A DNA stretch of 64,000 bases. Origin: Jiangella sp. DSM 45060 (GTDB taxonomy: Bacteria; Actinomycetota; Actinomycetes; Jiangellales; Jiangellaceae). The first letter of the stretch is position 1. Every line of letters starts with the position of its first letter. The position numbers were made by a program, and so were the translations under genes. Positions 1 to 64,000 of this stretch are shown here, in pieces. Under the pieces are notes generated by a model that was not told the DNA's origin, did no database searches, and worked only from the letters and a program-made list of their open reading frames with translations. The stretch is from NCBI RefSeq assembly GCF_900105175.1, contig NZ_LT629771.1, positions 620,001 to 684,000 on the forward strand, given 5' to 3'.

Positions 1-858
1 GGAGAACTTGCCGCCGGCCAGCGACGTCCCGCCTATGACGACGGCGAGGATCGCGTCCAGTTCCAGCTGGTAGCCGGTGCGCGACACGTCCACCGTCATG
101 ACGCTGGCGGTCGCGAACACGCCGGCGATGCCGGCCAGCAGCCCGCTCGCCGAGTAGACGGTCAGCAGCAGGGTGCGCCGCTTGACGCCGGCGAGCCGGC
201 TGGCCCGCGAGTCCATCCCGATCGCCTCCAGCATGAGGCCGAGCGCGCTGCGCCGCACCAGCAGCCACACCAGCGCGACGATCGCCATGGCCAGCAGGAA
301 CACCACCGGGATCCCGACGACGTAGCCGTTGGCCAGCCACGCGAACGAATCGTTGTCGGCGGTGGTGTTCTGCCCGCCGGTGATGACCTTCGCGATGCCG
401 CGTCCGGCCAGCATCATCACCAGCGTGCTGATGAACGGCTGCAGCCCGACGACGGAGACGAGGACGCCGTTCACGGCGCCCAGCACGGTCGCGATGCCGA
501 GCGCGACGGCCAGCGTCACCGCCGCGTTGCCGGCCGTGCCGTCCATGCCGCTCAGCAGTTCCATCGACACCGCGCCGGCGACGACCATGATCGAGCCGAC
601 GGACAGGTCGATGCCGCTGGTGGCGACGACGAGGCACATGCCGACGGCGATCATCAGGATCGGCGCGGCCGCGCGCAGGATGTCGATGAGGTTGCCGGAC
701 AGCCGCCCGGTCTCGTCGTTGTAGCCGATGGAGAGATAGCTCGGGTCCTTGGCGACGTTGATCGCCAGCAGCGCCACGATCGCGATGACGCCCCAGAACG
801 CCTGGTTGCGCACGATCGCCCCGCGCCCGGCGGCCAGCCGCGCGGCCACGTCCCTCAT
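1..858 (-). CDS. Sugar ABC transporter permease (YtfT/RbsC class), 3' end outside window
   Basis: Inner-membrane permease of a carbohydrate ABC importer; 286 codons are visible and the C-terminus lies beyond base 1. The translation has a cytoplasmic N-terminus (MRDVAARLAAGRGAIVRNQ) followed by alternating hydrophobic segments and the family-typical stretch ATSGIDLSVGSIMVVAGA near residues 83-100. The conserved DAILAVVIGGTSLAGGKFS sits at the window edge. The ATG at 858-856 overlaps the stop of the upstream ATPase gene as ATGA, so the two are probably translationally coupled. It is the third gene of an operon reading binding protein, ATPase, permease. A second permease gene (YjfF type) could follow outside the window. 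The family is clear; the substrate is inferred from the operon. Confidence 0.9.
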   Translation of the reverse strand, partial: MRDVAARLAAGRGAIVRNQAFWGVIAIVALLAINVAKDPSYLSIGYNDETGRLSGNLIDILRAAAPILMIAVGMCLVVATSGIDLSVGSIMVVAGAVSMELLSGMDGTAGNAAVTLAVALGIATVLGAVNGVLVSVVGLQPFISTLVMMLAGRGIAKVITGGQNTTADNDSFAWLANGYVVGIPVVFLLAMAIVALVWLLVRRSALGLMLEAIGMDSRASRLAGVKRRTLLLTVYSASGLLAGIAGVFATASVMTVDVSRTGYQLELDAILAVVIGGTSLAGGKFS

Positions 859-2399
859 GCGGAGTCACCTTCCTCGTCGTCGCCCTCGTCGGCGATGACG
901 GCGACGATGGTCTCCGCCGTCACGTGCGGGCCGTTCTCCAGCTCGGCGAGCTTGCGGTGGTCCTTCATGACGATGATGCGATCGCTGAGCCGGACCACCT
1001 CCTCGAGCTCGGAGGAGATGAACACGACGGCCACGCCCTTGGCGGCCAGCGCGGCGACGGCGGCCTGGATCTCCGCCTTGGCGCCGACGTCGATGCCGCG
1101 GGTGGGCTCGTCGAGGATGAGCAGGTCCGGCTCGGTCGCCAGCCACCGCCCGAGCAGCACCTTCTGCTGGTTGCCGCCGGACAGGAACTTGATCGGCCGC
1201 TCCGGGTCGGCCGGCTTGACGTTCAGCTCGGCCAGGTACTTGCGGGTGAGCGCGTCCTGCTCCTTGCGCGACAGCGGCCGGAACCAGCCGCGCTTGGCCT
1301 GGACGGCGAGCACCAGGTTCTCGCGGACGGTGAGGTCGCGGATGATGCCTTCGTCGCGCCGGTTCTCGCTGGAGAACGCGATGCGGTGGGCGAGCGCGGC
1401 GGTCGGCGTGTGGATGTCGGTCTTCTTGCCGCGCAGCCACACCGTCCCGCTGTCCGGCCGGTCGGCGCCGTAGAGCAGCCGGGCCAGCTCGGTCCGGCCG
1501 GAGCCGAGCAGCCCGGCCAGGCCCAGCACCTCGCCCTGGTGCAGTTCCAGGTCGGTCGGCTCGGACGAGCCCTTGCGGCCGAGGTTCTCGGCCTTGAGCA
1601 GGGGCTCGCCGCGCGGCTCGTAGTGGTGTGTCGCCCGTTCGCTGCCCAGCGAGCGCAGCGTCGCGAAATCCTTGCCGATCATCTTCGAGATCAGCGTCGT
1701 GCGGTCCAGCTCACGAGTCGGGTACTCGCCGACGAAGCCGCCGTTGCGCAGGACGGTGATGCGGTCGCTGATCGCGTAGACCTGGTCGAGGAAGTGCGTG
1801 ACGAACAGGATCGCGACGCCCTGGTCGCGCAGCTTGCGGATGACCGTGAAGAGGCTGGCCACCTCGTTGGCGTCCAGGCTGGAGGTGGGCTCGTCGAGGA
1901 TGAGCACCTTCGGCTTGGTCACCATGGCCCGGCTGATCGCGACCAGCTGCTGGACCGCCAGCGAGAGCGTGCCGAGCGGGCGGCGCAGGTCCAGCTGGTC
2001 CAGGCCGAGCGTGGCCAGCACCTCGGCCGCCGCCCGGTGCGTCGCCTTCCAGTTGATGCCGAACGGGCCGCGGACCTCGTGGCCCAGCATCACGTTCTCG
2101 CCGATGGACAGGTTGGCGCAGAGGTTGACCTCTTGGTAGACGGTGGCGATCCCGGCCGCCTGGGCGTCGGCGGTGCCGCCGAAGCGGCGCTCCTCACCGG
2201 CGACCAGGATCTGCCCCTCGTCGATCTTGTAGACCCCGGTGAGCGCCTTGATCAGGGTGGACTTCCCGGCCCCGTTCTCGCCCATGAGGGTGTGCACCTC
2301 GCCCGGGAACAGCCGGAAGTCGACGGCGTCGAGGGCCTTGACCCCGGGGAACGAGATCGAGATGCCGGTCATCTCGACGATCGGTGGCGCTCCGGTCAT
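855..2399 (-). CDS. Sugar ABC transporter ATP-binding protein, duplicated ATPase (MglA/RbsA/YtfR class)
   Basis: Energises import of a monosaccharide. The 514-aa protein has the two tandem nucleotide-binding domains normal for this class. Domain 1 has Walker A GENGAGKST (about residue 40), a signature-like LSLAVQQLVAISRAM and Walker B VLILDEPTSSLD. Domain 2 has LSGGNQQKVLLGRWL and LLILDEPTRGIDVG; its P-loop is the degenerate GLLGSGRTE usual in the second half. It starts 16 nt after the binding-protein stop and overlaps the permease by 4 nt. Its closest recognisable relatives are the galactofuranose/arabinofuranose and ribose importers. The ATPase call is certain; the substrate is not readable from this subunit. 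Confidence 0.95.
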   Translation of the reverse strand: MTGAPPIVEMTGISISFPGVKALDAVDFRLFPGEVHTLMGENGAGKSTLIKALTGVYKIDEGQILVAGEERRFGGTADAQAAGIATVYQEVNLCANLSIGENVMLGHEVRGPFGINWKATHRAAAEVLATLGLDQLDLRRPLGTLSLAVQQLVAISRAMVTKPKVLILDEPTSSLDANEVASLFTVIRKLRDQGVAILFVTHFLDQVYAISDRITVLRNGGFVGEYPTRELDRTTLISKMIGKDFATLRSLGSERATHHYEPRGEPLLKAENLGRKGSSEPTDLELHQGEVLGLAGLLGSGRTELARLLYGADRPDSGTVWLRGKKTDIHTPTAALAHRIAFSSENRRDEGIIRDLTVRENLVLAVQAKRGWFRPLSRKEQDALTRKYLAELNVKPADPERPIKFLSGGNQQKVLLGRWLATEPDLLILDEPTRGIDVGAKAEIQAAVAALAAKGVAVVFISSELEEVVRLSDRIIVMKDHRKLAELENGPHVTAETIVAVIADEGDDEEGDSA

Positions 2400-2415
2400 G
2401 ACGGCTCCAGAGTCC

Positions 2416-3414
2416 TCAGTACTTGCGGGTGGGAAGCGCGGCCGTCGCGGCCTCCGGCGAGTCGAACGTCTCGCTCGGCACGATGATGTACGGCTCGACC
2501 TCCTCGCCGTCCAGCACCTTGCCGACGACGTCGAGCAGCGTCTCGCCGAACAGCGGGTTGTACTCGGCGACGAAGCTCAGGCGGCCCTCGGAGAGCGCCT
2601 CCAGCGCCGGCTTGGTGCCGTCGATGGTGGCGATCTGGACGTCGACACCCGGCGTCAGGCCGGCTTCCTCGACCGCGATCGCGGCGCCGAGGCCCATCTC
2701 GTCGTTCTGTGCGAACACGATCTGGATGTCGTTGTTGTTGGCCCGCAGGACGGTCTCGAAGACGCTCTTGGCCTCTTCGGTCGACCAATTGGCGGTCTGC
2801 GCGCCGATCTTCACCAGGTTGCTGGCCGAGCCGACGGTGTCGTCCCAGCCCTTGTTGCGCTCGTTGACGACGGAGACGCCGGCCGGCCCCTCGAGCACGA
2901 AGTAGTTGCCGCCGTCGGGGAAGGCCGAGACGGCCCACTCGGCGACCGACGTGCTGACCTCGTAGTTGTCCGGCGCGATGCGGGTGACGTAGAGGTCGGT
3001 GTCGTCCGGCTCGATGCCCCGGTCGACGAGGATGACCGGGATCTCGGCCTCCTGGGCGCGGCGCAGGGAGTCCTCCCAGCCGGCGCCCTCGGTGGCCGAC
3101 AGCAGGATGACGTCGACCCCTTCGTCGACGAAGGACGTGAACGCGTCGATCTGGGAGCGCTGGTCGAGGTTGGTGGCGGGCGCGTACTTCAGCTCGAAGC
3201 CGGCCTCCTCGGTGAACGTGTCCTGGACGTTCGCCTCGTTCGCCTGCCGCCAGCCGCCCTCGGGGCCGACCGCGACGAAGCCGACGGTGACGAGCTCGTC
3301 GCCGCCGTCGCCGCTGGTGCTGGTGTCGTCATCGCCGCCGCCGCACGCGGTGAGGGCCAGGGTCAGTGCCCCGGCCGCCGCGAAGGCCCGTGCGATCCGT
3401 GCGGTGCTGCGCAT
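2416..3414 (-). CDS. Sugar ABC transporter substrate-binding lipoprotein (YtfQ-like, Peripla_BP_4)
   Basis: Binds a sugar outside the membrane and delivers it to the permease/ATPase. The start at 3414 is chosen because AAGGAGGAG lies 5 nt upstream and the protein then opens with a lipoprotein signal, lipobox LTAC with Cys24; an upstream in-frame ATG would give a poor N-terminus. The product is 332 aa. The mature region begins VTVGFVAVGPEGGWRQANE and carries AFTSFVDEGVDVILLSATE and VILVDRGIEP, close to the E. coli YtfQ pattern (galactofuranose binding) rather than ribose-binding RbsB. A LacI-type operator (3475-3488) and a second dyad (3506-3517) lie just upstream. An arabinofuranose or galactofuranose ligand is inferred from the shared operator with a beta-L-arabinofuranosidase gene. 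Confidence 0.92.
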   Translation of the reverse strand: MRSTARIARAFAAAGALTLALTACGGGDDDTSTSGDGGDELVTVGFVAVGPEGGWRQANEANVQDTFTEEAGFELKYAPATNLDQRSQIDAFTSFVDEGVDVILLSATEGAGWEDSLRRAQEAEIPVILVDRGIEPDDTDLYVTRIAPDNYEVSTSVAEWAVSAFPDGGNYFVLEGPAGVSVVNERNKGWDDTVGSASNLVKIGAQTANWSTEEAKSVFETVLRANNNDIQIVFAQNDEMGLGAAIAVEEAGLTPGVDVQIATIDGTKPALEALSEGRLSFVAEYNPLFGETLLDVVGKVLDGEEVEPYIIVPSETFDSPEAATAALPTRKY

Positions 3415-3474
3415 CGATCTCCTCCTTGAGACCCGTGCCTTCCGGCGTGGTTCGTGGGCGTGGAACGGCGGAGA

Positions 3475-3488
3475 TGTTACCGGGAACA
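3475..3488. promoter_or_regulatory. LacI-family operator upstream of sugar ABC operon
   Basis: TGTTACCGGGAACA is a near-perfect 7+7 palindrome with the central CG step typical of LacI/GalR sites. It lies about 60 nt upstream of the binding-protein start, between that gene and the LacI-type gene. Near-identical sites occur at 4640-4653 and 23081-23094. Confidence 0.75.
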
Positions 3489-3505
3489 CGTAGGCGGTGC
3501 AAGAT

Positions 3506-3517
3506 GTAAAATTGTAC
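3506..3517. promoter_or_regulatory. Shared 12-bp dyad overlapping a TACAAT -10 of the sugar ABC operon
   Basis: GTAAAATTGTAC, within ATGTAAAATTGTACTG at 3504-3519. In gene direction the site contains TACAAT, a good -10 hexamer (3516-3511), but no convincing -35 lies 17 nt upstream. The same dyad recurs at the promoters listed at 23107, 27797, 36796, 37265 and 45112. Confidence 0.55.
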
Positions 3518-3526
3518 TGATTGAGA

Positions 3527-4549
3527 TCACATATCGCGAGGCACGGCGGTCGACTCGCGCACGATGAGCTCCGGTGCAATCCGCGAGCGCCGCTCGGCGC
3601 CGCCGCCCTCGAGCGCGGCGACCAGGATCTCGACCGCGAGCGTGCCCAACGCGTGGAAGTCCTGCCGAACCGTCGTCAGGGTGGGCAGGAAGTGCCGCGA
3701 CACGGACAGGTCGTCGAACCCGACGACGCTGACGTCCTCGGGCACGCGGATGCCGCGGTCGCGGAAGCCGTGCAGGATGCCGAGCGCCATCTGGTCGTTC
3801 GCGGCGAAGATCGCGGTGAACGGCGGCAGGTCGTCGAACGCGACGGCGAACTCGTAGCCGGAGTCGGCCGACCAGTCGCCGACGAACGCAGGCGGGATGT
3901 GCAGCCCGGCCTTCTTCAGGTGCGCGTGCCAGCCGCGTTCCCGGGCTCGCGCGTCGAGCCAGTCCAGCGGGCCGGCGACGTGCACGATCTCGCGGTGGCC
4001 GAGGTCCATCAGGTGCTGGACGGCGAGCGTGGCGCCGAGGCGCTGGTCGACCGAGGCGGTGAGGAAGTTGGGGTCGTCGTCGGCCTTGACGATCAGTGTC
4101 GGCAGCCCTTCGGTCAGCTCGCGCAGCACGTCGACCGACGACGCGCGCGGTGCGATGACGCACAGCGCGTCGATGCCGTGCGCCGTCAGGTACGCGACGG
4201 CCTCGCGCGGGCGCACGCCGTCGTCGTCGGGGGAGGCCGCGACGGAGCTGACGGAGTAGCCGGCCTCGCGTGCGGCGTGCTCGACGGCGCGCAGCGTGCT
4301 GTCGGGGCCGATCTCGACCGGGCGGTCGACGATGACGCCGATGCGCCGCGACTTGCGCGTCGCCAGTGCCCGGGCCGCGCTGTTGCGCTGGTAGTTCAGC
4401 TCCTCGACGACGCGCAGGACCTTCTCGCGGGTCTCCGGCCGGATGTTCGGGTGGTCGTTGAGGACCCGGGAGACGGTCATGTGCGAGACGCCGGCGAGGG
4501 ACGCGATGGACCGCAGGTTCGGCTTGTCGTCCGAGTTCCCGGCGCTCAT
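3527..4549 (-). CDS. LacI-family transcriptional regulator of sugar uptake
   Basis: DNA-binding repressor of 340 aa. The N-terminal LacI helix-turn-helix reads LRSIASLAGVSHMTVSRVLN (about residues 11-30), followed by the hinge region and a periplasmic-binding-protein-like effector domain (IGVIVDRPV onwards; VVGFDDLSVSRHFLPTLTTV near the end). The start at 4549 follows GGAGGGG; the longer in-frame extension lacks family similarity. It sits directly upstream of the sugar importer on the same strand, 112 nt from it. An operator-like site (4640-4653) lies upstream of the gene itself, so autoregulation is likely. A third copy of the operator precedes the GH127 gene at 20-23 kb, suggesting a small arabinose/furanose regulon. 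Confidence 0.93.
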   Translation of the reverse strand: MSAGNSDDKPNLRSIASLAGVSHMTVSRVLNDHPNIRPETREKVLRVVEELNYQRNSAARALATRKSRRIGVIVDRPVEIGPDSTLRAVEHAAREAGYSVSSVAASPDDDGVRPREAVAYLTAHGIDALCVIAPRASSVDVLRELTEGLPTLIVKADDDPNFLTASVDQRLGATLAVQHLMDLGHREIVHVAGPLDWLDARARERGWHAHLKKAGLHIPPAFVGDWSADSGYEFAVAFDDLPPFTAIFAANDQMALGILHGFRDRGIRVPEDVSVVGFDDLSVSRHFLPTLTTVRQDFHALGTLAVEILVAALEGGGAERRSRIAPELIVRESTAVPRDM

Positions 4550-4639
4550 CGTCCCCTCCACGCTCTGCTGTTCACCTGCGGCGGCACGGTGCCGGGACCC
4601 CGGCCGACGCCGGTCTGATCGTACGTCTCGGCGCGGTGA

Positions 4640-4653
4640 CGTTACCGGGAACA
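4640..4653. promoter_or_regulatory. LacI-family operator upstream of the lacI-type gene
   Basis: CGTTACCGGGAACA matches the site at 3475-3488 in 13 of 14 positions. It lies 91 nt upstream of the regulator start. Read as a probable autoregulatory site. Confidence 0.65.
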
Positions 4654-4807
4654 TGGCGACCGCGACAATCCCGAGCCGTGTCGCCGGCGGCTGACAGCGG
4701 CCGTGACCGGTCGCTGAACAGCTCGCGACGCCGCAGCTCATGACATGGTTGCGCTCGCGTGAGCGGCCCTCGCGACCGGCGTTGCGCGTGTCACGGTCGC
4801 GTCATCG

Positions 4808-4847
4808 CGAAGCGGCTGGTCAGTGGGGACTCCGACCAGCCGCTTCG
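4808..4847 (-). terminator. 14-bp hairpin terminator after the LuxR / small-peptide genes
   Basis: A perfect 14-bp stem (4808-4821 with 4834-4847) with a 12-nt loop and no U-tract, as is common in actinobacteria. It lies 43 nt after the stop of the candidate 49-aa peptide gene and before the lacI-type transcription unit. The rest of 4550-5088 holds only the operator at 4640 and that small gene. Confidence 0.65.
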
Positions 4848-4889
4848 TCGCGTCGTGGCACCGGCGGAAGGGTCAGCCGGCGCCACTCC

Positions 4890-5039
4890 TCACACTGGAA
4901 GCCAGCCGTTGTCGTCGTCAGGATCACTGCCGCCGTCCGGTTCCACACCCGGCTCGGCCGTCACGACTCCGGGCTCACCGGAAGGCTCGTCGGGGCGGCC
5001 GCCATGCGGAGGGGGCGGGGAACCGGGGCTGTCCTCCAT
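4890..5039 (-). CDS. Candidate 49-aa acidic Pro/Gly-rich peptide
   Basis: A small reading frame downstream of the LAL regulator, starting 49 nt after its stop and ending 43 nt before a strong hairpin. The product starts MEDSPGSPPPPHGGRPDEPS and ends in an acidic tail, DPDDDNGWLPV. It has no transmembrane segment, cysteine or known motif. Its composition (Pro, Gly, Asp, Glu, almost no Lys) is unlike the Arg-rich noise of shadow frames here, and its position before the terminator suggests a real gene. There is no clear ribosome binding site, so translation would depend on coupling or be weak. I do not recognise a family; small disordered actinobacterial proteins of this look exist. Confidence 0.4.
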   Translation of the reverse strand: MEDSPGSPPPPHGGRPDEPSGEPGVVTAEPGVEPDGGSDPDDDNGWLPV

Positions 5040-5088
5040 GGCGTCCAGCCTGGTCGACGGCGACCCCGGCAGCTATGCCCAGTTTCGG

Positions 5089-7989
<2,901 letters not shown>

Positions 7990-8048
7990 GCCGTCCAGGG
8001 CTCTCGGGTGGGGACTGCCGGGAGCATAGCGTGCCCGTTCCGGACGCG

Positions 8049-8087
8049 GCCGGGAGCCGCACCCCTGGGTGGGGCGCGGCTCCCGGC
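8049..8087 (-). terminator. Terminator of the giant subtilase gene
   Basis: A 12-bp perfect stem (8049-8060 with 8076-8087) continues after one mismatch into four more G-C pairs and a 5-nt loop. It begins 16 nt after the protease stop codon and precedes the LuxR start. Confidence 0.8.
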
Positions 8088-8102
8088 TGGTCAGGACGCT
8101 GG

Positions 8103-11100
8103 TCAGCTCCGGTCCGGTCCCCGGATCTCGCCCCGCGGGAACACCGTCACCGGCGCGGAGCAGGTCTCCGTCCCGGCCGCGCAGACCCGGTAGGTGAACG
8201 ACTCGCCCTTCCGCGGCCGGCCGATCTGGTCGACGTGCGTCCCGGTGTTCGCGACGGTCGCGACGACCAGGCCGTCGCGCTCGACGTCGACCCGGTCGGC
8301 GTCGACGCCGGTCCACGTGAGCCGGCCGTACCAGATGCCGCGCTGGTCGGACGTCTCGACCGACAGGTCCGGCTCGCCCGCCTCGCCGACCGTGAGGCGC
8401 ACCGGCACCGCCGTCACCGGCGCCGCCGGGTCGTCGCCGGCCACGCAGAGGTGGGTGGCGTGCTCGCCCGCGGTCAGGCCGGCCGAGTCGAGCGTGACCA
8501 TCGCCGTCGCCTGCTCGCCCGGCGCGACGGTGCCCGACGCGGGGTCCACCGCCAGCCAGTCGGGCAGCGCGCACGAGACCGGCTCGCGCGGCGTCCCGTC
8601 GACGGCCATCACCAGGTGCGCGTCGGGGAACCCGAGGCTCTCCATGGTGACCGGGTCCGGCGCGCCGCAGTCGTCGGCGGAGATGTAGGACGGCCCGGTC
8701 TGGCCGGCCGTGTTGGCGCCCGGCACGACGGCGCCGACGCCCAGCAGGTCCGGCGCGGAGACCTCCAGCACCAGGGTCGCGCCGGCCGGGACCTGTGCGG
8801 ACACCGGCACGCTGAGCACCGTCGCGGCGGCGTCCTCGACGCTGATCGTCTCGGACGCGAGCCGGGTGAGGTTCACGTACTCGAACGGACCGTCCAGCGT
8901 GTAGAGGTTCACCGTGAGGTCGGCCGACGGCGTCACGAGCTGCAGACCGAAGCTGACCTCGGAGACGTCGAACGCGCCGTCGATGCCGAAGTCGGTCAGC
9001 GTGAACGTGCGCAGGAACCGGTTCGCGCGGGTGGTGCCGGTCTGCGTGCTCGAGCACACCGGGACGGCGGTCTCGACGACGTCCATCGAGGCCGAGTGGG
9101 TGAGCCGGACGGCGTCGACGGCGGGCGCCTCGGCGTCCTGGGTCGCCGCGTCCGGCGCGGGGTCCGGCGCCGCGGTGGTCCAGGCGCCGTCCGCGTCGGC
9201 CGGTGCGGCGACGGCCGGGCCCGACTCGACGACAGTGCCGGTGCCGGCCGGGCGCAGCGGGCCGGACAGCGTGCTGGTGGTGTCGATGGCCCAGTTCAGG
9301 TCGCGGCCGCCGGCGTTGCCGATGCTCAGCTCGAGCTGCGCGGCGTCGCCGGGCGCCACGTCGGCGGCCAGCTCACCCGGCTCGACGGTGATCGACGGCG
9401 GCGCCGGTGCGTCCGCGCCCGGCACGAACACGTAGGCCGCTCCCTGGTCGGCGACGTCGCCGACGTGGGCGTTCGGCGCGCCCACCAGGACGTCGTCGCC
9501 CGACACGGCGACCGCGGTGCCCAGGTGGTCTCCCTGCGCGGTGTCGGACGCGAGCAGCGTGCGCTGCTGCGTCCACCCCCGGCCGTCGCGGACGAACACG
9601 ACGGCGGCGCCCTTGTCGAGGTCGACGCCGGCGGTGTGGCCGCGGTACGGCGCGCCGGCCACGACGGTGTCGCCGTCGACGCCGACCGACCAGCCGAACC
9701 GGTCGTTGACGTGCGCGCCGGTCGAGGTCAGCTTGGCCTGCTCGGACCACGCGTCGTCGTGGCCCTCGTAGACGTAGACCGCGCCGTCGCTCGAGACAGA
9801 GTCCAGGTTCGGCCCGCCCGCACCGACCACCGCCGTGCCGCGGTCGACGTCCACCGAGGTGCCGAACGCCAGTTCCGGCGCGGCGTCGGACGGCAGCAGC
9901 GTCGCCCGCTGCGTCCAGCCGTCCGCGTCGCCGGTGAACACGTACGCCGCGCCTTGCCGGAAGACGCCGCGGGCGGACGTGTTCGGCGCGCCGGCCACCA
10001 GCGTGGCGCCGTCGAGGGCCACCGACGACCCGAAGTTGCCGAACGTCGTGACGTCCGAGCCGGCCAGCCGGTGCCCGGCCGACCACGTGTCGCCGTCGCG
10101 GTCGAAGACGTAGACCACGCCGGCCGCGTTGTTCTCACCCACGTGCTCGCCGGGCGCGCCGGCCGCGACGGTGTCGCCGTCGACGGCCACCGAGTAGCCC
10201 AGCTCGGCGCCCCAGCGGACGTCGGCCGTGCTGAGCCTGGCCTGCTGCGTCCAGCCGTCGCCGTCACGGACGAACACGTAGGCCGCTCCCGGCCGCGAGT
10301 CGCCCAGCCGTGCCCCGGTGGCGCCGACCACGATCGTGTCGCCGTCGACCGCCACGGACCGCCCGAACACCAGGCCCCAGTCGCGCTCGCCGTCCGGCAG
10401 CAGCGTCGCCGTCCGCTCCCACCCGTCGCCGGAGCGGGTGTAGACGTAGGCCGCGCCCGAGGCGCCGAACCCGTCGACCGTCGCCTGGGCGGCGCCCACC
10501 ACGGCGGTGTCGCCGTCGATCGCGACGGCGTTGCCCAGCCGGTCGTCGGGCCCGCCGTCGGCGGTCAGCCGGGTCTGCTCGGCGTCGCCGGTCAGGCCGC
10601 TGTCGCCGACGACGGTGACCGCCAGCGGCACCGTGGTCAAGGTGTTGCGCGGGTCGTTGGTGCGCAGGCAGAGCAGCCCGCTCAGCTGGTCCGGCGCAAG
10701 GCCGGCGGTGTCGACGGTCAGCTCGATCCGGCCGGTCGCGTCCGGCGCGACGGTGCCCGCGGCCGGCGCGACGCCGAGCCAGGGCAGCTCGCCCGGCGCC
10801 GTGCAGGCCGGCGCCTCGGTGGTGCCGACGACGTTCAGCACGAGGTGCACGTACGGGAAGCCGAGCGTGGCGAGGTCGGCCGGTTCGGCGAGGTCGCAGC
10901 CGGGCGCCGTCAGGTAGGTCGGCGCGCTCTGGCCGGCCCGGTTGCTGCCCGGCCAGAAGCCGCCGACGCCGCTCAGGTCCGGCGCGGACACCTCCGCCAC
11001 CAGCGTCGCGCCGGCCGGGATCGTCCCGGTGACCGGCACCGTCGCGAGCGTCTGCCGCTGCGGCTGCAGAGTCTGCGTCGCGCTGCCGACCGGGGTCAGG

Positions 11101-13988
11101 TTGGCCCGGGTCAGCGGCGCGGCCGGGTCGGTCAGCGTGTAGAGGGCGACGGTGAGGTCCTGCGCGACGGTCAGGCTCTCGACGCCGAACTCCACCTGGG
11201 TGACGTCGAACGCGTCGTCGACGCCGAAGTCGGCCAGCGTGAACGTGCGCAGGTACGAGTTCGCGCTCGTGGTGGCGCCGTCGTCGGCGGAGCACGCGAT
11301 GGCGTTGCCGGCCACGATCGCCTGCGACGCCGAGTGCGTCAGCGTCTGGGTCACGGCGTCGTCCGGCTCGCGCTCGGGGACGACGGCCGCGGCGGTCGTC
11401 GCGGCGGGGCCGGACGTCGTCAGCCCGCCACCCGCGGTCGCCGGCGCCGTCTCGACCGGGGTCACCGGGCCGCGCGGCCGGCGCAGCTCCTCGTCCGCGT
11501 ACACCTCCCACCGCAGGTCGGTGTTGCCACCGTTGCCGAGCGTGAGCGTGTGCGTGGCCGTCTCGTCCGGCCGCTGCGTCGCGGCGATGCTGCCCGGCGT
11601 GACGCTCAGCGACGGCGGGACCTCCTCGCGCGGCGTGACGACGACGGGGTAGTGCGACGGCGCGACGGCACGGCCGTTCGCGTGCGTCGCGTCGGTGGTG
11701 AACCGGACGTCGGCGAACGACGGGCGGCCCAGCGGAACCGCGGCGAGGTCGGCCGTGACGGTGACCTCGACCTGCTGGGTGGCGCCCGGCGCCAGGGCGA
11801 ACTCGGCCGGCTCGACGGTGACGGCGAACCCGTCGGGCGCGGTCGTGCTCGCGGTGTAGGTGGCGGCGACGTCGGCGACGTTGCGCACGGTCCGGGTCCA
11901 GGAGCAGGTGCCCACACAGGTGCCGTCGACGAACGCCGGCAGGTTGAGCGTGGCGGGGTCGCCGCCGGCGGCGGGATCGGCGGCGCGGAAGTCCTCGTAC
12001 GACTCGTCCATGACGAGGCCGGCCCGCCCGGCGGCGTCGAGGTCGATGCGGCCGGAACCGACGTCGAGCGGGTCGGCCGGCGTGGCGCCGTTCTCCTTCA
12101 GGATCGCGGTGTCCGCGGTCGCGGCCAGCGCGGAGCGGATCTCGGCCGGCGACCACTCGGGGTGCAGCGCGGTCAGCAGCGCGCCGGCGCCCGCGACGTG
12201 CGGCGAGGCCATCGAGGTGCCGCTGTTGACCATGTACTGGTCCGCGTCGCCGTCGCGTTCCGCGCCCGCGGCGAGGATGTCGACGCCCGGCGCGGCGAAG
12301 CTCGGCGCCAGCAGGTCGAGCCGGCTCGGCCCGCGGGAGCTGAACCCGGCGACCAGGTCCTGCCAGTCGTGGTTCTCGATCAGGGTGGTGGCGGCGTTGA
12401 CGCGGGCGGTGAGCACGGTGCCGGCGGCGCGCAGTGCGGCGGCGGAGCGCTGCTCGACCATCAGCGCCGGGATCGTGGTGTCCTCCAGCGCGCCCATGGC
12501 GGTCGGCGGGCCCGCGACGTTGTTGGCGACCAGCACCGCGACGGCCCCCGCCGCGGCCGCGTTCGTGACCTTGACGGAGAAGTCGCAGTCGCCGCGGTCG
12601 ACCAGCGCCAGCGCGCCGTCGAACGTCCCCGCCGCGAACGACGCGCAACCGGCCGCGTTGCCCGGCGCGACGACGGCGGCGTCGCGCAGTTCCGCCTCCA
12701 GGTCCGCCGCGGGCGCCGGGCCGCTGCCCGGAACGGCGGGCAGGCCGGTCAACCCGTCCGGGACCGGCGCCGGCCCGACGACGTCGACGGTGTTCGCGAA
12801 CGCCCGGTAGGTGGTGGTCGCGGCGACGGCGGCGTTCCAGGGGCCGGTGTGCGCGACGGTGCTCTCGCCGGGGCCGTCGTTGCCGGCCGACGCCGCGACG
12901 AAGACGCCGGCGTTGAACGCCTCCAGGAACGCGAGGTCGACGATGTCGTTCCACGGGTCGTCGGACCCGCTGATGCTGTAGTTGAGCACGTCGACGCCGT
13001 CCGCGATGGCCTGCTCGACGGCGGCGACGCTGCTGGTGCCGGGGCACGACGGCGAACAGACGAGGTAGGAGATGACGTTCGCGTGCGGCGCGACGCCCTG
13101 CACCGTCCGCGTGAAGGTGCCGTTGCCGATGGTGGCGGTCGCCTCGTGCACGTTGCCGGCCGCGGTGCTCGCCGTGTGGCTGCCGTGACCGTCGTCGTCG
13201 CGGGCATCGGGCGCGCTGGGGTGGAAGTTCCAGGCGCCGACCAGCTTGTCGTTGCAGATGTCCTCGTGGTCGGGGTGCTCCGGCGCGCAGACGCCCACGT
13301 AGTTCCCCGTGCCGAACGGGTTGGCCGGCGCGTAGCCGTCGCCGCCCGTGGCCGCGAACGACGGGTGCCCGGGGTTGATGCCGCTGTCGATGACGCCGAC
13401 CAGGACGCCCTCGCCGCGGGTGCCGGCGTCGCTGCCGGTCGCGCCGTCCCAGACGCTCGGGGTGTTGATGAGCTCGTGGCTGACGTCGGTGAGCGGCTCG
13501 CGCTCGACGTCGCGGTACACCGCCGCGACGCCGGGCAGCTCGGTCAGCCGCTCCGCCTCGTCGTCGTCGATGCGCACCGCCAGGCCGTTGACCACGGTGC
13601 GGTACTCGAACGCCACCTCGACCTCGCGGCCGAGCGCGTCGTCGATGCCGGCGCGCAGGTCGTCCTGGCGGTCCTCCAGGTGAGCGAGGTACGCACGGCT
13701 GGCCGGCGCGTCGACGTCCAGCCGCGGCGCGCCGGTGACCTGCGGGCTGGTCGGCGCCAGCCCGGTGGCGTCGCCGGTGTACGTCGCCAGCGACGGCTCG
13801 GCGAGCTCGACCACCCACAGCCCGGTCCCCTCGCCCTCGGTGGCGACGAGCGCGGCGGGCCGCTCCCCGGCCGTGGCGTCAGCGGGTGGCGGTCCGGCGG
13901 TCTGTGACTGGGCGGCAGCCGCCGCGGGCAGCAACGCTGCCACGGTGAACGCGCCGAGCAGGGCGGCCGTGACTCTGCGTGCGATCAA
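8103..13988 (-). CDS. Giant secreted subtilisin-like serine protease (S8) with PA domain and FG-GAP-like repeats
   Basis: Secreted endopeptidase of 1961 aa. A TTG start (13988) is preceded by GAGGAG at good spacing. A signal peptide ends near AAAAAQS (about residue 28) and an I9-type propeptide follows. The S8 triad is complete: Asp201 in GVIDSG, His271 in DGHGSHTAS and Ser592 in NSGTSMASPHVAG, with oxyanion Asn370 in SAGND. A PA domain (about 430-530) is inserted before the Ser. Then come Ig-like regions and about six FG-GAP-like repeats, each with AVDGDTVVVGA-type and AAYVF(V)RDGDGW-type cores. Two copies of a roughly 150-residue module carry FLRTFTLTDFGIDGAFDVS and LRTFTLADFGVDDAFDVTQ. The extension suggests adhesion to a large polymer or matrix. 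The protease call is certain; the substrate is unknown. Confidence 0.95.
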   Translation of the reverse strand: MIARRVTAALLGAFTVAALLPAAAAAQSQTAGPPPADATAGERPAALVATEGEGTGLWVVELAEPSLATYTGDATGLAPTSPQVTGAPRLDVDAPASRAYLAHLEDRQDDLRAGIDDALGREVEVAFEYRTVVNGLAVRIDDDEAERLTELPGVAAVYRDVEREPLTDVSHELINTPSVWDGATGSDAGTRGEGVLVGVIDSGINPGHPSFAATGGDGYAPANPFGTGNYVGVCAPEHPDHEDICNDKLVGAWNFHPSAPDARDDDGHGSHTASTAAGNVHEATATIGNGTFTRTVQGVAPHANVISYLVCSPSCPGTSSVAAVEQAIADGVDVLNYSISGSDDPWNDIVDLAFLEAFNAGVFVAASAGNDGPGESTVAHTGPWNAAVAATTTYRAFANTVDVVGPAPVPDGLTGLPAVPGSGPAPAADLEAELRDAAVVAPGNAAGCASFAAGTFDGALALVDRGDCDFSVKVTNAAAAGAVAVLVANNVAGPPTAMGALEDTTIPALMVEQRSAAALRAAGTVLTARVNAATTLIENHDWQDLVAGFSSRGPSRLDLLAPSFAAPGVDILAAGAERDGDADQYMVNSGTSMASPHVAGAGALLTALHPEWSPAEIRSALAATADTAILKENGATPADPLDVGSGRIDLDAAGRAGLVMDESYEDFRAADPAAGGDPATLNLPAFVDGTCVGTCSWTRTVRNVADVAATYTASTTAPDGFAVTVEPAEFALAPGATQQVEVTVTADLAAVPLGRPSFADVRFTTDATHANGRAVAPSHYPVVVTPREEVPPSLSVTPGSIAATQRPDETATHTLTLGNGGNTDLRWEVYADEELRRPRGPVTPVETAPATAGGGLTTSGPAATTAAAVVPEREPDDAVTQTLTHSASQAIVAGNAIACSADDGATTSANSYLRTFTLADFGVDDAFDVTQVEFGVESLTVAQDLTVALYTLTDPAAPLTRANLTPVGSATQTLQPQRQTLATVPVTGTIPAGATLVAEVSAPDLSGVGGFWPGSNRAGQSAPTYLTAPGCDLAEPADLATLGFPYVHLVLNVVGTTEAPACTAPGELPWLGVAPAAGTVAPDATGRIELTVDTAGLAPDQLSGLLCLRTNDPRNTLTTVPLAVTVVGDSGLTGDAEQTRLTADGGPDDRLGNAVAIDGDTAVVGAAQATVDGFGASGAAYVYTRSGDGWERTATLLPDGERDWGLVFGRSVAVDGDTIVVGATGARLGDSRPGAAYVFVRDGDGWTQQARLSTADVRWGAELGYSVAVDGDTVAAGAPGEHVGENNAAGVVYVFDRDGDTWSAGHRLAGSDVTTFGNFGSSVALDGATLVAGAPNTSARGVFRQGAAYVFTGDADGWTQRATLLPSDAAPELAFGTSVDVDRGTAVVGAGGPNLDSVSSDGAVYVYEGHDDAWSEQAKLTSTGAHVNDRFGWSVGVDGDTVVAGAPYRGHTAGVDLDKGAAVVFVRDGRGWTQQRTLLASDTAQGDHLGTAVAVSGDDVLVGAPNAHVGDVADQGAAYVFVPGADAPAPPSITVEPGELAADVAPGDAAQLELSIGNAGGRDLNWAIDTTSTLSGPLRPAGTGTVVESGPAVAAPADADGAWTTAAPDPAPDAATQDAEAPAVDAVRLTHSASMDVVETAVPVCSSTQTGTTRANRFLRTFTLTDFGIDGAFDVSEVSFGLQLVTPSADLTVNLYTLDGPFEYVNLTRLASETISVEDAAATVLSVPVSAQVPAGATLVLEVSAPDLLGVGAVVPGANTAGQTGPSYISADDCGAPDPVTMESLGFPDAHLVMAVDGTPREPVSCALPDWLAVDPASGTVAPGEQATAMVTLDSAGLTAGEHATHLCVAGDDPAAPVTAVPVRLTVGEAGEPDLSVETSDQRGIWYGRLTWTGVDADRVDVERDGLVVATVANTGTHVDQIGRPRKGESFTYRVCAAGTETCSAPVTVFPRGEIRGPDRS

Positions 13989-14044
13989 CGGGGACTCCTC
14001 GCATCGGGAACCGGTTCAGGCAGCCTGCCGTCCGGCGAGTGTCG

Positions 14045-14066
14045 TCACCATTGCGAATTGTGGTGA
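14045..14066. promoter_or_regulatory. Inverted repeat in the divergent subtilase / PLP-enzyme intergenic region
   Basis: TCACCA at 14045-14050 and TGGTGA at 14061-14066 flank a 10-bp AT-rich spacer in the 133-bp gap between two divergent starts. A plausible regulator site; no regulator is assigned. Confidence 0.35.
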
Positions 14067-14121
14067 ATTTTGCTCGGCGACCGAGGTCGTTCGTGTCCGG
14101 GGTGCGGAGTAGCGTCGCGTC

Positions 14122-15444
14122 ATGGCGGGCGCGCGGCTGCGGCGACGAACGGTGCTGGCGGGTGCGCCGGCGCTGCTGGTCGGGTGTTCGGACGGCGGCT
14201 CCGACCGGCCCGCCGCGGCCAGCTCGCAGCCGTCGCTGGACGAGCTCGACCTCACCGACTGGGAGGTCGTGCGCGCCCAGTTCGCGCTCGACCCCGAGCT
14301 GGCCCACTTCGCCGCGTACGTGCTGGCCAGCCATCCGGTGCCGGTGCGGGCCGCCGTCGAGCGGTGGCGCGACGCGTTCGAGGCCGACCCGGCGGCGGCC
14401 GTCGCGGGCGAGCTGGAGCACGACGACGAGGTGCGGGCGGCCGCCGCCGGGTACCTCGGGGTCGACGCCGCGGAGATCGCGCTGACCGGCAGTACGACGA
14501 TGGGGCTCGGCCTCGTCTACCACGGGCTCGCGCTGCGCCCCGGCGACCACGTCCTCACCACCACCCACGACTTCTACTCCACGCACGAGGCGCTGCGGCT
14601 GGCGGCCGCCCGCGGCGGCGCCGAGGTCGAGCAGGTCGCGCTGTACGACGACCCCGCCACGGCGTCGGCCGACGAGGTGACCGGACGGCTGGCGGCGGCG
14701 ATCCGGCCGGCGACCCGGGTCGTCGCGCTGACGTGGGTGCACTCCAACACCGGGGTGAAGCTGCCGGTGCGCGCCATGGCCGACGCCGTCGCCGCGGCCA
14801 ACGCCGGGCGGGCCGACGCCGACCGCGCGATCCTGGTGCTCGACGCCGTCCACGGGCTGGGCGCCGACGCCGCGCGACCCCGCGACCTCGGCTGCGACGT
14901 GTTCGTGTCGGGCACGCACAAGTGGCTGTTCGGCCCGCGCGGCACCGGCCTGGTCTGGGCCGCGGCCGGCGCGGGCGTCGTGGTCGCGCCGACCATCCCG
15001 TCGTTCACCGCGCCCAGCTTCGTCAACTGGCTCACCGGCGACGACCAGCCCAGCCCGTTCGGCGTCGGCAACACCCCGGGCGGCTACCAGGCCTTCGAGC
15101 ACCGCTGGGCCGCCACCGAGGCGTTCGCGTTCCACCAGGCCATCGGGCCCGACCGCGTCGCCGCGCGCACGCAGGAACTGGCGACCCGGCTCAAGGACGG
15201 CCTGGCCGACGTCGGCGGCGTGCGGCTGGTCACGCCGCGCGACCCCGGGCTGTCGGCCGGCCTGGTCTGCGTCGAGGTCGCCCGCGGCGACCCGTCCGAG
15301 CTGGTCCGGCAGCTGCGCGACGCCCGCATCGTCGCCTCCCTGACGCCGTACCGCGAGACCTACGTCCGGTTCGGCACCAGCATCGTCACGACCCCTGACC
15401 AGGTCGACGCCGCCGTCGAGGCGGTCGCCGAGCTCACCCGGTAG
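14122..15444 (+). CDS. Exported class V aminotransferase-fold PLP enzyme
   Basis: PLP enzyme of 440 aa in the class V aminotransferase family (cysteine desulfurase / isopenicillin-N epimerase fold). The N-terminus RLRRRTVLAGAPALLVGC looks like a Tat signal ending in a lipobox (Cys22), so the enzyme is probably exported and lipid-anchored. Motifs include TGSTTMGLGLVYHGLALRPG (cofactor phosphate binding), TWVHSNTGVKLP, the Asp of LDAVHGLGAD and the Schiff-base Lys267 in SGTHKWLFGPRGTG. The gene looks leaderless, with a TAGCGT -10-like hexamer just before the ATG. It is divergent from the giant protease. The reaction is not deducible; a role on exported or periplasmic amino compounds is inference. 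Confidence 0.85.
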   Translation: MAGARLRRRTVLAGAPALLVGCSDGGSDRPAAASSQPSLDELDLTDWEVVRAQFALDPELAHFAAYVLASHPVPVRAAVERWRDAFEADPAAAVAGELEHDDEVRAAAAGYLGVDAAEIALTGSTTMGLGLVYHGLALRPGDHVLTTTHDFYSTHEALRLAAARGGAEVEQVALYDDPATASADEVTGRLAAAIRPATRVVALTWVHSNTGVKLPVRAMADAVAAANAGRADADRAILVLDAVHGLGADAARPRDLGCDVFVSGTHKWLFGPRGTGLVWAAAGAGVVVAPTIPSFTAPSFVNWLTGDDQPSPFGVGNTPGGYQAFEHRWAATEAFAFHQAIGPDRVAARTQELATRLKDGLADVGGVRLVTPRDPGLSAGLVCVEVARGDPSELVRQLRDARIVASLTPYRETYVRFGTSIVTTPDQVDAAVEAVAELTR

Positions 15445-15487
15445 CCCGTCCGCGCGCCGCCGGACGACCGCGATGCGGCCGTTCCGG

Positions 15488-15516
15488 TTGACATGGCGCG
15501 CCCCTGGTCTGAGAAT
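15488..15516 (+). promoter_or_regulatory. Sigma-70-like promoter of the SDR gene
   Basis: A perfect -35 TTGACA (15488-15493), a 17-nt spacer and GAGAAT as -10 (15511-15516), 38 nt before the GTG start. The -35 is strong and the -10 weak. Confidence 0.6.
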
Positions 15517-15553
15517 TCGAACCGACCGTTGCATCTGCTGAAACAGGGGACGA

Positions 15554-16327
15554 GTGGACGAGGGTCGGCTGGCCGGACGGGTGGCGCTGGTGACGGGCGC
15601 GTCCCGCGGCATCGGCGCGGCGGTGGCCCGAGCGTACGCCGCCGAGGGCGCGTCCGTAGCGCTGGGCTACGAGCCGCGCCCCGGCATGGCGGCGCGGGCC
15701 GAGGACCTCGCGGCCGAGCTGCGCGCGGCCGGTACGAAGGCGGTCGCGCTGGCGGCCGACCTCGCCGACCCCGGCGCCGTCCAGGACCTCGTCGACGGCG
15801 CCCGGGCCCACCTCGGCCCGCTCGACATCGTCGTCGCCAACGCCGCGCTGTCGGCGCAGTCGCCGTGGCGCGACATCAGCGTCGCCGACTGGGACCGCGT
15901 CTTCGCCGTCAACCTGCGCGGCAGCTGGCTGCTGGCCCGCGCCGCGTACCCCGACCTCGTCGCCGGCGGCCGCGGCTCGATCATCACCGTCAGCAGCGTC
16001 ATGGCCCGCACCGGGCAGGCCGGCGCGCTGCACTACACCGCCAGCAAGGCCGGCATCATCGGGCTCACCCGGGCGCTGGCCCGCGAGGCCGGCCCCGACG
16101 GCGTCCGCGTCAACGCCGTCATGCCCGGCGCCATCCGCACCGAGCACGAGGAGGCGCTCGAGCCCGACCCCGACGCGGTGTTCGAGCAGATCACCGCCGT
16201 GCAGGCGCTGAAGCGACGGGGCACCGCGGCCGACCTCGCCGGCGCCTTCGTCTACCTCGCCGGCGACGAGAGCGCGTTCGTCACCGGCCAGGTCCTCACC
16301 GTCGACGGAGGCTGGGTGTTCGGCTGA
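15554..16327 (+). CDS. SDR-family oxidoreductase (FabG-like)
   Basis: Classical short-chain dehydrogenase/reductase of 257 aa that uses NAD(P)H on an alcohol or keto substrate. The cofactor motif TGASRGIG is at residues 14-21, NAALS at about 96-100, the catalytic Ser147 region at VSSVMA, and Tyr161/Lys165 in YTASK. The C-terminal TVDGGWVFG is typical of the family. The GTG start follows AGGGGACGA and a recognisable promoter. The family is certain; substrate specificity cannot be read. The next gene starts 16 nt downstream. Confidence 0.92.
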   Translation: MDEGRLAGRVALVTGASRGIGAAVARAYAAEGASVALGYEPRPGMAARAEDLAAELRAAGTKAVALAADLADPGAVQDLVDGARAHLGPLDIVVANAALSAQSPWRDISVADWDRVFAVNLRGSWLLARAAYPDLVAGGRGSIITVSSVMARTGQAGALHYTASKAGIIGLTRALAREAGPDGVRVNAVMPGAIRTEHEEALEPDPDAVFEQITAVQALKRRGTAADLAGAFVYLAGDESAFVTGQVLTVDGGWVFG

Positions 16328-16343
16328 CGTAGGCTGGCTGGCC

Positions 16344-17114
16344 GTGTTCACACCGGACCAGCGCTCGGCGCTCCGCGACGCCCTCATCTCCGCGGCCCGC
16401 GCCGACGACCGCATCGACGGCGCCGCGCTCACCGGGTCGGCGGCGAGCGGCGCCGAGGACGACTGGTCCGACATCGACCTCGCGTTCGGCCTGGCCGACG
16501 GCGCCGACCAAGTCGCGGTGATGGCCGACTGGACCGCCGCCATGTACGAGCACCACGGCGCGGTCGCGCACCTCGACTCCCCGCGCGGCGGCACCATTTA
16601 CCGGGTGTTCCTGCTGGCCAGCACGTTGCAGGTGGACATCGCCTTCGCGCCGGCCGCGGAGTTCGGCGCCATCGCCCCGACCTTCCGGCTGCTGTTCGGC
16701 GCCGCCCGCGACGTCCCGGCCGCGACGCCGCCGGAGCCCGGCGGGCTGGTCGGCATGGGCTGGCTGTACGCGCTGCACGCGCGGTCCAGCATCGAGCGGG
16801 GCCGGGCCTGGCAGGCGCTGTACATGATCAACGGCCTGCGCGATCAGGTCGTCGCGCTGGCCTGCCTGCGCCACGACCTCCCCGCCCATCAGGGGCGCGG
16901 CGTCGACGCCCTGCCCGAGTCCGTGACGGCGGCGCTGGCAGGCTCGCTCGTCGGCGCCCTCGACGACCCCACGCTGCGCCGCGCCTTCGCCGTCGCGACC
17001 GAGGCGCTGCTGGCCGAGGCTCGCCACGTCGACCCCGGCCTGGCCGACCGGCTGACGGTGCCGCTGCGGGCGCTGGCCCGCGGCTCAGTCGTGGCCGGCG
17101 ACGAACCGCAGTAG
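16344..17114 (+). CDS. Nucleotidyltransferase-fold protein
   Basis: A 256-aa protein with the pol-beta-type nucleotidyltransferase motif: GS at residues 31-32, then WSDIDLAF with the metal-binding Asp pair at 43 and 45. This is the arrangement of aminoglycoside adenylyltransferase-like and MNT-type enzymes. The rest is helical without another recognised domain. The GTG start has no Shine-Dalgarno but a TAGGCT hexamer just upstream, suggesting a leaderless transcript. It overlaps the convergent small gene by 30 nt. It may adenylylate a small molecule or RNA; no antitoxin partner (HEPN/MNT pair) is visible next to it. Confidence 0.8.
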   Translation: MFTPDQRSALRDALISAARADDRIDGAALTGSAASGAEDDWSDIDLAFGLADGADQVAVMADWTAAMYEHHGAVAHLDSPRGGTIYRVFLLASTLQVDIAFAPAAEFGAIAPTFRLLFGAARDVPAATPPEPGGLVGMGWLYALHARSSIERGRAWQALYMINGLRDQVVALACLRHDLPAHQGRGVDALPESVTAALAGSLVGALDDPTLRRAFAVATEALLAEARHVDPGLADRLTVPLRALARGSVVAGDEPQ

Positions 17115-17267
17115 CGCGGGGTCGGCCGACGTGAAGCGGTCGACCTCTTCGCCGCCGTCGCAGCGGCACAGAGCGACGGTGACGCCCGCCGCCGTGCGGG
17201 CGACGACGCGCCACTCGCCGCCCGCGTTCTCCCAGCGTGTCACCACACCGACCGGGTCGTCGCTCAT
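17085..17267 (-). CDS. Small conserved hypothetical protein (60 aa)
   Basis: A 60-residue protein, MSDDPVGVVTRWENAGGEWR at the start and ALLRFVAGHD at the end, predicted to be a small beta-rich fold. A TAACAT hexamer lies 6 nt before the ATG, consistent with a leaderless promoter. The 3' end overlaps the convergent nucleotidyltransferase gene by 30 nt. Function unknown. Confidence 0.65.
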   Translation of the reverse strand: MSDDPVGVVTRWENAGGEWRVVARTAAGVTVALCRCDGGEEVDRFTSADPALLRFVAGHD

Positions 17268-17276
17268 GCCCTCATG

Positions 17277-17846
17277 TTAGGCGCGGACCCGCTCGAACAG
17301 GTTGATCAGGACGCCCTCGCCGACGGTGCGCGACTCGGTGAGCCGCCACCGCGTGCGGTCGGTGGTCTCGCCGAACAGCCGGCGGCCGCGGCCGAGCAGC
17401 ACCGGGTACGTCATGAGGTGCAGCTCGTCGACGAGGTCGTGCTCGAACAGCTCCTGCGCCAGCCGGATGCTGCCGGCCACCTGCAGCTCGCCGTCGACCT
17501 CGTCCTTGAGCTTCGCCACCTCGGTGGCGATGTCGCCCCTGATGACCTGCGTGTTGTTCCACGTCGGGTCGGTCAGCGTCGACGAGACGACGTACTTGCG
17601 CATGCCGTTGTACTTGTCGGCGAGCTCGCCCTCCTCCTGCGGCCAGGCGGCGGCGAATCCGTCGTAGGTGACGCGGCCGAGCAGCAGCGCCTCGGCGCCG
17701 AGCGCCTCGTCGACCTTGAACTGCTCGCCCTCCTCGCCGCTGTCGAAGTCGAAGCTCCATGCCTCGTACTCGAAGCCCTCGCCGCCGCCCGGCGACTGCA
17801 CGACGCCGTCGAGGCTGCTGAACTCCGTCACGACGATGCGTCCCAT
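17277..17846 (-). CDS. Dihydrofolate reductase-fold protein (RibD C-terminal family)
   Basis: 189-aa NAD(P)H-dependent reductase-fold protein. It starts MGRIVVTEFSSLDGVVQSPG, the family's usual first strand and substrate loop, and has ALLLGRVTYDGFAAAWP, VVSSTLTDPTWNNTQVI and LHLMTYPVLLGRGRRLF, all landmarks of the RibD_C/YwjB group. It follows the alpha/beta hydrolase gene with a 1-nt gap, so the two are co-transcribed and probably under the divergent TetR regulator. The group has few characterised members; a true folate role is unlikely. Confidence 0.9.
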   Translation of the reverse strand: MGRIVVTEFSSLDGVVQSPGGGEGFEYEAWSFDFDSGEEGEQFKVDEALGAEALLLGRVTYDGFAAAWPQEEGELADKYNGMRKYVVSSTLTDPTWNNTQVIRGDIATEVAKLKDEVDGELQVAGSIRLAQELFEHDLVDELHLMTYPVLLGRGRRLFGETTDRTRWRLTESRTVGEGVLINLFERVRA

Positions 17847-17847
17847 G

Positions 17848-18657
17848 TCAGGCCCCCTCGACGAACGCGCGCATGGCCGGCGCCAGCACCTCGGGGGTGG
17901 TGGCGTGGTTCTCGCCCGGCACCGGCTGCAGCGTGGCAGTCGGCAGCAGCTCGGCCAGGGCCCGCGGGCCGGGGATCAGTGCCGGCCAGGTGTCGATGCC
18001 GTGCATGACCAGCACGGGGACGTCGATGGACGCCCACCGGTCCACCGGCAGCGGGTTGCCGGACATCGTCGTGCCCATGATGCGGCCGTCGTAGGCGATG
18101 GTCGGCGCGATGCCCAGCATGACCGGCCAGAAGTCGCTGTGCCGCATGCCCTCGACGGCCTCGGGCGGCATGCCGGCGGCGGCCGTCATGAACAGCGCGA
18201 CGGCGTCGCCCGGGCGCCCCTCCGCGTTGGCGGCGTCCAGCTGCTCGACGTAGTCCGACGGCAGCGGCGGGCGGACGTCGTCGACGACGAACGGCGGCTC
18301 GAACGTGACGACGTGGCTGACCGGGACCAGCCCGGACGCGGCGGCGTCGAGCGCCAGCACACCCCCGGACGACCAGCCGAACAGCACGGCCGGGCCGCCG
18401 CCGGCGGCGTCGACCAGCGCGGCGAGGTCCTCGATCTCGCGCTCGATGGCGTACGGGGCGGTGTCGGTGCTGTTGCCGCGGCCGCGGCGGTCGTAGGCGA
18501 CGGTGCGGAACCCGTCGGCCAGCAGCGTGCCCGTCTCGGCGTTCAGCGGGTTGATCGCGGGGTAGCCGGTGGCGCCGTCGATCATGATCAGCGTCCGGCC
18601 CTCGCCGTAGGTGTCGAACGCGATGGTGGTGCCGTCCTTGGAGGTGACCGTGCTCAT
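17848..18657 (-). CDS. Alpha/beta hydrolase
   Basis: 269-aa alpha/beta-hydrolase with the nucleophile elbow GWSSGG (Ser96), an oxyanion region near MIDGATGYP, and the late Asp/His region VMHGIDTWP and GENHATTP. The start MSTVTSKDGTTIAFDTYGEG is typical of small esterase/hydrolase members. GGGAG lies 8 nt upstream of the ATG. It heads a two-gene operon with the DHFR-fold gene, divergent from a TetR regulator with an intervening palindrome. Substrate unknown; a detoxification role is the usual meaning of this arrangement. Confidence 0.9.
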   Translation of the reverse strand: MSTVTSKDGTTIAFDTYGEGRTLIMIDGATGYPAINPLNAETGTLLADGFRTVAYDRRGRGNSTDTAPYAIEREIEDLAALVDAAGGGPAVLFGWSSGGVLALDAAASGLVPVSHVVTFEPPFVVDDVRPPLPSDYVEQLDAANAEGRPGDAVALFMTAAAGMPPEAVEGMRHSDFWPVMLGIAPTIAYDGRIMGTTMSGNPLPVDRWASIDVPVLVMHGIDTWPALIPGPRALAELLPTATLQPVPGENHATTPEVLAPAMRAFVEGA

Positions 18658-18689
18658 GTCGTGCTCCCGAATCTCGGTGGTGGCTTGGA

Positions 18690-18731
18690 ACTAGACGGTA
18701 CAGTACTCACGGGAGTACGGAACTGTCTAGT
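18690..18731. promoter_or_regulatory. TetR operator (42-bp imperfect palindrome) between divergent genes
   Basis: Arms beginning ACTAGAC and ending GTCTAGT, with inner GTACTC/GAGTAC halves, match in about 16 of 19 positions around a 4-nt centre. It lies between the hydrolase (18657) and TetR (18761) starts, where a divergent repressor should bind. Confidence 0.7.
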
Positions 18732-18760
18732 ACTCTCTGATGCGGGAGTGAGGAGAAGGC

Positions 18761-19396
18761 ATGGTTCTCGAGGACGTTGAGGAAGGCCGCACGGCGCGCA
18801 AGCGGCGGGCCATCGTCGAGGCGGCCACGGAGGTGTTCCTCCAGCACGGCTACATCGGCGCCAGCATGGACCAGGTGGCGGCGAAGGCCGCGGTCTCCAA
18901 GCAGACCGTCTACAAGCAGTTCGCCGACAAAGAGCACCTGTTCGCCGAGATCATCGCCGGGCGCACCGACACCCTCGGTGACCGGCTGGCCGTCGTGTAC
19001 GCGACGCTCGACGACGCCACCGATGTGCGTGCCGCCGTGCGCGACGTCGGGCGGCAGCTGCTGCAGAGCCTGAGCCGGCCCGAGGTGCTGCAGCTGCGCC
19101 GGCTGGTCATCGCCGAGGCCGACCGCTTTCCCGACGTCTCCGGCTTGTGGTGGGAGCGCGCCTTCCATCCGTCGCTGGTGCTGCTCGGCGAGGCGCTGGA
19201 GCGCATGGCCGAGCGCGGCCTGCTGCGCGAGCTGGACGATCCCACGCTGGCGGCGTACCACCTCGCCGGGCTGGTCATGTACAAGCCGATGAACCGGATG
19301 ATGTTCGCCGGCACCGCCGCCGTGTCGCCGCCCGACGAGCTGGACGTGCTGGCCGAGCGCGCGGCCGACGTGTTCGTCGCCGCGTACGGACGGTGA
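18761..19396 (+). CDS. TetR/AcrR-family transcriptional regulator
   Basis: 211-aa repressor. The N-terminal TetR HTH spans about residues 10-55 with TEVFLQHGYIGASMDQVAAK and VSKQTVYKQFADKEHLF. The C-terminal ligand domain includes LQLRRLVIAEADRFPDVSGL, as in the AcrR-related TetR_C_7 group. The start has AGGAG at good spacing. It is divergent from the hydrolase/DHFR-like pair and flanks a 42-bp palindrome, so it probably controls that pair and itself. The downstream kinase gene overlaps its stop as GTGA. Confidence 0.93.
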   Translation: MVLEDVEEGRTARKRRAIVEAATEVFLQHGYIGASMDQVAAKAAVSKQTVYKQFADKEHLFAEIIAGRTDTLGDRLAVVYATLDDATDVRAAVRDVGRQLLQSLSRPEVLQLRRLVIAEADRFPDVSGLWWERAFHPSLVLLGEALERMAERGLLRELDDPTLAAYHLAGLVMYKPMNRMMFAGTAAVSPPDELDVLAERAADVFVAAYGR

Positions 19397-19923
19397 CGCC
19401 GCGGCTGGTCGTGCTCAACGGCCCGCCGGCCGTCGGCAAGTCGACGCTGGCCCAGCGCTACGCCGCCGACCACGCTTTGACCCTGAACCTCGACGTCGAC
19501 CGGGTCCGCGACCTCATCGGCGGCTGGCGCGACGACCCCGGCGCCGCGGGGCTGCTGGCCCGCGCGGTCGCCGTCGCCGCGGCGCGCGCCCACCTGCGCG
19601 CCGGCCACGACGTCGTCGTGCCACAGCTGGTGGCCCGGCCCGGGTTCCTGGAGGAGCTCGAGGCGGTGGCGGCGCAGGCCGGTGCGGCGTTCCACGAACT
19701 GGTGCTGACCGACGACCGGCCGGCTGTACTACGACGGTTCGCCGACCGTGCTGGCACGGTTCCAGGCGCGCCACAGGCCGGGCCGGACGAGGTCGCGGCG
19801 CTGTACGACCGGCTGGCGGCCTACGTGGAGCGGCGGCCCCGCGCCGTCGCCGTCCCGGCTCCCGCGGGCGCCGTCGACGAGACGTACCGCCGGGTGCTCG
19901 CCCAACTCGGCGCCGAGGCGTGA
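19393..19923 (+). CDS. Small P-loop kinase / AAA ATPase-like protein
   Basis: 176-aa protein with Walker A NGPPAVGKST (residues 9-18), LNLDVDRVRDLIGGW (the Asp position of zeta-toxin and gluconate-kinase-like proteins), and VVPQLVARPGFLEELEAVA. The fold is that of small phosphotransferases acting on metabolites or antibiotics. The start GTG overlaps the TetR stop (GTGA), implying translational coupling. A strong bidirectional terminator begins 2 nt after the stop. The substrate is not deducible. Confidence 0.8.
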   Translation: MTPRLVVLNGPPAVGKSTLAQRYAADHALTLNLDVDRVRDLIGGWRDDPGAAGLLARAVAVAAARAHLRAGHDVVVPQLVARPGFLEELEAVAAQAGAAFHELVLTDDRPAVLRRFADRAGTVPGAPQAGPDEVAALYDRLAAYVERRPRAVAVPAPAGAVDETYRRVLAQLGAEA

Positions 19924-19925
19924 CC

Positions 19926-19966
19926 AGGTGCGCCGGCCCGGGCTGCGGTCCCGGGCCGGCGCACCT
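19926..19966. terminator. Bidirectional 17-bp hairpin terminator
   Basis: A perfect 17-bp stem (19926-19942 with 19950-19966) with a 7-nt loop, between the convergent kinase and GH127 genes. Confidence 0.9.
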
Positions 19967-20003
19967 CGCTGCGGACGGGCTGGTCGGCCCGCGGCGGGCG
20001 GCG

Positions 20004-23000
20004 TCAGCCGGCCCGCAGGTCCTTCTGCGCCTGAGCGGCGGCGAGGAGGACGTTCTGGCGCTCGCGGCGGGTGAACCGGCCGGCCGCCTGCCACTCGGAC
20101 GCGACCTGCTCGACGCGGGCGACGAACGCGCCGTGGCCCTGGAACGGCGCGGCCGCCCACACCTTGTCGAGGAAGCTGTCGCCGTCGTCGTCGCGAGCCT
20201 CGTTCGAGACGCCGGAGTCGATGGAGCCGAACACCACCTTCGGCTCCACCCGCTTGTAGTACACGTGGTGCGCGTCGTTGATGCCGACGTACAGCGGGCG
20301 CAGCGTGTGCTCGTGCGTGGCGAAGAAGTTCGGCTCGTCCAGCGCCTCGACGGCCGCCGCGAGGTCGCCGTCGAGCTTGAGCGACGGGTAGAAGGTGAAC
20401 TGCCGCCAGTCCCGCGACCGGTTCAGCGCCGGCAGCACCAGCGGACCGTGGAAGAGGCTCTCGACCTCCGGGTCGTCCAGCGCGCGCTCGGTGCGCAGAT
20501 CGAACGGCATCGCGACGTCGATGCGGTCGCCCGGCGCCCACGTCCGGTCCAGCGTCAGGTACGTCCCCGGCTCGGCCGCGGCGTCGACGGCGGCGCCGTT
20601 GACCGTCACCGTGAAGCCGCGCCGGGCCCAGTACGGCACCCGCAGCTTGACGGCGAGCGGGCCGGCGCCGTCGACCGTGATCGAGGTGGACTCCTGCCGC
20701 GGGAAGTCCGTCACCTGCGTGACGGTGAACCCCTTCTCCGCCCAGTCCAGCGTCGAGGCGATGTACAGGTTCACGTACAGCGTCGAGCCGTCGGCGGACT
20801 GCGCGTAGATCGTCTCCTGGTACTTCGTGTGGTTCTCCATGCCGGTGCCGCCGCAGCAGGTGCCGTTGTTGCCGAAGCCGCGGGTGGCGCCCGGGTGGGC
20901 CGGCAGGAAGTACGTCACCTGCGGATCGCTGGCGCTGTCGTTGTCGCGACGCGAGCCGAGGATGTGGTTCGTCAGGCCGCGCTCGTAGTAGTCCATGTAC
21001 GCCGGGTCGGGGTTGTGGAAGTACAGGTTCCGGGTCAGCTTCAGCAGGTTGTACGACGAGCACGTCTCGCCACCGCCGCTGCTCGTCCCCGAGGTCGCGG
21101 CCTGGTAGTGCAGCGACTCGGAGATGTCGCCGCGCGGCTGGAACAGCTCCGGGTTGGTGTTCTCCGGCCGCCCCGGCGCCGCGCCGTACTGGCCGCCGGC
21201 CGAGCCGTGGCTGAACATCCGGTGCGGGATGATCATGTGCCAGAAGTTGTCCGCCGCGGTGAAGTACTCGGCGTTGGCCTCAGTGTCCTGCTCGTAGATG
21301 CGCAGGTAGCCGGTGAACTGCGGCACGTGCTGGTTGACGTGGATGCCGGTGAGCACGTCGCGGTCCTCGACGGCCGCCGGGAACACCGTCCGCCGGTTGT
21401 CGAACGCCTTCGCCGCGGCCAGGTGGTTGGCGCTGCGCTCCGGGTCGGTGTCGATGGCGGCCAGGTGGGCGAGGTTCTCGTTCGAGCCGCCGAACTCGCC
21501 GGCGATGTGCAGCGACCACATGCGGTTGAGGTTCTCGCGCGGCACCCGCGACAGGCGGCTGTGCACCCAGTCGCCCATCTTCGTGACGATCTCCAGCGCC
21601 CGCTCGCTGCCGGCCAGGTGGTACGCGTCGATGAGCCCGCGCATGATCTTGTGCAGTGTGTAGTACGGCGCCCAGATGCCGGTGCCGCTGTAGGTGGTGA
21701 ACTCCTCGAGCCTGATGAACTGCGCCTCGGTGTACGCCGACAGGAAGCCCGGGTGCCGCCGTCCGTCCGTCGCGCCGAGGAACTCGCCGTGGCGGCCATG
21801 TCCGGACGAGTCGGTGATCACCGGGCCGGGCGACTCGTCGAAGCGGTACCAGGCGACGTCGGCGCTCGCCGACGCCGGGTCGGCGGCGACGGCGGCCACC
21901 TCGGCGGCGTCGAGGCCGCGGCCGAAGATCTGGAACTCGTCCATGAGGCCGTTCAGGAACTTGATGTTGACCTGCGGGAACTGGGCACGCCCGAGCCAGT
22001 TGGCCGGTGTGCTGCCCAGGTCGGACGGCGACAGCGTCAGCTCGCCGCTGCCCGCCGCGACCCCGTTGACGTAGATGGTGCCGGTGCTGCCGGACTTGAC
22101 GATCGCGACGTGCGCCCACTGGCCGGCCGTCAGCGCCGTCGTCGCCTGGACGCGCTGCTCCGCCGCCGCGCCGCCGGTGGTGATGGCGAACCGCGGGCCG
22201 GTCTCGTTGTGCACCGTCAGGTACATCCGCGACAGCGAGTCCGACGCGGCGTCGCCCGGGTGGCCGAAGTCGAACACGCGCGCGTTGTCGTCGCGCACGG
22301 CCGGGTTCACCCACGCGGCGACGGTGAAGTCCGTCAGGCCGCTGACGATCCCCTCCGGCAGCCGGATGACGTCGGCGTCGCCGGTGATGTGGCCGTTCGG
22401 GGTGCCGGTGAACCGGATCGCCGTCCCGTGCCGCCCCTCGACCCTGGGCGTGGGCCGGGCGGCCTGCGCCGCGAGCGCGTCCTGGCACTCGCCCAGCGCC
22501 TCGACCATGTAGTCGAGCTTGTCCTTGAAGATCTGCTCACCCGTCGACGCCCACGACTGCGCCAGCAGCGTCAGGAAGTGCCCGCTGAAGTGGCCGCGCA
22601 GGTTGCCGTCGGGCGACTCCCAGCTGCCGATCGGGTTCACGCCCTTGTGGTCCAGCCCGGCCGTGACCCGGAAGCTGCGCAGCATGCGGTCCGGCCCCCG
22701 CTGGTCGTCGCGCACGCCGTTGACGACGCTCGGGCCGTACTCGCGGGCGTAGTGGAGCAGCCGGTTCCGCTTCTCCTTGAAGACGCTGTCGCCGAGGGTC
22801 ACCTGGCTCAGCGTGAACGGGCGCACCTGCCAGCTGTCCGCGATCGGGAGGTTCGGCTGACTGGCCGCCGCTCTGGCGGTGGCCGCCGCGGAGGCGCTGC
22901 CGGGCGCGGCGCCGGCGCTGCCGGCCGCCATGGTGCCGACGGCCGGTGCCGCGGCCGCCAGGGCCCCCAGGCGGAGGACGGTGCGCCGGGAGAGGTCCTT

Positions 23001-23006
23001 CTTCAT
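20004..23006 (-). CDS. GH127 beta-L-arabinofuranosidase with inserted LamG domain, exported
   Basis: Exported glycoside hydrolase of 1000 aa. The start at 23006 follows AAGGAG and gives a Tat-type signal (SRRTVLRLGALAAAAPAVG). The catalytic (alpha/alpha)6 domain of GH127/DUF1680 begins near residue 65, is interrupted at about 185-390 by a concanavalin-like LamG/laminin-G-type domain (FTVAAWVNPA, WAHVAIVKSGSTGTIYVNG, GLMDEFQIFGRGLDAAEV), and resumes at GFLSAYTEAQFIRLEEF. The zinc/catalytic residues of Bifidobacterium HypBA1 are conserved: Glu647-x-Cys649 in GGGETCS and Cys717-Cys718 in GTCCGGTGMENH. HypBA1 releases L-arabinose from beta-arabinofuranosyl-hydroxyproline of plant extensins. Neighbouring hydroxyproline genes and a LacI operator shared with a sugar importer support that substrate here. 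Confidence 0.93.
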   Translation of the reverse strand: MKKDLSRRTVLRLGALAAAAPAVGTMAAGSAGAAPGSASAAATARAAASQPNLPIADSWQVRPFTLSQVTLGDSVFKEKRNRLLHYAREYGPSVVNGVRDDQRGPDRMLRSFRVTAGLDHKGVNPIGSWESPDGNLRGHFSGHFLTLLAQSWASTGEQIFKDKLDYMVEALGECQDALAAQAARPTPRVEGRHGTAIRFTGTPNGHITGDADVIRLPEGIVSGLTDFTVAAWVNPAVRDDNARVFDFGHPGDAASDSLSRMYLTVHNETGPRFAITTGGAAAEQRVQATTALTAGQWAHVAIVKSGSTGTIYVNGVAAGSGELTLSPSDLGSTPANWLGRAQFPQVNIKFLNGLMDEFQIFGRGLDAAEVAAVAADPASASADVAWYRFDESPGPVITDSSGHGRHGEFLGATDGRRHPGFLSAYTEAQFIRLEEFTTYSGTGIWAPYYTLHKIMRGLIDAYHLAGSERALEIVTKMGDWVHSRLSRVPRENLNRMWSLHIAGEFGGSNENLAHLAAIDTDPERSANHLAAAKAFDNRRTVFPAAVEDRDVLTGIHVNQHVPQFTGYLRIYEQDTEANAEYFTAADNFWHMIIPHRMFSHGSAGGQYGAAPGRPENTNPELFQPRGDISESLHYQAATSGTSSGGGETCSSYNLLKLTRNLYFHNPDPAYMDYYERGLTNHILGSRRDNDSASDPQVTYFLPAHPGATRGFGNNGTCCGGTGMENHTKYQETIYAQSADGSTLYVNLYIASTLDWAEKGFTVTQVTDFPRQESTSITVDGAGPLAVKLRVPYWARRGFTVTVNGAAVDAAAEPGTYLTLDRTWAPGDRIDVAMPFDLRTERALDDPEVESLFHGPLVLPALNRSRDWRQFTFYPSLKLDGDLAAAVEALDEPNFFATHEHTLRPLYVGINDAHHVYYKRVEPKVVFGSIDSGVSNEARDDDGDSFLDKVWAAAPFQGHGAFVARVEQVASEWQAAGRFTRRERQNVLLAAAQAQKDLRAG

Positions 23007-23080
23007 GTGGTTCTCCTTGTCCGGGGAGATGCGGAGTCCGACGGGGTTCGGAGTCATGCCGTGCGTGCGTGGCGTCACGC

Positions 23081-23094
23081 TGTTAGCGGTAACA
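23081..23094. promoter_or_regulatory. LacI-family operator upstream of the GH127 gene
   Basis: TGTTAGCGGTAACA, extended by GC on each side to an 18-bp near-palindrome, 75 nt upstream of the GH127 start. It matches the sites at 3475 and 4640 in half-site sequence (TGTTAnC / GGTAACA or GGGAACA), implicating the LacI regulator at 3527-4549. Confidence 0.7.
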
Positions 23095-23106
23095 GCGAGG
23101 AAAGAT

Positions 23107-23140
23107 GTGACATGGTACTGACGGACGAAACGGGCGTCAA
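23107..23140 (-). promoter_or_regulatory. GH127 promoter with overlapping shared dyad
   Basis: On the minus strand, -35 TTGACG (23140-23135), a 17-nt spacer and -10 TACCAT (23117-23112). The 12-bp dyad GTGACATGGTAC occupies 23107-23118 and covers the -10. The LacI-type operator lies just downstream, so two regulators may act here. Confidence 0.65.
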
Positions 23141-23468
23141 GGGTGGCCGACGAGGGCGCGGCCGTGGGGATTTCGGGCGCGGGTGGCGCGCCGGCGGACG
23201 GGGCGGGATGCCGGCCGGGGCCGCTGCGGTGGGCAGTGAGCGGCGGCGCGGCGCGGGTGGCCGCCCGCGAGGCGGTGGCGGCGGGCGGCGCGAGGTGGCG
23301 CGCGCGGGTGGCGCGCCGGACGCAGCGCGAGGCCTGAGCCGCGGCCGAAGGGGGAGTCGTCCGGTGGCTCGAGGCCTCGTGCTCCGGGAGGGCCCGGGCT
23401 CCGGCGGGTTCGTCGGCACCGCCGGTGCGGCAGCGAGCCTCTCGCCGCTGTCTGAGCTGCCGATGAGC
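23141..23468. other. GC-rich intergenic stretch with no gene seen
   Basis: 328 bases of extremely G+C-rich, low-complexity sequence between the GH127 promoter and the GntR terminator. Open frames on both strands translate only to Arg/Pro/Gly-rich strings. I see no gene, RNA or repeat family here. Confidence 0.5.
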
Positions 23469-23494
23469 CCTGGATGAGAGCCCTCTCATCCAGG
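23469..23494 (-). terminator. Terminator of the hydroxyproline catabolic operon
   Basis: A 12-bp inverted repeat (CCTGGATGAGAG with CTCTCATCCAGG), nearly without loop, 22 nt after the GntR stop. Confidence 0.7.
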
Positions 23495-23515
23495 CCCGCG
23501 GCCGCGAAGCAGGCG

Positions 23516-24190
23516 CTAGCCCTCGCGGCCCGCCCACTCGCGCCGGATGTGGCCGATGTGGGTGCGCATGAGCTCCTGCAACTGCTCCGCCTCACCGGCC
23601 TCGATGAGGTCGCACATCTGCAGGTGCTCGCGCGCGCTCGCCACCAGCCGCCCGGAGGAGGCGAGCGACGACAGGCCGTAGAGGCGGGTCTGGGCGCGCA
23701 GCTCCTGCACGATGCGGACGAGGCGCTGGTTGCCGCTGGCGGAGAGCAGCCGGACGTGGAACTCGACGTCGGCGCCGATGTAGCTGATGAGGTCGCCCGC
23801 GGCGGCGGCGTCGACGATGGCCGAGGCGAGGTTGCGCAGGTGCGCCAGCTCTTGCGCGGAGATCGCCGAGACGGCCTGGGCGGCGATGGGGGGCTCGAGC
23901 AGCTCGCGGATCTGGGTGATCTGGTCGAGGTCGGTCTCCGACATGTCGGTGACCTTGAACCCCTTGTTGCGCACGACCTCGACGAGGCCCTGCTTGACGA
24001 GGTCGAGCATCGCCTCGCGGACGGGGGTGGCGGAGATGCCGAAGCGCTCGGCGAGTCCGGGGGCGGAGTACAGCTCGCCGGGCTTCATCTCCCCGGACAC
24101 GATGGCGCCACGCAAGGCGTCGGCGACCTCTTCCCTGACACTCATCCGCCGTGCGAAGGACGGCAGAGCCAACTGCCGCAGTTCAGCCAT
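23516..24190 (-). CDS. GntR-family regulator with FCD domain, hydroxyproline cluster
   Basis: 224-aa transcription factor. The winged-helix domain covers about residues 15-80 (VREEVADALRGAIVSGEMKP, FGISATPVREAMLDLVKQG). The C-terminal FCD ligand domain has the metal-binding Asp/His pattern: DVEFHVRLLSASGNQRL, AREHLQMCDLIEAG and MRTHIGHIRREW. The start at 24190 follows GGAGGG; longer frames add unrelated residues. It is the last gene of the epimerase/deaminase transcription unit, 80 nt after the epimerase. FCD regulators of amino-acid and sugar-acid catabolism usually bind a pathway intermediate. It is one of two candidates for the protein that reads the shared dyad. Confidence 0.93.
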   Translation of the reverse strand: MAELRQLALPSFARRMSVREEVADALRGAIVSGEMKPGELYSAPGLAERFGISATPVREAMLDLVKQGLVEVVRNKGFKVTDMSETDLDQITQIRELLEPPIAAQAVSAISAQELAHLRNLASAIVDAAAAGDLISYIGADVEFHVRLLSASGNQRLVRIVQELRAQTRLYGLSSLASSGRLVASAREHLQMCDLIEAGEAEQLQELMRTHIGHIRREWAGREG

Positions 24191-24270
24191 CTGTGGTCCC
24201 TCCGGTGTTGCACGGCGGCCGAATGTCACCGCGACGTCGCGTTGTAGCGAGATATCCCACCTCTTCAACC

Positions 24271-25272
24271 CTAAAGGAGAAAGCCCTCGGGAAAGGGATC
24301 TGCCGGGTCGAGGAAGTATTGTGCCGTTCCAGTCAGCCAAGCGCGCCCGGTGACTGTAGGTATCACCGCGGGAAGGTTCCCGACGCTCGACTCGCCGACG
24401 AGACGGCCGACGAATCGGCTGCCGATCAAGGATTCGTTGACGAAGTCGGTGTCGAGCGGCAGTTCACCGCGGGTGAAGAGCTGGGCCATACGCGCCGACG
24501 TGCCGGTGCCGCAGGGTGAGCGGTCGAACCAGCCGGGGTGGATCGCCATGGCGTGCCGGGAGTGGCGGGCGTCCGAGCCGGGGTCGACCAGCTGGACGTG
24601 GTGGCAGACGTTGATCTCCGGGTTCTCCGGGTGCACGGGGGCGTCGGCGGCGTTGATGGCGTCCATGACGGCCAGCCCGGCGGCGAGCAGCTGGTCCTTC
24701 TGGGCGACGTCGACGCGCAGGCCGAGCTGGCCGGCGTCGAGGATGGCGTAGAAGTTGCCGCCGTAGGCGAGGTCGTAGGTGACCGCGCCCCAGCCGGGGA
24801 CGTCGACCTTCGCGTCGAGGCGGTCGGTGTAGGCCGGGACGTTGCGGATGGTGACGGCCTCGGCGGCGCCGTCGCGGACGGCGACCTCGCAGATCACGAG
24901 CCCGGCCGGGGTGTCCAGCCGGATCGTCGTGACGGGCTCGGTCACCTCGACCATGCCGGTCTCGACCAGCACGGTGGCGACACCGATGGTGCCGTGCCCG
25001 CACATCGGCAGGCACCCGGACACCTCGATGTAGACGACTCCCCAGTCGGCGTCGGGGCGGATGGGGGGCTGGAGGATCGCGCCGCTCATGGCGGAGTGCC
25101 CGCGCGGTTCGAACATCAGCAGCCGCCGCAGGTGGTCGGAGTGCGCGATGAACCACTGGCGCCGCTCCTCCATGGTGGCGCCCGGGAAGGTGCCGACGCC
25201 GCCCGTCACGACGCGCGTCGGCATTCCCTCGGTATGCGATTCCACGGTGTGGAAGATGCGCTTGGATCGCAT
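24271..25272 (-). CDS. 4-hydroxyproline 2-epimerase (proline racemase family)
   Basis: Converts trans-4-hydroxy-L-proline to cis-4-hydroxy-D-proline, the first catabolic step. 333 aa, normal for the family. Both catalytic cysteines are present: Cys91 in LPMCGHGTIG and Cys254 in DRSPCGTGTSA. This separates it from the Thr/Cys trans-3-hydroxyproline dehydratases. Other markers are RGHSAMSGAI and AYGGNFYAI. It lies 19 nt after the deaminase stop and upstream of the GntR gene, beside D-hydroxyproline dehydrogenase genes, which supports hydroxyproline rather than proline as substrate. Confidence 0.93.
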   Translation of the reverse strand: MRSKRIFHTVESHTEGMPTRVVTGGVGTFPGATMEERRQWFIAHSDHLRRLLMFEPRGHSAMSGAILQPPIRPDADWGVVYIEVSGCLPMCGHGTIGVATVLVETGMVEVTEPVTTIRLDTPAGLVICEVAVRDGAAEAVTIRNVPAYTDRLDAKVDVPGWGAVTYDLAYGGNFYAILDAGQLGLRVDVAQKDQLLAAGLAVMDAINAADAPVHPENPEINVCHHVQLVDPGSDARHSRHAMAIHPGWFDRSPCGTGTSARMAQLFTRGELPLDTDFVNESLIGSRFVGRLVGESSVGNLPAVIPTVTGRAWLTGTAQYFLDPADPFPEGFLL

Positions 25273-25291
25273 CGGCGAGCTCCCTCGACCG

Positions 25292-26185
25292 TCAGGAGTA
25301 CTTCTCGGCGGCCTTGGCTGTCAGCTCGCGCACGGTCGCCGCGTCCTCGGCCAGCATAGGCTGGCGCGGGGGCCGCACCGGACCGCCGTTGCGGCCGATG
25401 ACGTCCATCGACAGCTTGATCGCCTGGATGAACTCGGTGTTGAAGTCCCAGCGCAGCAGGGCGTGCAGGTCGCGGTACATCGGCAGCGCGGTGTCGAGGT
25501 CGTGCGCCAGCACCGCGTGGTAGATCTGGGCGCAGGCGCGCGGGAAGACGCTCGGGTAGCCCGAGATCCAGCCCTTGGCGCCGGCCAGGCCGACCTCGAC
25601 GATGGAGTCGTCGGTACCGATGAGGATGTCGAGGCCGGGTGCCAGTTCGGCGATCTGGTACGAACGACGCGACTCGCCCGTGAACTCCTTGACACCGACG
25701 ATGAGACCCTCGTTGTACAACTCGGCCAGGATCGCCGGCTTCAGGTCGATCTTGGTGTCGATGGGATTGTTGTACGCCGACACCGGAATGCCGACCTTCG
25801 CGATCTCGCGGAAATGATCGATGACCGAACGGTCGTCGCCACGGTAGGCATTCGGCGGCAGCGCCATGACCACCTGGGCGCCGGCCTCGGCGGCCTGCTC
25901 GGCCCAGCCCCGTGCCTCACGGGAGCCGTAGGCGCCGACGCCGGGCATCACCGTGAAGCCCTCGGGCGCGTTCTCGATGGCGACCTTCACCATGGTGGCC
26001 CGCTCTTCCGGGGTCAGCACCTGGTACTCGCCGAGCGAGCCGTTCGGGCACACACCGTCGATGCCGTTCTCGGCCAGCCAGCGGACGTGCTCGGCGTAGC
26101 GGTCGAAGTCGACCGAAAGGTCGTCACGGAAGAACGTGGGGGTGGCAACCAGAACGCCGTGCCAAGGCTTTTCACGACCGTTCAT
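25292..26185 (-). CDS. Dihydrodipicolinate synthase-family enzyme, probable Pyr4H2C deaminase
   Basis: 297-aa class I aldolase-fold protein of the DapA/NAL superfamily. The Schiff-base Lys166 is in GVKEFTG, Tyr138 in SAYNNP, and the substrate loop is NGSLGE (residues 48-53). In hydroxyproline pathways this family supplies Delta1-pyrroline-4-hydroxy-2-carboxylate deaminase (LhpC/HypD type), forming 2-oxoglutarate semialdehyde; context here makes that the likely role. The start at 26185 is chosen for GGAG upstream; an alternative Met lies 12 nt earlier. It heads a unit with the epimerase and GntR gene. An AT-rich element with a weak copy of the shared dyad is just upstream. Confidence 0.9.
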   Translation of the reverse strand: MNGREKPWHGVLVATPTFFRDDLSVDFDRYAEHVRWLAENGIDGVCPNGSLGEYQVLTPEERATMVKVAIENAPEGFTVMPGVGAYGSREARGWAEQAAEAGAQVVMALPPNAYRGDDRSVIDHFREIAKVGIPVSAYNNPIDTKIDLKPAILAELYNEGLIVGVKEFTGESRRSYQIAELAPGLDILIGTDDSIVEVGLAGAKGWISGYPSVFPRACAQIYHAVLAHDLDTALPMYRDLHALLRWDFNTEFIQAIKLSMDVIGRNGGPVRPPRQPMLAEDAATVRELTAKAAEKYS

Positions 26186-26201
26186 GTGAGGCTCCATTTC
26201 T

Positions 26202-26213
26202 ATACTATATAAC
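26202..26213. promoter_or_regulatory. AT-rich promoter region with weak shared dyad, deaminase operon
   Basis: The 77-bp gap between two minus-strand genes is strikingly AT-rich around TATACTATATAAC. GTTATATAGTAT on the minus strand agrees with the GTGATATGGTAC form of the dyad in 9 of 12 positions. It is probably the promoter for deaminase, epimerase and gntR. Confidence 0.4.
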
Positions 26214-26262
26214 ATTTCACTCATGTGTGGAGAACGGGACGAACGGGACTGAGCGCGAATTT

Positions 26263-27693
26263 CTAGGTCTGCAGAATGCCGTCCACTCGCCGCGGAATGC
26301 CCGGACCGGCCTCGCGGAGCTCCTCGGGCAGCACGTGCTCGGGCGCGTTCTGGTACGAGATCGGACGCAGCCACCGGCGGATCGACGTGGGGCCGACGGA
26401 GGTGTGCGTGCTGAGGCTGGCCGACGGGTACGGCCCGCCGTGCTGCATGGCCCACGTGACGGCGACGCCGGTCGGGAAGCCGCCGAACAGCAGCCGGCCG
26501 GCCCGTTGCCGCAGTGCGGTGTGCAGCTGGCCGACCAGCGCGGTCTCGCCGTCGCCGGCGTGGATGGTCGCGGTCAGCTGGCCCTCGAGGCGGTCCAGCG
26601 CGGCCAGCAGCTCGTCGGTGTCGCGGTACTCGATGACCAGCGCGGTCGGGCCGAAGCACTCCTCGAGCAGCTCGGCGTCGAGGTCGGCGGCGGCGACGGA
26701 GAACAGCGCCGGACGGCCGAGCGCGGGGTCGTCGCCCTGGCCGTCGCCGAGCGTGCGCAGCCGGTCGTCGGCGCGCCGCCGCTCGGTCTCGGCCCGGTAG
26801 GCGTCGCGGATGGAGTCGTTGAGCATGCGCCCGGCCGGCACCTCGGCCAGCTTCGCGCCCAGCGCGGCCCGCAGTTCGTCGGCGCCCGCGGGCGCGAACA
26901 GCAGCCCTGGCTTGGTGCAGAACTGGCCGACGCCCATGGTGATCGAGCCGACGTACCCGGCGGCGAACTCCTGTGCCTGGCCTTGTGCCACCTCGGGCGT
27001 GACGACCAGCGGGTTCAGGCTGCCGAGCTCGCCGTAGAACGGGATCGGCTGCGGCCGCGCGGCGGCGAGGTCGGCCAGCGCCCGGCCGCCCCGGGTGGAA
27101 CCGGTGAAGCCGACGGCGCGGACGTCGGGGTGCTGGACCAGAGCGGTGCCGGCCTCCAGGCCCTCGACCAGGCCGAGCGTGCCCTCGGGCAGTTTGGCCT
27201 CGGCCAGCCCGGCCCGCATGGCGGCGAAGGTGCGCCGGCTGGTCTCGGGGTGCGACGGGTGTGCCTTGACGACGACGGGGCAGCCGGCCGCGAGCGCGGA
27301 CGCGGTGTCGCCGCCGGGCACGCTGAACGCGAGCGGGAAGTTGGACGCGCCGAAGACGCCCACGACGCCGACCGGCACGAGCATGCGCCGCAGGTCGGGC
27401 TTCGGGCCCATCGGGGTGTCGCCGGCGTGGTCGATGGTGGCCTCGACGTACGAGCCCTCGCGCAGCACCTCGCCGAACAGCCGCAGCTGGTACGTGGTGC
27501 GGGTGAGCTCGCCGTTCAGGCGGGTGGCGCCCAATCCGGTCTCGGTGTCGGCGGTGGAGACGATGGCGTCGCGGTCGTCCTCGAGCGCGGCGGCGACGGC
27601 GTCGAGAGCGTCGGCCCGGCGGACGCGGCCGGCCTGCTCGAACGGCGCTGCGGCCTCGGCCGCGGCGCCGACGGCGTGATCGACGTCAGACAT
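26263..27693 (-). CDS. Aldehyde dehydrogenase, probable 2-oxoglutarate semialdehyde dehydrogenase
   Basis: Oxidises the semialdehyde to 2-oxoglutarate with NAD(P)+, the last step of hydroxyproline breakdown. 476 aa with the ALDH residues Asn118 (GASNFP), Lys143 (VVVKAHPSHP), Glu222 (FYGELGSLNP) and nucleophile Cys259 (GVGQFCTKPG). The KAHPSHP and QFCTKPGL patterns match the KGSADH subgroup seen in hydroxyproline and pentose pathways. It sits between the dehydrogenase subunits and the deaminase. A perfect palindrome (27789-27809) lies 96 nt upstream. The family is certain; the substrate comes from context. Confidence 0.92.
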   Translation of the reverse strand: MSDVDHAVGAAAEAAAPFEQAGRVRRADALDAVAAALEDDRDAIVSTADTETGLGATRLNGELTRTTYQLRLFGEVLREGSYVEATIDHAGDTPMGPKPDLRRMLVPVGVVGVFGASNFPLAFSVPGGDTASALAAGCPVVVKAHPSHPETSRRTFAAMRAGLAEAKLPEGTLGLVEGLEAGTALVQHPDVRAVGFTGSTRGGRALADLAAARPQPIPFYGELGSLNPLVVTPEVAQGQAQEFAAGYVGSITMGVGQFCTKPGLLFAPAGADELRAALGAKLAEVPAGRMLNDSIRDAYRAETERRRADDRLRTLGDGQGDDPALGRPALFSVAAADLDAELLEECFGPTALVIEYRDTDELLAALDRLEGQLTATIHAGDGETALVGQLHTALRQRAGRLLFGGFPTGVAVTWAMQHGGPYPSASLSTHTSVGPTSIRRWLRPISYQNAPEHVLPEELREAGPGIPRRVDGILQT

Positions 27694-27788
27694 GCATGAG
27701 CCTTCCAGGTTCGGTGCGGGGTGGGTCGTCGACGAGCGGTCCGCCGGGCGCCGGACGCCGTCGTCGTGTGCTTCCTGCAGAATATCTT

Positions 27789-27809
27789 AGTGACATGTGA
27801 AATGTCACT
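27789..27809. promoter_or_regulatory. Perfect palindrome containing the shared dyad, upstream of the semialdehyde dehydrogenase
   Basis: AGTGACAT and ATGTCACT (8 bp each) flank a 5-nt centre. The core GTGAAATGTCAC (27797-27808) fits the GTRNNATNNYAC dyad found at other promoters in the window. It lies in an AT-rich patch of the 153-bp gap before the aldehyde dehydrogenase gene. Confidence 0.65.
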
Positions 27810-27846
27810 GTTGTCCAGTGTGACCGGCATCGCCCGCCGGAGGCGT

Positions 27847-29247
27847 TCATCCGACGCCCCCGAGCCGGTCGAGCGAGATCGGAACGGCGATCGGCCGTTC
27901 GCTCACCCCCTGTAGGTCGAGCGCCGACACGGTGTCTGAACCAGCGGCCGACGCGGTGAGGCAGGTGGTGGCGTACCCACACACCCGTCCCTGACACCAT
28001 CCCATGCCGGCCCGGCTCAGCAGTTTCGCGGTCCGCGGATCGGTCGCGCCGAGGTCGTCGACCGCGGCGCGCACCTCGCCCGCGGTCACCTCCTCGCACC
28101 GGCAGACCAGCGTGTCGTCGTCGAGCCAGCACTGCCAGCCGTCGCGCACCGGGTGGACGGCGTGCATGGCGGCGGCGAACCGGCGCAGCGCCCGCCGCCG
28201 GCGGCGCAGCCGGGACGGCACGGGGGCCACGCCGGACCCGGTCGCGGCCGCGACGGCCGCCGTCCCGGCGATCTCGCCCTCGACGACGGCCAGCGGCGCC
28301 CCGCCGACGCCGCAGGCCTCGCCGGCGACGTAGACGCCGGGCACCGACGTGCGCTGGTGCTCGTCGACCTCGACGACGAGCGAGCCGTCGGCGTCGACGC
28401 GGGTGGCGACGCCCAGAGCGAGCGGCAGCTCCAGCTGCGGCGTGAACCCCCAACCGACCGCGACGGCGTCGCACTCGACGACCCGCTCCGAGCCGGGCAC
28501 GATGCGCCACTCGCGGTCCAGCTTCGCGACGGTGACGGCCTCGACGACGTCGGCGCCGTGCGCCGCGACGACGGCCCGGCGCGCGTGGAACGGCACCCGG
28601 CGCCGGGCCAGCGCTGCGGCGTACCCCGCGCCCTCCGTCAGTTTGGCCGCGACCGGCAGCACCGCGCCGGTGTGCCGGGTCCAGCCGGCCGGGCCGTTGG
28701 CCTCGTACACGCCGACGACCCGTGCGCCGCGGGCGGCCAGCCCGGCCGCCACCGGCAGCAGGAACGGCCCGGTGCCGCCGACGACGACGCGCCGTCCGAC
28801 GAGCACCTCGTTGCCCTTGAGCAGGGCCTGGGCGCCCCCGGCGGTGTAGACGCCCGGCAGGTCCCAGCTGCGGAACGGGACCTGCCGGTCGTACGCGCCG
28901 GGGGCGAGCACCAGGCTCCTGGCGGCCAGCTCGTGCTCGGCGTCGCCGGCCAGTGACCGGACGACGAACCCGTCGGCGGCCGAGCCGGACACCGTCCACA
29001 CCTGGTGGCCGAAATGGCGGACGGCGCCGGACGCGCCGGCGACCAGCCCGCGGAACGTGCCCAGGTCGTGGTGGAGGTCGGCGACCGCCCCCAGGTCGCC
29101 GGGCCGGTGCCGCCAGTACTGGCCGCCGGGCTGCCGACCGGCGTCGATCAGCGCGACGCGGGCACCGCCCGCGAGCGCCGCCACGGCGGCGGCCAGCCCG
29201 GCCGGGCCGGCCCCCACGACCGCGACGTCATACGGCGAGGTGGCCAC
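27847..29247 (-). CDS. FAD-dependent oxidoreductase, HcnB-like subunit of D-hydroxyproline dehydrogenase
   Basis: 466-aa flavoprotein. The N-terminal Rossmann FAD motif VAVVGAGPAGLAAA is followed by QPGGQYWRHRPG. A second dinucleotide-binding segment is VVVGGTGPFLLPVAAGLAARG. The C-terminal Fe-S-type cysteine cluster of HcnB/SoxA-like proteins is CRCEE (Cys382, Cys384) and WCQGRVCG (Cys418, Cys423). It overlaps the 2Fe-2S subunit gene by 20 nt. Pseudomonas uses such a three-part enzyme (LhpB, LhpE, LhpF) to oxidise cis-4-hydroxy-D-proline; this gene fits the HcnB-like LhpE place. The electron acceptor is probably the respiratory chain. Confidence 0.85.
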   Translation of the reverse strand: MATSPYDVAVVGAGPAGLAAAVAALAGGARVALIDAGRQPGGQYWRHRPGDLGAVADLHHDLGTFRGLVAGASGAVRHFGHQVWTVSGSAADGFVVRSLAGDAEHELAARSLVLAPGAYDRQVPFRSWDLPGVYTAGGAQALLKGNEVLVGRRVVVGGTGPFLLPVAAGLAARGARVVGVYEANGPAGWTRHTGAVLPVAAKLTEGAGYAAALARRRVPFHARRAVVAAHGADVVEAVTVAKLDREWRIVPGSERVVECDAVAVGWGFTPQLELPLALGVATRVDADGSLVVEVDEHQRTSVPGVYVAGEACGVGGAPLAVVEGEIAGTAAVAAATGSGVAPVPSRLRRRRRALRRFAAAMHAVHPVRDGWQCWLDDDTLVCRCEEVTAGEVRAAVDDLGATDPRTAKLLSRAGMGWCQGRVCGYATTCLTASAAGSDTVSALDLQGVSERPIAVPISLDRLGGVG

Positions 29248-29497
29248 GGCCGTCTCCCTCCTGGCTGCGGACGATCGAGCCCGCGGCCGCCGGCGTCAGG
29301 CAGGCCCGCTGGTTGGGGACGTCGTCGACGGTCACCAGGCAGTCGAAGCAGACGCCGATGCCGCAGAACAGGCCGCGCGGGCGGCCCTCGCGCCGGGTCG
29401 TCCGCCAGGACCGCACCCCGGCGTCGATCAGCGCTGCGCCGACGGTCTGCCCCTCGGTGAACGCGATGGCGCGCCCGTCGAACTCGAACTCAGTCAT
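29228..29497 (-). CDS. (2Fe-2S)-binding subunit, HcnA-like, of D-hydroxyproline dehydrogenase
   Basis: 89-aa ferredoxin-like subunit with a 2Fe-2S cluster motif LFCGIGVCFDC and a distal RAC (Cys45, 50, 53, 66). The start at 29497 follows GAGGAG; an earlier in-frame ATG lies in the large palindrome upstream and lacks similarity. The 3' end overlaps the HcnB-like gene by 20 nt, so stoichiometric production is likely. It corresponds to LhpF/HcnA-type subunits that pass electrons between the two flavoproteins. Confidence 0.9.
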   Translation of the reverse strand: MTEFEFDGRAIAFTEGQTVGAALIDAGVRSWRTTRREGRPRGLFCGIGVCFDCLVTVDDVPNQRACLTPAAAGSIVRSQEGDGRGHLAV

Positions 29498-29533
29498 CGG
29501 CGCCTCCTCGGCTCTGCGGTGAGGATGCGGGGA

Positions 29534-29652
29534 CTTTGCAATGAGCACCGATACGCATCACCTGCGGCTCGTGATGGATGAGGGTGTGGTGGCGCTCTGG
29601 CGCCACCACACCCTCACCCATCGAGGCGTGCGTATCGGTGCTCATTGCAAAG
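29534..29652. repeat. 119-bp nested palindrome between dehydrogenase subunit genes
   Basis: Outer arms of 24 bp match perfectly (29534-29557 with 29629-29652; they contain TTTGCAATGAGCACCGATAC). An inner pair of 22-bp arms (29573-29594 with 29601-29622) has one mismatch and closes on a CTCTGG loop. Between them is an unequal bulge of 15 and 6 nt. It lies 37 nt upstream of the 2Fe-2S subunit start and 40 nt after the stop of the DAO-type subunit. It is shaped like a repetitive extragenic palindrome or MITE. No transposase is nearby. Confidence 0.9.
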
Positions 29653-29692
29653 CGGCGCCACACCGTGCGGCGACGTGGGGCGGACGGCATGG

Positions 29693-30847
29693 TCACGCGG
29701 CCTCCGCAGGGTCGAACCGCTCCGGGCGGAACGGCGTCATGTCGAGGTCGGGCCGGTCGCCGCCGACGAGCTGGGCGATCAGCCGCCCGGTGGCGGCGGC
29801 GAGGCCGATGCCCGCGCCCTCGTGCCCGCACGCGTGGAAGAGGCCGGGTGCGCGCGGGTCCGGGCCGATCACCGGCAGGTGGTCGGGGCAGTACGGGCGG
29901 AAGCCGCGGTAGGTGCGGATGACCTGCACGCCGGCCAGCACGGGGAACAGCGCGACCGCCTGCGCGGCCAGCGCCCGCAGCACGCGCACGGACAGCGTGC
30001 GGTCGTAGCCGACCCGCTCGCGGCTGGCGCCGATGAGGATGGTCCCGGCCTCGGTGCCCTCGACGACGGGCGACGTCTGGAGGTCGGCGTCGTCGCTGGC
30101 GACGTCGGCGACGTACTCGGCCGCGTAGACCTTGTGCCGGACGAGGCGCGGCAGCGGCTCGGTGACCAGGATGAAACCGCGCCGCGGCAGCACCGGCACG
30201 TCGACGCCGGCCAGCGAGGCGATGTCGCCGCCCCACGTCCCGGCGGCGTTGACGACGGCGCCCGCGGGCAGGTCGCCGGCCGTCGTCCGCACACCGGTCA
30301 CGCGGTCGCCGGAGCGCAGGAACCCCGTCACCTCGACGCCGGTGCGCACCGTCGCGCCCTTGGCCCGGGCCGCGCGCAGCAGCCGGGCGGCCGCCAGCAT
30401 CGGCTGCACCTGCGCGTCGCCCGGGTACAGCACGCCACCGGCCAGCGACGGCGTCAGGTGCGGCTCGTGCTCGGCCAGCTCGCCGGACGGCACCACGACC
30501 GTCTCGACCCCGGCGTCGGCCTGGGCGGAAGCCAGCGCCACCAGCGCGTCGAACCCGGCCGGCGTCGACGCGACCACCAGGCCGCCCTTGCTGTCGTACT
30601 CGAACCCGCCGACCTCGACGGCCAGCTCCCGCCACAGCCCGGACGACAGCAGCGCGAGGTCCAGCTCGGCGCCCGGCGGCTTGTCCGAGACCAGGATGTT
30701 GCCCTCGCCGGCGCCGGTGGTGCCGCCGGCCACCGAGCCGCGGTCGACGACGGTGACGGAGCGCCCGGACCGCGCCGCGTACCAGGCGGTGGCCGCGCCG
30801 ACGACGCCGGCGCCGATCACCAGGACGTCGGCGGCGTCAGTGGGCAC
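29693..30847 (-). CDS. FAD-dependent amine oxidoreductase (DAO/HcnC family), catalytic subunit of D-hydroxyproline dehydrogenase
   Basis: 384-aa DAO-family flavoprotein. The FAD-binding motif is [20 protein letters not shown] (residues 8-27), then [22 protein letters not shown] and the C-terminal [17 protein letters not shown]. This is the DadA/HcnC/LhpB type that dehydrogenates cyclic or D-amino acids. Its start overlaps the stop region of the peptide-importer ATPase by 11 nt, so import and oxidation are translationally linked. The two partner subunits follow after a 119-bp palindrome. Substrate (cis-4-hydroxy-D-proline) is inferred from the adjacent epimerase. Confidence 0.88.
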
Positions 30848-31982
30848 CGGGCGGTCCTCCGGGGGTGAGCCCGCCGGCGACGTGCGCCCCAGTAGCGTCG
30901 ACGGCGGTCTCGGTTCCGCTGGTGTCGTCGGCGGCGGGTGTCAGCGCGACGTCCTCGGGCTTCACCTCGTGCGGCGCGAGCTTCCCGGACAGGATGTCCT
31001 CGGCGTAGTGGCAGGCCACCTTGTGCCCGGGCGCCACCAGCGGCAGCTCGCGCAGCGCCGGACGCTCGGTGTCGCACTTCGCCGCCTGCTTCCACGGGCA
31101 CCGGGTGTGGAACCGGCAGCCGGCCGGCGGGTTCGCCGGCGACGGCAGGTCGCCCTGCAGCAGGATGCGGTTGCGCGATTCCTCGACGTTCGGGTCGGGC
31201 ACCGGCACCGCGCTCATCAGCGCCCGCGTGTACGGGTGCAGCGGCTGGCGGTAGAGGTCGGCGGCCGGCGCCTGCTCGACGATGCCGCCCAGGTACATGA
31301 CGGCGACCGTCTTGCTGATGTGCCGGACGACGGCGAGGTCGTGCGCGATGACGACGTAGGTGAGCGAGAACCGCTCCTGCAACTCCTTGAGCAGGTTGAT
31401 CACCTGCGCCTGGATCGACACGTCCAGCGCGGACACCGGCTCGTCGGCGATGATCAGCGACGGGTTCAGGGCCAGCGCGCGGGCGATGCCGAGGCGCTGG
31501 CGCTGCCCGCCGGAGAACTCGTGCGGGTACCGGTTCACCACCGACTCGGGCAGCCCGACGACGTCGAGCAGCTCGCGGACGCGCTTGGCGTGCGCGGCCG
31601 AGCCGCCGGGGAACTTGTGCGCCCGCAGCGGCTCGGTGAGCATCGACTCCACGCTCTGCCGCGGGTCGAGGCTGGCCATCGGGTCCTGGAAGACCATCTG
31701 GAACTGGCGGCGAACGGCGCGCATCTTCCGCTCGCTGAGCGCCAGGATGTCCTGGCCGTCCAGCGTGACGGAGCCCTTCGTCGGCTCGGTCAGCCGCATG
31801 ATCGCGCGGCCGAGCGTCGACTTGCCGCAGCCGGACTCGCCGACCAGCCCGAACGTCGTGCCGGCCTCGATGTCGAGGTCGACGCCGTCGACGGCCTTGA
31901 CGGCGCCGACGGTGCGCTGGAACAGCGTCCCCGCCTTGATCGGGAAGTGGACCTCGAGGTCACGGACTTGGAGCAGGCTCAC
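30837..31982 (-). CDS. Peptide ABC transporter ATP-binding protein (DppF/OppF type)
   Basis: 381-aa ATPase of an oligopeptide importer. The GTG start (31982) overlaps the stop of the previous gene as GTGA. Walker A is GESGCGKST, signature [15 protein letters not shown], Walker [14 protein letters not shown] and H-loop [10 protein letters not shown]. The C-terminal oligopeptide/dipeptide domain has cysteines in [11 protein letters not shown]. The tail is about 40 residues longer than usual and Thr/Ala/Gly-rich. It precedes and overlaps the D-hydroxyproline dehydrogenase gene. Confidence 0.95.
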
Positions 31983-32995
31983 CGGGCCACGTTCCCTTCG
32001 TGCAGGCTCACGTCCTGGCCGACCGGCCGCACGCAGCGGACCGGGTGCGGCACGATCGGCGTGCCGAGCTCGGCCACCGGCGGCGGACCGGACAGGCACT
32101 CGGCCACCGCCCGCTCGCAGCGCGGCTGGAAGGCACACCCACGCTCCCATGCGACGGTGTCGCGGGCGGAACCGGGGATGGTGTGCAGCAGGTCGGCCGG
32201 ATCGTCGTCGTCGATGCGCGGGATCGACTGCAGCAGGCCGTCGGTGTACGGGTGCGACGGCCGTGCGAACAGGTCCTTCGTCCCCGCCGACTCCACGATG
32301 CGGCCGGAGTACATGACGTGGACGTCGTCGCACAGGCCGGCGACGACGCCGAGGTCATGCGTGATCATGATCATCCCGCAGCCGCTCTCGGCCACCAGCG
32401 TGCGCAGCAGGTCGAGGATCTGCGCCTGGATGGTGACGTCGAGCGCCGTCGTCGGCTCGTCCGCGATCAGCAGCTTCGGCCGGCAGGCGATCGCGATGGC
32501 GATCATCACCCGCTGACGCATGCCGCCGGAGAGCTGGTGCGGGTACTCGCCGAGGCGGCGCACCGGGTCGGGGATGCCGACGCGGCGCAGCAACTGCTCC
32601 GCCTCGGCCTTCGCCTCGCCCTTGGTCAGCCCGGCGTGCCGGGTGAGCACCTCGACCAGCTGCTTGCCATTGGTGACCACCGGGTTCAGCGACGTCATCG
32701 GGTCCTGGAAGATCATCGCGACGTCGCGGCCGCGGACGTCGCGCAGGGCGCGCTGGTCCATGTCCGTCAGCTCGTTGCCGTCGAGGGTGACGGTGCCGCC
32801 CACCTCGACGCCGCGCGACGGCAGCAGCCCCATGACGGCCAGCGACGTCACCGACTTCCCGGACCCGGACTCGCCGACGATGCCGACGGACTGGCCCGCG
32901 GCGACGTCGAACGTGACGCCGTCGACGGCGCGCACCGGATCGCTGCCGGACCGGGTGAACGTGACGGACAGGTCGCGCACTTCGAGCAGGCTCAT
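31979..32995 (-). CDS. Peptide ABC transporter ATP-binding protein (DppD/OppD type)
   Basis: 338-aa ATPase, partner of the DppF-type subunit. Walker A is GESGSGKS, signature [15 protein letters not shown], Walker [13 protein letters not shown] and H-loop MITHDLGVV. The C-terminal oligopeptide domain includes [15 protein letters not shown]. It starts 4 nt after the DppC-type permease stop and its own stop overlaps the next start. Together with the two permeases and the binding protein it makes a complete importer. Confidence 0.95.
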
Positions 32996-32999
32996 GCCG

Positions 33000-33935
33000 T
33001 CACCGCCGGAACTTCGGGTCGAGGGCCTCGCGCAACGACTCGCCCACCAGGGTGAAGCCGAGCGCGGCGAGGACGATGGCCAGGCCGGGGTAGATCGCCA
33101 GCATCGGCGCCGACGTCAGCGTCTCCTGCGCGTCGGTGAGCATGCGGCCCCACTCGGGCGCCGACGGGTCGCTGCCGGACAGCCCGAGGAAGGCCAGCCC
33201 GGCCGCCTCGACGATGGCCAGCGCCAGCGTCAGCGTGCCCTGCACGATGACCGGGGTGAACGAGTTCGGCAGCACGTGCCGGAACACGATCGCCGAGCGC
33301 GAGATGCCCAGCGACCGCGCCGCCAGCACGTAGTCGGCGCCGCGCTGCCCGAGCATCTCGCCGCGCAACAGCCTGGCGAAGATCGGCACGTTCACCACGG
33401 CGATCGCGATCATCACCGAGGTGAGGCTCTGGCCGAGCATCGCGGCGACGGCGATGGCGAAGAGCAGGCCGGGCACCGACAGCATGATGTCGACGAAGCG
33501 CATGACGACGGTGTCGACCCAGCCACCGAACGCGCCGGCCAGCACGCCCAGCGCGATGCCGGCGACGGCGCCCAGCGCCAGCGCGACGACGCCGATCAGC
33601 AGCGACTGCCGGGCGCCGTAGATGATCCGGGAGAACACGTCGCGGCCGAGCGGGTCGATGCCCAGCCAGTGCTCGGCGGACGGGCCCGGGTACTGGCCCG
33701 GGCGGACCTGGTCCAGCCAGGAGTTGTCCGTGGGGGAGTACGGCGCGATCAGCGGCGCGAAGATCGCGACCAGGACGAAGACGGCGATGAGCGCCATGCC
33801 CACGACCGCCATCGGGTTGCGCACCAGCCGGCGCAGGGCCTCGCGGCCCAGGCTGGACGGCGGCCGCGCGGCCGCCTCCGTCGGGGCCGGGGCCGGTCCG
33901 CCCGGCTCGCCGGCGACCACCTCGTTGACGCTCAT
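33000..33935 (-). CDS. Peptide ABC transporter permease (DppC type)
   Basis: 311-aa inner-membrane permease with a cytoplasmic Ala/Pro-rich N-terminus, then six predicted transmembrane segments. DppC landmarks are HWLGIDPLGRDVFSRIIYGA, and the EAA-like loop LGISRSAIVFRHVLPNS that contacts the ATPase. The ATG (33935) overlaps the DppB-type stop as ATGA. The C-terminal ALGFTLVGESLREALDPKFR is typical. Confidence 0.95.
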   Translation of the reverse strand: MSVNEVVAGEPGGPAPAPTEAAARPPSSLGREALRRLVRNPMAVVGMALIAVFVLVAIFAPLIAPYSPTDNSWLDQVRPGQYPGPSAEHWLGIDPLGRDVFSRIIYGARQSLLIGVVALALGAVAGIALGVLAGAFGGWVDTVVMRFVDIMLSVPGLLFAIAVAAMLGQSLTSVMIAIAVVNVPIFARLLRGEMLGQRGADYVLAARSLGISRSAIVFRHVLPNSFTPVIVQGTLTLALAIVEAAGLAFLGLSGSDPSAPEWGRMLTDAQETLTSAPMLAIYPGLAIVLAALGFTLVGESLREALDPKFRR

Positions 33936-34936
33936 GAGACCCTCACCCGCGGATCGAGCAACCCGTAGACCAGGTCGACGATCATGTTGATGACGACGTA
34001 CACGACGGCGATGACCAGGATGAACCCCTGAATGGTCGGGAAGTCGCGTTGCACGATCGCGTCGGCCATGAACTTGCCGACGCCGGCGAACGCGAACACG
34101 GTCTCGGTGAGCACCGCACCGGCCAGCAGGACGCCGAGCTGCAGGCCGATGACCGTCGTCACCGGCAGCATCGCGTTCTTCAGCACGTGCCGCCGGGTGA
34201 TCGTGCCCGGCAGCAGGCCCTTGGCCTCGGCGGTGCGCACGTAGTCCTCGTTGACGACGTTGAGGACCGACGCCCTCGTGATGCGGACGATCACCGCGAG
34301 CGGGATCGACGCCAGCGCCAGCGCCGGCAGGATCAGGTGCTGGATGGCGTCCCAGCTGGCGTCCAGATTGCCGGTGACGATGCCGTCGAGGACGTAGAAC
34401 CCGGTGGGATGCTCCGCCCGGGCTCTCGCGTCGGCCCGGCCGGCGGTGGGCAGCCAGCCGAGCTCGACCGAGAAGACGTACTTGAGGATGTACGCCAGGA
34501 AGAAGATCGGGATCGTCACGCCGAGCAGCGACCCCGTCACCGCGAGGCTGTCGATCCAGGTGCCGTAGCGCCGGGCCGCCAGGTACCCCAGCGGGATCCC
34601 GACGGCGACGGCGATCAGCAGCGCCGCGAGCGCCAGCTCGATGGTGGCCGGGAACCGGCGCACCATCTCGTCGATGACCGGCTGCCCGGTCTGCAGCGAC
34701 GCGCCGAAGTCGAGCCGGACGGCCCGCCCCAGGAACTGGAGGTACTGCTCCCAGAGCGGGCGGTCCAGGCCCAGCTGCGATTCGATCGCCGCGACGGCCT
34801 CCGGCGTGGCCCGTTCTCCCAGCAGTGCTTGTGCCGGACCGCCGGGAAGGGCGCGGACCCATGCGAACAGCAGGACCGACAGACCCAGCAGGATCGGGAC
34901 GAGCAGGAGAAGGCGCCGGACGATGAATCTCAGCAC
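33932..34936 (-). CDS. Peptide ABC transporter permease (DppB type)
   Basis: 334-aa inner-membrane permease starting GTG, MLRFIVRRLLLLVPILLGLS, the usual first helix of DppB proteins. It has RALPGGPAQALLGE, the EAA-like loop EAKGLLPGTITRRHVLKNA and the C-terminal VNMIVDLVYGLLDPRVR. An internal loop of about 45 residues with GRADARARAEHPTGFYVLDG is common in actinobacterial members. It starts 7 nt after the binding-protein stop. Confidence 0.95.
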   Translation of the reverse strand: MLRFIVRRLLLLVPILLGLSVLLFAWVRALPGGPAQALLGERATPEAVAAIESQLGLDRPLWEQYLQFLGRAVRLDFGASLQTGQPVIDEMVRRFPATIELALAALLIAVAVGIPLGYLAARRYGTWIDSLAVTGSLLGVTIPIFFLAYILKYVFSVELGWLPTAGRADARARAEHPTGFYVLDGIVTGNLDASWDAIQHLILPALALASIPLAVIVRITRASVLNVVNEDYVRTAEAKGLLPGTITRRHVLKNAMLPVTTVIGLQLGVLLAGAVLTETVFAFAGVGKFMADAIVQRDFPTIQGFILVIAVVYVVINMIVDLVYGLLDPRVRVS

Positions 34937-34943
34937 GTGTCGA

Positions 34944-36629
34944 TCAGCCCTCGATGTCGACCAGCTTGAAGTACTCGAGGCTGACCGGCGACGGGGTGTA
35001 GCCCGTGATGTCGCCGGCGAGCGCGAGCAGCGGCTGGTTGTGGACGAACGGAACGCCAGGGATGTACTCGTACAGCAGCTGGTTGATCTCCTGGTACAGC
35101 GTCTCGCGCTCGGCCTGGTCGGTCATGCCGAGGGCCTCGTTCAGCTTGCCCTGGATGGTCGGGTCGGTGAAGCCGAACTCCGGCCGGTCCTGGCGGAAGA
35201 ACGTGCCGACGAAGTTGTCCGGGTCGGCGTAGTCGCCGGTCCAGCCGAGCAGGTGCAGCTGGCCGAGGCCGTCGCCCTGGATGTTCTGCAGGTAGTCGGG
35301 CGTCCACGGCACCGTCTTCGGGACGATGGTGAAGCCGACGGCCTGCAGGTCGGCGGCGAACGACTCGTACACGGCCTGCGGGTCCGGCATGTACGGCCGC
35401 GACACGTCGGACGGGTACCAGAACTCCAGCGTCAGGTTGGTCTCGCCGGACTCCTGGATCAGCTGGCGGGCGAGGTCCGGGTCGTACTCGTAGCCCTCGA
35501 CGCTGTCGTTGTAGCCCCACTGGTCCGGCGGGAGGAACTGGTTGGCGACGACGGCGCCCTCCGGGTACGCGGCGTCGAGCAGCCCCTGCCGGTTCAGCGC
35601 GTGCGCGATGGCCTGGCGGATCTTCTCGTTCTGGAAGATCGGCAGCTTGTTGTTGAAGCCGACGTAGCCGACGTTGAACGCCGGGCGCTCGACGACCTGG
35701 TCGCCGTTGCCCTCGATGGCGCCGATGTCGGCGGCGTTGACGCCCTCGTAGGCGTCGATCTCACCGGCCTGCAGCGCCTGGAGGCGGGCGGTCGGGTCGG
35801 CGATCGGCCGGAAGATGATCTCGTCCAGCGCGGGCGCCTCGCCCCAGTAGTCCTCGTTGCGCTCGAGGACCAGGCTCTCGCCGCGGTCCCAGCTGACGAA
35901 CTGGAACGGGCCGGTGCCGGCTACGACCTCGGAGCCGAAGCCGCCGCTGTAGGTGAACGAGTCGCCGGACGCGACGATGTCGGTGCCGCCCTCCTCGATG
36001 GCCTTCGGGCTGGCGATCGAGAACGCCGGGAGCACCAGGCCGGCCAGCAGCGCCGACGACGGCTCCGTCAGCGTCAGCGTGGCGGTGAGCTCGTCGGTGG
36101 CCGCGCAGGACTGGTAGCGGCTGGTGTCGGGCGCGGAGTCGACCTCCTTGGTGGCGAAGCCACCGAACACCGTCTGCCAGTAGTAGGTGACGTCGCCGCT
36201 CTGCGCGGGGCCGGTGAAGTTGTACCAGCGGTCGAAGTTGTAGCAGACCGCCTCGGCGTCGAACGGCTCGCCGTCGTGGAACGTGACGCCCTCGCGCAGG
36301 TGGAACGTGTAGGTGAGGCCGTCGTCGCTGACCTCCCACTCCTCGGCCAGGCCGGGCACGACCTCGGTGGTGCCGGGCTCGAGCTGGACGAGGGTCTCGT
36401 ACACCTGGAAGATCACGCGGAACGACTCGCCGTCGGAGACGTAGGCGGCGTCGAGCGTCTTCGGGTCCTCGGACGCGCCGAAGATGAAGGTCTTCGGGTC
36501 GCCGCCGTTGTCACTGCCGGAGCCGGAATCACCCGAACCGCCGGAGTCGTCGCCGCCACAGGCTGCGACCAGCAGCCCGACGGCGGCGGTGAGGGCGAGG
36601 ACTCGCCCTGCCTTGCGGTGCACACGCAT
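34944..36629 (-). CDS. Peptide ABC transporter substrate-binding lipoprotein (SBP_bac_5)
   Basis: 561-aa lipoprotein that captures peptides outside the cell. The start at 36629 follows AAGGAGG and gives a lipobox VAAC with Cys24, then a Gly/Ser/Asp linker. SBP_bac_5 landmarks include YETLVQLEPGTTEVVPGLAE, TYTFHLREGVTFHDGEPFD and IRQAIAHALNRQGLLDAAYP. It heads the peptide importer operon, which continues without a clear terminator into hydroxyproline dehydrogenase genes. Hydroxyproline-containing peptides are the suggested ligand, by context only. Confidence 0.93.
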   Translation of the reverse strand: MRVHRKAGRVLALTAAVGLLVAACGGDDSGGSGDSGSGSDNGGDPKTFIFGASEDPKTLDAAYVSDGESFRVIFQVYETLVQLEPGTTEVVPGLAEEWEVSDDGLTYTFHLREGVTFHDGEPFDAEAVCYNFDRWYNFTGPAQSGDVTYYWQTVFGGFATKEVDSAPDTSRYQSCAATDELTATLTLTEPSSALLAGLVLPAFSIASPKAIEEGGTDIVASGDSFTYSGGFGSEVVAGTGPFQFVSWDRGESLVLERNEDYWGEAPALDEIIFRPIADPTARLQALQAGEIDAYEGVNAADIGAIEGNGDQVVERPAFNVGYVGFNNKLPIFQNEKIRQAIAHALNRQGLLDAAYPEGAVVANQFLPPDQWGYNDSVEGYEYDPDLARQLIQESGETNLTLEFWYPSDVSRPYMPDPQAVYESFAADLQAVGFTIVPKTVPWTPDYLQNIQGDGLGQLHLLGWTGDYADPDNFVGTFFRQDRPEFGFTDPTIQGKLNEALGMTDQAERETLYQEINQLLYEYIPGVPFVHNQPLLALAGDITGYTPSPVSLEYFKLVDIEG

Positions 36630-36781
36630 TGGTCCTCCTTGGTTCGACATGCGACAGAGCCGAGGGGGCGGCCGGCTCGCGGATCTGGCGTCGGGACGCT
36701 CAGTACGCTTGTGGCACCTCGGAACCCACGACCGGCACGGGCGTTCCGCGGCACCACAGAGCACAGATCTACCATCAGAGC

Positions 36782-36817
36782 GGACACAGTGCGATGTGCT
36801 ATTGCACTACTGTGTCC
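36782..36817. promoter_or_regulatory. Nested inverted repeats including the shared dyad, upstream of the peptide importer
   Basis: GGACACAGT (36782-36790) and ACTGTGTCC (36809-36817) are perfect 9-bp arms. Inside them GTGCTATTGCAC (36796-36807) is a palindrome matching the shared GTRNNATNNYAC dyad. It lies about 170 nt upstream of the binding-protein start in an AT-rich patch. It is probably the operator of the peptide importer/dehydrogenase operon. Confidence 0.6.
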
Positions 36818-36879
36818 TAATCGTAACGCGGGTGAATGAGCGGGTTTGTCCCGGTCTGGCGGCGTGCTAGAGGGGATCC

Positions 36880-37098
36880 GATACCGCTGGTGCGCGCGAC
36901 CGTGGCGAGCTGCTCGGCACTCACCGGCGCCGGGAGTGCGGCGAACGCCAGGCCACTGGCCGGGGCCTGCGTCAGCCGCTCGCCCGTCCGGAACCGGAAC
37001 GCGCCGTCGAGGGCGAACCGCAGCTCGTCGTCGCGGGTGTGCGTGTGCAGCGCCGGCCCACTCTTCGGCTCGACCAGGAACTCCAGCCACCCGTCATC
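36880..37098 (-). pseudogene. Remnant of a cupin-domain gene
   Basis: The minus-strand translation reads like a decayed cupin: PKSGPALHTHTRDDELRFAL is the metal-binding cupin-1 motif with its two His, followed by DGAFRFRTG. The protein then jumps to APVSAEQLATVARTSGI, which looks like the usual C-terminal tail of such proteins, so the second half of the barrel appears deleted. No start codon or ribosome site fits the visible part. It separates the peptide importer from the first M6 protease gene; 36630-36781 holds only leader sequence. Confidence 0.5.
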
Positions 37099-37242
37099 GC
37101 GGCGTCTGCCCAGGGGGTGTCTCTGGTCGGCGACTCGAGTGCGTGGCCGGCGGGAGTCGACGTGGGGCACCTCGCGGCGGACGCGCCTGGCTCGCCCTTC
37201 GAGGGGTGATGCCGGTGACGCCGCCGCGCCAGTCCTGCACAC

Positions 37243-37276
37243 TTGTTCTACGTGACCGGTGACAGTACAATATTAC
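37243..37276 (+). promoter_or_regulatory. Promoter of the first M6 protease gene with overlapping dyad
   Basis: -35 TTGTTC (37243-37248), 17-nt spacer, -10 TACAAT (37266-37271). The dyad GTACAATATTAC covers the -10 (37265-37276). The GTG start is about 90 nt downstream. Confidence 0.7.
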
Positions 37277-37367
37277 TCTCGTTTCGCCCATGCCGGCACA
37301 GAATCACCGCATCTCGGCGTCGCCGTCCGGTGCCGCCTTCCCCGCACCTCTTGGCCGAGGAGGATCT

Positions 37368-39482
37368 GTGTCCCCGACAGACCGACCGCGAGGTCTGATG
37401 TCATCGCGACGCGTCCGCCGGGCGCGGACGCTGCTGATCGCCGTGGCCGCGTCCGCGCTGCTGTTCCCGCAGCTCGCGAGCGCCGAGAGCGCCGGCCCGT
37501 CGCAAGCTCCGCCGCTCGTCCCGATCGACCCGCAGGATTGGGACAACCAGTACGACCTCACCTGGGACGACTTCGTCCCGGTGCCGGGCGTCGACTGGAC
37601 CGACCCGGACAACGTGCCCACCAAGGACACCTGGCGGGCGGCGCTCGTGCTGGTCGACTACCCGAACATGGACTTCCAGATCAGCCAGCCGGAGGGCTCC
37701 ACGATCTTCGGCACCCCGATCGGCGTCGGCGACGTCCCGCGCGACGACGTCCCGGAGTTCTACGCCGACCTGCTCAACACGCCGAGCGACCTCAACCACA
37801 GGCAGACGCTGAACTCGTACTGGATGGAGGACTCCTACGGCCAGTACGGCGTCGAGGTCGACTCCTTCGGGCCGTTCCGGATGCCCCGCAACCACTTCGA
37901 GTACGGCAACTCGCCGTACGGCAACACCGCCAGCTGCCCGCCCGGCTTCACCTGCAACGGCAACTACACCCGCGACGCCCGCGCGCTGTACGAGGCGAAC
38001 GTGCCGGCCGAGGTGCGCAGCCAGTACGACCTGATCTTCTTCATGGGCGCCGGCCTGGACGAGTCGACCGCCTGGCAGGTGTTCGGCGAGATGATGTTCG
38101 ACTCGCCCGAGGACGTGCCGGACGAGTTCGGCCCGCCGGCCGAGTTCGACCCCGACGGCGTCATGACGAACTGGATGCCGACCCGCTACATCCCGTGGAC
38201 CTCGTGGGCGGCCGGCTCGTTCACCTGGGCCAGCGCCGGCGGCGGCAGCGGCAACATGTCGGAGTCGTCGGGCACCGCCGGGTTCGCCCACGAGTTCACC
38301 CACATCCTGGGCCTCGGCGACAACTACAACGGCGCCTTCGCGGTGCCGGCCCAGCGGACCTTCACCGGCCAGTGGGACATGATGAGCCAGGGCTCCTGGA
38401 ACGGCCCGACCGGCATGCACACCCGCTGGAAGGTCCCGGCCGACGGCGGCTCGACCGTCGGGCCGCACCACAGCATCCGCAACAAGCTCGAACTGGGCCT
38501 CATCGACACCGGCGACATCGTCGACCTCAGCCGGGACGGGCTGGCGTCCTCCGGCGTCGTGGTCGCGAAGGTGCGGGCGCGGGCGGCCGGCCCGGACGAG
38601 GACGACCTGCTGGGCGTGCGCGTCCGGCTCGACGGCGTCGCGCCGGTGGACCGCACGCCGTCGTGCCACCCGTCGACCGCCGGCCCGGAGTGCATGGGCC
38701 AAGCCGACTACACGAACTACACCCTCGAGGTGGTGCAGCAGCTCGGCGTCGACTCGTACACGCCCGGCAACGGCGTGCTGCTCTACAAGAACAAGGACCG
38801 GGGCAGCAACTGCGGCACGGCCACCTGCTTCTCGTGGCTGATCGACCCCAACCCCGACGACATCGGGATGGTCGACTTCTACCAGCCCGACGGCACGCCG
38901 CGGATGGTCGTCACCGGCGACCCGCGCCAGGTCAACGACGCCACGTTCAACGCCGGCACGCACTCGGGCACGTCCTACGAGTGGGTCGACGAGGACAACC
39001 GGCTGCACTTCTACGTCATCGACGTCGAGGAGGACGCCGACGGCGTGCGCACCTACACCGTCGCCGTCCGCTCGCTCGACGGCGACGGGCCGCAGCGGCG
39101 CGGCGTCGCGCTGGACGACGGCGTGCCCGCCCGGCACACCCCCGGCAAGGCGGCCACCTGCACGTTCCCGCTGGAGAACACCGGCGAGACGGCGCCGGTC
39201 GACGCGGCGGCGCACCCGAGCGACGTCACGGACGAGACGGCGGCCGACGTGTACCGGCTGTCGGTGACGTCGTCCGGCGCCGGCTGGGACGCCGAGCTGT
39301 ACAACGAGCTGGCCGCGAGCCCGTTCGGCGGCGCCGTCGAGGTGCCGGTGTACGTCACCCGCGACCCGGGGGCGGTCCGGTCGACCACCGTCACGCTGAC
39401 CGCGACCTCGGAGAGCGACCCGGCCGCGACGGCGACGGCCACCTGCGTGGTCGACGTCGCCGCCACCACGGTGCGGCGCTGA
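37368..39482 (+). CDS. Secreted M6-family metalloprotease (immune inhibitor A-like), copy A
   Basis: Secreted zinc endopeptidase of 704 aa. GTG 37368 is preferred because GAGGAGG lies 5 nt upstream; the Met at 37398 is an alternative. The signal peptide has an Arg-rich start (SSRRVRRARTLLIAVAAS) and a cleavage site near LASAES. The N-terminal DPQDWDNQYDLTWDDF block is shared with the next two proteins. The zinc motif is HEFTHILGLGD (His308, Glu309, His312), the regular M6 spacing. The C-terminal half has a beta-sandwich-like domain and paired cysteines. It is transcribed alone, with its own promoter and terminator. Exported protein digestion is certain in kind; the substrate is not. Confidence 0.9.
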   Translation: MSPTDRPRGLMSSRRVRRARTLLIAVAASALLFPQLASAESAGPSQAPPLVPIDPQDWDNQYDLTWDDFVPVPGVDWTDPDNVPTKDTWRAALVLVDYPNMDFQISQPEGSTIFGTPIGVGDVPRDDVPEFYADLLNTPSDLNHRQTLNSYWMEDSYGQYGVEVDSFGPFRMPRNHFEYGNSPYGNTASCPPGFTCNGNYTRDARALYEANVPAEVRSQYDLIFFMGAGLDESTAWQVFGEMMFDSPEDVPDEFGPPAEFDPDGVMTNWMPTRYIPWTSWAAGSFTWASAGGGSGNMSESSGTAGFAHEFTHILGLGDNYNGAFAVPAQRTFTGQWDMMSQGSWNGPTGMHTRWKVPADGGSTVGPHHSIRNKLELGLIDTGDIVDLSRDGLASSGVVVAKVRARAAGPDEDDLLGVRVRLDGVAPVDRTPSCHPSTAGPECMGQADYTNYTLEVVQQLGVDSYTPGNGVLLYKNKDRGSNCGTATCFSWLIDPNPDDIGMVDFYQPDGTPRMVVTGDPRQVNDATFNAGTHSGTSYEWVDEDNRLHFYVIDVEEDADGVRTYTVAVRSLDGDGPQRRGVALDDGVPARHTPGKAATCTFPLENTGETAPVDAAAHPSDVTDETAADVYRLSVTSSGAGWDAELYNELAASPFGGAVEVPVYVTRDPGAVRSTTVTLTATSESDPAATATATCVVDVAATTVRR

Positions 39483-39498
39483 GCCGCCGTCCCGCCGT

Positions 39499-39527
39499 CG
39501 CCGCGTGCACCGCCCGGGCACGCGGCG
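39499..39527 (+). terminator. Terminator of protease copy A
   Basis: A 10-bp perfect stem (CGCCGCGTGC with GCACGCGGCG) and 9-nt loop, 16 nt after the stop codon. Confidence 0.7.
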
Positions 39528-39613
39528 CGGCGGGGATCCGGTCCGCCCGGACGCTCCTCCGCAGCGCGCCCGGTCGTCCGGACGTGCCGGTCATCTCCCC
39601 AGCTCCAGGGGGA

Positions 39614-39643
39614 GTGACGAGGAAATGTGCAATGTCGTATTTT
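39614..39643 (+). promoter_or_regulatory. Probable promoter of protease copy B with a degenerate dyad
   Basis: GTGACG (39614-39619) and TATTTT (39638-39643) are spaced 18 nt. GTGCAATGTCGT (39627-39638) resembles the shared dyad in its left half only. AT-rich compared with surroundings. Confidence 0.4.
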
Positions 39644-39676
39644 ATCCATCATCCGGGCAGGACGTGAGGAGAGCGC

Positions 39677-41794
39677 ATGCGTATGAGGCTCAGCAGGACG
39701 AGCGTCGCGAGGCGGTGGCGGCTGGGACTCGCCGCGGCCGCGGTCACGACGCTCGTCGTCGGTGTGGCGAGCGCGGGCCAGGCGGCTCCGCCGGACTTCG
39801 AGGTCCAGCCGATCGATCCGCAGAACTGGCAGAACCAGTACGACATGACCTGGGACGACTGGACGGACATCCCGGGCACCCAGTGGAACGACCCGGACGC
39901 GAAGCCGAGTGAGCGCGGCCTGCGCATCGCGCTGGTGGCGGTGGACTTCCCGGACCAGCCGTTCGTCATGACGCAGGAGAAGCAGAGCGACCTGTTCGGC
40001 AACCCGCAGATCGACCCGATCTCGCGGGACGAGGTGCCGCAGTTCTACCACGACTTCTACATGGTCCCGAACGAGTACAACCACGGCCGCACCATCCAGG
40101 AGTACTGGATGGAGCAGAGCCGCGGGAAGCTCGGCGTCGAGGAGATGGACGTCTTCGGCGCGTACCAGGTGCCGCGCAACCTGTTCGAGTACGGCCTGAA
40201 CGAGTGGGGCCAGCAGTCCGCCTGTCCCGAGGGCTTCACCTGCAACGGGAACCTCGACCGCGACGTCGACACGGTCTGGAAGGCCGACCTCGCCGAGAAG
40301 GGCGTCCCGTGCCCGGACAGCCGCTGCGGCTACGACGTCATCCTGCGGGTCTACGCCGGCTACGACGAGACCAGCATCTGGCAGGAGTACGGCGAGATGA
40401 TGTTCGACACCAAGGAGGACATCCCCGATGAGTGGGGCCCGCCGGCGTCGGTCGACCCCGACAACGAGATGCCGAACTGGGCGCCGACCCGATACGTCGA
40501 GTGGACCTCGTGGCGGGCCGCGGCCCAGCAGTGGGGGCTCTCGTCCATCCGCCAGGCGGAGAGCTCGGGCACCATCACGCACGAGATGGGGCACTTCTTC
40601 TTCCGCATCGGCGACAACAACAACAACCCGTTCTCGGACCGCGCCAACCCGCCGCAGCCGTTCCACCGGGTCGGCTCGGCGCCGTGGGACATGATGGACC
40701 GCGGCTCGTTCAACGGCCCCGGCGGTCACCACATGCGCTGGGTCGTGCCGCCGAACATGGGTGGCTGGTCGCCGTCGGGCCTCATGGTCCGCAACAAGAT
40801 CCACGCGGGCATCCTGCCGGCGGAGAACCTGCTCGACATCAGCCGTGAGGCGCTGGCCGACTCCGGCGTCGTCGTCGGCGAGGTGACGGCGCGCGCCGTC
40901 GACCCGGGCGCCGAGGGCACGTCCGGCGTGAAGATCCGGCTCGACGGTGAGGGCCGTCCGGACCGCACCCCGGCCTGTGACATCAACACCGACCCGTTCT
41001 GCCACGGCAACACCGGCTGGGACCACTACACGCTGGAGGTCGTCGACCGGATGGGGTTCGACTCGTTCAACCCCGACAGCGGCGTGATCATCTCCAAGAA
41101 CAAGACCAACGAGGACCGCAACAGCACCTGCGGCTACGGCTGCTTCAACTGGGTCATCGACGCCAACCCCGACGACATCGGGCTGGTCGACTTCTACAAG
41201 CCCGACGGCACGCCCGTCATGGCGTCGATCGCCGACCACCGCCAGCTCAACGACGCCGCGTTCCACGCCGGGCTGAACTCCGGCTCGGAGTACGAGTACG
41301 TCGACGAGGCCAACCGGCTGCACTTCTACGTCATCGACCTCGAGCGGGACGAGGACGGCGTGCTGTCGTACACGCTGGCCGTGCGGTCGCTGGACGGCGA
41401 CGGCTCGCAGGAGCGTGGCGTGGAGCTGGGCGACGGCGAGGTGTCCGGGATCCGGGCCAGCCAGGCCGCCCAGTGCACGTTCCCGCTGACCAACACCGGC
41501 GAGGAGGCCACGAACACGGCCGGCCACGTCAGCGACGTCAGCGGCAAGGCCGACAACGACGTGTACCGCCTCTCGGTGGAGTCCAGCGGCAAGGGCTGGA
41601 CGGCCGAGCTCGACAACGCCCTCACCACGGCCCGCGCCGGTGAGACCGTCGAGGTCCCGGTCTACGTCACCCGCGAGACGCCGGCCGCGCGCAACACCAC
41701 GGTCACCCTCACGGCGACCTCGGAGAGCGACCCGTCGGCCACGCAGCAGATCAGCTGCACCGTGGCCGTGAAGGACACCAACCCCCGGCGGTGA
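39677..41794 (+). CDS. Secreted M6-family metalloprotease, copy B
   Basis: 705-aa exported metalloprotease. The ATG at 39677 follows GAGGAGAGC; signal peptide with LGLAAAAVTTLVVGVASAGQ and cleavage near QAAPP. It is a close paralogue of copy C throughout and a more distant one of copy A. The zinc motif is HEMGHFFFRIGD (His302, Glu303, His306). The segment after the second His is one residue longer and lacks the Gly of the usual HExxHxxGLxD pattern. It has several paired cysteines (CPEGFTCNGN, CPDSRCGYD, CGYGCFN). The C-terminus is a beta-sandwich-like domain ending KDTNPRR. It probably digests extracellular protein. Confidence 0.9.
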   Translation: MRMRLSRTSVARRWRLGLAAAAVTTLVVGVASAGQAAPPDFEVQPIDPQNWQNQYDMTWDDWTDIPGTQWNDPDAKPSERGLRIALVAVDFPDQPFVMTQEKQSDLFGNPQIDPISRDEVPQFYHDFYMVPNEYNHGRTIQEYWMEQSRGKLGVEEMDVFGAYQVPRNLFEYGLNEWGQQSACPEGFTCNGNLDRDVDTVWKADLAEKGVPCPDSRCGYDVILRVYAGYDETSIWQEYGEMMFDTKEDIPDEWGPPASVDPDNEMPNWAPTRYVEWTSWRAAAQQWGLSSIRQAESSGTITHEMGHFFFRIGDNNNNPFSDRANPPQPFHRVGSAPWDMMDRGSFNGPGGHHMRWVVPPNMGGWSPSGLMVRNKIHAGILPAENLLDISREALADSGVVVGEVTARAVDPGAEGTSGVKIRLDGEGRPDRTPACDINTDPFCHGNTGWDHYTLEVVDRMGFDSFNPDSGVIISKNKTNEDRNSTCGYGCFNWVIDANPDDIGLVDFYKPDGTPVMASIADHRQLNDAAFHAGLNSGSEYEYVDEANRLHFYVIDLERDEDGVLSYTLAVRSLDGDGSQERGVELGDGEVSGIRASQAAQCTFPLTNTGEEATNTAGHVSDVSGKADNDVYRLSVESSGKGWTAELDNALTTARAGETVEVPVYVTRETPAARNTTVTLTATSESDPSATQQISCTVAVKDTNPRR

Positions 41795-41818
41795 CGCCGG
41801 TCGTCCGATCCCCATGAC

Positions 41819-41859
41819 GGCCGGCCCGGGCCCGTCCACGTGACGGGCCCGGGCCGGCC
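41819..41859 (+). terminator. Perfect 18-bp hairpin between protease copies B and C
   Basis: A perfect 18-bp G+C stem (41819-41836 with 41842-41859) and 5-nt loop, 24 nt after the stop of copy B and 16 nt before the start of copy C, whose ribosome binding site lies right after it. It may be a terminator, a partial terminator or an mRNA-processing/stability element, since no room for a promoter of copy C is left downstream. Confidence 0.7.
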
Positions 41860-41875
41860 GCGAAGGAGAACGCTC

Positions 41876-44005
41876 ATGAGACTCATGCACCGACCCCGCC
41901 GAACGCTTCGCGCCGCAGGTCTCACGTTCACCGCCGCAGCCCTCGTGCTCGGGATGTCCGCAGCGGCCGTCCAGGCCGATCCGCCGGACTTCGCCGTCGA
42001 GCCGATCGACCCGCAGAACTGGATCAACCAGTACGACATGACCTGGGACGACTGGACCGACATCCCGGGCACCGAGTGGAACGACCCCGACGTCAAGCCG
42101 AGCGAGCGCGGCCTGCGCATCGCCCTCGTCGCGGTCGACTTCAAGGACATCCCGTTCGTCATCACGCAGCCGAAGGGGTCGGACCCGTTCGGCAACCCGC
42201 AGATCGACCCGATCGAGCGCGAGGACGTCCCGGACTTCTACCGCGACTACTACATGGAGCCGAACGAGTACAACCACGGCCGCACCATCCACGAGTACTG
42301 GATGGAGCAGAGCCGCGGCCGCCTCGGCGTGAACGAGATGGACACGTTCGGCCCGTACACGCTCCCGCGCAACCAGTTCGAGTACGGCCTCAACGAGAGC
42401 TGGATCCGCAACGCCCCGGGCGAGCACTGTCCCGAGGGCTACACCTGCAACGGCAACGTCGAGGGCGACACCGACACCCTCTGGCGGGCCGACCTCGCCG
42501 AGCAGGGCACGCCCTGCGTGGGCAGCCGGTGCGGCTACGACGTCGTGCTGCGCGTCTACGCCGGCTACGACCAGACCTCGGTCTGGCAGGAGTTCGGCGA
42601 GATGATGTTCGACTCCAAGGAGGACGTCCCCGACGAGTGGGGTCCGCCGGAGTGGCTCGACCCCGACGACTCGATGCCCAACTGGGCGCCGACGCGCTAC
42701 GTCGAGTGGACCTCGTGGCTGGCGTCGTCGCAGCGCTGGGGCAGCGCCTCGATCCGTCAGGCGGAGAGCTCGGGCACCATCACGCACGAGATGGGGCACT
42801 TCTTCTTCAGCATCGGCGACAACAACAACAATCCGTTCTCGGACCGGCAGAGCCCGCCGTCACCGTTCCACCGCGTGGGATCCGCGCCCTGGGACATGAT
42901 GGACCGCGGCTCGTTCAACGGCCCCGGTGGCCACCACATGCGCTGGGTGGTGCCGCCGAACATGGGCGGGTGGTCGCCGGCCGGCCTGATGGTGCGCAAC
43001 AAGATGCTGGCCGGCATCGCCGACAACCTGGTGGAGCTCAGCCGCGAGAACCTGGCGAACACCGGCGTCTACGTCGACCGGGTCACGGCGCGCGCCGTCG
43101 ACGCGGGCGAGGACGGCACATCCGGCGTCCGCGTCAGGCTGGACGGTGAGGGCATCCCGGACCGCACGCCCGACTGCGACGCCGACACCGACCCGTTCTG
43201 CCACACCGAGCGGCTGGCCAACGGCACGACGGGCTGGGACGACTACACCGTCGAGGTCGTCGACCGGATGGGCTTCGACTCGTTCACGCCGGACAGCGGT
43301 GTGATGATCGCGAAGAACAAGCCGCGCGGCTCGAACACCTGCGGCTACAGCTGCTTCAACTGGACCATCGACGCCAACCCCGAGGACATCGGGCTGGTCG
43401 ACTTCTACCGGCCCGACGGCACTCCCGTCATGGCGTCGATCGCCGACCACCGCCAGCTCAACGACGCCCTCTTCCACGCCGGCACCAACTCCGGCTCGGA
43501 GTACGAGTACGTCGACGAGCACAACCGGCTGCACTTCTACGTCATCGACATGCAGCGCGACGACGACGGCGTGCTGTCGTACGATCTCGCGGTGCGGTCG
43601 CTCGACGGCGACGGCACGCAGGACCGCGGGGTGGAGCTCGGCGAGGGCGACGTCGAGGGCCTGCGGACCAGCCAGGCGGCTCAGTGCACGTTCCCGCTGA
43701 CGAACACCGGCTCGGCCGCGACGACCACCGCGGGCCACCCGACCGACGTCGCGTCGAAGCTGGACAACGACGTGTACCGGCTGTCGGTGGCGTCCAGCGG
43801 CCAGGGCTGGACGGCGCAGCTGGACAACGCGCTCGCCACCGCGCGGGCCGGCGACACCGTCGAGGTGCCGGTGTACGTCACCCGTGAGACGCCGGCGGCG
43901 CGCGAGACCACGGTCACGCTCACCGCGACCTCGGAGAGCGACCCGGCCGCCAGCACGTCCGTCACCTGTACGGTTGCGGTCAAGGACACCAACCCGCGCC
44001 GTTGA
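41876..44005 (+). CDS. Secreted M6-family metalloprotease, copy C
   Basis: 709-aa exported metalloprotease. The ATG at 41876 is preferred over an upstream GTG because GAAGGAG lies 7 nt before it. Signal peptide ends near AAAVQADPP. It is highly similar to copy B along its whole length, indicating tandem duplication. The zinc motif HEMGHFFFSIGD (His304, Glu305, His308) has the same altered spacing as copy B. Differences from B include a longer cysteine loop (NESWIRNAPGEHCPEGYTCN) and an insert near DADTDPFCHTERLANGTTG. It ends KDTNPRR like copy B. Two lipoprotein genes follow. Confidence 0.9.
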   Translation: MRLMHRPRRTLRAAGLTFTAAALVLGMSAAAVQADPPDFAVEPIDPQNWINQYDMTWDDWTDIPGTEWNDPDVKPSERGLRIALVAVDFKDIPFVITQPKGSDPFGNPQIDPIEREDVPDFYRDYYMEPNEYNHGRTIHEYWMEQSRGRLGVNEMDTFGPYTLPRNQFEYGLNESWIRNAPGEHCPEGYTCNGNVEGDTDTLWRADLAEQGTPCVGSRCGYDVVLRVYAGYDQTSVWQEFGEMMFDSKEDVPDEWGPPEWLDPDDSMPNWAPTRYVEWTSWLASSQRWGSASIRQAESSGTITHEMGHFFFSIGDNNNNPFSDRQSPPSPFHRVGSAPWDMMDRGSFNGPGGHHMRWVVPPNMGGWSPAGLMVRNKMLAGIADNLVELSRENLANTGVYVDRVTARAVDAGEDGTSGVRVRLDGEGIPDRTPDCDADTDPFCHTERLANGTTGWDDYTVEVVDRMGFDSFTPDSGVMIAKNKPRGSNTCGYSCFNWTIDANPEDIGLVDFYRPDGTPVMASIADHRQLNDALFHAGTNSGSEYEYVDEHNRLHFYVIDMQRDDDGVLSYDLAVRSLDGDGTQDRGVELGEGDVEGLRTSQAAQCTFPLTNTGSAATTTAGHPTDVASKLDNDVYRLSVASSGQGWTAQLDNALATARAGDTVEVPVYVTRETPAARETTVTLTATSESDPAASTSVTCTVAVKDTNPRR

Positions 44006-44014
44006 TCTCGAGTG

Positions 44015-44058
44015 GGCACCCGGGCGGCGGCGCGTGCCGCGCTGCCGCCCGGCGTGCC
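44015..44058 (+). terminator. Imperfect hairpin after protease copy C
   Basis: About 19 bp of mostly G-C pairing with one bulge and one mismatch, between the stop of copy C and the first lipoprotein start. It may allow partial read-through. Confidence 0.45.
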
Positions 44059-44072
44059 GGGGAAGGAAACCC

Positions 44073-44534
44073 GTGCAACGTTTGCGTGGCCGTGCGGCGC
44101 TGGCCGTCGCCGCGGTGATCCCGGTGCTGCTGGCCGGGTGCTCCGGTTCGTCCGACGACACGGAGGCGTCCGGTTCCGGCTCCGAGGCCGGTGTCGTGCG
44201 GGTGCTCATCCCCGACGGCAACCTGCGCCGGCTCGGCGAGCCGTGCAACGGGGCGGGCGCGTTCCGCTCCGTCCACGCCGAGGCGAGCTTCACCGTCCAG
44301 GACGGCGACGGCGTCGAGGTGGCGCGCGGCGAGCTTCCGGGCGGCACCGCGGAGCAGCTGATGGACGTCAGCTTCCGCGAGGGCATGCGGCAGCCGACGA
44401 TGTGCGTCATGACCGTCGACGTCGAGGGGCTGACCTCGCCGGACGGCCTCGAGTTCGTCGTCGGCGACGGCTTCGCCGTGCCCATCGAGCCGAGCGACGA
44501 CGCGGAACTGATCGGAGAGGTGTTGATCTCGTGA
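44073..44534 (+). CDS. Lipoprotein of unknown function
   Basis: 153-aa lipoprotein with GTG start behind GGAAGGAAA. The signal sequence ends in the lipobox LAGC (Cys23), then an acidic Ser/Gly linker. The mature part holds two cysteines (EPCNGAGAF and PTMCVMTVDV) and a small beta-rich domain. I recognise no family. Its stop overlaps the start of a thioredoxin-like lipoprotein gene, so the two act together. Their position after three cysteine-containing secreted proteases hints at a role in exported-protein folding. Confidence 0.75.
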   Translation: MQRLRGRAALAVAAVIPVLLAGCSGSSDDTEASGSGSEAGVVRVLIPDGNLRRLGEPCNGAGAFRSVHAEASFTVQDGDGVEVARGELPGGTAEQLMDVSFREGMRQPTMCVMTVDVEGLTSPDGLEFVVGDGFAVPIEPSDDAELIGEVLIS

Positions 44535-45082
44535 GGCGGGTTCTGACCGGTGTGGTCGTGGCGGTGCTGGCGCTGGCCGGGTGCTCGGGGTCGGACGACC
44601 CCGCCGCGGTCTCGTTCGAGCTGCCCGGCGACGTGCCGGCCGACGTGACGTTCATCGACGCTCCGGCGACCGCGCCGCCGGCGCCGTCGTTCGAGCTGGA
44701 GCTGCTCGACGGCAGCACCCTCGACCTCGCGGAGCAGTGGGAGCAGCGGCCGGTCGTGCTGGTGTTCTTCGAGTCGTTCTGCGAGCTGTGCGCGCAGCAG
44801 CAGGCCGACATCACCGCGCTGAGCGAGGAGTACCGCGACTCCGTCCTTTTCGTCGGCGTCGGCAGCGCGACCAGCGAGGACGACGCCGCCGAGTACCTGC
44901 GCGAGCACGACATCGCCTACCCGGTCGGTCTCGATCCCGACGGCGAGGTGTTCCGGCGCTACGGCGTCGACGAGCCGCCGCTGGTGGCGTTGATCGCGCG
45001 CGGCGGGCAGCTGGTGCGCGGCTGGCCGGGCGGCGTGGACGATCTCGGCAGCCAGCTGACGGAGTTCGTCGTCGCCGGATGA
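44531..45082 (+). CDS. Thioredoxin-like (TlpA/redoxin) lipoprotein
   Basis: 183-aa membrane-anchored thiol oxidoreductase. GTG start overlaps the previous stop (GTGA). Lipobox LAGC with Cys18. The thioredoxin-fold domain follows, with the redox pair Cys84/Cys87 in FFESFCELCAQQ, the strand VLFVGVG, and PPLVALIARGGQLVRGWPG with a Pro at about the cis-Pro position. This fits extracytoplasmic TlpA/ResA-type proteins. CxxC is CELC rather than CPHC or CGPC. Likely partner of the preceding lipoprotein. Confidence 0.85.
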   Translation: MRRVLTGVVVAVLALAGCSGSDDPAAVSFELPGDVPADVTFIDAPATAPPAPSFELELLDGSTLDLAEQWEQRPVVLVFFESFCELCAQQQADITALSEEYRDSVLFVGVGSATSEDDAAEYLREHDIAYPVGLDPDGEVFRRYGVDEPPLVALIARGGQLVRGWPGGVDDLGSQLTEFVVAG

Positions 45083-45111
45083 CGGATTCGTCCGGTTCAT
45101 TCCGGTAGCAT

Positions 45112-45123
45112 GTGATATGGTAC
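45112..45123. promoter_or_regulatory. Shared dyad upstream of the PucR-type gene
   Basis: GTGATATGGTAC within ATGTGATATGGTACTG (45110-45125). Nearly identical to the GH127 copy (GTGACATGGTAC), but in opposite orientation relative to its gene, 17 nt before the start codon. Confidence 0.6.
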
Positions 45124-45140
45124 TGCGGGCGGAGGTGACC

Positions 45141-46442
45141 ATGGAACTCTCGATGCAGCAGATCCTGGAGAGCCTGGCGCAGCGGGTGGCGCGGCCTGCC
45201 GTGCTCGAAGACCGGTACATGCGGCTGCTCGCGTTCAGCTCGCACGAGCGGCCGATCGACGACGTGCGGGAAGACTCCATCCTGCGCCGGCACGCCTCGT
45301 CCGAGGTGCGCGGCTGGCTGAAGCGGTTCGGCCTGCCGAACCTGCGCCGGCCGCTGCGGCTGCCGGCCAACCCCGAGCTGCACATGCTGCCGCGGGTCTG
45401 CGTCCCCGTCGTCTACCGCGGCAAGCTGCTCGGCCACCTCTGGTTCGTGGACGCCGACGGCAGCATGAGCGACGCCGACCTCGACGCCTGCGTGCAGGGC
45501 GCGGCCGAGCTGGGCGAGTGGCTGCACCGCGAGAGCGTGGCCAGCCTGTTCTCGTCGGCCCGGCTGGCCGACACCATGCACATGCTGCTGAGCAGCTCGC
45601 CGATGAGCGCCCAGGCCGCCCGCAGCCTCATCGACGCCGGCTACATGCCCGAGCGCGACGGCGTCGTCGCCGTGGTGCTGCAGGGCGTGCCGCGCCGTTC
45701 GTCCGCCGTCGACATCGAGGACGCCCTCGCCCAGGCCGTCGCCGACTTCCGCCGCGTGGTCCGGCGCGGCCAGGCGCTGGACCTGATCAGCCGCGACCAC
45801 GCCGTGCTGCTGCTGTCCTGCGCCGGCGACCACGACATCTACGTCGACGAACGGGTCGAGGGGCTGGTCGAGCTGACCCGGTCCGCGCTGGGCGGCGCCG
45901 GGTCCGACGCCGCCCTCGTCGTCGGCGTCGGCAGCCGCCGCGACGCGCTCGAGCACGCCTACGCGTCCTTCCGCGAGGCCCGCATGTCCGCCGACGCCGC
46001 CCGCCTGCTCCCCGGCCTCGGCGACGTCGTGCACTGGTCCCGGCTCGGCATCCACCAGATCGTCGTCAAGCTGGCGTCGCTCGGCGAGGAGGTGCCGACC
46101 GTCCATCCCGGCCTCGGCCACCTGCTCGACGACCCCGACGCGCTGCCGCTGCTGGAGACCCTCGAGACCTACCTCGACGTCGCCGGCAACGCCCAGCTCA
46201 CCGCCGAACGCCTCAACCTGCACCGGACGTCGCTGTACTACCGGCTGCAGCGGCTGGAGCAGCTCGCCCACACCAACCTCAAGAGCGGAGCCGAGCGGCT
46301 GGCCCTGCACCTGTCGCTCAAGGTGGCCCGCATGACCGGCCAGTACGCGCCCCGCCAGGCCGGCCCGGCCGACGCCGCCGTCCCCGCCGACGCCACCGGC
46401 ACCGACAACGTCACGCCCTTCCCTGCGGTCGCCTCCCGCTGA
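45141..46442 (+). CDS. PucR/CdaR-type transcriptional regulator
   Basis: 433-aa regulator. The start at 45141 follows GGAGG. The N-terminal third looks like a GAF-type sensor (LEDRYMRLLAFSSHE, VCVPVVYRGKLLGHLWFVD). The middle is a GGDEF-like domain of the CdaR type (VVGVGSRRDALEHAYASFRE). The C-terminal PucR HTH is ETLETYLDVAGNAQLTAERL with NLHRTSLYYRLQRLEQL. Such proteins often sense amino acids, purines or other nitrogen sources. A shared dyad lies within 30 nt of its start, suggesting autoregulation or membership of the same regulon as the protease and hydroxyproline genes. Confidence 0.9.
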   Translation: MELSMQQILESLAQRVARPAVLEDRYMRLLAFSSHERPIDDVREDSILRRHASSEVRGWLKRFGLPNLRRPLRLPANPELHMLPRVCVPVVYRGKLLGHLWFVDADGSMSDADLDACVQGAAELGEWLHRESVASLFSSARLADTMHMLLSSSPMSAQAARSLIDAGYMPERDGVVAVVLQGVPRRSSAVDIEDALAQAVADFRRVVRRGQALDLISRDHAVLLLSCAGDHDIYVDERVEGLVELTRSALGGAGSDAALVVGVGSRRDALEHAYASFREARMSADAARLLPGLGDVVHWSRLGIHQIVVKLASLGEEVPTVHPGLGHLLDDPDALPLLETLETYLDVAGNAQLTAERLNLHRTSLYYRLQRLEQLAHTNLKSGAERLALHLSLKVARMTGQYAPRQAGPADAAVPADATGTDNVTPFPAVASR

Positions 46443-46485
46443 CACCGGGGCCGGCCGGTCCGCGGATCGATGTCATGATCGGGGC

Positions 46486-47058
46486 ATGGACCGCGTCACG
46501 GCCGCCGCGGCGACGGCGGGGCTCGGCGAGCGTCGTCGCTCCGACCGCGTGAACGCCGACGCCGAAGGCGGCCGGCTGGTGCTCGGCTGCTCGGCGCTCG
46601 CCGGAGCCCTGCTGTGGCTCGTCCTGCCGCTCTGGCTGCTGAACGAGGGCGAGCGGAGCGCCCTCGACGTCGTCCCGTTCGTGCTGCTCCTGTCCATCGG
46701 CGCCTGGCTGGTCGCGACCGCGCTGTGGAAGGGCCGCGGCGGACGCTGGCTGGTGCACTGCTTCGAGCACGGCGTCGTCATGGAGCGCACCCGGGGCCGG
46801 GTCGTCGCCGCCCGCTACGACGACGTCCGGGCGGAGCTACTCAGCTTCCGGACCTCCGGCGACTCCGACACCGGGCCCGTCGACCACCTGCTGCTGCGCC
46901 TCGACCTCCCCGGCGCAGCCAGCGTCGCCATGGACGAGCCCGAGTACGCCTCGACCGCGGTGCTGCGCGAGCTCGCGAGGCACTTCGGCGTCGACGACGC
47001 GCGGCCGGTCGACGAGCAGGCCGCGGCCGAGCTGCTGAGCGGCTCGGCCTGGCGCTGA
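46486..47058 (+). CDS. Membrane protein of unknown function (190 aa)
   Basis: 190-aa protein with two adjacent transmembrane helices at about residues 30-85 (LVLGCSALAGALLWLVLPLW and VVPFVLLLSIGAWLVATALW), then a cytoplasmic PH-like beta-rich domain (FEHGVVMERTRGRVVAARYD). No family recognised beyond this general layout. A CATGAT-type hexamer just before the ATG suggests a leaderless transcript. It ends 8 nt before a bidirectional terminator. Confidence 0.75.
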   Translation: MDRVTAAAATAGLGERRRSDRVNADAEGGRLVLGCSALAGALLWLVLPLWLLNEGERSALDVVPFVLLLSIGAWLVATALWKGRGGRWLVHCFEHGVVMERTRGRVVAARYDDVRAELLSFRTSGDSDTGPVDHLLLRLDLPGAASVAMDEPEYASTAVLRELARHFGVDDARPVDEQAAAELLSGSAWR

Positions 47059-47066
47059 GCAAAGGA

Positions 47067-47114
47067 ACCGGCCACCGGGGCCGCCGCTGCGGTCGGCGGT
47101 ACCCGGTGGCCGGT
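47067..47114. terminator. Bidirectional terminator
   Basis: Outer 13-bp perfect stem (47067-47079 with 47102-47114) with a further inner CCGCC/GGCGG pairing. Placed between convergent genes ending at 47058 and 47134. Confidence 0.85.
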
Positions 47115-47133
47115 GGGTGGTGGAGCGCGGCGG

Positions 47134-49494
47134 TCAGTCCGTCGGCAGCTCCGCCGCCAGCGACACGAGGGCGGCGCTGACCAGGGTGCGCGCACCCGTG
47201 CCGGCGACGTCCTCGGACATCGTCGCGAACCGCTCGAGAGCGCGCTCCGCGCCGCGGCCGCTGGCCCGGTCGGCGATGTCCAGCTGGGCCTTCAGCCGCT
47301 GGTGCTCGCCCTGAGTCAGGAACCCGCCGGCCCGGTAGTCCGCGAGCAGCCCGCGGGCGTTGTCGTAGGCGACGTCCACCGAAGCGGACTTCAGCTCGAC
47401 CTCGACGGTGACGGTCGCGTCCGGGTCGGTCTCGCTGGTCGCCGTGACGGTCAGCGTCGCCGTCTCCGAAGCGTCCGCACCGGCCGTGGCGTACGCCCAG
47501 ACCGGCACCGTCGCGCCGGCCTCGGCCGCCGTGATCTCGTACGGCAGGGTCACGTCCCAGCCCTCGCCGTCGACCGTCGAGGAGATCCGGTACACGTCCG
47601 AGCCGTAGATGCCCTCGCCGGCCTGGCCGGTGTTCGTCAGCGGCAGGTTCACCAGGGCGGTCGAGTCGCCGACGGCGTACGTGGCGGCATCGCCCAGCGC
47701 GGCGCCGCGCTCGTACGGTCCCGCCGCGTCGGTGTTGCGCACCGCCACGTCGTAGAACAGCTCGCCCTCGTCGTCCCGGTAGGTGTCCAGGACGTAGAAG
47801 TGCAGCTTGTTCGGCGCGTCGAGGTACTCGTACTCGCTGCCCGACCCGGTGCCGGCGTGGAACGTCGCGTCGTCCAGCTGACGCGGGTCGCCCTTGACGA
47901 CGGGGACCGGCTCGCCGCCCTCCTCGGTGGCGTTGCCCGGCCGGTAGAAGTCGATCCGGCCGATGTCGTTCGGGTTCGCGTCGACCAGCCACGCCCGCGG
48001 CGAGCCGCTGTTGCGGGACTGCCCGATCAGCACGCCGTGCCCGGCGATGAAGGAGTCGTTGCCGACCCGCTCGACCACCTCGAGGTTGAACTGGTTCCAG
48101 GCGGTGCTGCTGGGCGTGCAGAAGAACGGGTCGTTCGTGCGCGCCTGGCAGGTGCCCGGGACGAACGGGCTGTCGAGCGACACGCTGAGGCCGACCATGT
48201 CGCCGTCCGGGATGTACTCCCGGCCCTTGAGCGCCGTGACGGCGACACCGTCCTGGGCGAGGCCGGCCCGGGTGAGGCTGACGAACTCCTCGGCCTTGAC
48301 GACGCCGAGACGGCCCTGGCCGGTGGTCTTGAAGTACAGCGTGTGGTGCGGGCCGAGCGCCGAACCGCCCGCGTTCGGGACCTGCCAGCGGTTGTGCGTG
48401 CCGCCGGGTCCGTTGAACGAGCCGCGGCTCATCATCTCCCAGTAGCCGGTGCCGGCCCGGCCGGTGCCGGGGTCGAACGGGTTGTTGTAGTTGTCCGGCA
48501 GGCCGCGCAGGTGGCTGAACTCGTGCGCGAACACGCTGAGGCCGGAGTTCTCCGCCTGGGTGGACGTGCCGCCGCCGGCGTTCGGCCAGTGGTTGGCCGC
48601 CGACTGCCACGAGGTCCACGGGACGTAGCGGGTGGGCACGGCGTTGGGGATCGGGTTGCCGGCCGCGTTGAGGACCGGGCCCTCGGTGGCGCCGGGCGGA
48701 CCGAACTCCGGCGTGACGTCCGCGGGGGTGCGGAACATCATCTCGCCGAACTCCTGCCAGGTCGACGTCTCGTCGTGGCCGGCGGTCACGTAGAAGCCGT
48801 TGTCGAAGCCGCAGAGGCCCGACTCACAGCCGATGTCGGCGTGCCAGAGGTTGGCACCGTCGGCGCGGACGTTCTTGTTGCAGCTGTCGCCGGCCGGGCA
48901 GATCGAGTTCGGTCCGGTGACCGGGGCGTTGGACTGCGCGCCGTACTCGTGCAGCTTGCCCGGCAGCTGGTACGGGCCGAACACCTCGACGGTGACGCCG
49001 ATGCGGCCGTGGCTGGTCTCCATCCAGTAGCCGTGCAGCGTCTGGCCCTGGTTGAACTCGTTCGGGACCGCGTAGTAGTCGTAGAACCACTGGTTCAGCT
49101 CGCTCTGCGGCACCGGCTTCCACGGCGGCAGCGGGTTGCCGAACGCGTGCGACTCCGGCTCCTGGCTGATCAGGAACGGCTGGTCGGTGTACTCCAGCAG
49201 GATCACCGCGGTGCGGTACTGGCTCTCCGAGCCCTGACTGGTGGTGTCCTGGTTCCACGCGTCCGGGCGGACCTGCTGGTAGTCGTCCCAGGTCATCTCG
49301 GCCTGGTCCTCCCAGACCTGTTCGTCGACGGGGACGATGGGGCCGGTGCCGGCGTCGTCGGCCGCACCGTCCTCGGCGTTGGCCGTCACCACACCGGCCG
49401 ACGCCGAGAGCGCCAGCGCCGCCACGCCGACGATCGCTCTGGCCCGCCAAGCCCGCCCGTGTCTCGCGGGCCGCCGTTCTGTACTCGCCGTCAC
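47134..49494 (-). CDS. Secreted M6-family metalloprotease, copy D
   Basis: 786-aa exported metalloprotease, start GTG with GGGAGGG upstream. Signal peptide AIVGVAALALSASAGVVTAN. The N-terminal EDQAEMTWDDYQQVRPDAWN block aligns with copies A to C. The zinc motif is HEFSHLRGLPD (His324, Glu325, His328), the classical M6 form. The C-terminal 80 residues form an extra helical module, AYDNARGLLADYRAGGFLT and AQLDIADRASGRGAERALE, resembling the FIMAH/FIVAR type found in cell-surface and secreted enzymes. Upstream on the same strand is a second subtilase gene. It is probably an extracellular digestive enzyme. Confidence 0.9.
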   Translation of the reverse strand: MTASTERRPARHGRAWRARAIVGVAALALSASAGVVTANAEDGAADDAGTGPIVPVDEQVWEDQAEMTWDDYQQVRPDAWNQDTTSQGSESQYRTAVILLEYTDQPFLISQEPESHAFGNPLPPWKPVPQSELNQWFYDYYAVPNEFNQGQTLHGYWMETSHGRIGVTVEVFGPYQLPGKLHEYGAQSNAPVTGPNSICPAGDSCNKNVRADGANLWHADIGCESGLCGFDNGFYVTAGHDETSTWQEFGEMMFRTPADVTPEFGPPGATEGPVLNAAGNPIPNAVPTRYVPWTSWQSAANHWPNAGGGTSTQAENSGLSVFAHEFSHLRGLPDNYNNPFDPGTGRAGTGYWEMMSRGSFNGPGGTHNRWQVPNAGGSALGPHHTLYFKTTGQGRLGVVKAEEFVSLTRAGLAQDGVAVTALKGREYIPDGDMVGLSVSLDSPFVPGTCQARTNDPFFCTPSSTAWNQFNLEVVERVGNDSFIAGHGVLIGQSRNSGSPRAWLVDANPNDIGRIDFYRPGNATEEGGEPVPVVKGDPRQLDDATFHAGTGSGSEYEYLDAPNKLHFYVLDTYRDDEGELFYDVAVRNTDAAGPYERGAALGDAATYAVGDSTALVNLPLTNTGQAGEGIYGSDVYRISSTVDGEGWDVTLPYEITAAEAGATVPVWAYATAGADASETATLTVTATSETDPDATVTVEVELKSASVDVAYDNARGLLADYRAGGFLTQGEHQRLKAQLDIADRASGRGAERALERFATMSEDVAGTGARTLVSAALVSLAAELPTD

Positions 49495-49626
49495 TGCGCC
49501 CTCCCATGGGTAGACGCCGGTCCGCGGGGGTCTGCGGACCGGTCCGGCGACCGTAGGCCGGGGTGTGGCCCACGGTCACCGGACAGGTGCAGGGAGATCG
49601 GCCGCGTCAGTCGGTCATCTGTCGGG

Positions 49627-51741
49627 TCAGTCGCCGCGGCCCCGGTTGTCGACGGTGATCGACCGGGTCGGCTCGGTGTTGTCGTTGCGGTCGTTGGAGC
49701 GATACTCGATGGTGTGCACGCCCGGCTCACGGAACCGGAACGGCTCGGTGTAGGTGTGCCAGGGGCCGGTGCCGTCGATCCGGTACATGACCCGGTCGAC
49801 GCCCGAACCCCAGGAGTCGTCGGCGGTCAGCGTGATCGTCGGGTTGGTGTACCGGCCGTCGCGGTCCGGCCGCTGGTTCAGCGTCAGCATCGTCGTCGGC
49901 GCGTCGACCTCGATGGAGCGCAGCGCCGCCCGCAGGTCCGGCCGCGGCCCGATGTTCTGGTGCGCGTTCGTGGTCTGCGGTGCGCCGGTCGCCCGCAGCA
50001 GGTCGTTGATCTGCGCGGTCGTCCACGGGCCGAGACCGACGGACGTGACGTAGGACTGCACGGCGACGACGGCGTTGGTGACGATCGGGCCGGCGCCGGA
50101 CGTGCCGCTGAACGAGCGCGAGTAGGCCCGGTTGTGGTCGTTGCCCAGCTCGGCGCAGAGCACGTTGCAGTAGCCGGTCGTGTAGATGTCCTGGCCCCAC
50201 GCCTGCAGGTCGAAGCGCTGGCCGTAGTTCGAGAAGCTCAGCCGCGCCCGCGCCGGGTCGTTGGCGCGCAGGCCGCTGCCGCCGGCGCCGGCGAAGATCG
50301 CGCCGGAGTGCTGGACCGCCGGGTCGAACCACTTGATCCCGTTGAGGGTGTACATCGGGTCGTCGGTGTCGGTGTTGCCGTTACCGCCGGTGAGCACGAC
50401 GTTCGCGCCCATCGCCGTCAGCACCTCGTTGGCCTCGAAGACCGCCGGGATCCACTCCAGCGGCGCGTACCGGCTGCCGCCGAGCGGGCTGCCGGTCTGC
50501 TGCTCCAGGATCAGCGCGTCGCCGGGACGGACGAACGGCTGGCCGGCCTCGTCGCGCAGTGTCGCGACGAACGCCAGCGCCGGGCCGGGCCGCCACGACG
50601 TCCGGCCGTTGCCGAGGTCCTCGACCGGCGAGATGCCGTAGATGTCGACGTCCGGCACGCCGCCGGTGACGCCGTAGCCGTTGTCCTTCGCCGCGATCTC
50701 GCCGAACACCGCGGTGCCGTGGTCGTCGCCGAAGGTGTCGATGCGGACGAACCGGCCCTGGCCGATGTCGCTGGACCAGTCCAGCTGCAGGTCCTCGTGG
50801 AAGGGGTTCCAGTTGTACTCGAGGTCGATCACCCGGATGCCGGCGCCGCGGACTCGCGGGTCGCTGCGGACCAGCTCGGCGTCGATGCCGTTGTGGGTGT
50901 CCGACGGGCGCAGGTAGCCCTGCAGCGGGGTGAGGTCCGGCGTCGGCTCGGCCGGCGGCGGGGCCGGTTCCGGCGACGGGTAGGCGTAGACGACCTCGGG
51001 CAGCGCCGTCAGCTCGGCCAGGACGGCGTCGACGTCGGCGCCGGCCGGCAGCAGCGCCGTGTACCAGGACGCGAGGTCGGGCAGCGGCTCTGCCGAGCGG
51101 GCCTGGGCCTGGCTGGTGACGGTGGCGAGCGCGGCCGTCTGAGCCGGCTCGACAAACGGAATGAGAGCGCTCACATCGTGCCGGTCGAGGACGTTCTCGA
51201 CGGCGTCCAGGCTCCGGCCCGCGCTGCTGCGCAGCGTGGCCTCGCTGCCGCCGCGGACCACGTAGTCCTCGGCGAACTTGAGCTCCAGGCTGACCTCGGG
51301 CTCGACGGCCGCCGCGCCGCCCACCCGCGCGCCGTCGCCGGTGCTGGCGCTCACCCGCAGTGCGCCCGTCTCCGGCGTCAGCTCGCCCGCTGCGGCCAGC
51401 TGCTGCTTGTCGACGTGCACGACGAGGTCGTCGGCGCCGTCGCCGTCGACGTCGTTGACGGAGCTGATGACGGCGCCGGACTCGGACCGGGCCGCGGCGA
51501 CGTCACCGACGGCGACGGTGTCGAGGTCGATGTCCGTGACGTCCACGGCCGCTGAGCCGTGCACCGTCACCGGGATCAGGCCGGCGCCGGCGAGGTTGAC
51601 GTGGCCGGACAGCCCGGCCGAGACGTCGGCCTCGACACCTGGGTGGTCGGACGGCCCGGCCTGCGCGGACGGGGCGAGGAGGGCGTAGCCCGTCACCGCG
51701 ATGGTGCCGAGCGCCACGCCCGCTCGGAAGCGTCGTGTCAT
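49627..51741 (-). CDS. Secreted S8-family serine protease (subtilase)
   Basis: 704-aa exported subtilase. Start after GGAG; signal peptide ends near PSAQAGPS. A long N-terminal region of about 280 residues includes a dockerin-like or calcium-binding-like DVDGDGADD. The catalytic residues are Asp306 (RVIDLEYNWN), His341 (DDHGTAVFGEIAA) and Ser548 (SGTSGAGP). The Asp motif is DLE rather than the usual DTG/DSG, as in a known subset of S8 enzymes. The C-terminus carries an Ig-like/OmpL47-type domain (DRVMYRIDGTGPWHTYTEPF). It lies upstream of copy D of the M6 proteases, 132 nt apart. Confidence 0.9.
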   Translation of the reverse strand: MTRRFRAGVALGTIAVTGYALLAPSAQAGPSDHPGVEADVSAGLSGHVNLAGAGLIPVTVHGSAAVDVTDIDLDTVAVGDVAAARSESGAVISSVNDVDGDGADDLVVHVDKQQLAAAGELTPETGALRVSASTGDGARVGGAAAVEPEVSLELKFAEDYVVRGGSEATLRSSAGRSLDAVENVLDRHDVSALIPFVEPAQTAALATVTSQAQARSAEPLPDLASWYTALLPAGADVDAVLAELTALPEVVYAYPSPEPAPPPAEPTPDLTPLQGYLRPSDTHNGIDAELVRSDPRVRGAGIRVIDLEYNWNPFHEDLQLDWSSDIGQGRFVRIDTFGDDHGTAVFGEIAAKDNGYGVTGGVPDVDIYGISPVEDLGNGRTSWRPGPALAFVATLRDEAGQPFVRPGDALILEQQTGSPLGGSRYAPLEWIPAVFEANEVLTAMGANVVLTGGNGNTDTDDPMYTLNGIKWFDPAVQHSGAIFAGAGGSGLRANDPARARLSFSNYGQRFDLQAWGQDIYTTGYCNVLCAELGNDHNRAYSRSFSGTSGAGPIVTNAVVAVQSYVTSVGLGPWTTAQINDLLRATGAPQTTNAHQNIGPRPDLRAALRSIEVDAPTTMLTLNQRPDRDGRYTNPTITLTADDSWGSGVDRVMYRIDGTGPWHTYTEPFRFREPGVHTIEYRSNDRNDNTEPTRSITVDNRGRGD

Positions 51742-51865
51742 GGGGGTCTCCTTGTCGCCGGGGGACGGGATTGCGCCCGAACATAGGGAAACCCGGATGA
51801 ATGGTCACCACGCATGTGTCTGAAACCCCGCCGCGCCCGGCCGACATCTGTCCTAGCCGGCGGCA

Positions 51866-51879
51866 TGAGAGCTGTCTCA
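51866..51879. promoter_or_regulatory. Palindrome upstream of the small secreted protein gene
   Basis: TGAGA-GCTG-TCTCA, 90 nt before the start at 51969, followed by CTCAC/CTCACG repeats. It resembles direct-repeat sites of stress response regulators; assignment is tentative. Confidence 0.3.
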
Positions 51880-51968
51880 CCTCCGCCTCACGTTGCTCCC
51901 GAGAGTGCTTCGAGACGCTCGACGCAGAGAGCCGGCGCCCCCGCCGGCCGCGGCGAAGGGACAGACCC

Positions 51969-52463
51969 ATGAAGCGCACCGCACTCGTGATCGCGGCAGC
52001 CCTGTGTGCCACGCTGCTCGGCGCGGTTCCCGCCCAGGCCGAGGAACGCACCTGCCGCGGCACCATCGGCGCCGTCACCGTCGACAACCTGCGCGTTCCC
52101 AGCAACGCGACCTGCACGCTGAAGGGCACCCGCGTCAAGGGCACCATCAAGGTGGAGAGCAACGCGCGGCTCTACGCCACCAGCGTCCGGGTGGTCGGCA
52201 ACGTGCAGGCCGAGAACCACCGGCACGTGTCGTTGACGTCGTCGACGGTCGGCGGCAGCTTCCAGCTGAAGCAGGGCAAGACCGCCACCGTCACGTCCAA
52301 CCGCGTCACCGGCGACGTCCAGTCGTTCACCAACCGCGGCAAGCAGACGATCTCGTCCAACCGGATCAACGGCAACCTGCAGTGCAAGGAGAACTCCCCG
52401 GCGCCGACCGGCAGCCGCAACGTCGTCCAGGGCAACAAGGAGGACCAGTGCCGGCGGCTCTGA
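51969..52463 (+). CDS. Small secreted beta-helix-like protein
   Basis: 164-aa exported protein. Signal peptide ALVIAAALCATLLGAVPAQA, then a mature chain rich in Thr, Val and Asn with a repeating pattern of short strands (GTIKVESNARLYATSV, VVGNVQAENHRHVSLTSSTV, GDVQSFTNRGKQTISSNRIN). This looks like a polymer-forming or bactofilin-like right-handed beta-helix. Four cysteines (two near the signal cleavage side, two near the end) could cap the helix. Its stop is 4 nt from the convergent oxidoreductase. Function unknown. Confidence 0.75.
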   Translation: MKRTALVIAAALCATLLGAVPAQAEERTCRGTIGAVTVDNLRVPSNATCTLKGTRVKGTIKVESNARLYATSVRVVGNVQAENHRHVSLTSSTVGGSFQLKQGKTATVTSNRVTGDVQSFTNRGKQTISSNRINGNLQCKENSPAPTGSRNVVQGNKEDQCRRL

Positions 52464-52467
52464 CACC

Positions 52468-52908
52468 CTAGACGCGGACGTCGCGGGCGTAGGGGTCGGC
52501 GGCGCCGGTCTCGATGCCCCAGCTGAGGACGCGGCGGGCGCGGATGCGCAGCCAGGCCGGCGCGAACGGCATGACGCCGGTGATGCGGGCGCCGAGCGCC
52601 TCGCCGCCCTCGGCGAACGTCTCGGCCGTGCCGCGGACCTCGAGGCCGCGGGGTGTCCACGGGTCTGTGCTCGCGAGGTCGTCGACGACGTAGGCGACGT
52701 CGGGGTGGGCCAGGGCGTCGCGGAACTTGCGGCTGGCGCCGAAGTCGGTGCCGGCGTGCCCGGCGACGACGATCGCGTCGGCCTCGGGGTCGTAGAAGAC
52801 GCCGACCGGCGCGACGTGCGGGCGGCCGCCCGGCCCGACCGTGGCCAGCCGGCCCAGCGGCTGGCTCTCCAGGTAGGCGAGCTCGGCGTCGGTGAAGGTG
52901 TTCGACAT
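52468..52908 (-). CDS. PPOX-class F420-dependent oxidoreductase-like protein
   Basis: 146-aa split beta-barrel flavin/F420-binding protein. It starts MSNTFTDAELAYLESQPLGR and has LATVGPGGRPHVAPVGVFYD, KFRDALAHPDVAYVVDD and a C-terminal RARRVLSWGIE, the standard landmarks of the PPOX F420 family of actinobacteria. It is divergent from the MmyB-type regulator with a 123-bp gap. The redox substrate is not deducible. Confidence 0.92.
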   Translation of the reverse strand: MSNTFTDAELAYLESQPLGRLATVGPGGRPHVAPVGVFYDPEADAIVVAGHAGTDFGASRKFRDALAHPDVAYVVDDLASTDPWTPRGLEVRGTAETFAEGGEALGARITGVMPFAPAWLRIRARRVLSWGIETGAADPYARDVRV

Positions 52909-53031
52909 GGTCACGATGCTGGCGCCGGTGCCGGCGCGGAGGGGAGGCCGCCGCGAGGCTGGCACCGTCAGGGCCACCCTCGCGCGGTCGTTGCGGTGGC
53001 CGGTCCGGGCGGCGGCGGTAGCCTGGGGACC

Positions 53032-53895
53032 GTGAGCGACAACGAGCTCGGCGCGTTCCTGCGCTCGCGGCGCGATGCCATCACCCCGGCCCAGGTGGGG
53101 TTGCCCGCCGGTCCGCGGCGGCGCGCGCCCGGGCTGCGCCGGGCCGAGCTGGCGATCCTCGCCGGCGTCAGCGTCGACTACCTCACCCGGCTCGAGCAGG
53201 GCCGCGACCGTCACCCGTCCGCGCAGGTGCTGGGCGCGCTGGCCGAGGCGCTGCAGCTGTCGGCGGCCGAGCGGGTGTTGCTGCGCAATCTCGCCAAGAC
53301 CACCAGCGGCGACTTCTACTGCCCGTCCATCGAGGCGCCGCCGGCGCCGGCGTCGGCTGTCCGGCCGACGGTGCGGGCGCTGCTGGCGCGGCTGGAGCCG
53401 GCGCCCGCGGTGCTGGTCAACCGCCTCGGCGACGTGCTCGCGTGGACCACGGGGTACGAGCTGCTGGCCGAGCCGATGGGGCTGCTGGCCGGCGACGCGC
53501 CGAACCTCGTCCGCTACCACTTCACCGACCCGCGGGCCAGGGCCACTTACCCCGACTGGAACGCCGTCGCCGACGCGCTGGTCGCCAACCTCAAGCTCGA
53601 TTCCGGCCCCGGCGACGACCACCTGACCGCCCTCGCCGACGAGCTGACGGTGCTGGCCGGCGGCGCGTTCGCGTCCCGCTGGACGGCGCCCGCGGCGCCG
53701 GGCTCGCGCGCCGGCGTCGACCGCGTCGTGCACCCTGAGGCGGGGGAGCTGCGGCTGGCGTACGAGACGCTCGACCTCGCCGACGGCGAGCACCAGCGCA
53801 TCGTCGTCTACCTTCCCGGCGACGAGCCGACGTCCGGCGCGCTGGACCGGCTGACCGGGCTGCGCCCCGGCTCGCTGCACGCCGTGGCAGGCTAG
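53032..53895 (+). CDS. XRE-type regulator with MmyB-like ligand domain
   Basis: 287-aa regulator. N-terminal helix-turn-helix (about residues 8-70) includes RRAELAILAGVSVDYLTRLE and QGRDRHPSAQVLGALA. The C-terminal MmyB-like PAS domain has PAVLVNRLGDVLAWTTGYE and NLVRYHFTDPRARATYPDW. Actinobacteria commonly pair such regulators with a divergent oxidoreductase; here the neighbour is the PPOX protein. GTG start without ribosome site and TAGCCT upstream, so probably leaderless. The stop overlaps the convergent 71-aa gene by 4 nt. Confidence 0.93.
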   Translation: MSDNELGAFLRSRRDAITPAQVGLPAGPRRRAPGLRRAELAILAGVSVDYLTRLEQGRDRHPSAQVLGALAEALQLSAAERVLLRNLAKTTSGDFYCPSIEAPPAPASAVRPTVRALLARLEPAPAVLVNRLGDVLAWTTGYELLAEPMGLLAGDAPNLVRYHFTDPRARATYPDWNAVADALVANLKLDSGPGDDHLTALADELTVLAGGAFASRWTAPAAPGSRAGVDRVVHPEAGELRLAYETLDLADGEHQRIVVYLPGDEPTSGALDRLTGLRPGSLHAVAG

Positions 53896-54107
53896 CGGCG
53901 CTCGTTGCCGTGCTTGTAGTTGCCGGTGGCCTTGGCCAGCAGCAACTGCCGCTCGCGCTCGTCGGCGGCGCGCTCGAGGGCGTCGGCCAGCCGGTCGGCA
54001 GCGCGGCCCCCGACGGTGACGACGACGCGGCCGCCGCGGCTGACGCGGATGGGCCCGGCCTTCGTGACCTGGTAGTCGTACGGGTCCTCGTCCAGAGCGT
54101 CGGTCAT
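53892..54107 (-). CDS. Small conserved actinobacterial protein (71 aa)
   Basis: 71-aa protein with VTKAGPIRVSRGGRVVVTVG and a long helix ADRLADALERAADERERQLL. The final AKATGNYKHGNERR is basic and could contact nucleic acid. A CACAAT hexamer 7 nt before the ATG suggests a leaderless transcript. Function not known. Confidence 0.75.
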   Translation of the reverse strand: MTDALDEDPYDYQVTKAGPIRVSRGGRVVVTVGGRAADRLADALERAADERERQLLLAKATGNYKHGNERR

Positions 54108-54155
54108 CGCGCCATTGTGTCGTCGCCGGCGAGCGGTTTCACCCGGTTTACGGGC

Positions 54156-54701
54156 TCACGCGCCGAGGCCGTCGGGGCTCCAGTCGAACGTGGGCGGCAG
54201 CACGCCCTCGAGCGTGAGCAGCCAGCGCTTCACCTCGAGCCCGTTGCCGCCGGACCCGCCGCTGTAGCCGCCCAGCCCGTCGCTGGCCAGCACGCGGTGG
54301 CAGGGGACGACGATGGGCAGCGGGTTGGCGCCCATGATGCCGCCGATGGCGCGGGCCGGCACCCCGGTGCCGCTGCGCTCGGCCAGCCCGCCGTAGGTGA
54401 CGGACGTGCCGTAGCCGACGGTCTGGTGCAGCGTGCGCAGCACCACGGCCGACGCCGAGCCGGGGACGTGGCGCCAGTCGATGGCGACGTCGAAGGAGCG
54501 CCGCTGCCCGGCGAAGTACTCGCCCAGCTGGGTGAGGACGGGCGCCAGCCGGGCGGGGTCGTCGGCCACCGGGAGCCGTCCGGACCCCGGGCGGCGACCC
54601 CAGCCGACCGCGGCGAGACCGTCGCGGGTGACGGCCACGCTGATGTGGCCGACCGGGGTGTCGAGCCCGCCGACCGCCACGTCATCGCTCACACCGTCCA
54701 T
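54156..54701 (-). CDS. ogt: Methylated-DNA--protein-cysteine methyltransferase
   Basis: Repairs O6-alkylguanine by transferring the alkyl group to its own cysteine. 181 aa from Met 54701. The active-site motif is PIVVPCHRVLAS with Cys134, and the arginine finger/helix ARAIGGIMGANPLPI precedes it. Helix-turn-helix region YGTSVTYGGLAERSGTG. The start is uncertain: Met at 54701, GTG at 54692 or Met at 54716 all fit, with no strong ribosome site. Confidence 0.93.
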   Translation of the reverse strand: MDGVSDDVAVGGLDTPVGHISVAVTRDGLAAVGWGRRPGSGRLPVADDPARLAPVLTQLGEYFAGQRRSFDVAIDWRHVPGSASAVVLRTLHQTVGYGTSVTYGGLAERSGTGVPARAIGGIMGANPLPIVVPCHRVLASDGLGGYSGGSGGNGLEVKRWLLTLEGVLPPTFDWSPDGLGA

Positions 54702-54820
54702 TCTGGCCGCACCCACCGACAGGGTCGCGGTTGTGGAGGCCCACCAACCCGGAGCCGCGGGGCTGGTGCGAATTGCCGACTATGTGCCGGGGCGGGTCGT
54801 CGGCCAGAGTGGAGGGACAC

Positions 54821-54840
54821 CGCCGCGGGTCCCCGCGGCG
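54821..54840 (+). promoter_or_regulatory. Short G+C inverted repeat before bioY
   Basis: CGCCGCGGG and CCCGCGGCG with a 2-nt centre, 23 nt upstream of the bioY start. It could be an attenuator-like hairpin; no biotin-repressor palindrome was recognised. Confidence 0.3.
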
Positions 54841-54863
54841 TACGCACGTCGGAGGAGCACTCG

Positions 54864-55484
54864 ATGGCAGGAAGGTCGCGGCTGCCGGCCGCCGATCTCG
54901 CACGGATCGCCGCGTTCGCCGCGCTGACCGCCGTCCTCGGGCTGCCGGGGTCGTTCCACCTGTTCGGCAACGCCGTCCCGGTCACCCTGCAGTCGATGGG
55001 GCCGCTGCTGGCCGGCGCGATCCTCGGCGCGAAACGGGGCGCGCTGTCGCAGCTGCTGCTGCTCGCGCTGGTCGCGGCCGGACTGCCGCTGCTGGCGGGC
55101 GGACGCGGCGGGCTGGGCGTGTTCGCCGGGCCGTCGGTGGGCTACCTCGCCGGGTTCGTGGTGTCGGCGTTCGTGGTCGGCCTGATCGTGGAGCGGTCCG
55201 GGCGCCGTCCGGGGATGCACTGGGTGCTGGTCGCCACCCTGCTGGGTGCGGCGACGACGCTGGCCATCGGCATCCCGGTCCAGTCGGCGGTCACGGGGGT
55301 GCCGCTGACGGAGACGTTCCAGCTGTCGCTGGCGTTCGTCCCGGGCGACGCCGCCAAGGCGGTGTTCGCGGCGCTGGTCGCGTCGGGGGCGCAGCGGGCC
55401 TACCCGGACGCCGCGCCGGCCGCCCGCCGCGAGCGGGTCGAGGGCCGCGCCGGGGGCGACGACACCGGCTCCGGCCGGGCCTGA
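54864..55484 (+). CDS. bioY: Biotin transporter substrate-binding subunit BioY
   Basis: 206-aa integral membrane protein, the S component of the biotin ECF importer. The ATG follows GGAGGAG. Landmarks are LGSFHLFGNAVPVTLQ-like PGSFHLFGNAVPVTLQSMGP, LLAGAILGAKRGALSQLLLL, GLPLLAGGRGGLGVFAGPSV and GYLAGFV, with a final FVPGDAAKAVFAALVA. It heads a four-gene operon with an acyl-CoA ligase, a thiolase homologue and an ECF T component. The first three match the Bacillus subtilis yhfU-yhfT-yhfS set, which is repressed by BirA. No ATPase gene for the importer is present in the window. Confidence 0.93.
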   Translation: MAGRSRLPAADLARIAAFAALTAVLGLPGSFHLFGNAVPVTLQSMGPLLAGAILGAKRGALSQLLLLALVAAGLPLLAGGRGGLGVFAGPSVGYLAGFVVSAFVVGLIVERSGRRPGMHWVLVATLLGAATTLAIGIPVQSAVTGVPLTETFQLSLAFVPGDAAKAVFAALVASGAQRAYPDAAPAARRERVEGRAGGDDTGSGRA

Positions 55485-55496
55485 GACGCTGCGTCG

Positions 55497-56750
55497 ATGC
55501 CGGTCTTCCGCGAGGTCTTGGCACACGCAGCCGCCACACCGCACCGCGCCGCCGTCCGCTACGGCGACACGACGCGCAGTTACGCCCAGCTGGCGAGGGA
55601 CGCCGAGCGGGCCCGCCCCGACGTCAAGCCGGGCACGCTGGTCCCGCTGCCGGACGGCGACCCGGTCGCGCAGCTCACCGCGCTGCTGGCGGCCGACGCC
55701 GCCGGTGCGGTGCCGCTGGCCTGCGACCCGTCCTGGCGGCCCGAGCACCGGAGGGCGTTGCTCGAGCCGCTGCCGGACGTCGTCGACGAGGCGGGCGCGC
55801 ACGAGCTCGCCTGGGCCGGGTTCACGTCCGGCAGCACGGGACGGCCGCGGGTGGTCGTCCGGTCACGGTCGTCGTGGACCGGGTCGTTCGCCGCGACCGA
55901 CCGGCTCACCGGGGTCAGCGCCGACGACACCGTGCTGGTGCCGGGCGCGCTGTCGTGGTCGCTGACGGCGTTCGCGGCGGCGCACGCGCTGGCGGCCGGC
56001 GCGACCGTGCGGCTGACGGGAGACTGGTTGGAGCCGTCACTGCGGGCGGCGCTGCCCGACGCCGACGTCGTGCACCTGGTGCCGCACCGGCTGGCGGCGG
56101 TGCTCGACGCGCGGCCGGAGCGGCTGCGGACGGCGGTCGTGGGCGGCGCCGCGCTGGGCACGGCGCTGCGTGGCCGCGCGGCGGACGCGGGCGTCGGCGT
56201 CGTCTCGTACTACGGCGCCACCGAGCTGTCCTTCGTCGCCGTCGACCCGGACGGCGCCGGGCTGCGGCCGTTCGACCGGGTCGAGATCGAGCTGCGGGCG
56301 GGCGAGGTGTGGGTGCGTTCGCCCTGGCTGGCGCACGGTTACCTGGGCGACGGCGGTCCGCTGCGCCGCGACGGCGACGGCTGGGCGACGGTCGGCGACC
56401 TCGCGCAGCCGGGCGAGCCGCTCGTGCTGCGCGGACGCGGCGACGGCGCGATCCTCACCGGCGGCGCGACCGTCGTCCCCGAGGACGTCGAGGCGGTGCT
56501 GGCCGCCGTCCCGGGGGTGGCCGGCGTCGTCGTTCTCGGCGTGCCGCACCCGGGGCTGGGCCAAGTGGTCGCGGCCGTCGTGCAGGGCGACGGGGTGCGG
56601 CGGGCCACGCTGGAGGCGGCCGCGCGCGCCGGACTGGCGCCGAGCCAGCGGCCGCGGCGCTGGTCGGCCGTCGACGAGCTGCCCCGGACGTCGTCCGGCA
56701 AGCCGGCCCGCGCGCTGGTCGCCGCCCTGCCCACCCGGCCGCTGCGGTGA
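55497..56750 (+). CDS. AMP-forming acyl-CoA ligase (YhfT-like), shortened
   Basis: 417-aa ANL-family ligase that adenylates a carboxylic acid and transfers it to CoA. Motifs include FTSGSTGRPRVVVRS (the A3 loop, Arg in place of the usual Lys), YYGATELSF, TVGDLAQPG, LRGRGDGAILTGG and the C-terminal Lys in RTSSGKPARAL. It is about 80-120 residues shorter than typical family members, the deletion being in the N-terminal domain. It starts 12 nt after bioY and overlaps the thiolase start (GTGA). Context suggests activation of a pimelate-like biotin precursor; inference only. Confidence 0.88.
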   Translation: MPVFREVLAHAAATPHRAAVRYGDTTRSYAQLARDAERARPDVKPGTLVPLPDGDPVAQLTALLAADAAGAVPLACDPSWRPEHRRALLEPLPDVVDEAGAHELAWAGFTSGSTGRPRVVVRSRSSWTGSFAATDRLTGVSADDTVLVPGALSWSLTAFAAAHALAAGATVRLTGDWLEPSLRAALPDADVVHLVPHRLAAVLDARPERLRTAVVGGAALGTALRGRAADAGVGVVSYYGATELSFVAVDPDGAGLRPFDRVEIELRAGEVWVRSPWLAHGYLGDGGPLRRDGDGWATVGDLAQPGEPLVLRGRGDGAILTGGATVVPEDVEAVLAAVPGVAGVVVLGVPHPGLGQVVAAVVQGDGVRRATLEAAARAGLAPSQRPRRWSAVDELPRTSSGKPARALVAALPTRPLR

Positions 56751-57883
56751 GCGCGCCGGTCGTCGTCGCGGCGCGGCGCACGCCCATCGGGACCGCCGGG
56801 AAGGCGTTGCGCGACGTGACCGTCGACCGGCTGGCCGCGCCGGTGCTGTCGGCGGTCGTCGACGACGTGTGGCCGCTCACCGCGATGCGTCCGGTCGACG
56901 ACGTCGTGCTCGGCAACTGCATGGGCCCGGGCGGGAACGTCGCGCGGGTCGCGGCGCTGGCCGCCGGTTTCGACGTCGCCGTGCCGGGCGTCACCGTCGA
57001 CCGGCAGTGCGGCAGCGGGCTGGCCGCGATCCTGCAGGCCGGGCAGGCGATCCGGTCCGGCGAGGCGCGGCTGCTGCTGGCCGGCGGGGCCGAGAGCGCG
57101 TCGACGGCGCCGCAGCGGATCGGTGCGGCGGGGCCGTACGACCGCGCCCCGTTCACCCCGCCCGAGCACGGCGACCCGGACATGGGCCCCGCCGCCGACG
57201 ACCTCGCCCGCCGCCGCGGCGTCACCCGGGGCCGGCAGGACGCCTACGCCGCCGCCAGCCACCGCAAGGCGCTGCGCGCCCGCGACGACGGCCGGTTCGA
57301 CGCCGAGTTCGTGCCGGTCGGCGAGCTGGAGCGCGACGACCGGCCTCGGCCGCTCGACCCTGCCGTCCTGGCCCGGATGCCGCCCGCCTTCGTCCCGCGC
57401 GGCACCGTCACCGCCGGCAACTCCTGCGCCAACAGCGACGGCGCCGCCGTCGTCGCCCTGACCGGCGACGATCTGCGGGCCGGACGGCCGGGGCTGCGGC
57501 TGGTGGCCGGCGCCGTCGTCGGCTGCGACCCGCGGCTGCCCGGCTGGGGGCCGGTGCCGGCGGTGCAGCGCGTGCTGGCGTCCGCGCGGGTGGCGCTGGG
57601 CGACGTCGCCGCCGTCGAGATCGTCGAGGCGTTCGCCGGTCAGGTGCTCGCGGTCACCGACGCGCTCGGGCTGGACCCGCTGGGACGCGACGCCGGCCTC
57701 GTCTGCGCCGACGGTGGCGCGCTGGCGCTGGGCCACCCGTGGGGCGCGTCCGGCGCCGTCGTCGTCGTGCGGCTGTTCGCGCGGCTGGTCCGGGGCGGCG
57801 CGCCGGCCGGGACGCTGGGCCTCGCGACCGCGGCGATCGGCGGCGGGATGGGCGTGGCCGGGCTGTTCGAGGTGGTCCGGTGA
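56747..57883 (+). CDS. Thiolase-family protein (YhfS-like) with altered active site
   Basis: 378-aa thiolase fold. The nucleophile Cys is present in VDRQCGSGLAAI and the His in LALGHPWGASGA. Two standard catalytic elements are changed: the NEAF motif reads VEAFAGQ (Asn to Val), and the second cysteine, normally in CIGGGMG, is Ala in ATAAIGGGMG. So Claisen condensation or thiolysis may be impaired or different. The GTG start overlaps the ligase stop. It is the third gene of the biotin-linked operon; B. subtilis YhfS is its recognisable counterpart. Confidence 0.88.
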   Translation: MSAPVVVAARRTPIGTAGKALRDVTVDRLAAPVLSAVVDDVWPLTAMRPVDDVVLGNCMGPGGNVARVAALAAGFDVAVPGVTVDRQCGSGLAAILQAGQAIRSGEARLLLAGGAESASTAPQRIGAAGPYDRAPFTPPEHGDPDMGPAADDLARRRGVTRGRQDAYAAASHRKALRARDDGRFDAEFVPVGELERDDRPRPLDPAVLARMPPAFVPRGTVTAGNSCANSDGAAVVALTGDDLRAGRPGLRLVAGAVVGCDPRLPGWGPVPAVQRVLASARVALGDVAAVEIVEAFAGQVLAVTDALGLDPLGRDAGLVCADGGALALGHPWGASGAVVVVRLFARLVRGGAPAGTLGLATAAIGGGMGVAGLFEVVR

Positions 57884-58485
57884 CGCTGCTGACCGGTGCG
57901 TACGTCGCCGGGACGTCGCCGGTGCACCGGGCGCCGGCCGGGCTGAAGCTGGCGCTGCTGGCGGTGGGCTGTACGGCGCTGGTGTTCGCGCGGTCGCTGC
58001 CGCTCGTCGGCGCCTCGACGGTGGCCGTGGTCGCGCTGTACGCGCTGGCCGGGATCGGCGTCCGGGCCGCGTGGGGGCAGCTGCGGCCGCTGCGCTGGCT
58101 GGTGGTCGTGCTGCTGGTGGTGCAGGTGCTGATCGCGGACCTGCCGACGGCGGTCGCACTGACCGGCCGGCTGGTGCTCGCTGTCGCGCTGGCCGCGTTG
58201 GTGACGTTGACGACCCGGACGACCGCCCTGATGGCCGCGCTGGAACGAGGGCTGCGGCCGCTGCGCCGGTTCGGCGTCGACCCGGCCCGCGTGTCGCTGC
58301 TGATGTCGCTCGCGCTGCGCAGCGTCCCGGTCGTCGCCGGGATCGCCGGGCGGATCCGGGAGGCGCGCTGGGCCCGTGGCCGCGAGCGCAGCGTCCGCGC
58401 GTTCGCCGTCCCTCTCGTCGTCGGCGTGCTGCGGCACGCCGACGCGATGGGCGAGGCGCTGCAGGCCCGCGGCCTGGACGACTAG
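57880..58485 (+). CDS. ECF transporter T component (BioN/CbiQ type)
   Basis: 201-aa transmembrane protein, with GTG start overlapping the thiolase stop. Several helices, then the cytoplasmic coupling region with two Ala-Arg-Gly motifs: REARWARGRERSVRAF and EALQARGLDD at the C-terminus. These bind the ECF ATPases. Together with BioY it would make two thirds of a biotin ECF transporter; the ATPase (BioM/EcfA) is missing here and must be supplied from elsewhere, or the pair works without it. Confidence 0.92.
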   Translation: MTLLTGAYVAGTSPVHRAPAGLKLALLAVGCTALVFARSLPLVGASTVAVVALYALAGIGVRAAWGQLRPLRWLVVVLLVVQVLIADLPTAVALTGRLVLAVALAALVTLTTRTTALMAALERGLRPLRRFGVDPARVSLLMSLALRSVPVVAGIAGRIREARWARGRERSVRAFAVPLVVGVLRHADAMGEALQARGLDD

Positions 58486-58490
58486 TCGAG

Positions 58491-58652
58491 TGAGTCCTAT
58501 GGGTGGCCAGCACGCTGCCGCCCGGCCGCACGTCCCACCTGTGTTCGCCCTCGTTCGGGGGAACCTCCGGGAGCACTGCTCTGGCGCGGTGACACCAGCG
58601 CCAACTGCTGGCACGAGTGTCACCCCGCCGCGACGTCACCCGCTAGGACTCA
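58491..58652. repeat. Structured intergenic element with outer inverted repeats
   Basis: Outer arms TGAGTCCTA (58491-58499) and TAGGACTCA (58644-58652) with adjoining GGGTG/CACCC. Inside is a hairpin GTGACAC (58589-58595) with GTGTCAC (58617-58623), and CCAGC/GCTGG inside that. It fills the gap between convergent ecfT and phosphatase genes. It could be a terminator pair or a small palindromic repeat unit. Confidence 0.5.
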
Positions 58653-58656
58653 GCAC

Positions 58657-60231
58657 CTAGGCGGAGACCTCGGCGATGCCCGGCACACCGGCCTCGACCG
58701 TGACGCTGGCCCGGGTGCCGACCGGCGCGCCCGGCTGCCGGACGTACGGGACGACCCGGTAGTCGGTGCGCCAGGCGTCCGGCGTCAGCGTGCAGGTGGC
58801 GTAGCCGCGCTGGACGTTGTGGAACTTCATGTGCGGGTTCTCGGCCAGCCAGACGGCGCCGAGCGCGTCCTGGTCGACGCCGTCGCCGCCGGCGCTGATC
58901 GACGTCGCGAGGAACTCGGCGCCGACGGTGGCCGAGCCGGGGTCGTCGAAGTTCGCCTTCAGGTCGGCGGCCACGCTGCGGTGCGCGTCGCCGGTGATCA
59001 CGACGAAGTTGTCCACGTCGCGCTCGCGTACGCCGTCGAGCAGCCGCGTGCGAGCCGCCGCGTAGCCGTCCCAGGTGTCCATGCCGAACGCCTGCACCGG
59101 ACCGGCCTCGTGGTCGGCCTGCATCATGAAGATCTGGTTCGCCATCACCTTCCACGTCGCCGGCGAGCCCGCCAGCCCGTCCAGCAGCCACGCCTCCTGC
59201 GCGTCGCCGAGCATCGTGCGGGCCGGGTCCAGGCGGTCGGCGCAGTCGATCTGCCGGCCGTCGCCGCAGGCCTGGTCGTCGCGGTACTGGCGGGTGTCGA
59301 CGACGTTGAAGTCGGCCAGCGTGCCGTAGCGCAGCCGCCGGTACAGCTGGATGTCAGGTCCTGCCGGCATCGACGCGCGGCGCAGCGGCATGTTCTCGTA
59401 GTACGCCTTCAGCGCGGCGATGCGGCGGGCCCGGAAGACCTCGCCGCCCACGCCGCCGCCGTCGACGTCGTCGGCCCAGTTGTTGTCGATCTCGTGGTCG
59501 TCGAGGACCACCACCCACGGCGCGGCGGCGTGCGCGGCCTGCAGGTCCGGGTCGCTCTTGTACTGGCCGTAGCGGATGCGGTAGTCGCTGAGCGACTGGC
59601 ACTCGACGGCGGGCAGATGGGCGCGGCCGATGGAGCCGGCGCCGCCGGTCTCGTAGATGTAGTCGCCCAGCTGCACCACGAGGTCGACGTCCTCGTCGGC
59701 GAGGTGGCGGTACGCGGTGAAGTAGCCGTCGGCGTAGTTCTGGCAGCTGGCGTAGGCGAAGCGGACCTGGTCCGGGCTCGCGTCGGCGGCCGGGGCCGTG
59801 CGGGTGCGTCCGACGGGGCTCAGCTCGCTGCCGGCGCGGAACCGGTACCAGTAGTCGCGGCCCGGCTCCAGCCCGCCGGGCTCCGCGTGCACCGAGTGCC
59901 CCAGCTCGGGCGTCGCCCGGACCGTGCCGGACCGCTCGACCTGGCGGAACTCGGGGTCGCGGGCGAGCTGCCACTGCACCGGGACCGCCCGCTGCGCCAT
60001 GCCGCCGCTGCCGTCGGCCGCCAGCGGGTCGGGCGCCAGCCGCGTCCACAGCACGACGCCGTCGGGCAGCGGGTCGCCGGAGGCCACGCCCAGCGTGAAG
60101 GGGTGCTGCCGGAAGATCGGGTCGGCGCGCACCGGCGCGGCGGAGAACCCGGCCAGCGCGGCGGCGAACGTCAGCGCGCCGCCGCCGGTCAGGGCGAGAA
60201 ACCGGCGGCGGTCGAGGGTGGTGGACGGCAT
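58657..60231 (-). CDS. Alkaline phosphatase D (PhoD) family protein, exported
   Basis: 524-aa Tat-exported phosphodiesterase/phosphatase. Start at 60231 behind GGAGG; Tat motif LDRRRFLALTGG. The N-terminal PhoD domain starts HPFTLGVASGDPLPDGVVLW. Metal-binding motifs are FAYASCQNYADG, VQLGDYIYETG, VLDDHEIDNNWADD and TGDAHRSV. Length and order match Bacillus PhoD. The metal ions in this family are usually calcium and iron. It probably releases phosphate from organic phosphodiesters outside the cell. Confidence 0.93.
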   Translation of the reverse strand: MPSTTLDRRRFLALTGGGALTFAAALAGFSAAPVRADPIFRQHPFTLGVASGDPLPDGVVLWTRLAPDPLAADGSGGMAQRAVPVQWQLARDPEFRQVERSGTVRATPELGHSVHAEPGGLEPGRDYWYRFRAGSELSPVGRTRTAPAADASPDQVRFAYASCQNYADGYFTAYRHLADEDVDLVVQLGDYIYETGGAGSIGRAHLPAVECQSLSDYRIRYGQYKSDPDLQAAHAAAPWVVVLDDHEIDNNWADDVDGGGVGGEVFRARRIAALKAYYENMPLRRASMPAGPDIQLYRRLRYGTLADFNVVDTRQYRDDQACGDGRQIDCADRLDPARTMLGDAQEAWLLDGLAGSPATWKVMANQIFMMQADHEAGPVQAFGMDTWDGYAAARTRLLDGVRERDVDNFVVITGDAHRSVAADLKANFDDPGSATVGAEFLATSISAGGDGVDQDALGAVWLAENPHMKFHNVQRGYATCTLTPDAWRTDYRVVPYVRQPGAPVGTRASVTVEAGVPGIAEVSA

Positions 60232-60321
60232 GGGGACCTCCGGGAGGGTGGGATGTCCGATCCCATCACTTCCGGTCAAGGCCGCAATGAACTCCGGGCG
60301 TCGGCTCGGTGAAGGCCCGGC

Positions 60322-61616
60322 TCACTCCGGGTCGAGCCACCAGGGGCTGGAGTAGGCGACCCCGAAGTCGTTGCAGGGGTGGCCGTCCGGACCGGGGGTG
60401 GCGTTGGGCCGGGACGGGTCGGAGACCCGCAGGACGACCCAGTCGCCGTCGTCGGCGTTCAGTGGGACGGTGAAGCGGGTGACGCGGCCGGCGGCGGCCT
60501 CGACGACGTCGGCGACTCGAGGTACGCCGTCGCCGGGGCGGAGGACCTGGACGTCGAGCCGGCGGCCGGACCAGTCGGCGCCGCGGTCGAGGTCGACGGC
60601 GAACTGGACGTCGCCGCGGGCGCGCCGGATCGAGCCGCCCATCGGCACGCCGTCGGCCGTGGCGTCGAGTCGCAGGCCGGAGACGCAGGTGGCGAAGAAC
60701 CGCCGCTGCGTCATCGCCTGGAACACCGCCTCGCGGGTGTTCTCGGTGACCCACATGCCGGTGCGGCCCTTGCCCTCCGGGTAGCCCCAGTCGGTGCCGT
60801 GCTCGTCGGTGACGCCGGACAGCCCTGGCCGCCAGCCGGCGTTCAAGCAGGTCACCAGCGGTGAGCTGACGCCCTTGGCCCAGCCCTCGAAGAGGTAGTC
60901 GTCGTAGCGGTTGAACATCTCGAGGCTGACCAGCTGGTCGTGCGCCGCCGGCTCGTACCGGAAGTCGTTGAACCGGCCCGGCTCGCGGCCCGGGTGGTTG
61001 AACCCGGCCAGCCCGTCGGCGCCGCCGTCACCGAAGCCGAGGAAGCCGTCCTCGCGGGTCAGCCAGCGGTAGAGCCGCCCATCAGCGTGGCGTCGAGCAC
61101 GTCGGTGTACGCGTCGGTGAACCACACGTTGACGTGGCCGAGCAGCGGGTTGGTCCACTCGAAGCCGCGGATCGCGGTGAACACGCCCGGCTCGTCGGCG
61201 GCGTCGGCGAGCTCGCGGGTCCGGCGCCAGCCGCCGCGGCTCAGCCCGGTGATGCGGTTGACGCCGTCGGGCAGCAGCGAGTCGAGGATGCTCAGCACGC
61301 CGTCGGACAGCGTCGCGTGGTCGGTGAGCGCCGCGACGTCGAGGCCGGCCGAGCGCATCGACTCGTACGCCAGCGCGGGGTCGCCGGCGCCGTCGGAGAG
61401 CATGGTGTGGTTGTGGAGGTCGGCGTGGACGAGCGTGCGGCCACGGGTGAGCCGCGACGCGCGGGCGGCGCCCGGCTGGCCGGTCGCGGTGCGCGTGACG
61501 GCGCTGTCGGCCGTGCCGGCTGAGCCGCCGGCCAGGATCAGCCCGCCGGCCCCGGCGACGGCGGAGCGGGGACCCGGCGCCGTCGCGTGGTGGTGCTCGT
61601 GCTCCGAGTCGCTCAT
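60322..61616 (-). pseudogene. PHP-domain (CehA-like) metallohydrolase interrupted by a frameshift
   Basis: Two adjacent frames make one protein of the CehA/McbA metallohydrolase type. The N-terminal part (start 61616) has VHADLHNHTMLSDGAGDPAL and ALTDHATLSDG, the PHP metal ligands. It ends at a stop right after ATLMGGSTAG. The C-terminal part continues in another frame from GRLYRWLTREDGFLGFGDGG through LAGFNHPGREPGRFNDF to PWWLDPE. The break lies near 61075-61085, in a GGGCGG run, and fits a one-base deletion. It may be a true inactivation or a base-calling error. The protein is otherwise complete. Confidence 0.8.
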
Positions 61617-61721
61617 GGCTGCGTTCCCAACCCTCCGTCGTCACCAGCAGGGAAGCCGAGGTGTGCGGCGTCGGAACACCGGCTCGCACCGTCACCCTAG
61701 CCGAGCGGTTAGCCTCCTCTC

Positions 61722-63059
61722 GTGCTGGTGTTGGCGGTCGCGGCGTTCGCCGTCGCATGGTGGCTGGGGCTGTACCTCGCCGGTCGCGACCCCGCCGACC
61801 CCGCCATGCGCCGCGCCGGGCTGGGCCTGGTGTCGTATGCGCTCGCCCTGGCGATGACGCCGTTCGACGGCTCCGTCGTCGGCGCGCTCGGGTACGTGTT
61901 CGCCGGTCTGCCGGCGCTGATCTGGACCGGCGTGCTGCTCGCGCTGCTGCCCGACGGCGCGCCGTGGCGGGCGCCGGCCGAGCGGGCGTGGCGGTTCGCC
62001 GTGCTGCCGCTGGGTCTGGCCGAGCTGGTGGCGGCCGCGGTCGCCGGCGGCGGATGGGAGCCGGTGACGGCGGTGCTGGTGCTGCTGCCGCTGGCGGCGG
62101 CGCTCTGGCTGGTGCTGCGCGCGCGGACCGGGCCGCTGGAGCTGCGTCAGGGCGTCGTCGTGCTGGCGACGCTGCTGTTCGGGCTCGGCGCCGTGGCCGT
62201 GCTCGTGCCGATGGGCGGGCTGCCCGACTGGCTGGTGCTCGCGGCGGTCGGGGTGGACCTCGTCGTGCTCGGCGTCGTCGTCGCGGTGACGAACGCGCTG
62301 GAGTCGGGCGAGGCGCTCGGCGCGGACCTGCGGCGATCCGCCGTCGGGGCGCTGCTCGCGGCCACGGTGTTCGGCGGGCAGGTCGGGCTGGTGACGCTGG
62401 CGTCGGGCGACGGGCCGGGCGGGACGGGCGACGCGGACGACGCGCTGCGGGCGCTCGCCTTCGGCGTCGTCGGCGCCGCGATCGCCGTCGTGACGCTGGC
62501 CAGCGCCGTCCAGGCGGCCGTCGACCGGCTGGCGTTCGCGGGGACGCCGGCGCTGCGGGCGTCCCGGACCGAGCTGCGCGACGCCTCCGACGCGCTGCCC
62601 CGCCGCGACGCGCGCCACCACCTCGACGACCTCGACGACGACGCGTTCGTCCGGCTGGTCCGCGACGCGCTGCGCAACTACGGCGATCTCGGCAAGCTGG
62701 TGTCCAGCCCGCTGCTCGCCCTCCCCGCCGTCGACGCCCGCCTGGGTGACCGCGACGCGCACGCCCTGGACCGCGCGACCGAGCTGAAGGCGCTGCTGCT
62801 GGAGAGCATCGAGCGGCTGCGCCCCCGCGACGCCGAGTTCGGCACCAGCGAGGAGTGGCGGTACTTCAACGCGCTCTACTTCCCGTACGTCGCCGGCATC
62901 CGTCCGTACCGCCGCCAGCCCGACCTCAGCGGCCTCGACGACACCTCGCGGCGCGCGTTCGACTGGCTGCGCCGCTACGTCCCCGAGCGGACGCTCTACA
63001 ACTGGCAGAACGCCGCCGCCCGCGTCGTCGCGCACGATCTGCGCACCCGGACCGGCTGA
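61722..63059 (+). CDS. Polytopic membrane protein with C-terminal soluble domain (445 aa)
   Basis: 445-aa protein. Seven or eight hydrophobic helices occupy about residues 1-265 (for example LVSYALALAMTPFDGSVVGA and LVLGVVVAVTNALESGE). A soluble C-terminal half of about 180 residues follows (DLDDDAFVRLVRDALRNYGD, EEWRYFNALYFPYVAGIRPY, DWLRRYVPERTLYNWQNAAA). The end looks helix-turn-helix-like but is not a clear match. GTG start after TAGCCT, so probably leaderless. I recognise no function. Confidence 0.8.
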   Translation: MLVLAVAAFAVAWWLGLYLAGRDPADPAMRRAGLGLVSYALALAMTPFDGSVVGALGYVFAGLPALIWTGVLLALLPDGAPWRAPAERAWRFAVLPLGLAELVAAAVAGGGWEPVTAVLVLLPLAAALWLVLRARTGPLELRQGVVVLATLLFGLGAVAVLVPMGGLPDWLVLAAVGVDLVVLGVVVAVTNALESGEALGADLRRSAVGALLAATVFGGQVGLVTLASGDGPGGTGDADDALRALAFGVVGAAIAVVTLASAVQAAVDRLAFAGTPALRASRTELRDASDALPRRDARHHLDDLDDDAFVRLVRDALRNYGDLGKLVSSPLLALPAVDARLGDRDAHALDRATELKALLLESIERLRPRDAEFGTSEEWRYFNALYFPYVAGIRPYRRQPDLSGLDDTSRRAFDWLRRYVPERTLYNWQNAAARVVAHDLRTRTG

Positions 63060-63061
63060 AC

Positions 63062-63102
63062 TGGCAGTACTTGGCAGTGCCTGGTCTGTGCTTGGCAGTG
63101 CC
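63062..63102. repeat. Four tandem 10-11 bp repeats upstream of a membrane-protein gene
   Basis: Units starting TGGCAGT at 63062, 63072 and 63093, with a degenerate copy TGGTCTG at 63082. The 10-11 bp spacing places them on one face of the helix, as expected for repeated binding of a regulator. They lie 50-90 nt before the start at 63155. Confidence 0.6.
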
Positions 63103-63154
63103 CTCCGGGCGACGGTCGTGGTGTCCGAACGACATCACGAAGGAGCTGGTCACC

Positions 63155-63580
63155 ATGGCCGCAGACGCCGCCACCCGCACCCCCGCCCTCGCCCGCATCC
63201 GGGAGACGCCGCTGCTGCGCTGGGCCCTGGAGCTGGACGGCATCACCATCGCGCTGAACGGCCTGGTGTACCTGCTCGCGGCCGGGTGGGTGGGCGACAA
63301 ACTGGGGCTGCCGACGGGGCTGCTCTACGCGGCGGGCGCGTTCCTCATCGTCATGAGCCCGATCGTGTTCGCCGTGTCGATGCGGCGGGAGGCGCCGGTC
63401 CTCTGGGTGGGCGCGATCATCGTCCTCAACGCGGTCTGGGCGATCGACAGCGTCATCGTGGTCGCGGCCGGCTGGTTCGATCTGACCACCGCCGGGACGG
63501 TGTGGATCCTGCTGCAGGCGGCCGTCGTCGTCGTCTTCGCCGAGCTGGAGTGGATGGGCCTGAAACGGGCCCGCCGCTGA
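63155..63580 (+). CDS. Small four-helix membrane protein (141 aa)
   Basis: 141-aa membrane protein with AAGGAG upstream of the ATG. Four hydrophobic segments (ALNGLVYLLAAGWVGDKLGL, LLYAAGAFLIVMSPIVFAVS, VLWVGAIIVLNAVWAIDSVI, TVWILLQAAVVVVFAELEWM). Such small SPW- or DoxX-like actinobacterial proteins usually have no known function. Preceded by tandem repeats and followed by a hairpin terminator, so it is its own transcription unit. Confidence 0.8.
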   Translation: MAADAATRTPALARIRETPLLRWALELDGITIALNGLVYLLAAGWVGDKLGLPTGLLYAAGAFLIVMSPIVFAVSMRREAPVLWVGAIIVLNAVWAIDSVIVVAAGWFDLTTAGTVWILLQAAVVVVFAELEWMGLKRARR

Positions 63581-63600
63581 CGCCGTCACCCTCGAGGCCC

Positions 63601-63636
63601 CCGGCCCCGGCGCGTGTGAGCCCGCGCCGGGGCCGG
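63601..63636 (+). terminator. Terminator of the small membrane protein gene
   Basis: A perfect 14-bp stem (63601-63614 with 63623-63636) and 8-nt loop, 20 nt after the stop. Confidence 0.8.
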
Positions 63637-63687
63637 TCCACGCCCGCGGTTAAGGCCACGCTCAGGGAACGCCGCTACGCTCGAACG

Positions 63688-64000
63688 GTGGTGACCCAGG
63701 ACCTGCCCGCGGCGGGCGTCGAGACGACGTCCAGGCGGCGGCTGACCGCGGAGATCTGGATCGTGCTCGGGTTGTCGCTCGGGCAGTCCGCCGTCTACGC
63801 CGTCGTCAGCCTGATCGCGCGGTTGACCCGGCCGGAGCGGCTGAGCGAGCAGACCGCCACCCTGAACGCGTCCCGCAGCGTGCGCGAGTACCTCGACCTC
63901 ACCTACCAGGTGCTGTCCATCGGGTTCGCGCTGGTGCCGGTGGCGCTGGCGCTGTACCTGTTGTCCGGACCGGGCCGGTCGGCGCTGAAGCGCATCGGCT
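63688..64000 (+). CDS. CPBP-family intramembrane protease-like protein, 3' end outside window
   Basis: About 104 codons are visible. The start GTG at 63688 (or the next codon) follows TACGCT by a few bases, so the transcript may be leaderless. The visible N-terminus TAEIWIVLGLSLGQSAVYAV, IARLTRPERLSEQTATLN and TYQVLSIGFALVPVALALYL resembles the first part of actinobacterial CPBP (CAAX-type) intramembrane proteases. The catalytic EExxxR region would lie beyond the window, so activity cannot be judged. Confidence 0.65.
   Translation, partial: MVTQDLPAAGVETTSRRRLTAEIWIVLGLSLGQSAVYAVVSLIARLTRPERLSEQTATLNASRSVREYLDLTYQVLSIGFALVPVALALYLLSGPGRSALKRIG

Follow-up and report, generated by a model that had tools for sequence, protein, structure and literature searches.

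A stretch of 64,000 nucleotides from Jiangella sp. DSM 45060, a member of a genus of soil bacteria, is referred to below as the window. It contains, between positions 20004 and 46442, genes for a glycosidase, secreted proteases, a peptide importer and hydroxyproline catabolism. This immediately raises the question of whether they serve the use of one substrate. The original prediction was that an extensin-type glycoprotein is stripped of arabinose and digested, its peptides imported and its hydroxyproline oxidised to 2-oxoglutarate. A Pfam scan of 30 ORFs (14122-54716) found the listed genes present, and the parts do seem to belong together, but the labelling of the glycosidase as a HypBA1-type GH127 enzyme had to be given up and the conservation of its neighbourhood is limited. 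The locus is probably a HypR-type regulon gathered at one place for a hydroxyproline-rich glycoprotein, most likely plant-derived.

Gene content and the family of the glycosidase

Read along the reverse strand, the Pfam matches are SBP_bac_5, two BPD_transp permeases and two ABC ATPases with oligo_HPY, then DAO, Fer2_4, Pyr_redox_2 with Fer2_BFD, aldehyde dehydrogenase, DHDPS, proline racemase, GntR-FCD and a PF07944 glycosidase. The forward strand bears three metalloprotease-like genes, an AhpC/TSA redoxin-like protein (44012..45082) and a PucR-family regulator (45117..46442). Raw reading frames are overlong for several genes, likely starts being 23006 for the glycosidase, 24190 for the GntR regulator, 26185 for the DHDPS protein, 31982 for the second ATPase, 36629 for the solute-binding protein and, by eye, about 37398 for the first protease.

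As predicted, a peptide importer heads the catabolic genes on the reverse strand. It comprises, by Pfam, a family 5 solute-binding lipoprotein closest by similarity to the dipeptide-binding DppA (34944..36629), Opp/Dpp permeases B (33932..34936) and C (33000..33930, start approximate) and ATPases 1 (31979..32995) and 2 (30837..31982). Genes for the three subunits of the expected D-hydroxyproline dehydrogenase follow consecutively, again by Pfam: beta-type (DAO, 29693..30847), gamma-type (2Fe-2S Fer2_4, 29228..29548) and alpha-type (Pyr_redox_2 and Fer2_BFD, 27847..29247), the last placed in the gene order as SCO6291 is in the available text of PMC6608401. Pfam and NCBIfam matches then define an aldehyde dehydrogenase (ALDH), likely an alpha-ketoglutarate semialdehyde dehydrogenase (26263..27693), a DHDPS-family 1-pyrroline-4-hydroxy-2-carboxylate deaminase (25292..26185) and a proline racemase family protein (24271..25272), in which both anticipated cysteines are visible by eye (LPMCGHGTIG and DRSPCGTGTS). 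Its best NCBIfam match is PRK13971 at 358.5 bits (cut-off 376), with proline racemase at 344.6, and its assignment as 4-hydroxyproline epimerase was decided by context. The proposed flow from protein to 2-oxoglutarate is consistent with this gene set.

The three M6 metalloproteases claimed earlier lie on the forward strand and are classed as secreted. M6a (37398..39482) scores above the cut-off of PF05547, and M6c (41840..44005), which carries HEMGH, has an InhA2-like fold; M6b (39677..41794) is 77% identical to M6c. Neither M6b nor M6c matched any Pfam family, the cut-off there being passed by M6a and M6d only, and M6c scores 80.8 bits against TIGR03296, whose cut-off is 110.8. The M6 fold of M6c was found by a second structure aligner; no M6 match appeared among the Foldseek matches listed, and a search of PDB sequences with the M6 profile gave zero matches. 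Membership of peptidase family M6 is assigned on HExxH together with a profile or fold match. Beyond the range first described, the reverse strand encodes a fourth secreted M6 protease, M6d (47134..49494, above its Pfam cut-off), and, as a neighbour of the system, a secreted S8 subtilase (49627..51741, by Pfam).

The glycosidase (20004..23006, reverse strand) has a Tat-like signal, RRTVLRLG, recognised by eye, and a LamG_3 domain inserted into its catalytic barrel. The Glu-x-Cys (ETC) and Cys-Cys residues noted earlier are both there, as the catalytic E647-x-C649 and C717-C718 (numbering from the 23006 start), and are unvarying across 48 sequences compared. According to the accessible part of PMC10850190 they are common to GH127 and GH146, and are therefore not diagnostic of the HypBA1 type. 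Sequence and fold in fact place the enzyme in the sister family GH146: phmmer gives 234 bits to GH146 BT0349 versus 34 bits to HypBA1 (3wkw), profile comparison 404 versus 60 bits, and Foldseek e-values of around 1e-30 versus 1e-17. By all three methods the HypBA1-type GH127 identity is rejected, and the protein is predicted to be a GH146-type beta-L-arabinofuranosidase. The substrate idea nevertheless survives, since the characterised GH146 members XeHypBA1 and Bll4HypBA1 are described as cleaving Araf-beta-Hyp in the excerpts available of PMC10850190 and PMC6085000. Specificity for extensin, on the other hand, is something that we infer: arabinogalactan proteins would fit equally, and collagen is a possible substrate of the proteases.

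A HypR candidate and its putative operators

The GntR/FCD regulator (23516..24190, reverse strand; Pfam and alignment) adjoins the hydroxyproline genes and, by eye, has HypR-like metal ligands, the combination by which we recognise a HypR regulon. It contains the segment SATPVREAMLDL, the DNA-reading part of HypR, in common with Streptomyces, and its HTH part is 66% identical to that of the GntR protein that two Streptomyces encode next to their copy of this operon.

Candidate operators were judged by likeness to the HypR consensus CTNTGC(A/C)ATGTCAC at the target promoters. Such likeness is found before the ALDH, GH146 and M6a genes, is looser before M6b and weak before the importer and deaminase genes. 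The ALDH palindrome GTGACATTTCACATGTCAC (27790..27808, reverse) is present in 11/11 Jiangella examined. Before GH146, site scans give the putative operator CAGTACCATGTCAC (23107..23120, reverse), about 110 bases ahead of the start and overlapping a promoter, TTGACG-17-TACCAT, picked out by eye; its core is exact in seven of nine Jiangella orthologues and reads TACCATGCCAC in the remaining two. The putative M6a operator GTGACAGTACAATATTAC (37259..37276, forward), also from site scans, is matched at one mismatch in all ten Jiangella having M6a, and in two relatives the site reads GTGACAGTACAATGTCAC, the exact S. coelicolor HypR core. That core, TACAATGTCAC in the available text of PMC6608401, lies in its exact form ahead of M6a in two species and of M6b in a third. 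Operator-like blocks of lower likeness are GTGCAATGTCGTATTTT before M6b (39627..39643, forward), also seen in Kibdelosporangium, a conserved GTGAAATGTTATATAGTATA before the deaminase gene (26200..26220, reverse) and, nearly invariant in 11 Jiangella, the importer promoter block with its CAGTAGTGCAATAGCAC core (36787..36827, reverse). A site scan also gave an operator-like near-palindrome, GTAGCATGTGATATGGTAC, at the PucR start (45105..45123, forward).

How far do these sites stand out? When both strands of the window were scanned with the consensus, the ALDH and GH146 promoters came top at 11/13 each, the M6b promoter being one of 12 places scoring 10/13. The same 11/13 is attained upstream of GH146 relatives at six of 66 scored loci (four Glycomyces, one Streptomyces and one Ruminiclostridium); that score alone is therefore weak and was dropped as sole proof. 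At two mismatches the window has 33 matches, fewer than the shuffle mean of 51. A search of 12 whole Jiangella genomes gave ten copies of the 11-mer TACMATGTCAC, spread over eight of the genomes and all at this locus, seven ahead of GH146 and three ahead of M6a or M6b. In 84 Mb an order-1 model of the window expects about seven copies, and 4.8 of the reversed 11-mer, of which none was seen. By composition, then, the 11-mer is no rarity, and the argument rests on its position. Invariant promoter runs reach 31 bases for ALDH and 22 for M6a, compared with 13 for M6d, 12 for S8, 11 for the redoxin and 9 for the DAO gene; those of M6b (9) and GH146 (4, in a row that wrongly included a paralogue from one genome, G011) do not exceed these controls. 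Before the GntR gene no site at one mismatch was found in Jiangella, and one was found in Kibdelosporangium. A genome-wide regulon built on the palindrome GTGACA-N5-8-TGTCAC was rejected, as six of its seven genome sites lie, by eye, beside seemingly unrelated genes.

A second conserved palindrome, CGCTGTTACCGCTAACAGCG (23077..23098, reverse), lies in the GH146 promoter, with GTTANCGNTAAC kept in 9/9 Jiangella orthologues. We take its look to be LacI-type, resembling the site of a sugar repressor, and because of it control of GH146 may be double, by a HypR-type and a sugar repressor. Given its presence in all nine orthologues, sugar may even be the main signal at this promoter.

Conservation in relatives and the likely substrate

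The expectation that the neighbourhood would be conserved holds for subsets of the gene set, but linkage of the glycosidase is patchy. GH146 is at the locus in 9/12 Jiangella; of the others, one has a decayed remnant, one, on a short contig, has none and G011 has nearby only a 51% identical paralogue lacking the operator. No linkage was seen in the seven other genomes of the family that carry the epimerase, nor are GH146 and epimerase together in any of 11 genomes of the same class outside the family that have both genes. In Kibdelosporangium, however, a GntR-GH146 pair faces an M6 gene (75%, 72% and 78% identity, respectively), with GntR and M6 flanking an operator-like site, and in Saccharothrix a 72% identical GH146 abuts the hydroxyproline genes. 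The GH146 promoters of these two have no one-mismatch site (best scores 10/13 and 8/13), and the Kibdelosporangium hydroxyproline operon has no operator reaching 11/13. Among the matches listed (at most 120 each), at least five contigs, equated by identical length, pair a close GH146 with a close M6, while the remoter matches listed coincide on none. In Streptomyces the hydroxyproline operon lies about 5 kb from GH146 at two of 41 loci, but this was discounted as support: the GH146 proteins are only 51-53% identical and one is beside a GH5 cellulase. No hydroxyproline operon is found in the flanking DNA, short for some, of the remaining 39.

These observations can be drawn together in a model. 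The exported GH146 enzyme would take beta-L-arabinofuranose off hydroxyproline or arabinose chains, leaving a bared protein for the secreted M6 proteases to cut, and the Dpp/Opp importer would bring in short peptides. The liberated trans-4-hydroxy-L-proline would pass in turn through the epimerase, the three-subunit dehydrogenase and the deaminase, and a last oxidation would yield 2-oxoglutarate. The GntR protein encoded between the epimerase and GH146 genes would be a HypR repressor, bound to operators overlapping the ALDH, GH146 and M6 promoters and departing when hydroxyproline or its product is present; a sugar repressor would also have to leave the second palindrome before GH146 is made. 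We advance more tentatively the broader idea that HypR, an amino-acid repressor, directs every stage in the breakdown of plant hydroxyproline-rich glycoprotein, through a protein-specialised GH146 clade, M6 proteases, X-Pro trimming (in relatives), import and oxidation, with the GH146 promoter reading both halves of the glycoprotein.

A plant glycoprotein is a more likely substrate than collagen, although collagen or gelatin from animal remains deserves consideration. M6 proteases would then replace an M9 collagenase, and GH146, though controlled by that repressor too, would be an additional gene with a different role. HypR of S. coelicolor controls a putative M9 collagenase (PMC6608401) and predicted Alteromonadales HypR regulons include collagenases, as far as the available texts go. 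X-Pro dipeptidyl-peptidase genes, which adjoin the M6 gene at five relatives' loci, would suit collagen too. To our knowledge collagen hydroxyproline is without beta-L-arabinofuranose, so that both the GH146 operator in seven of nine orthologues and the pairing of GH146 with GntR and M6 in Kibdelosporangium would be left unexplained, and we regard this explanation as unlikely.

Somewhat less probable again is that GH146 is controlled by a sugar repressor and has pectic arabinan or the polysaccharide arabinogalactan as its substrate; it would then be a mere neighbour whose carbon use is separate from that of hydroxyproline. The palindrome resembling a sugar repressor's site fits this, as do GH146 paralogues elsewhere in the genome, the lack of linkage to hydroxyproline genes in other Actinomycetes, the likeness of the LamG insert to domain 4 of the arabinanase AbnA (at rank 26, among other lectin-like domains) and the activity on arabinan fragments attributed to the closest solved relative, BT0349, in the accessible part of PMC10850190. 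Yet the HypR-type operator is on the same promoter, and in other families GH146 genes of the same clade are linked to those for M6, GntR or hydroxyproline use. It is very improbable that importer and proteases reflect general nitrogen scavenging in a chance neighbourhood. Peptide importers and M6 genes are indeed common in soil actinobacteria, and in one genome from a different genus the importer within the hydroxyproline cluster is of the sugar type instead, but the operators are conserved and M6, PucR and GntR remain with the hydroxyproline genes in 3/5 genomes of a second genus.

Comparison with known systems

Extensins and arabinogalactan proteins form a large hydroxyproline store of plant walls. 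Bacterial systems described so far, judging from the texts available, strip the sugars of such glycoproteins, with no route described there for the protein. The Jiangella locus provides a candidate enzyme for every step, along with one regulator and its putative operators, and the whole route is therefore testable in a culturable actinobacterium. If the proposal is true, a glycosidase would be under an amino-acid repressor, perhaps with a sugar repressor too. No literature joining all these parts was found in open-licence PMC.

BT0349 (PDB 5opj, 6yqh) is the best match of the GH146 enzyme in sequence and fold, with catalytic Cys and Glu-x-Cys kept, but the window enzyme differs in the LamG domain inserted in its barrel and in its apparent protein-use locus. 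In Bifidobacterium longum and Xanthomonas euvesicatoria, Bll4HypBA1 and XeHypBA1 act on Araf-beta-Hyp of hydroxyproline-rich glycoproteins with a beta-arabinobiosidase, HypBA2, and an alpha-arabinofuranosidase, HypAA, as partners (PMC10850190, PMC6085000); unlike the Jiangella locus, the available text mentions no hydroxyproline catabolism. GH121 and GH43_22 partner genes were absent from the 30 ORFs scanned. An in silico claim for Latescibacteria (PMC4454575) shares the idea of a beta-L-arabinofuranosidase of this superfamily as a marker of extensin use, its accessible part lacking a hydroxyproline pathway or regulon evidence.

The regulons predicted for HypR in Proteobacteria take in upstream functions as well, namely collagenases, proline dipeptidases and a di/tripeptide permease but, in the excerpts available (PMC5343134), arabinofuranosidase is unmentioned. 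The S. coelicolor regulon (SCO6289-SCO6294, SCO5912, SCO5281; PMC6608401, available in part) has the same order of DAO, Fer2, Pyr_redox, DHDPS and epimerase genes, and likewise an adjoining GntR/FCD repressor, the operator core and a secreted protease. It differs in having an M9 collagenase where Jiangella has M6 proteases. In Jiangella the predicted sites would in addition cover GH146 and the semialdehyde dehydrogenase, and the operon includes the importer. HypR regulons with a collagenase are thus already known, and the Jiangella locus would be a variant of them.

Gene content and the family of the putative arabinofuranosidase

The source genome is a single contig of 7.49 Mb, of which the window covers positions 620001-684000. 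A scan of open reading frames and domains found all the genes named in the original prediction, with probable start codons of the cluster genes lying downstream of the raw-frame starts. Directly outside the predicted range lie a fourth M6 gene (M6d, 47134-49494) and an S8 subtilase gene (49627-51741), both on the minus strand. The top NCBIfam match of the epimerase is 4-hydroxyproline epimerase, with a score slightly below the family cut-off.

The glycosidase (20004..23006, minus strand) has its likely start at 23006 and opens with a twin-arginine-like signal; its PF07944 catalytic domain is split into two stretches by an inserted LamG_3 domain. Initially labelled a HypBA1-type GH127 enzyme, it is instead a member of GH146, since sequence, profile and structure scores all favour that family. 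Among solved structures the best sequence match is 5opj (BT0349) at 234 bits, with 131 and 129 bits for 8k7y/8k7x and 34 bits for HypBA1 (3wkw); a profile built from 48 relatives gives 404, 277 and 60 bits, respectively. In structural comparison the AlphaFold model (mean pLDDT 84) reaches E values of about 1e-30 and 1e-26 with GH146 structures, and about 1e-17 with GH127. On each of these comparisons the HypBA1-type identity is rejected. The Glu-x-Cys and Cys-Cys residues are invariant in the 48 sequences, and the nearest relatives among named genomes are from Jiangella species. GH146 specificities described in the literature (PMC10850190, PMC6085000) include arabinan for BT0349, beta-1,3 for Bll3HypBA1 and Araf-beta-Hyp for Bll4HypBA1 and XeHypBA1.

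Operator-like sites across the locus

In Streptomyces coelicolor, according to PMC6608401, the HypR site is TACAATGTCAC and the consensus is CTNTGC(A/C)ATGTCAC; in the promoter of hypR itself the site covers the -10 region. With at most one mismatch, TGNMATGTCAC has only three matches in the whole window, at the promoters of the GH146, aldehyde dehydrogenase (ALDH) and M6a genes; allowing two mismatches raises the number to 33, which is below the mean of 51 for shuffled sequence. When both strands of the window are ranked against the published consensus, the ALDH and GH146 promoters take the top two places, and twelve further places score 10/13; these include the M6b promoter, the PucR start and places within coding DNA. 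The grouping of parts originally proposed is correct and now supported by common operator-like sites.

The ALDH site is present in 11/11 relatives and the M6a site, at the one-mismatch level, in 10/10. The exact GH146 site is found in seven of nine, the remaining two having TACCATGCCAC, and is conserved amid upstream DNA with almost no alignment. In Jiangella alignments the longest invariant promoter runs are 31 bases for ALDH, 22 for M6a and 31 for the importer, compared with control runs upstream of M6d (13), S8 (12), redoxin (11) and DAO (9). Those of M6b (9) and GH146 (4) do not exceed the controls, the GH146 row having wrongly included a paralogue; a 17-base block upstream of M6b recurs in Kibdelosporangium. 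TACMATGTCAC occurs ten times in 12 whole genomes, every time at this locus. Since about seven occurrences would be expected anywhere in 84 Mb, the weight of this evidence lies in position and, the genomes being related, the occurrences represent few independent events.

Over its DNA-binding part the window GntR protein shares 66% identity with the GntR proteins that two Streptomyces have beside the same operon, and its SATPVREAMLDL segment is unchanged; we infer that it binds the HypR-type sites. An operator-like near-palindrome, GTAGCATGTGATATGGTAC, lies where the PucR gene starts (45105-45123) and reads GTAACATGTGATATGTTAC in some relatives; its middle is kept in 10 of 11 aligned Jiangella, with a near form in G016, a genome of another genus. 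PucR may be part of the regulon. On the minus strand, the regions upstream of 49494 (M6d) and 51741 (S8) have conserved GGTGACC and ACAGATG elements in common, both unlike the HypR-type site.

A second palindrome, CGCTGTTACCGCTAACAGCG (23077-23098), stands after the HypR-type operator and ahead of the GH146 start. Its core GTTANCGNTAAC is shared by 9/9 Jiangella orthologues, and TGTTANCGNTAACA occurs exactly once in the window and is absent from 100 shuffles even with one mismatch allowed; the palindrome was not found in the DNA examined around this genome's GH146 paralogues. We take it to resemble a LacI-type sugar-repressor site. The palindrome may mean that sugar controls GH146 alongside hydroxyproline, or outweighs it.

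Conservation of the neighbourhood

Conservation of the neighbourhood falls below the original expectation. The epimerase is present in 19 of 22 family genomes, and a GH146 orthologue (at least 86% identity) adjoins it in 9/12 Jiangella, one of these (G007) being cut by a contig end. G006 retains a decayed GH146 remnant, in fragments, between GntR and TetR (L164:9272-9800); G008 has no GH146 at the locus, on a short contig; and in G011 the strand opposite the epimerase carries, about 2 kb away, a 51% paralogue (L178:1602) with no HypR-type operator. GH146 lies beside the epimerase in none of the seven other family genomes having the latter. M6 genes are found in 11/12 Jiangella, and three of five genomes of another genus (G016, G019, G020) have one M6 gene separated from the epimerase by some 13-14 kb that include PucR and GntR. 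From these counts, linkage of M6 to the hydroxyproline genes is wider than that of GH146. In G016 a SBP_bac_1 sugar-type ABC importer separates the epimerase and GntR genes (L181:2422-6799).

In 393 class genomes, with only the two best glycosidase candidates per genome scored, 12 outside the family have a GH146 relative (E 1e-80 or better) and 86 an epimerase relative (E 1e-60 or better); in none of the 11 with both are they together, four pairs being on separate contigs. Other families were compared through 71 loci of named genomes. In Kibdelosporangium banguiense, GntR (75%) and GH146 (72%) are consecutive and divergent from M6 (78%), with no hydroxyproline genes within the 23 kb examined; the hydroxyproline operon, 8.4 Mb from this unit, is without a close GntR or an 11/13 site. 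In Saccharothrix deserti, GH146 (72%) and the hydroxyproline genes are convergent and an 11/13 site lies upstream of the deaminase gene, but there is no close GntR (best 31%). A protein search placed 33 members in the GH146 clade at 69% identity or more among the matches listed, the next being at 52%. Five of the contigs that carry them are identical in length to contigs of the close M6 clade, and no further pair agrees among the 120 matches listed for each protein; equal length is indirect evidence that the two genes share a contig. Another GntR of Kibdelosporangium (48%) adjoins a remote racemase (35%), and an 11/13 site lies upstream; this set (G393:C1:7870301-7872003, locus L201) may be a sister system serving a different imino acid.

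Substrate and comparison with known systems

An S15 X-Pro dipeptidyl-peptidase (Pfam) adjoins M6 in Kibdelosporangium (L091:4228-6093) and G016, as do relatives of 71-76% identity in G019, G020 and G021; four Jiangellaceae loci of other genera (L181, L182, L183, L188) have this arrangement. Neither the window nor the Jiangella loci examined yielded a homologue. The adjacency fits a proline-rich protein substrate. A plant glycoprotein is the favoured substrate, since it is in plants that hydroxyproline carries beta-L-arabinofuranose.

SCO6289-SCO6294 of S. coelicolor show the same arrangement of DAO, Fer2, Pyr_redox, DHDPS, epimerase and GntR genes, and in that species a strain lacking the epimerase gene no longer grows on hydroxyproline (PMC6608401). 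Compared with that system, Jiangella has in addition the aldehyde dehydrogenase and a Dpp-like importer. A HypR regulon extending to a protease is already known; what is new here is a predicted arabinofuranosidase gene preceded by this type of operator, together with the M6 set.
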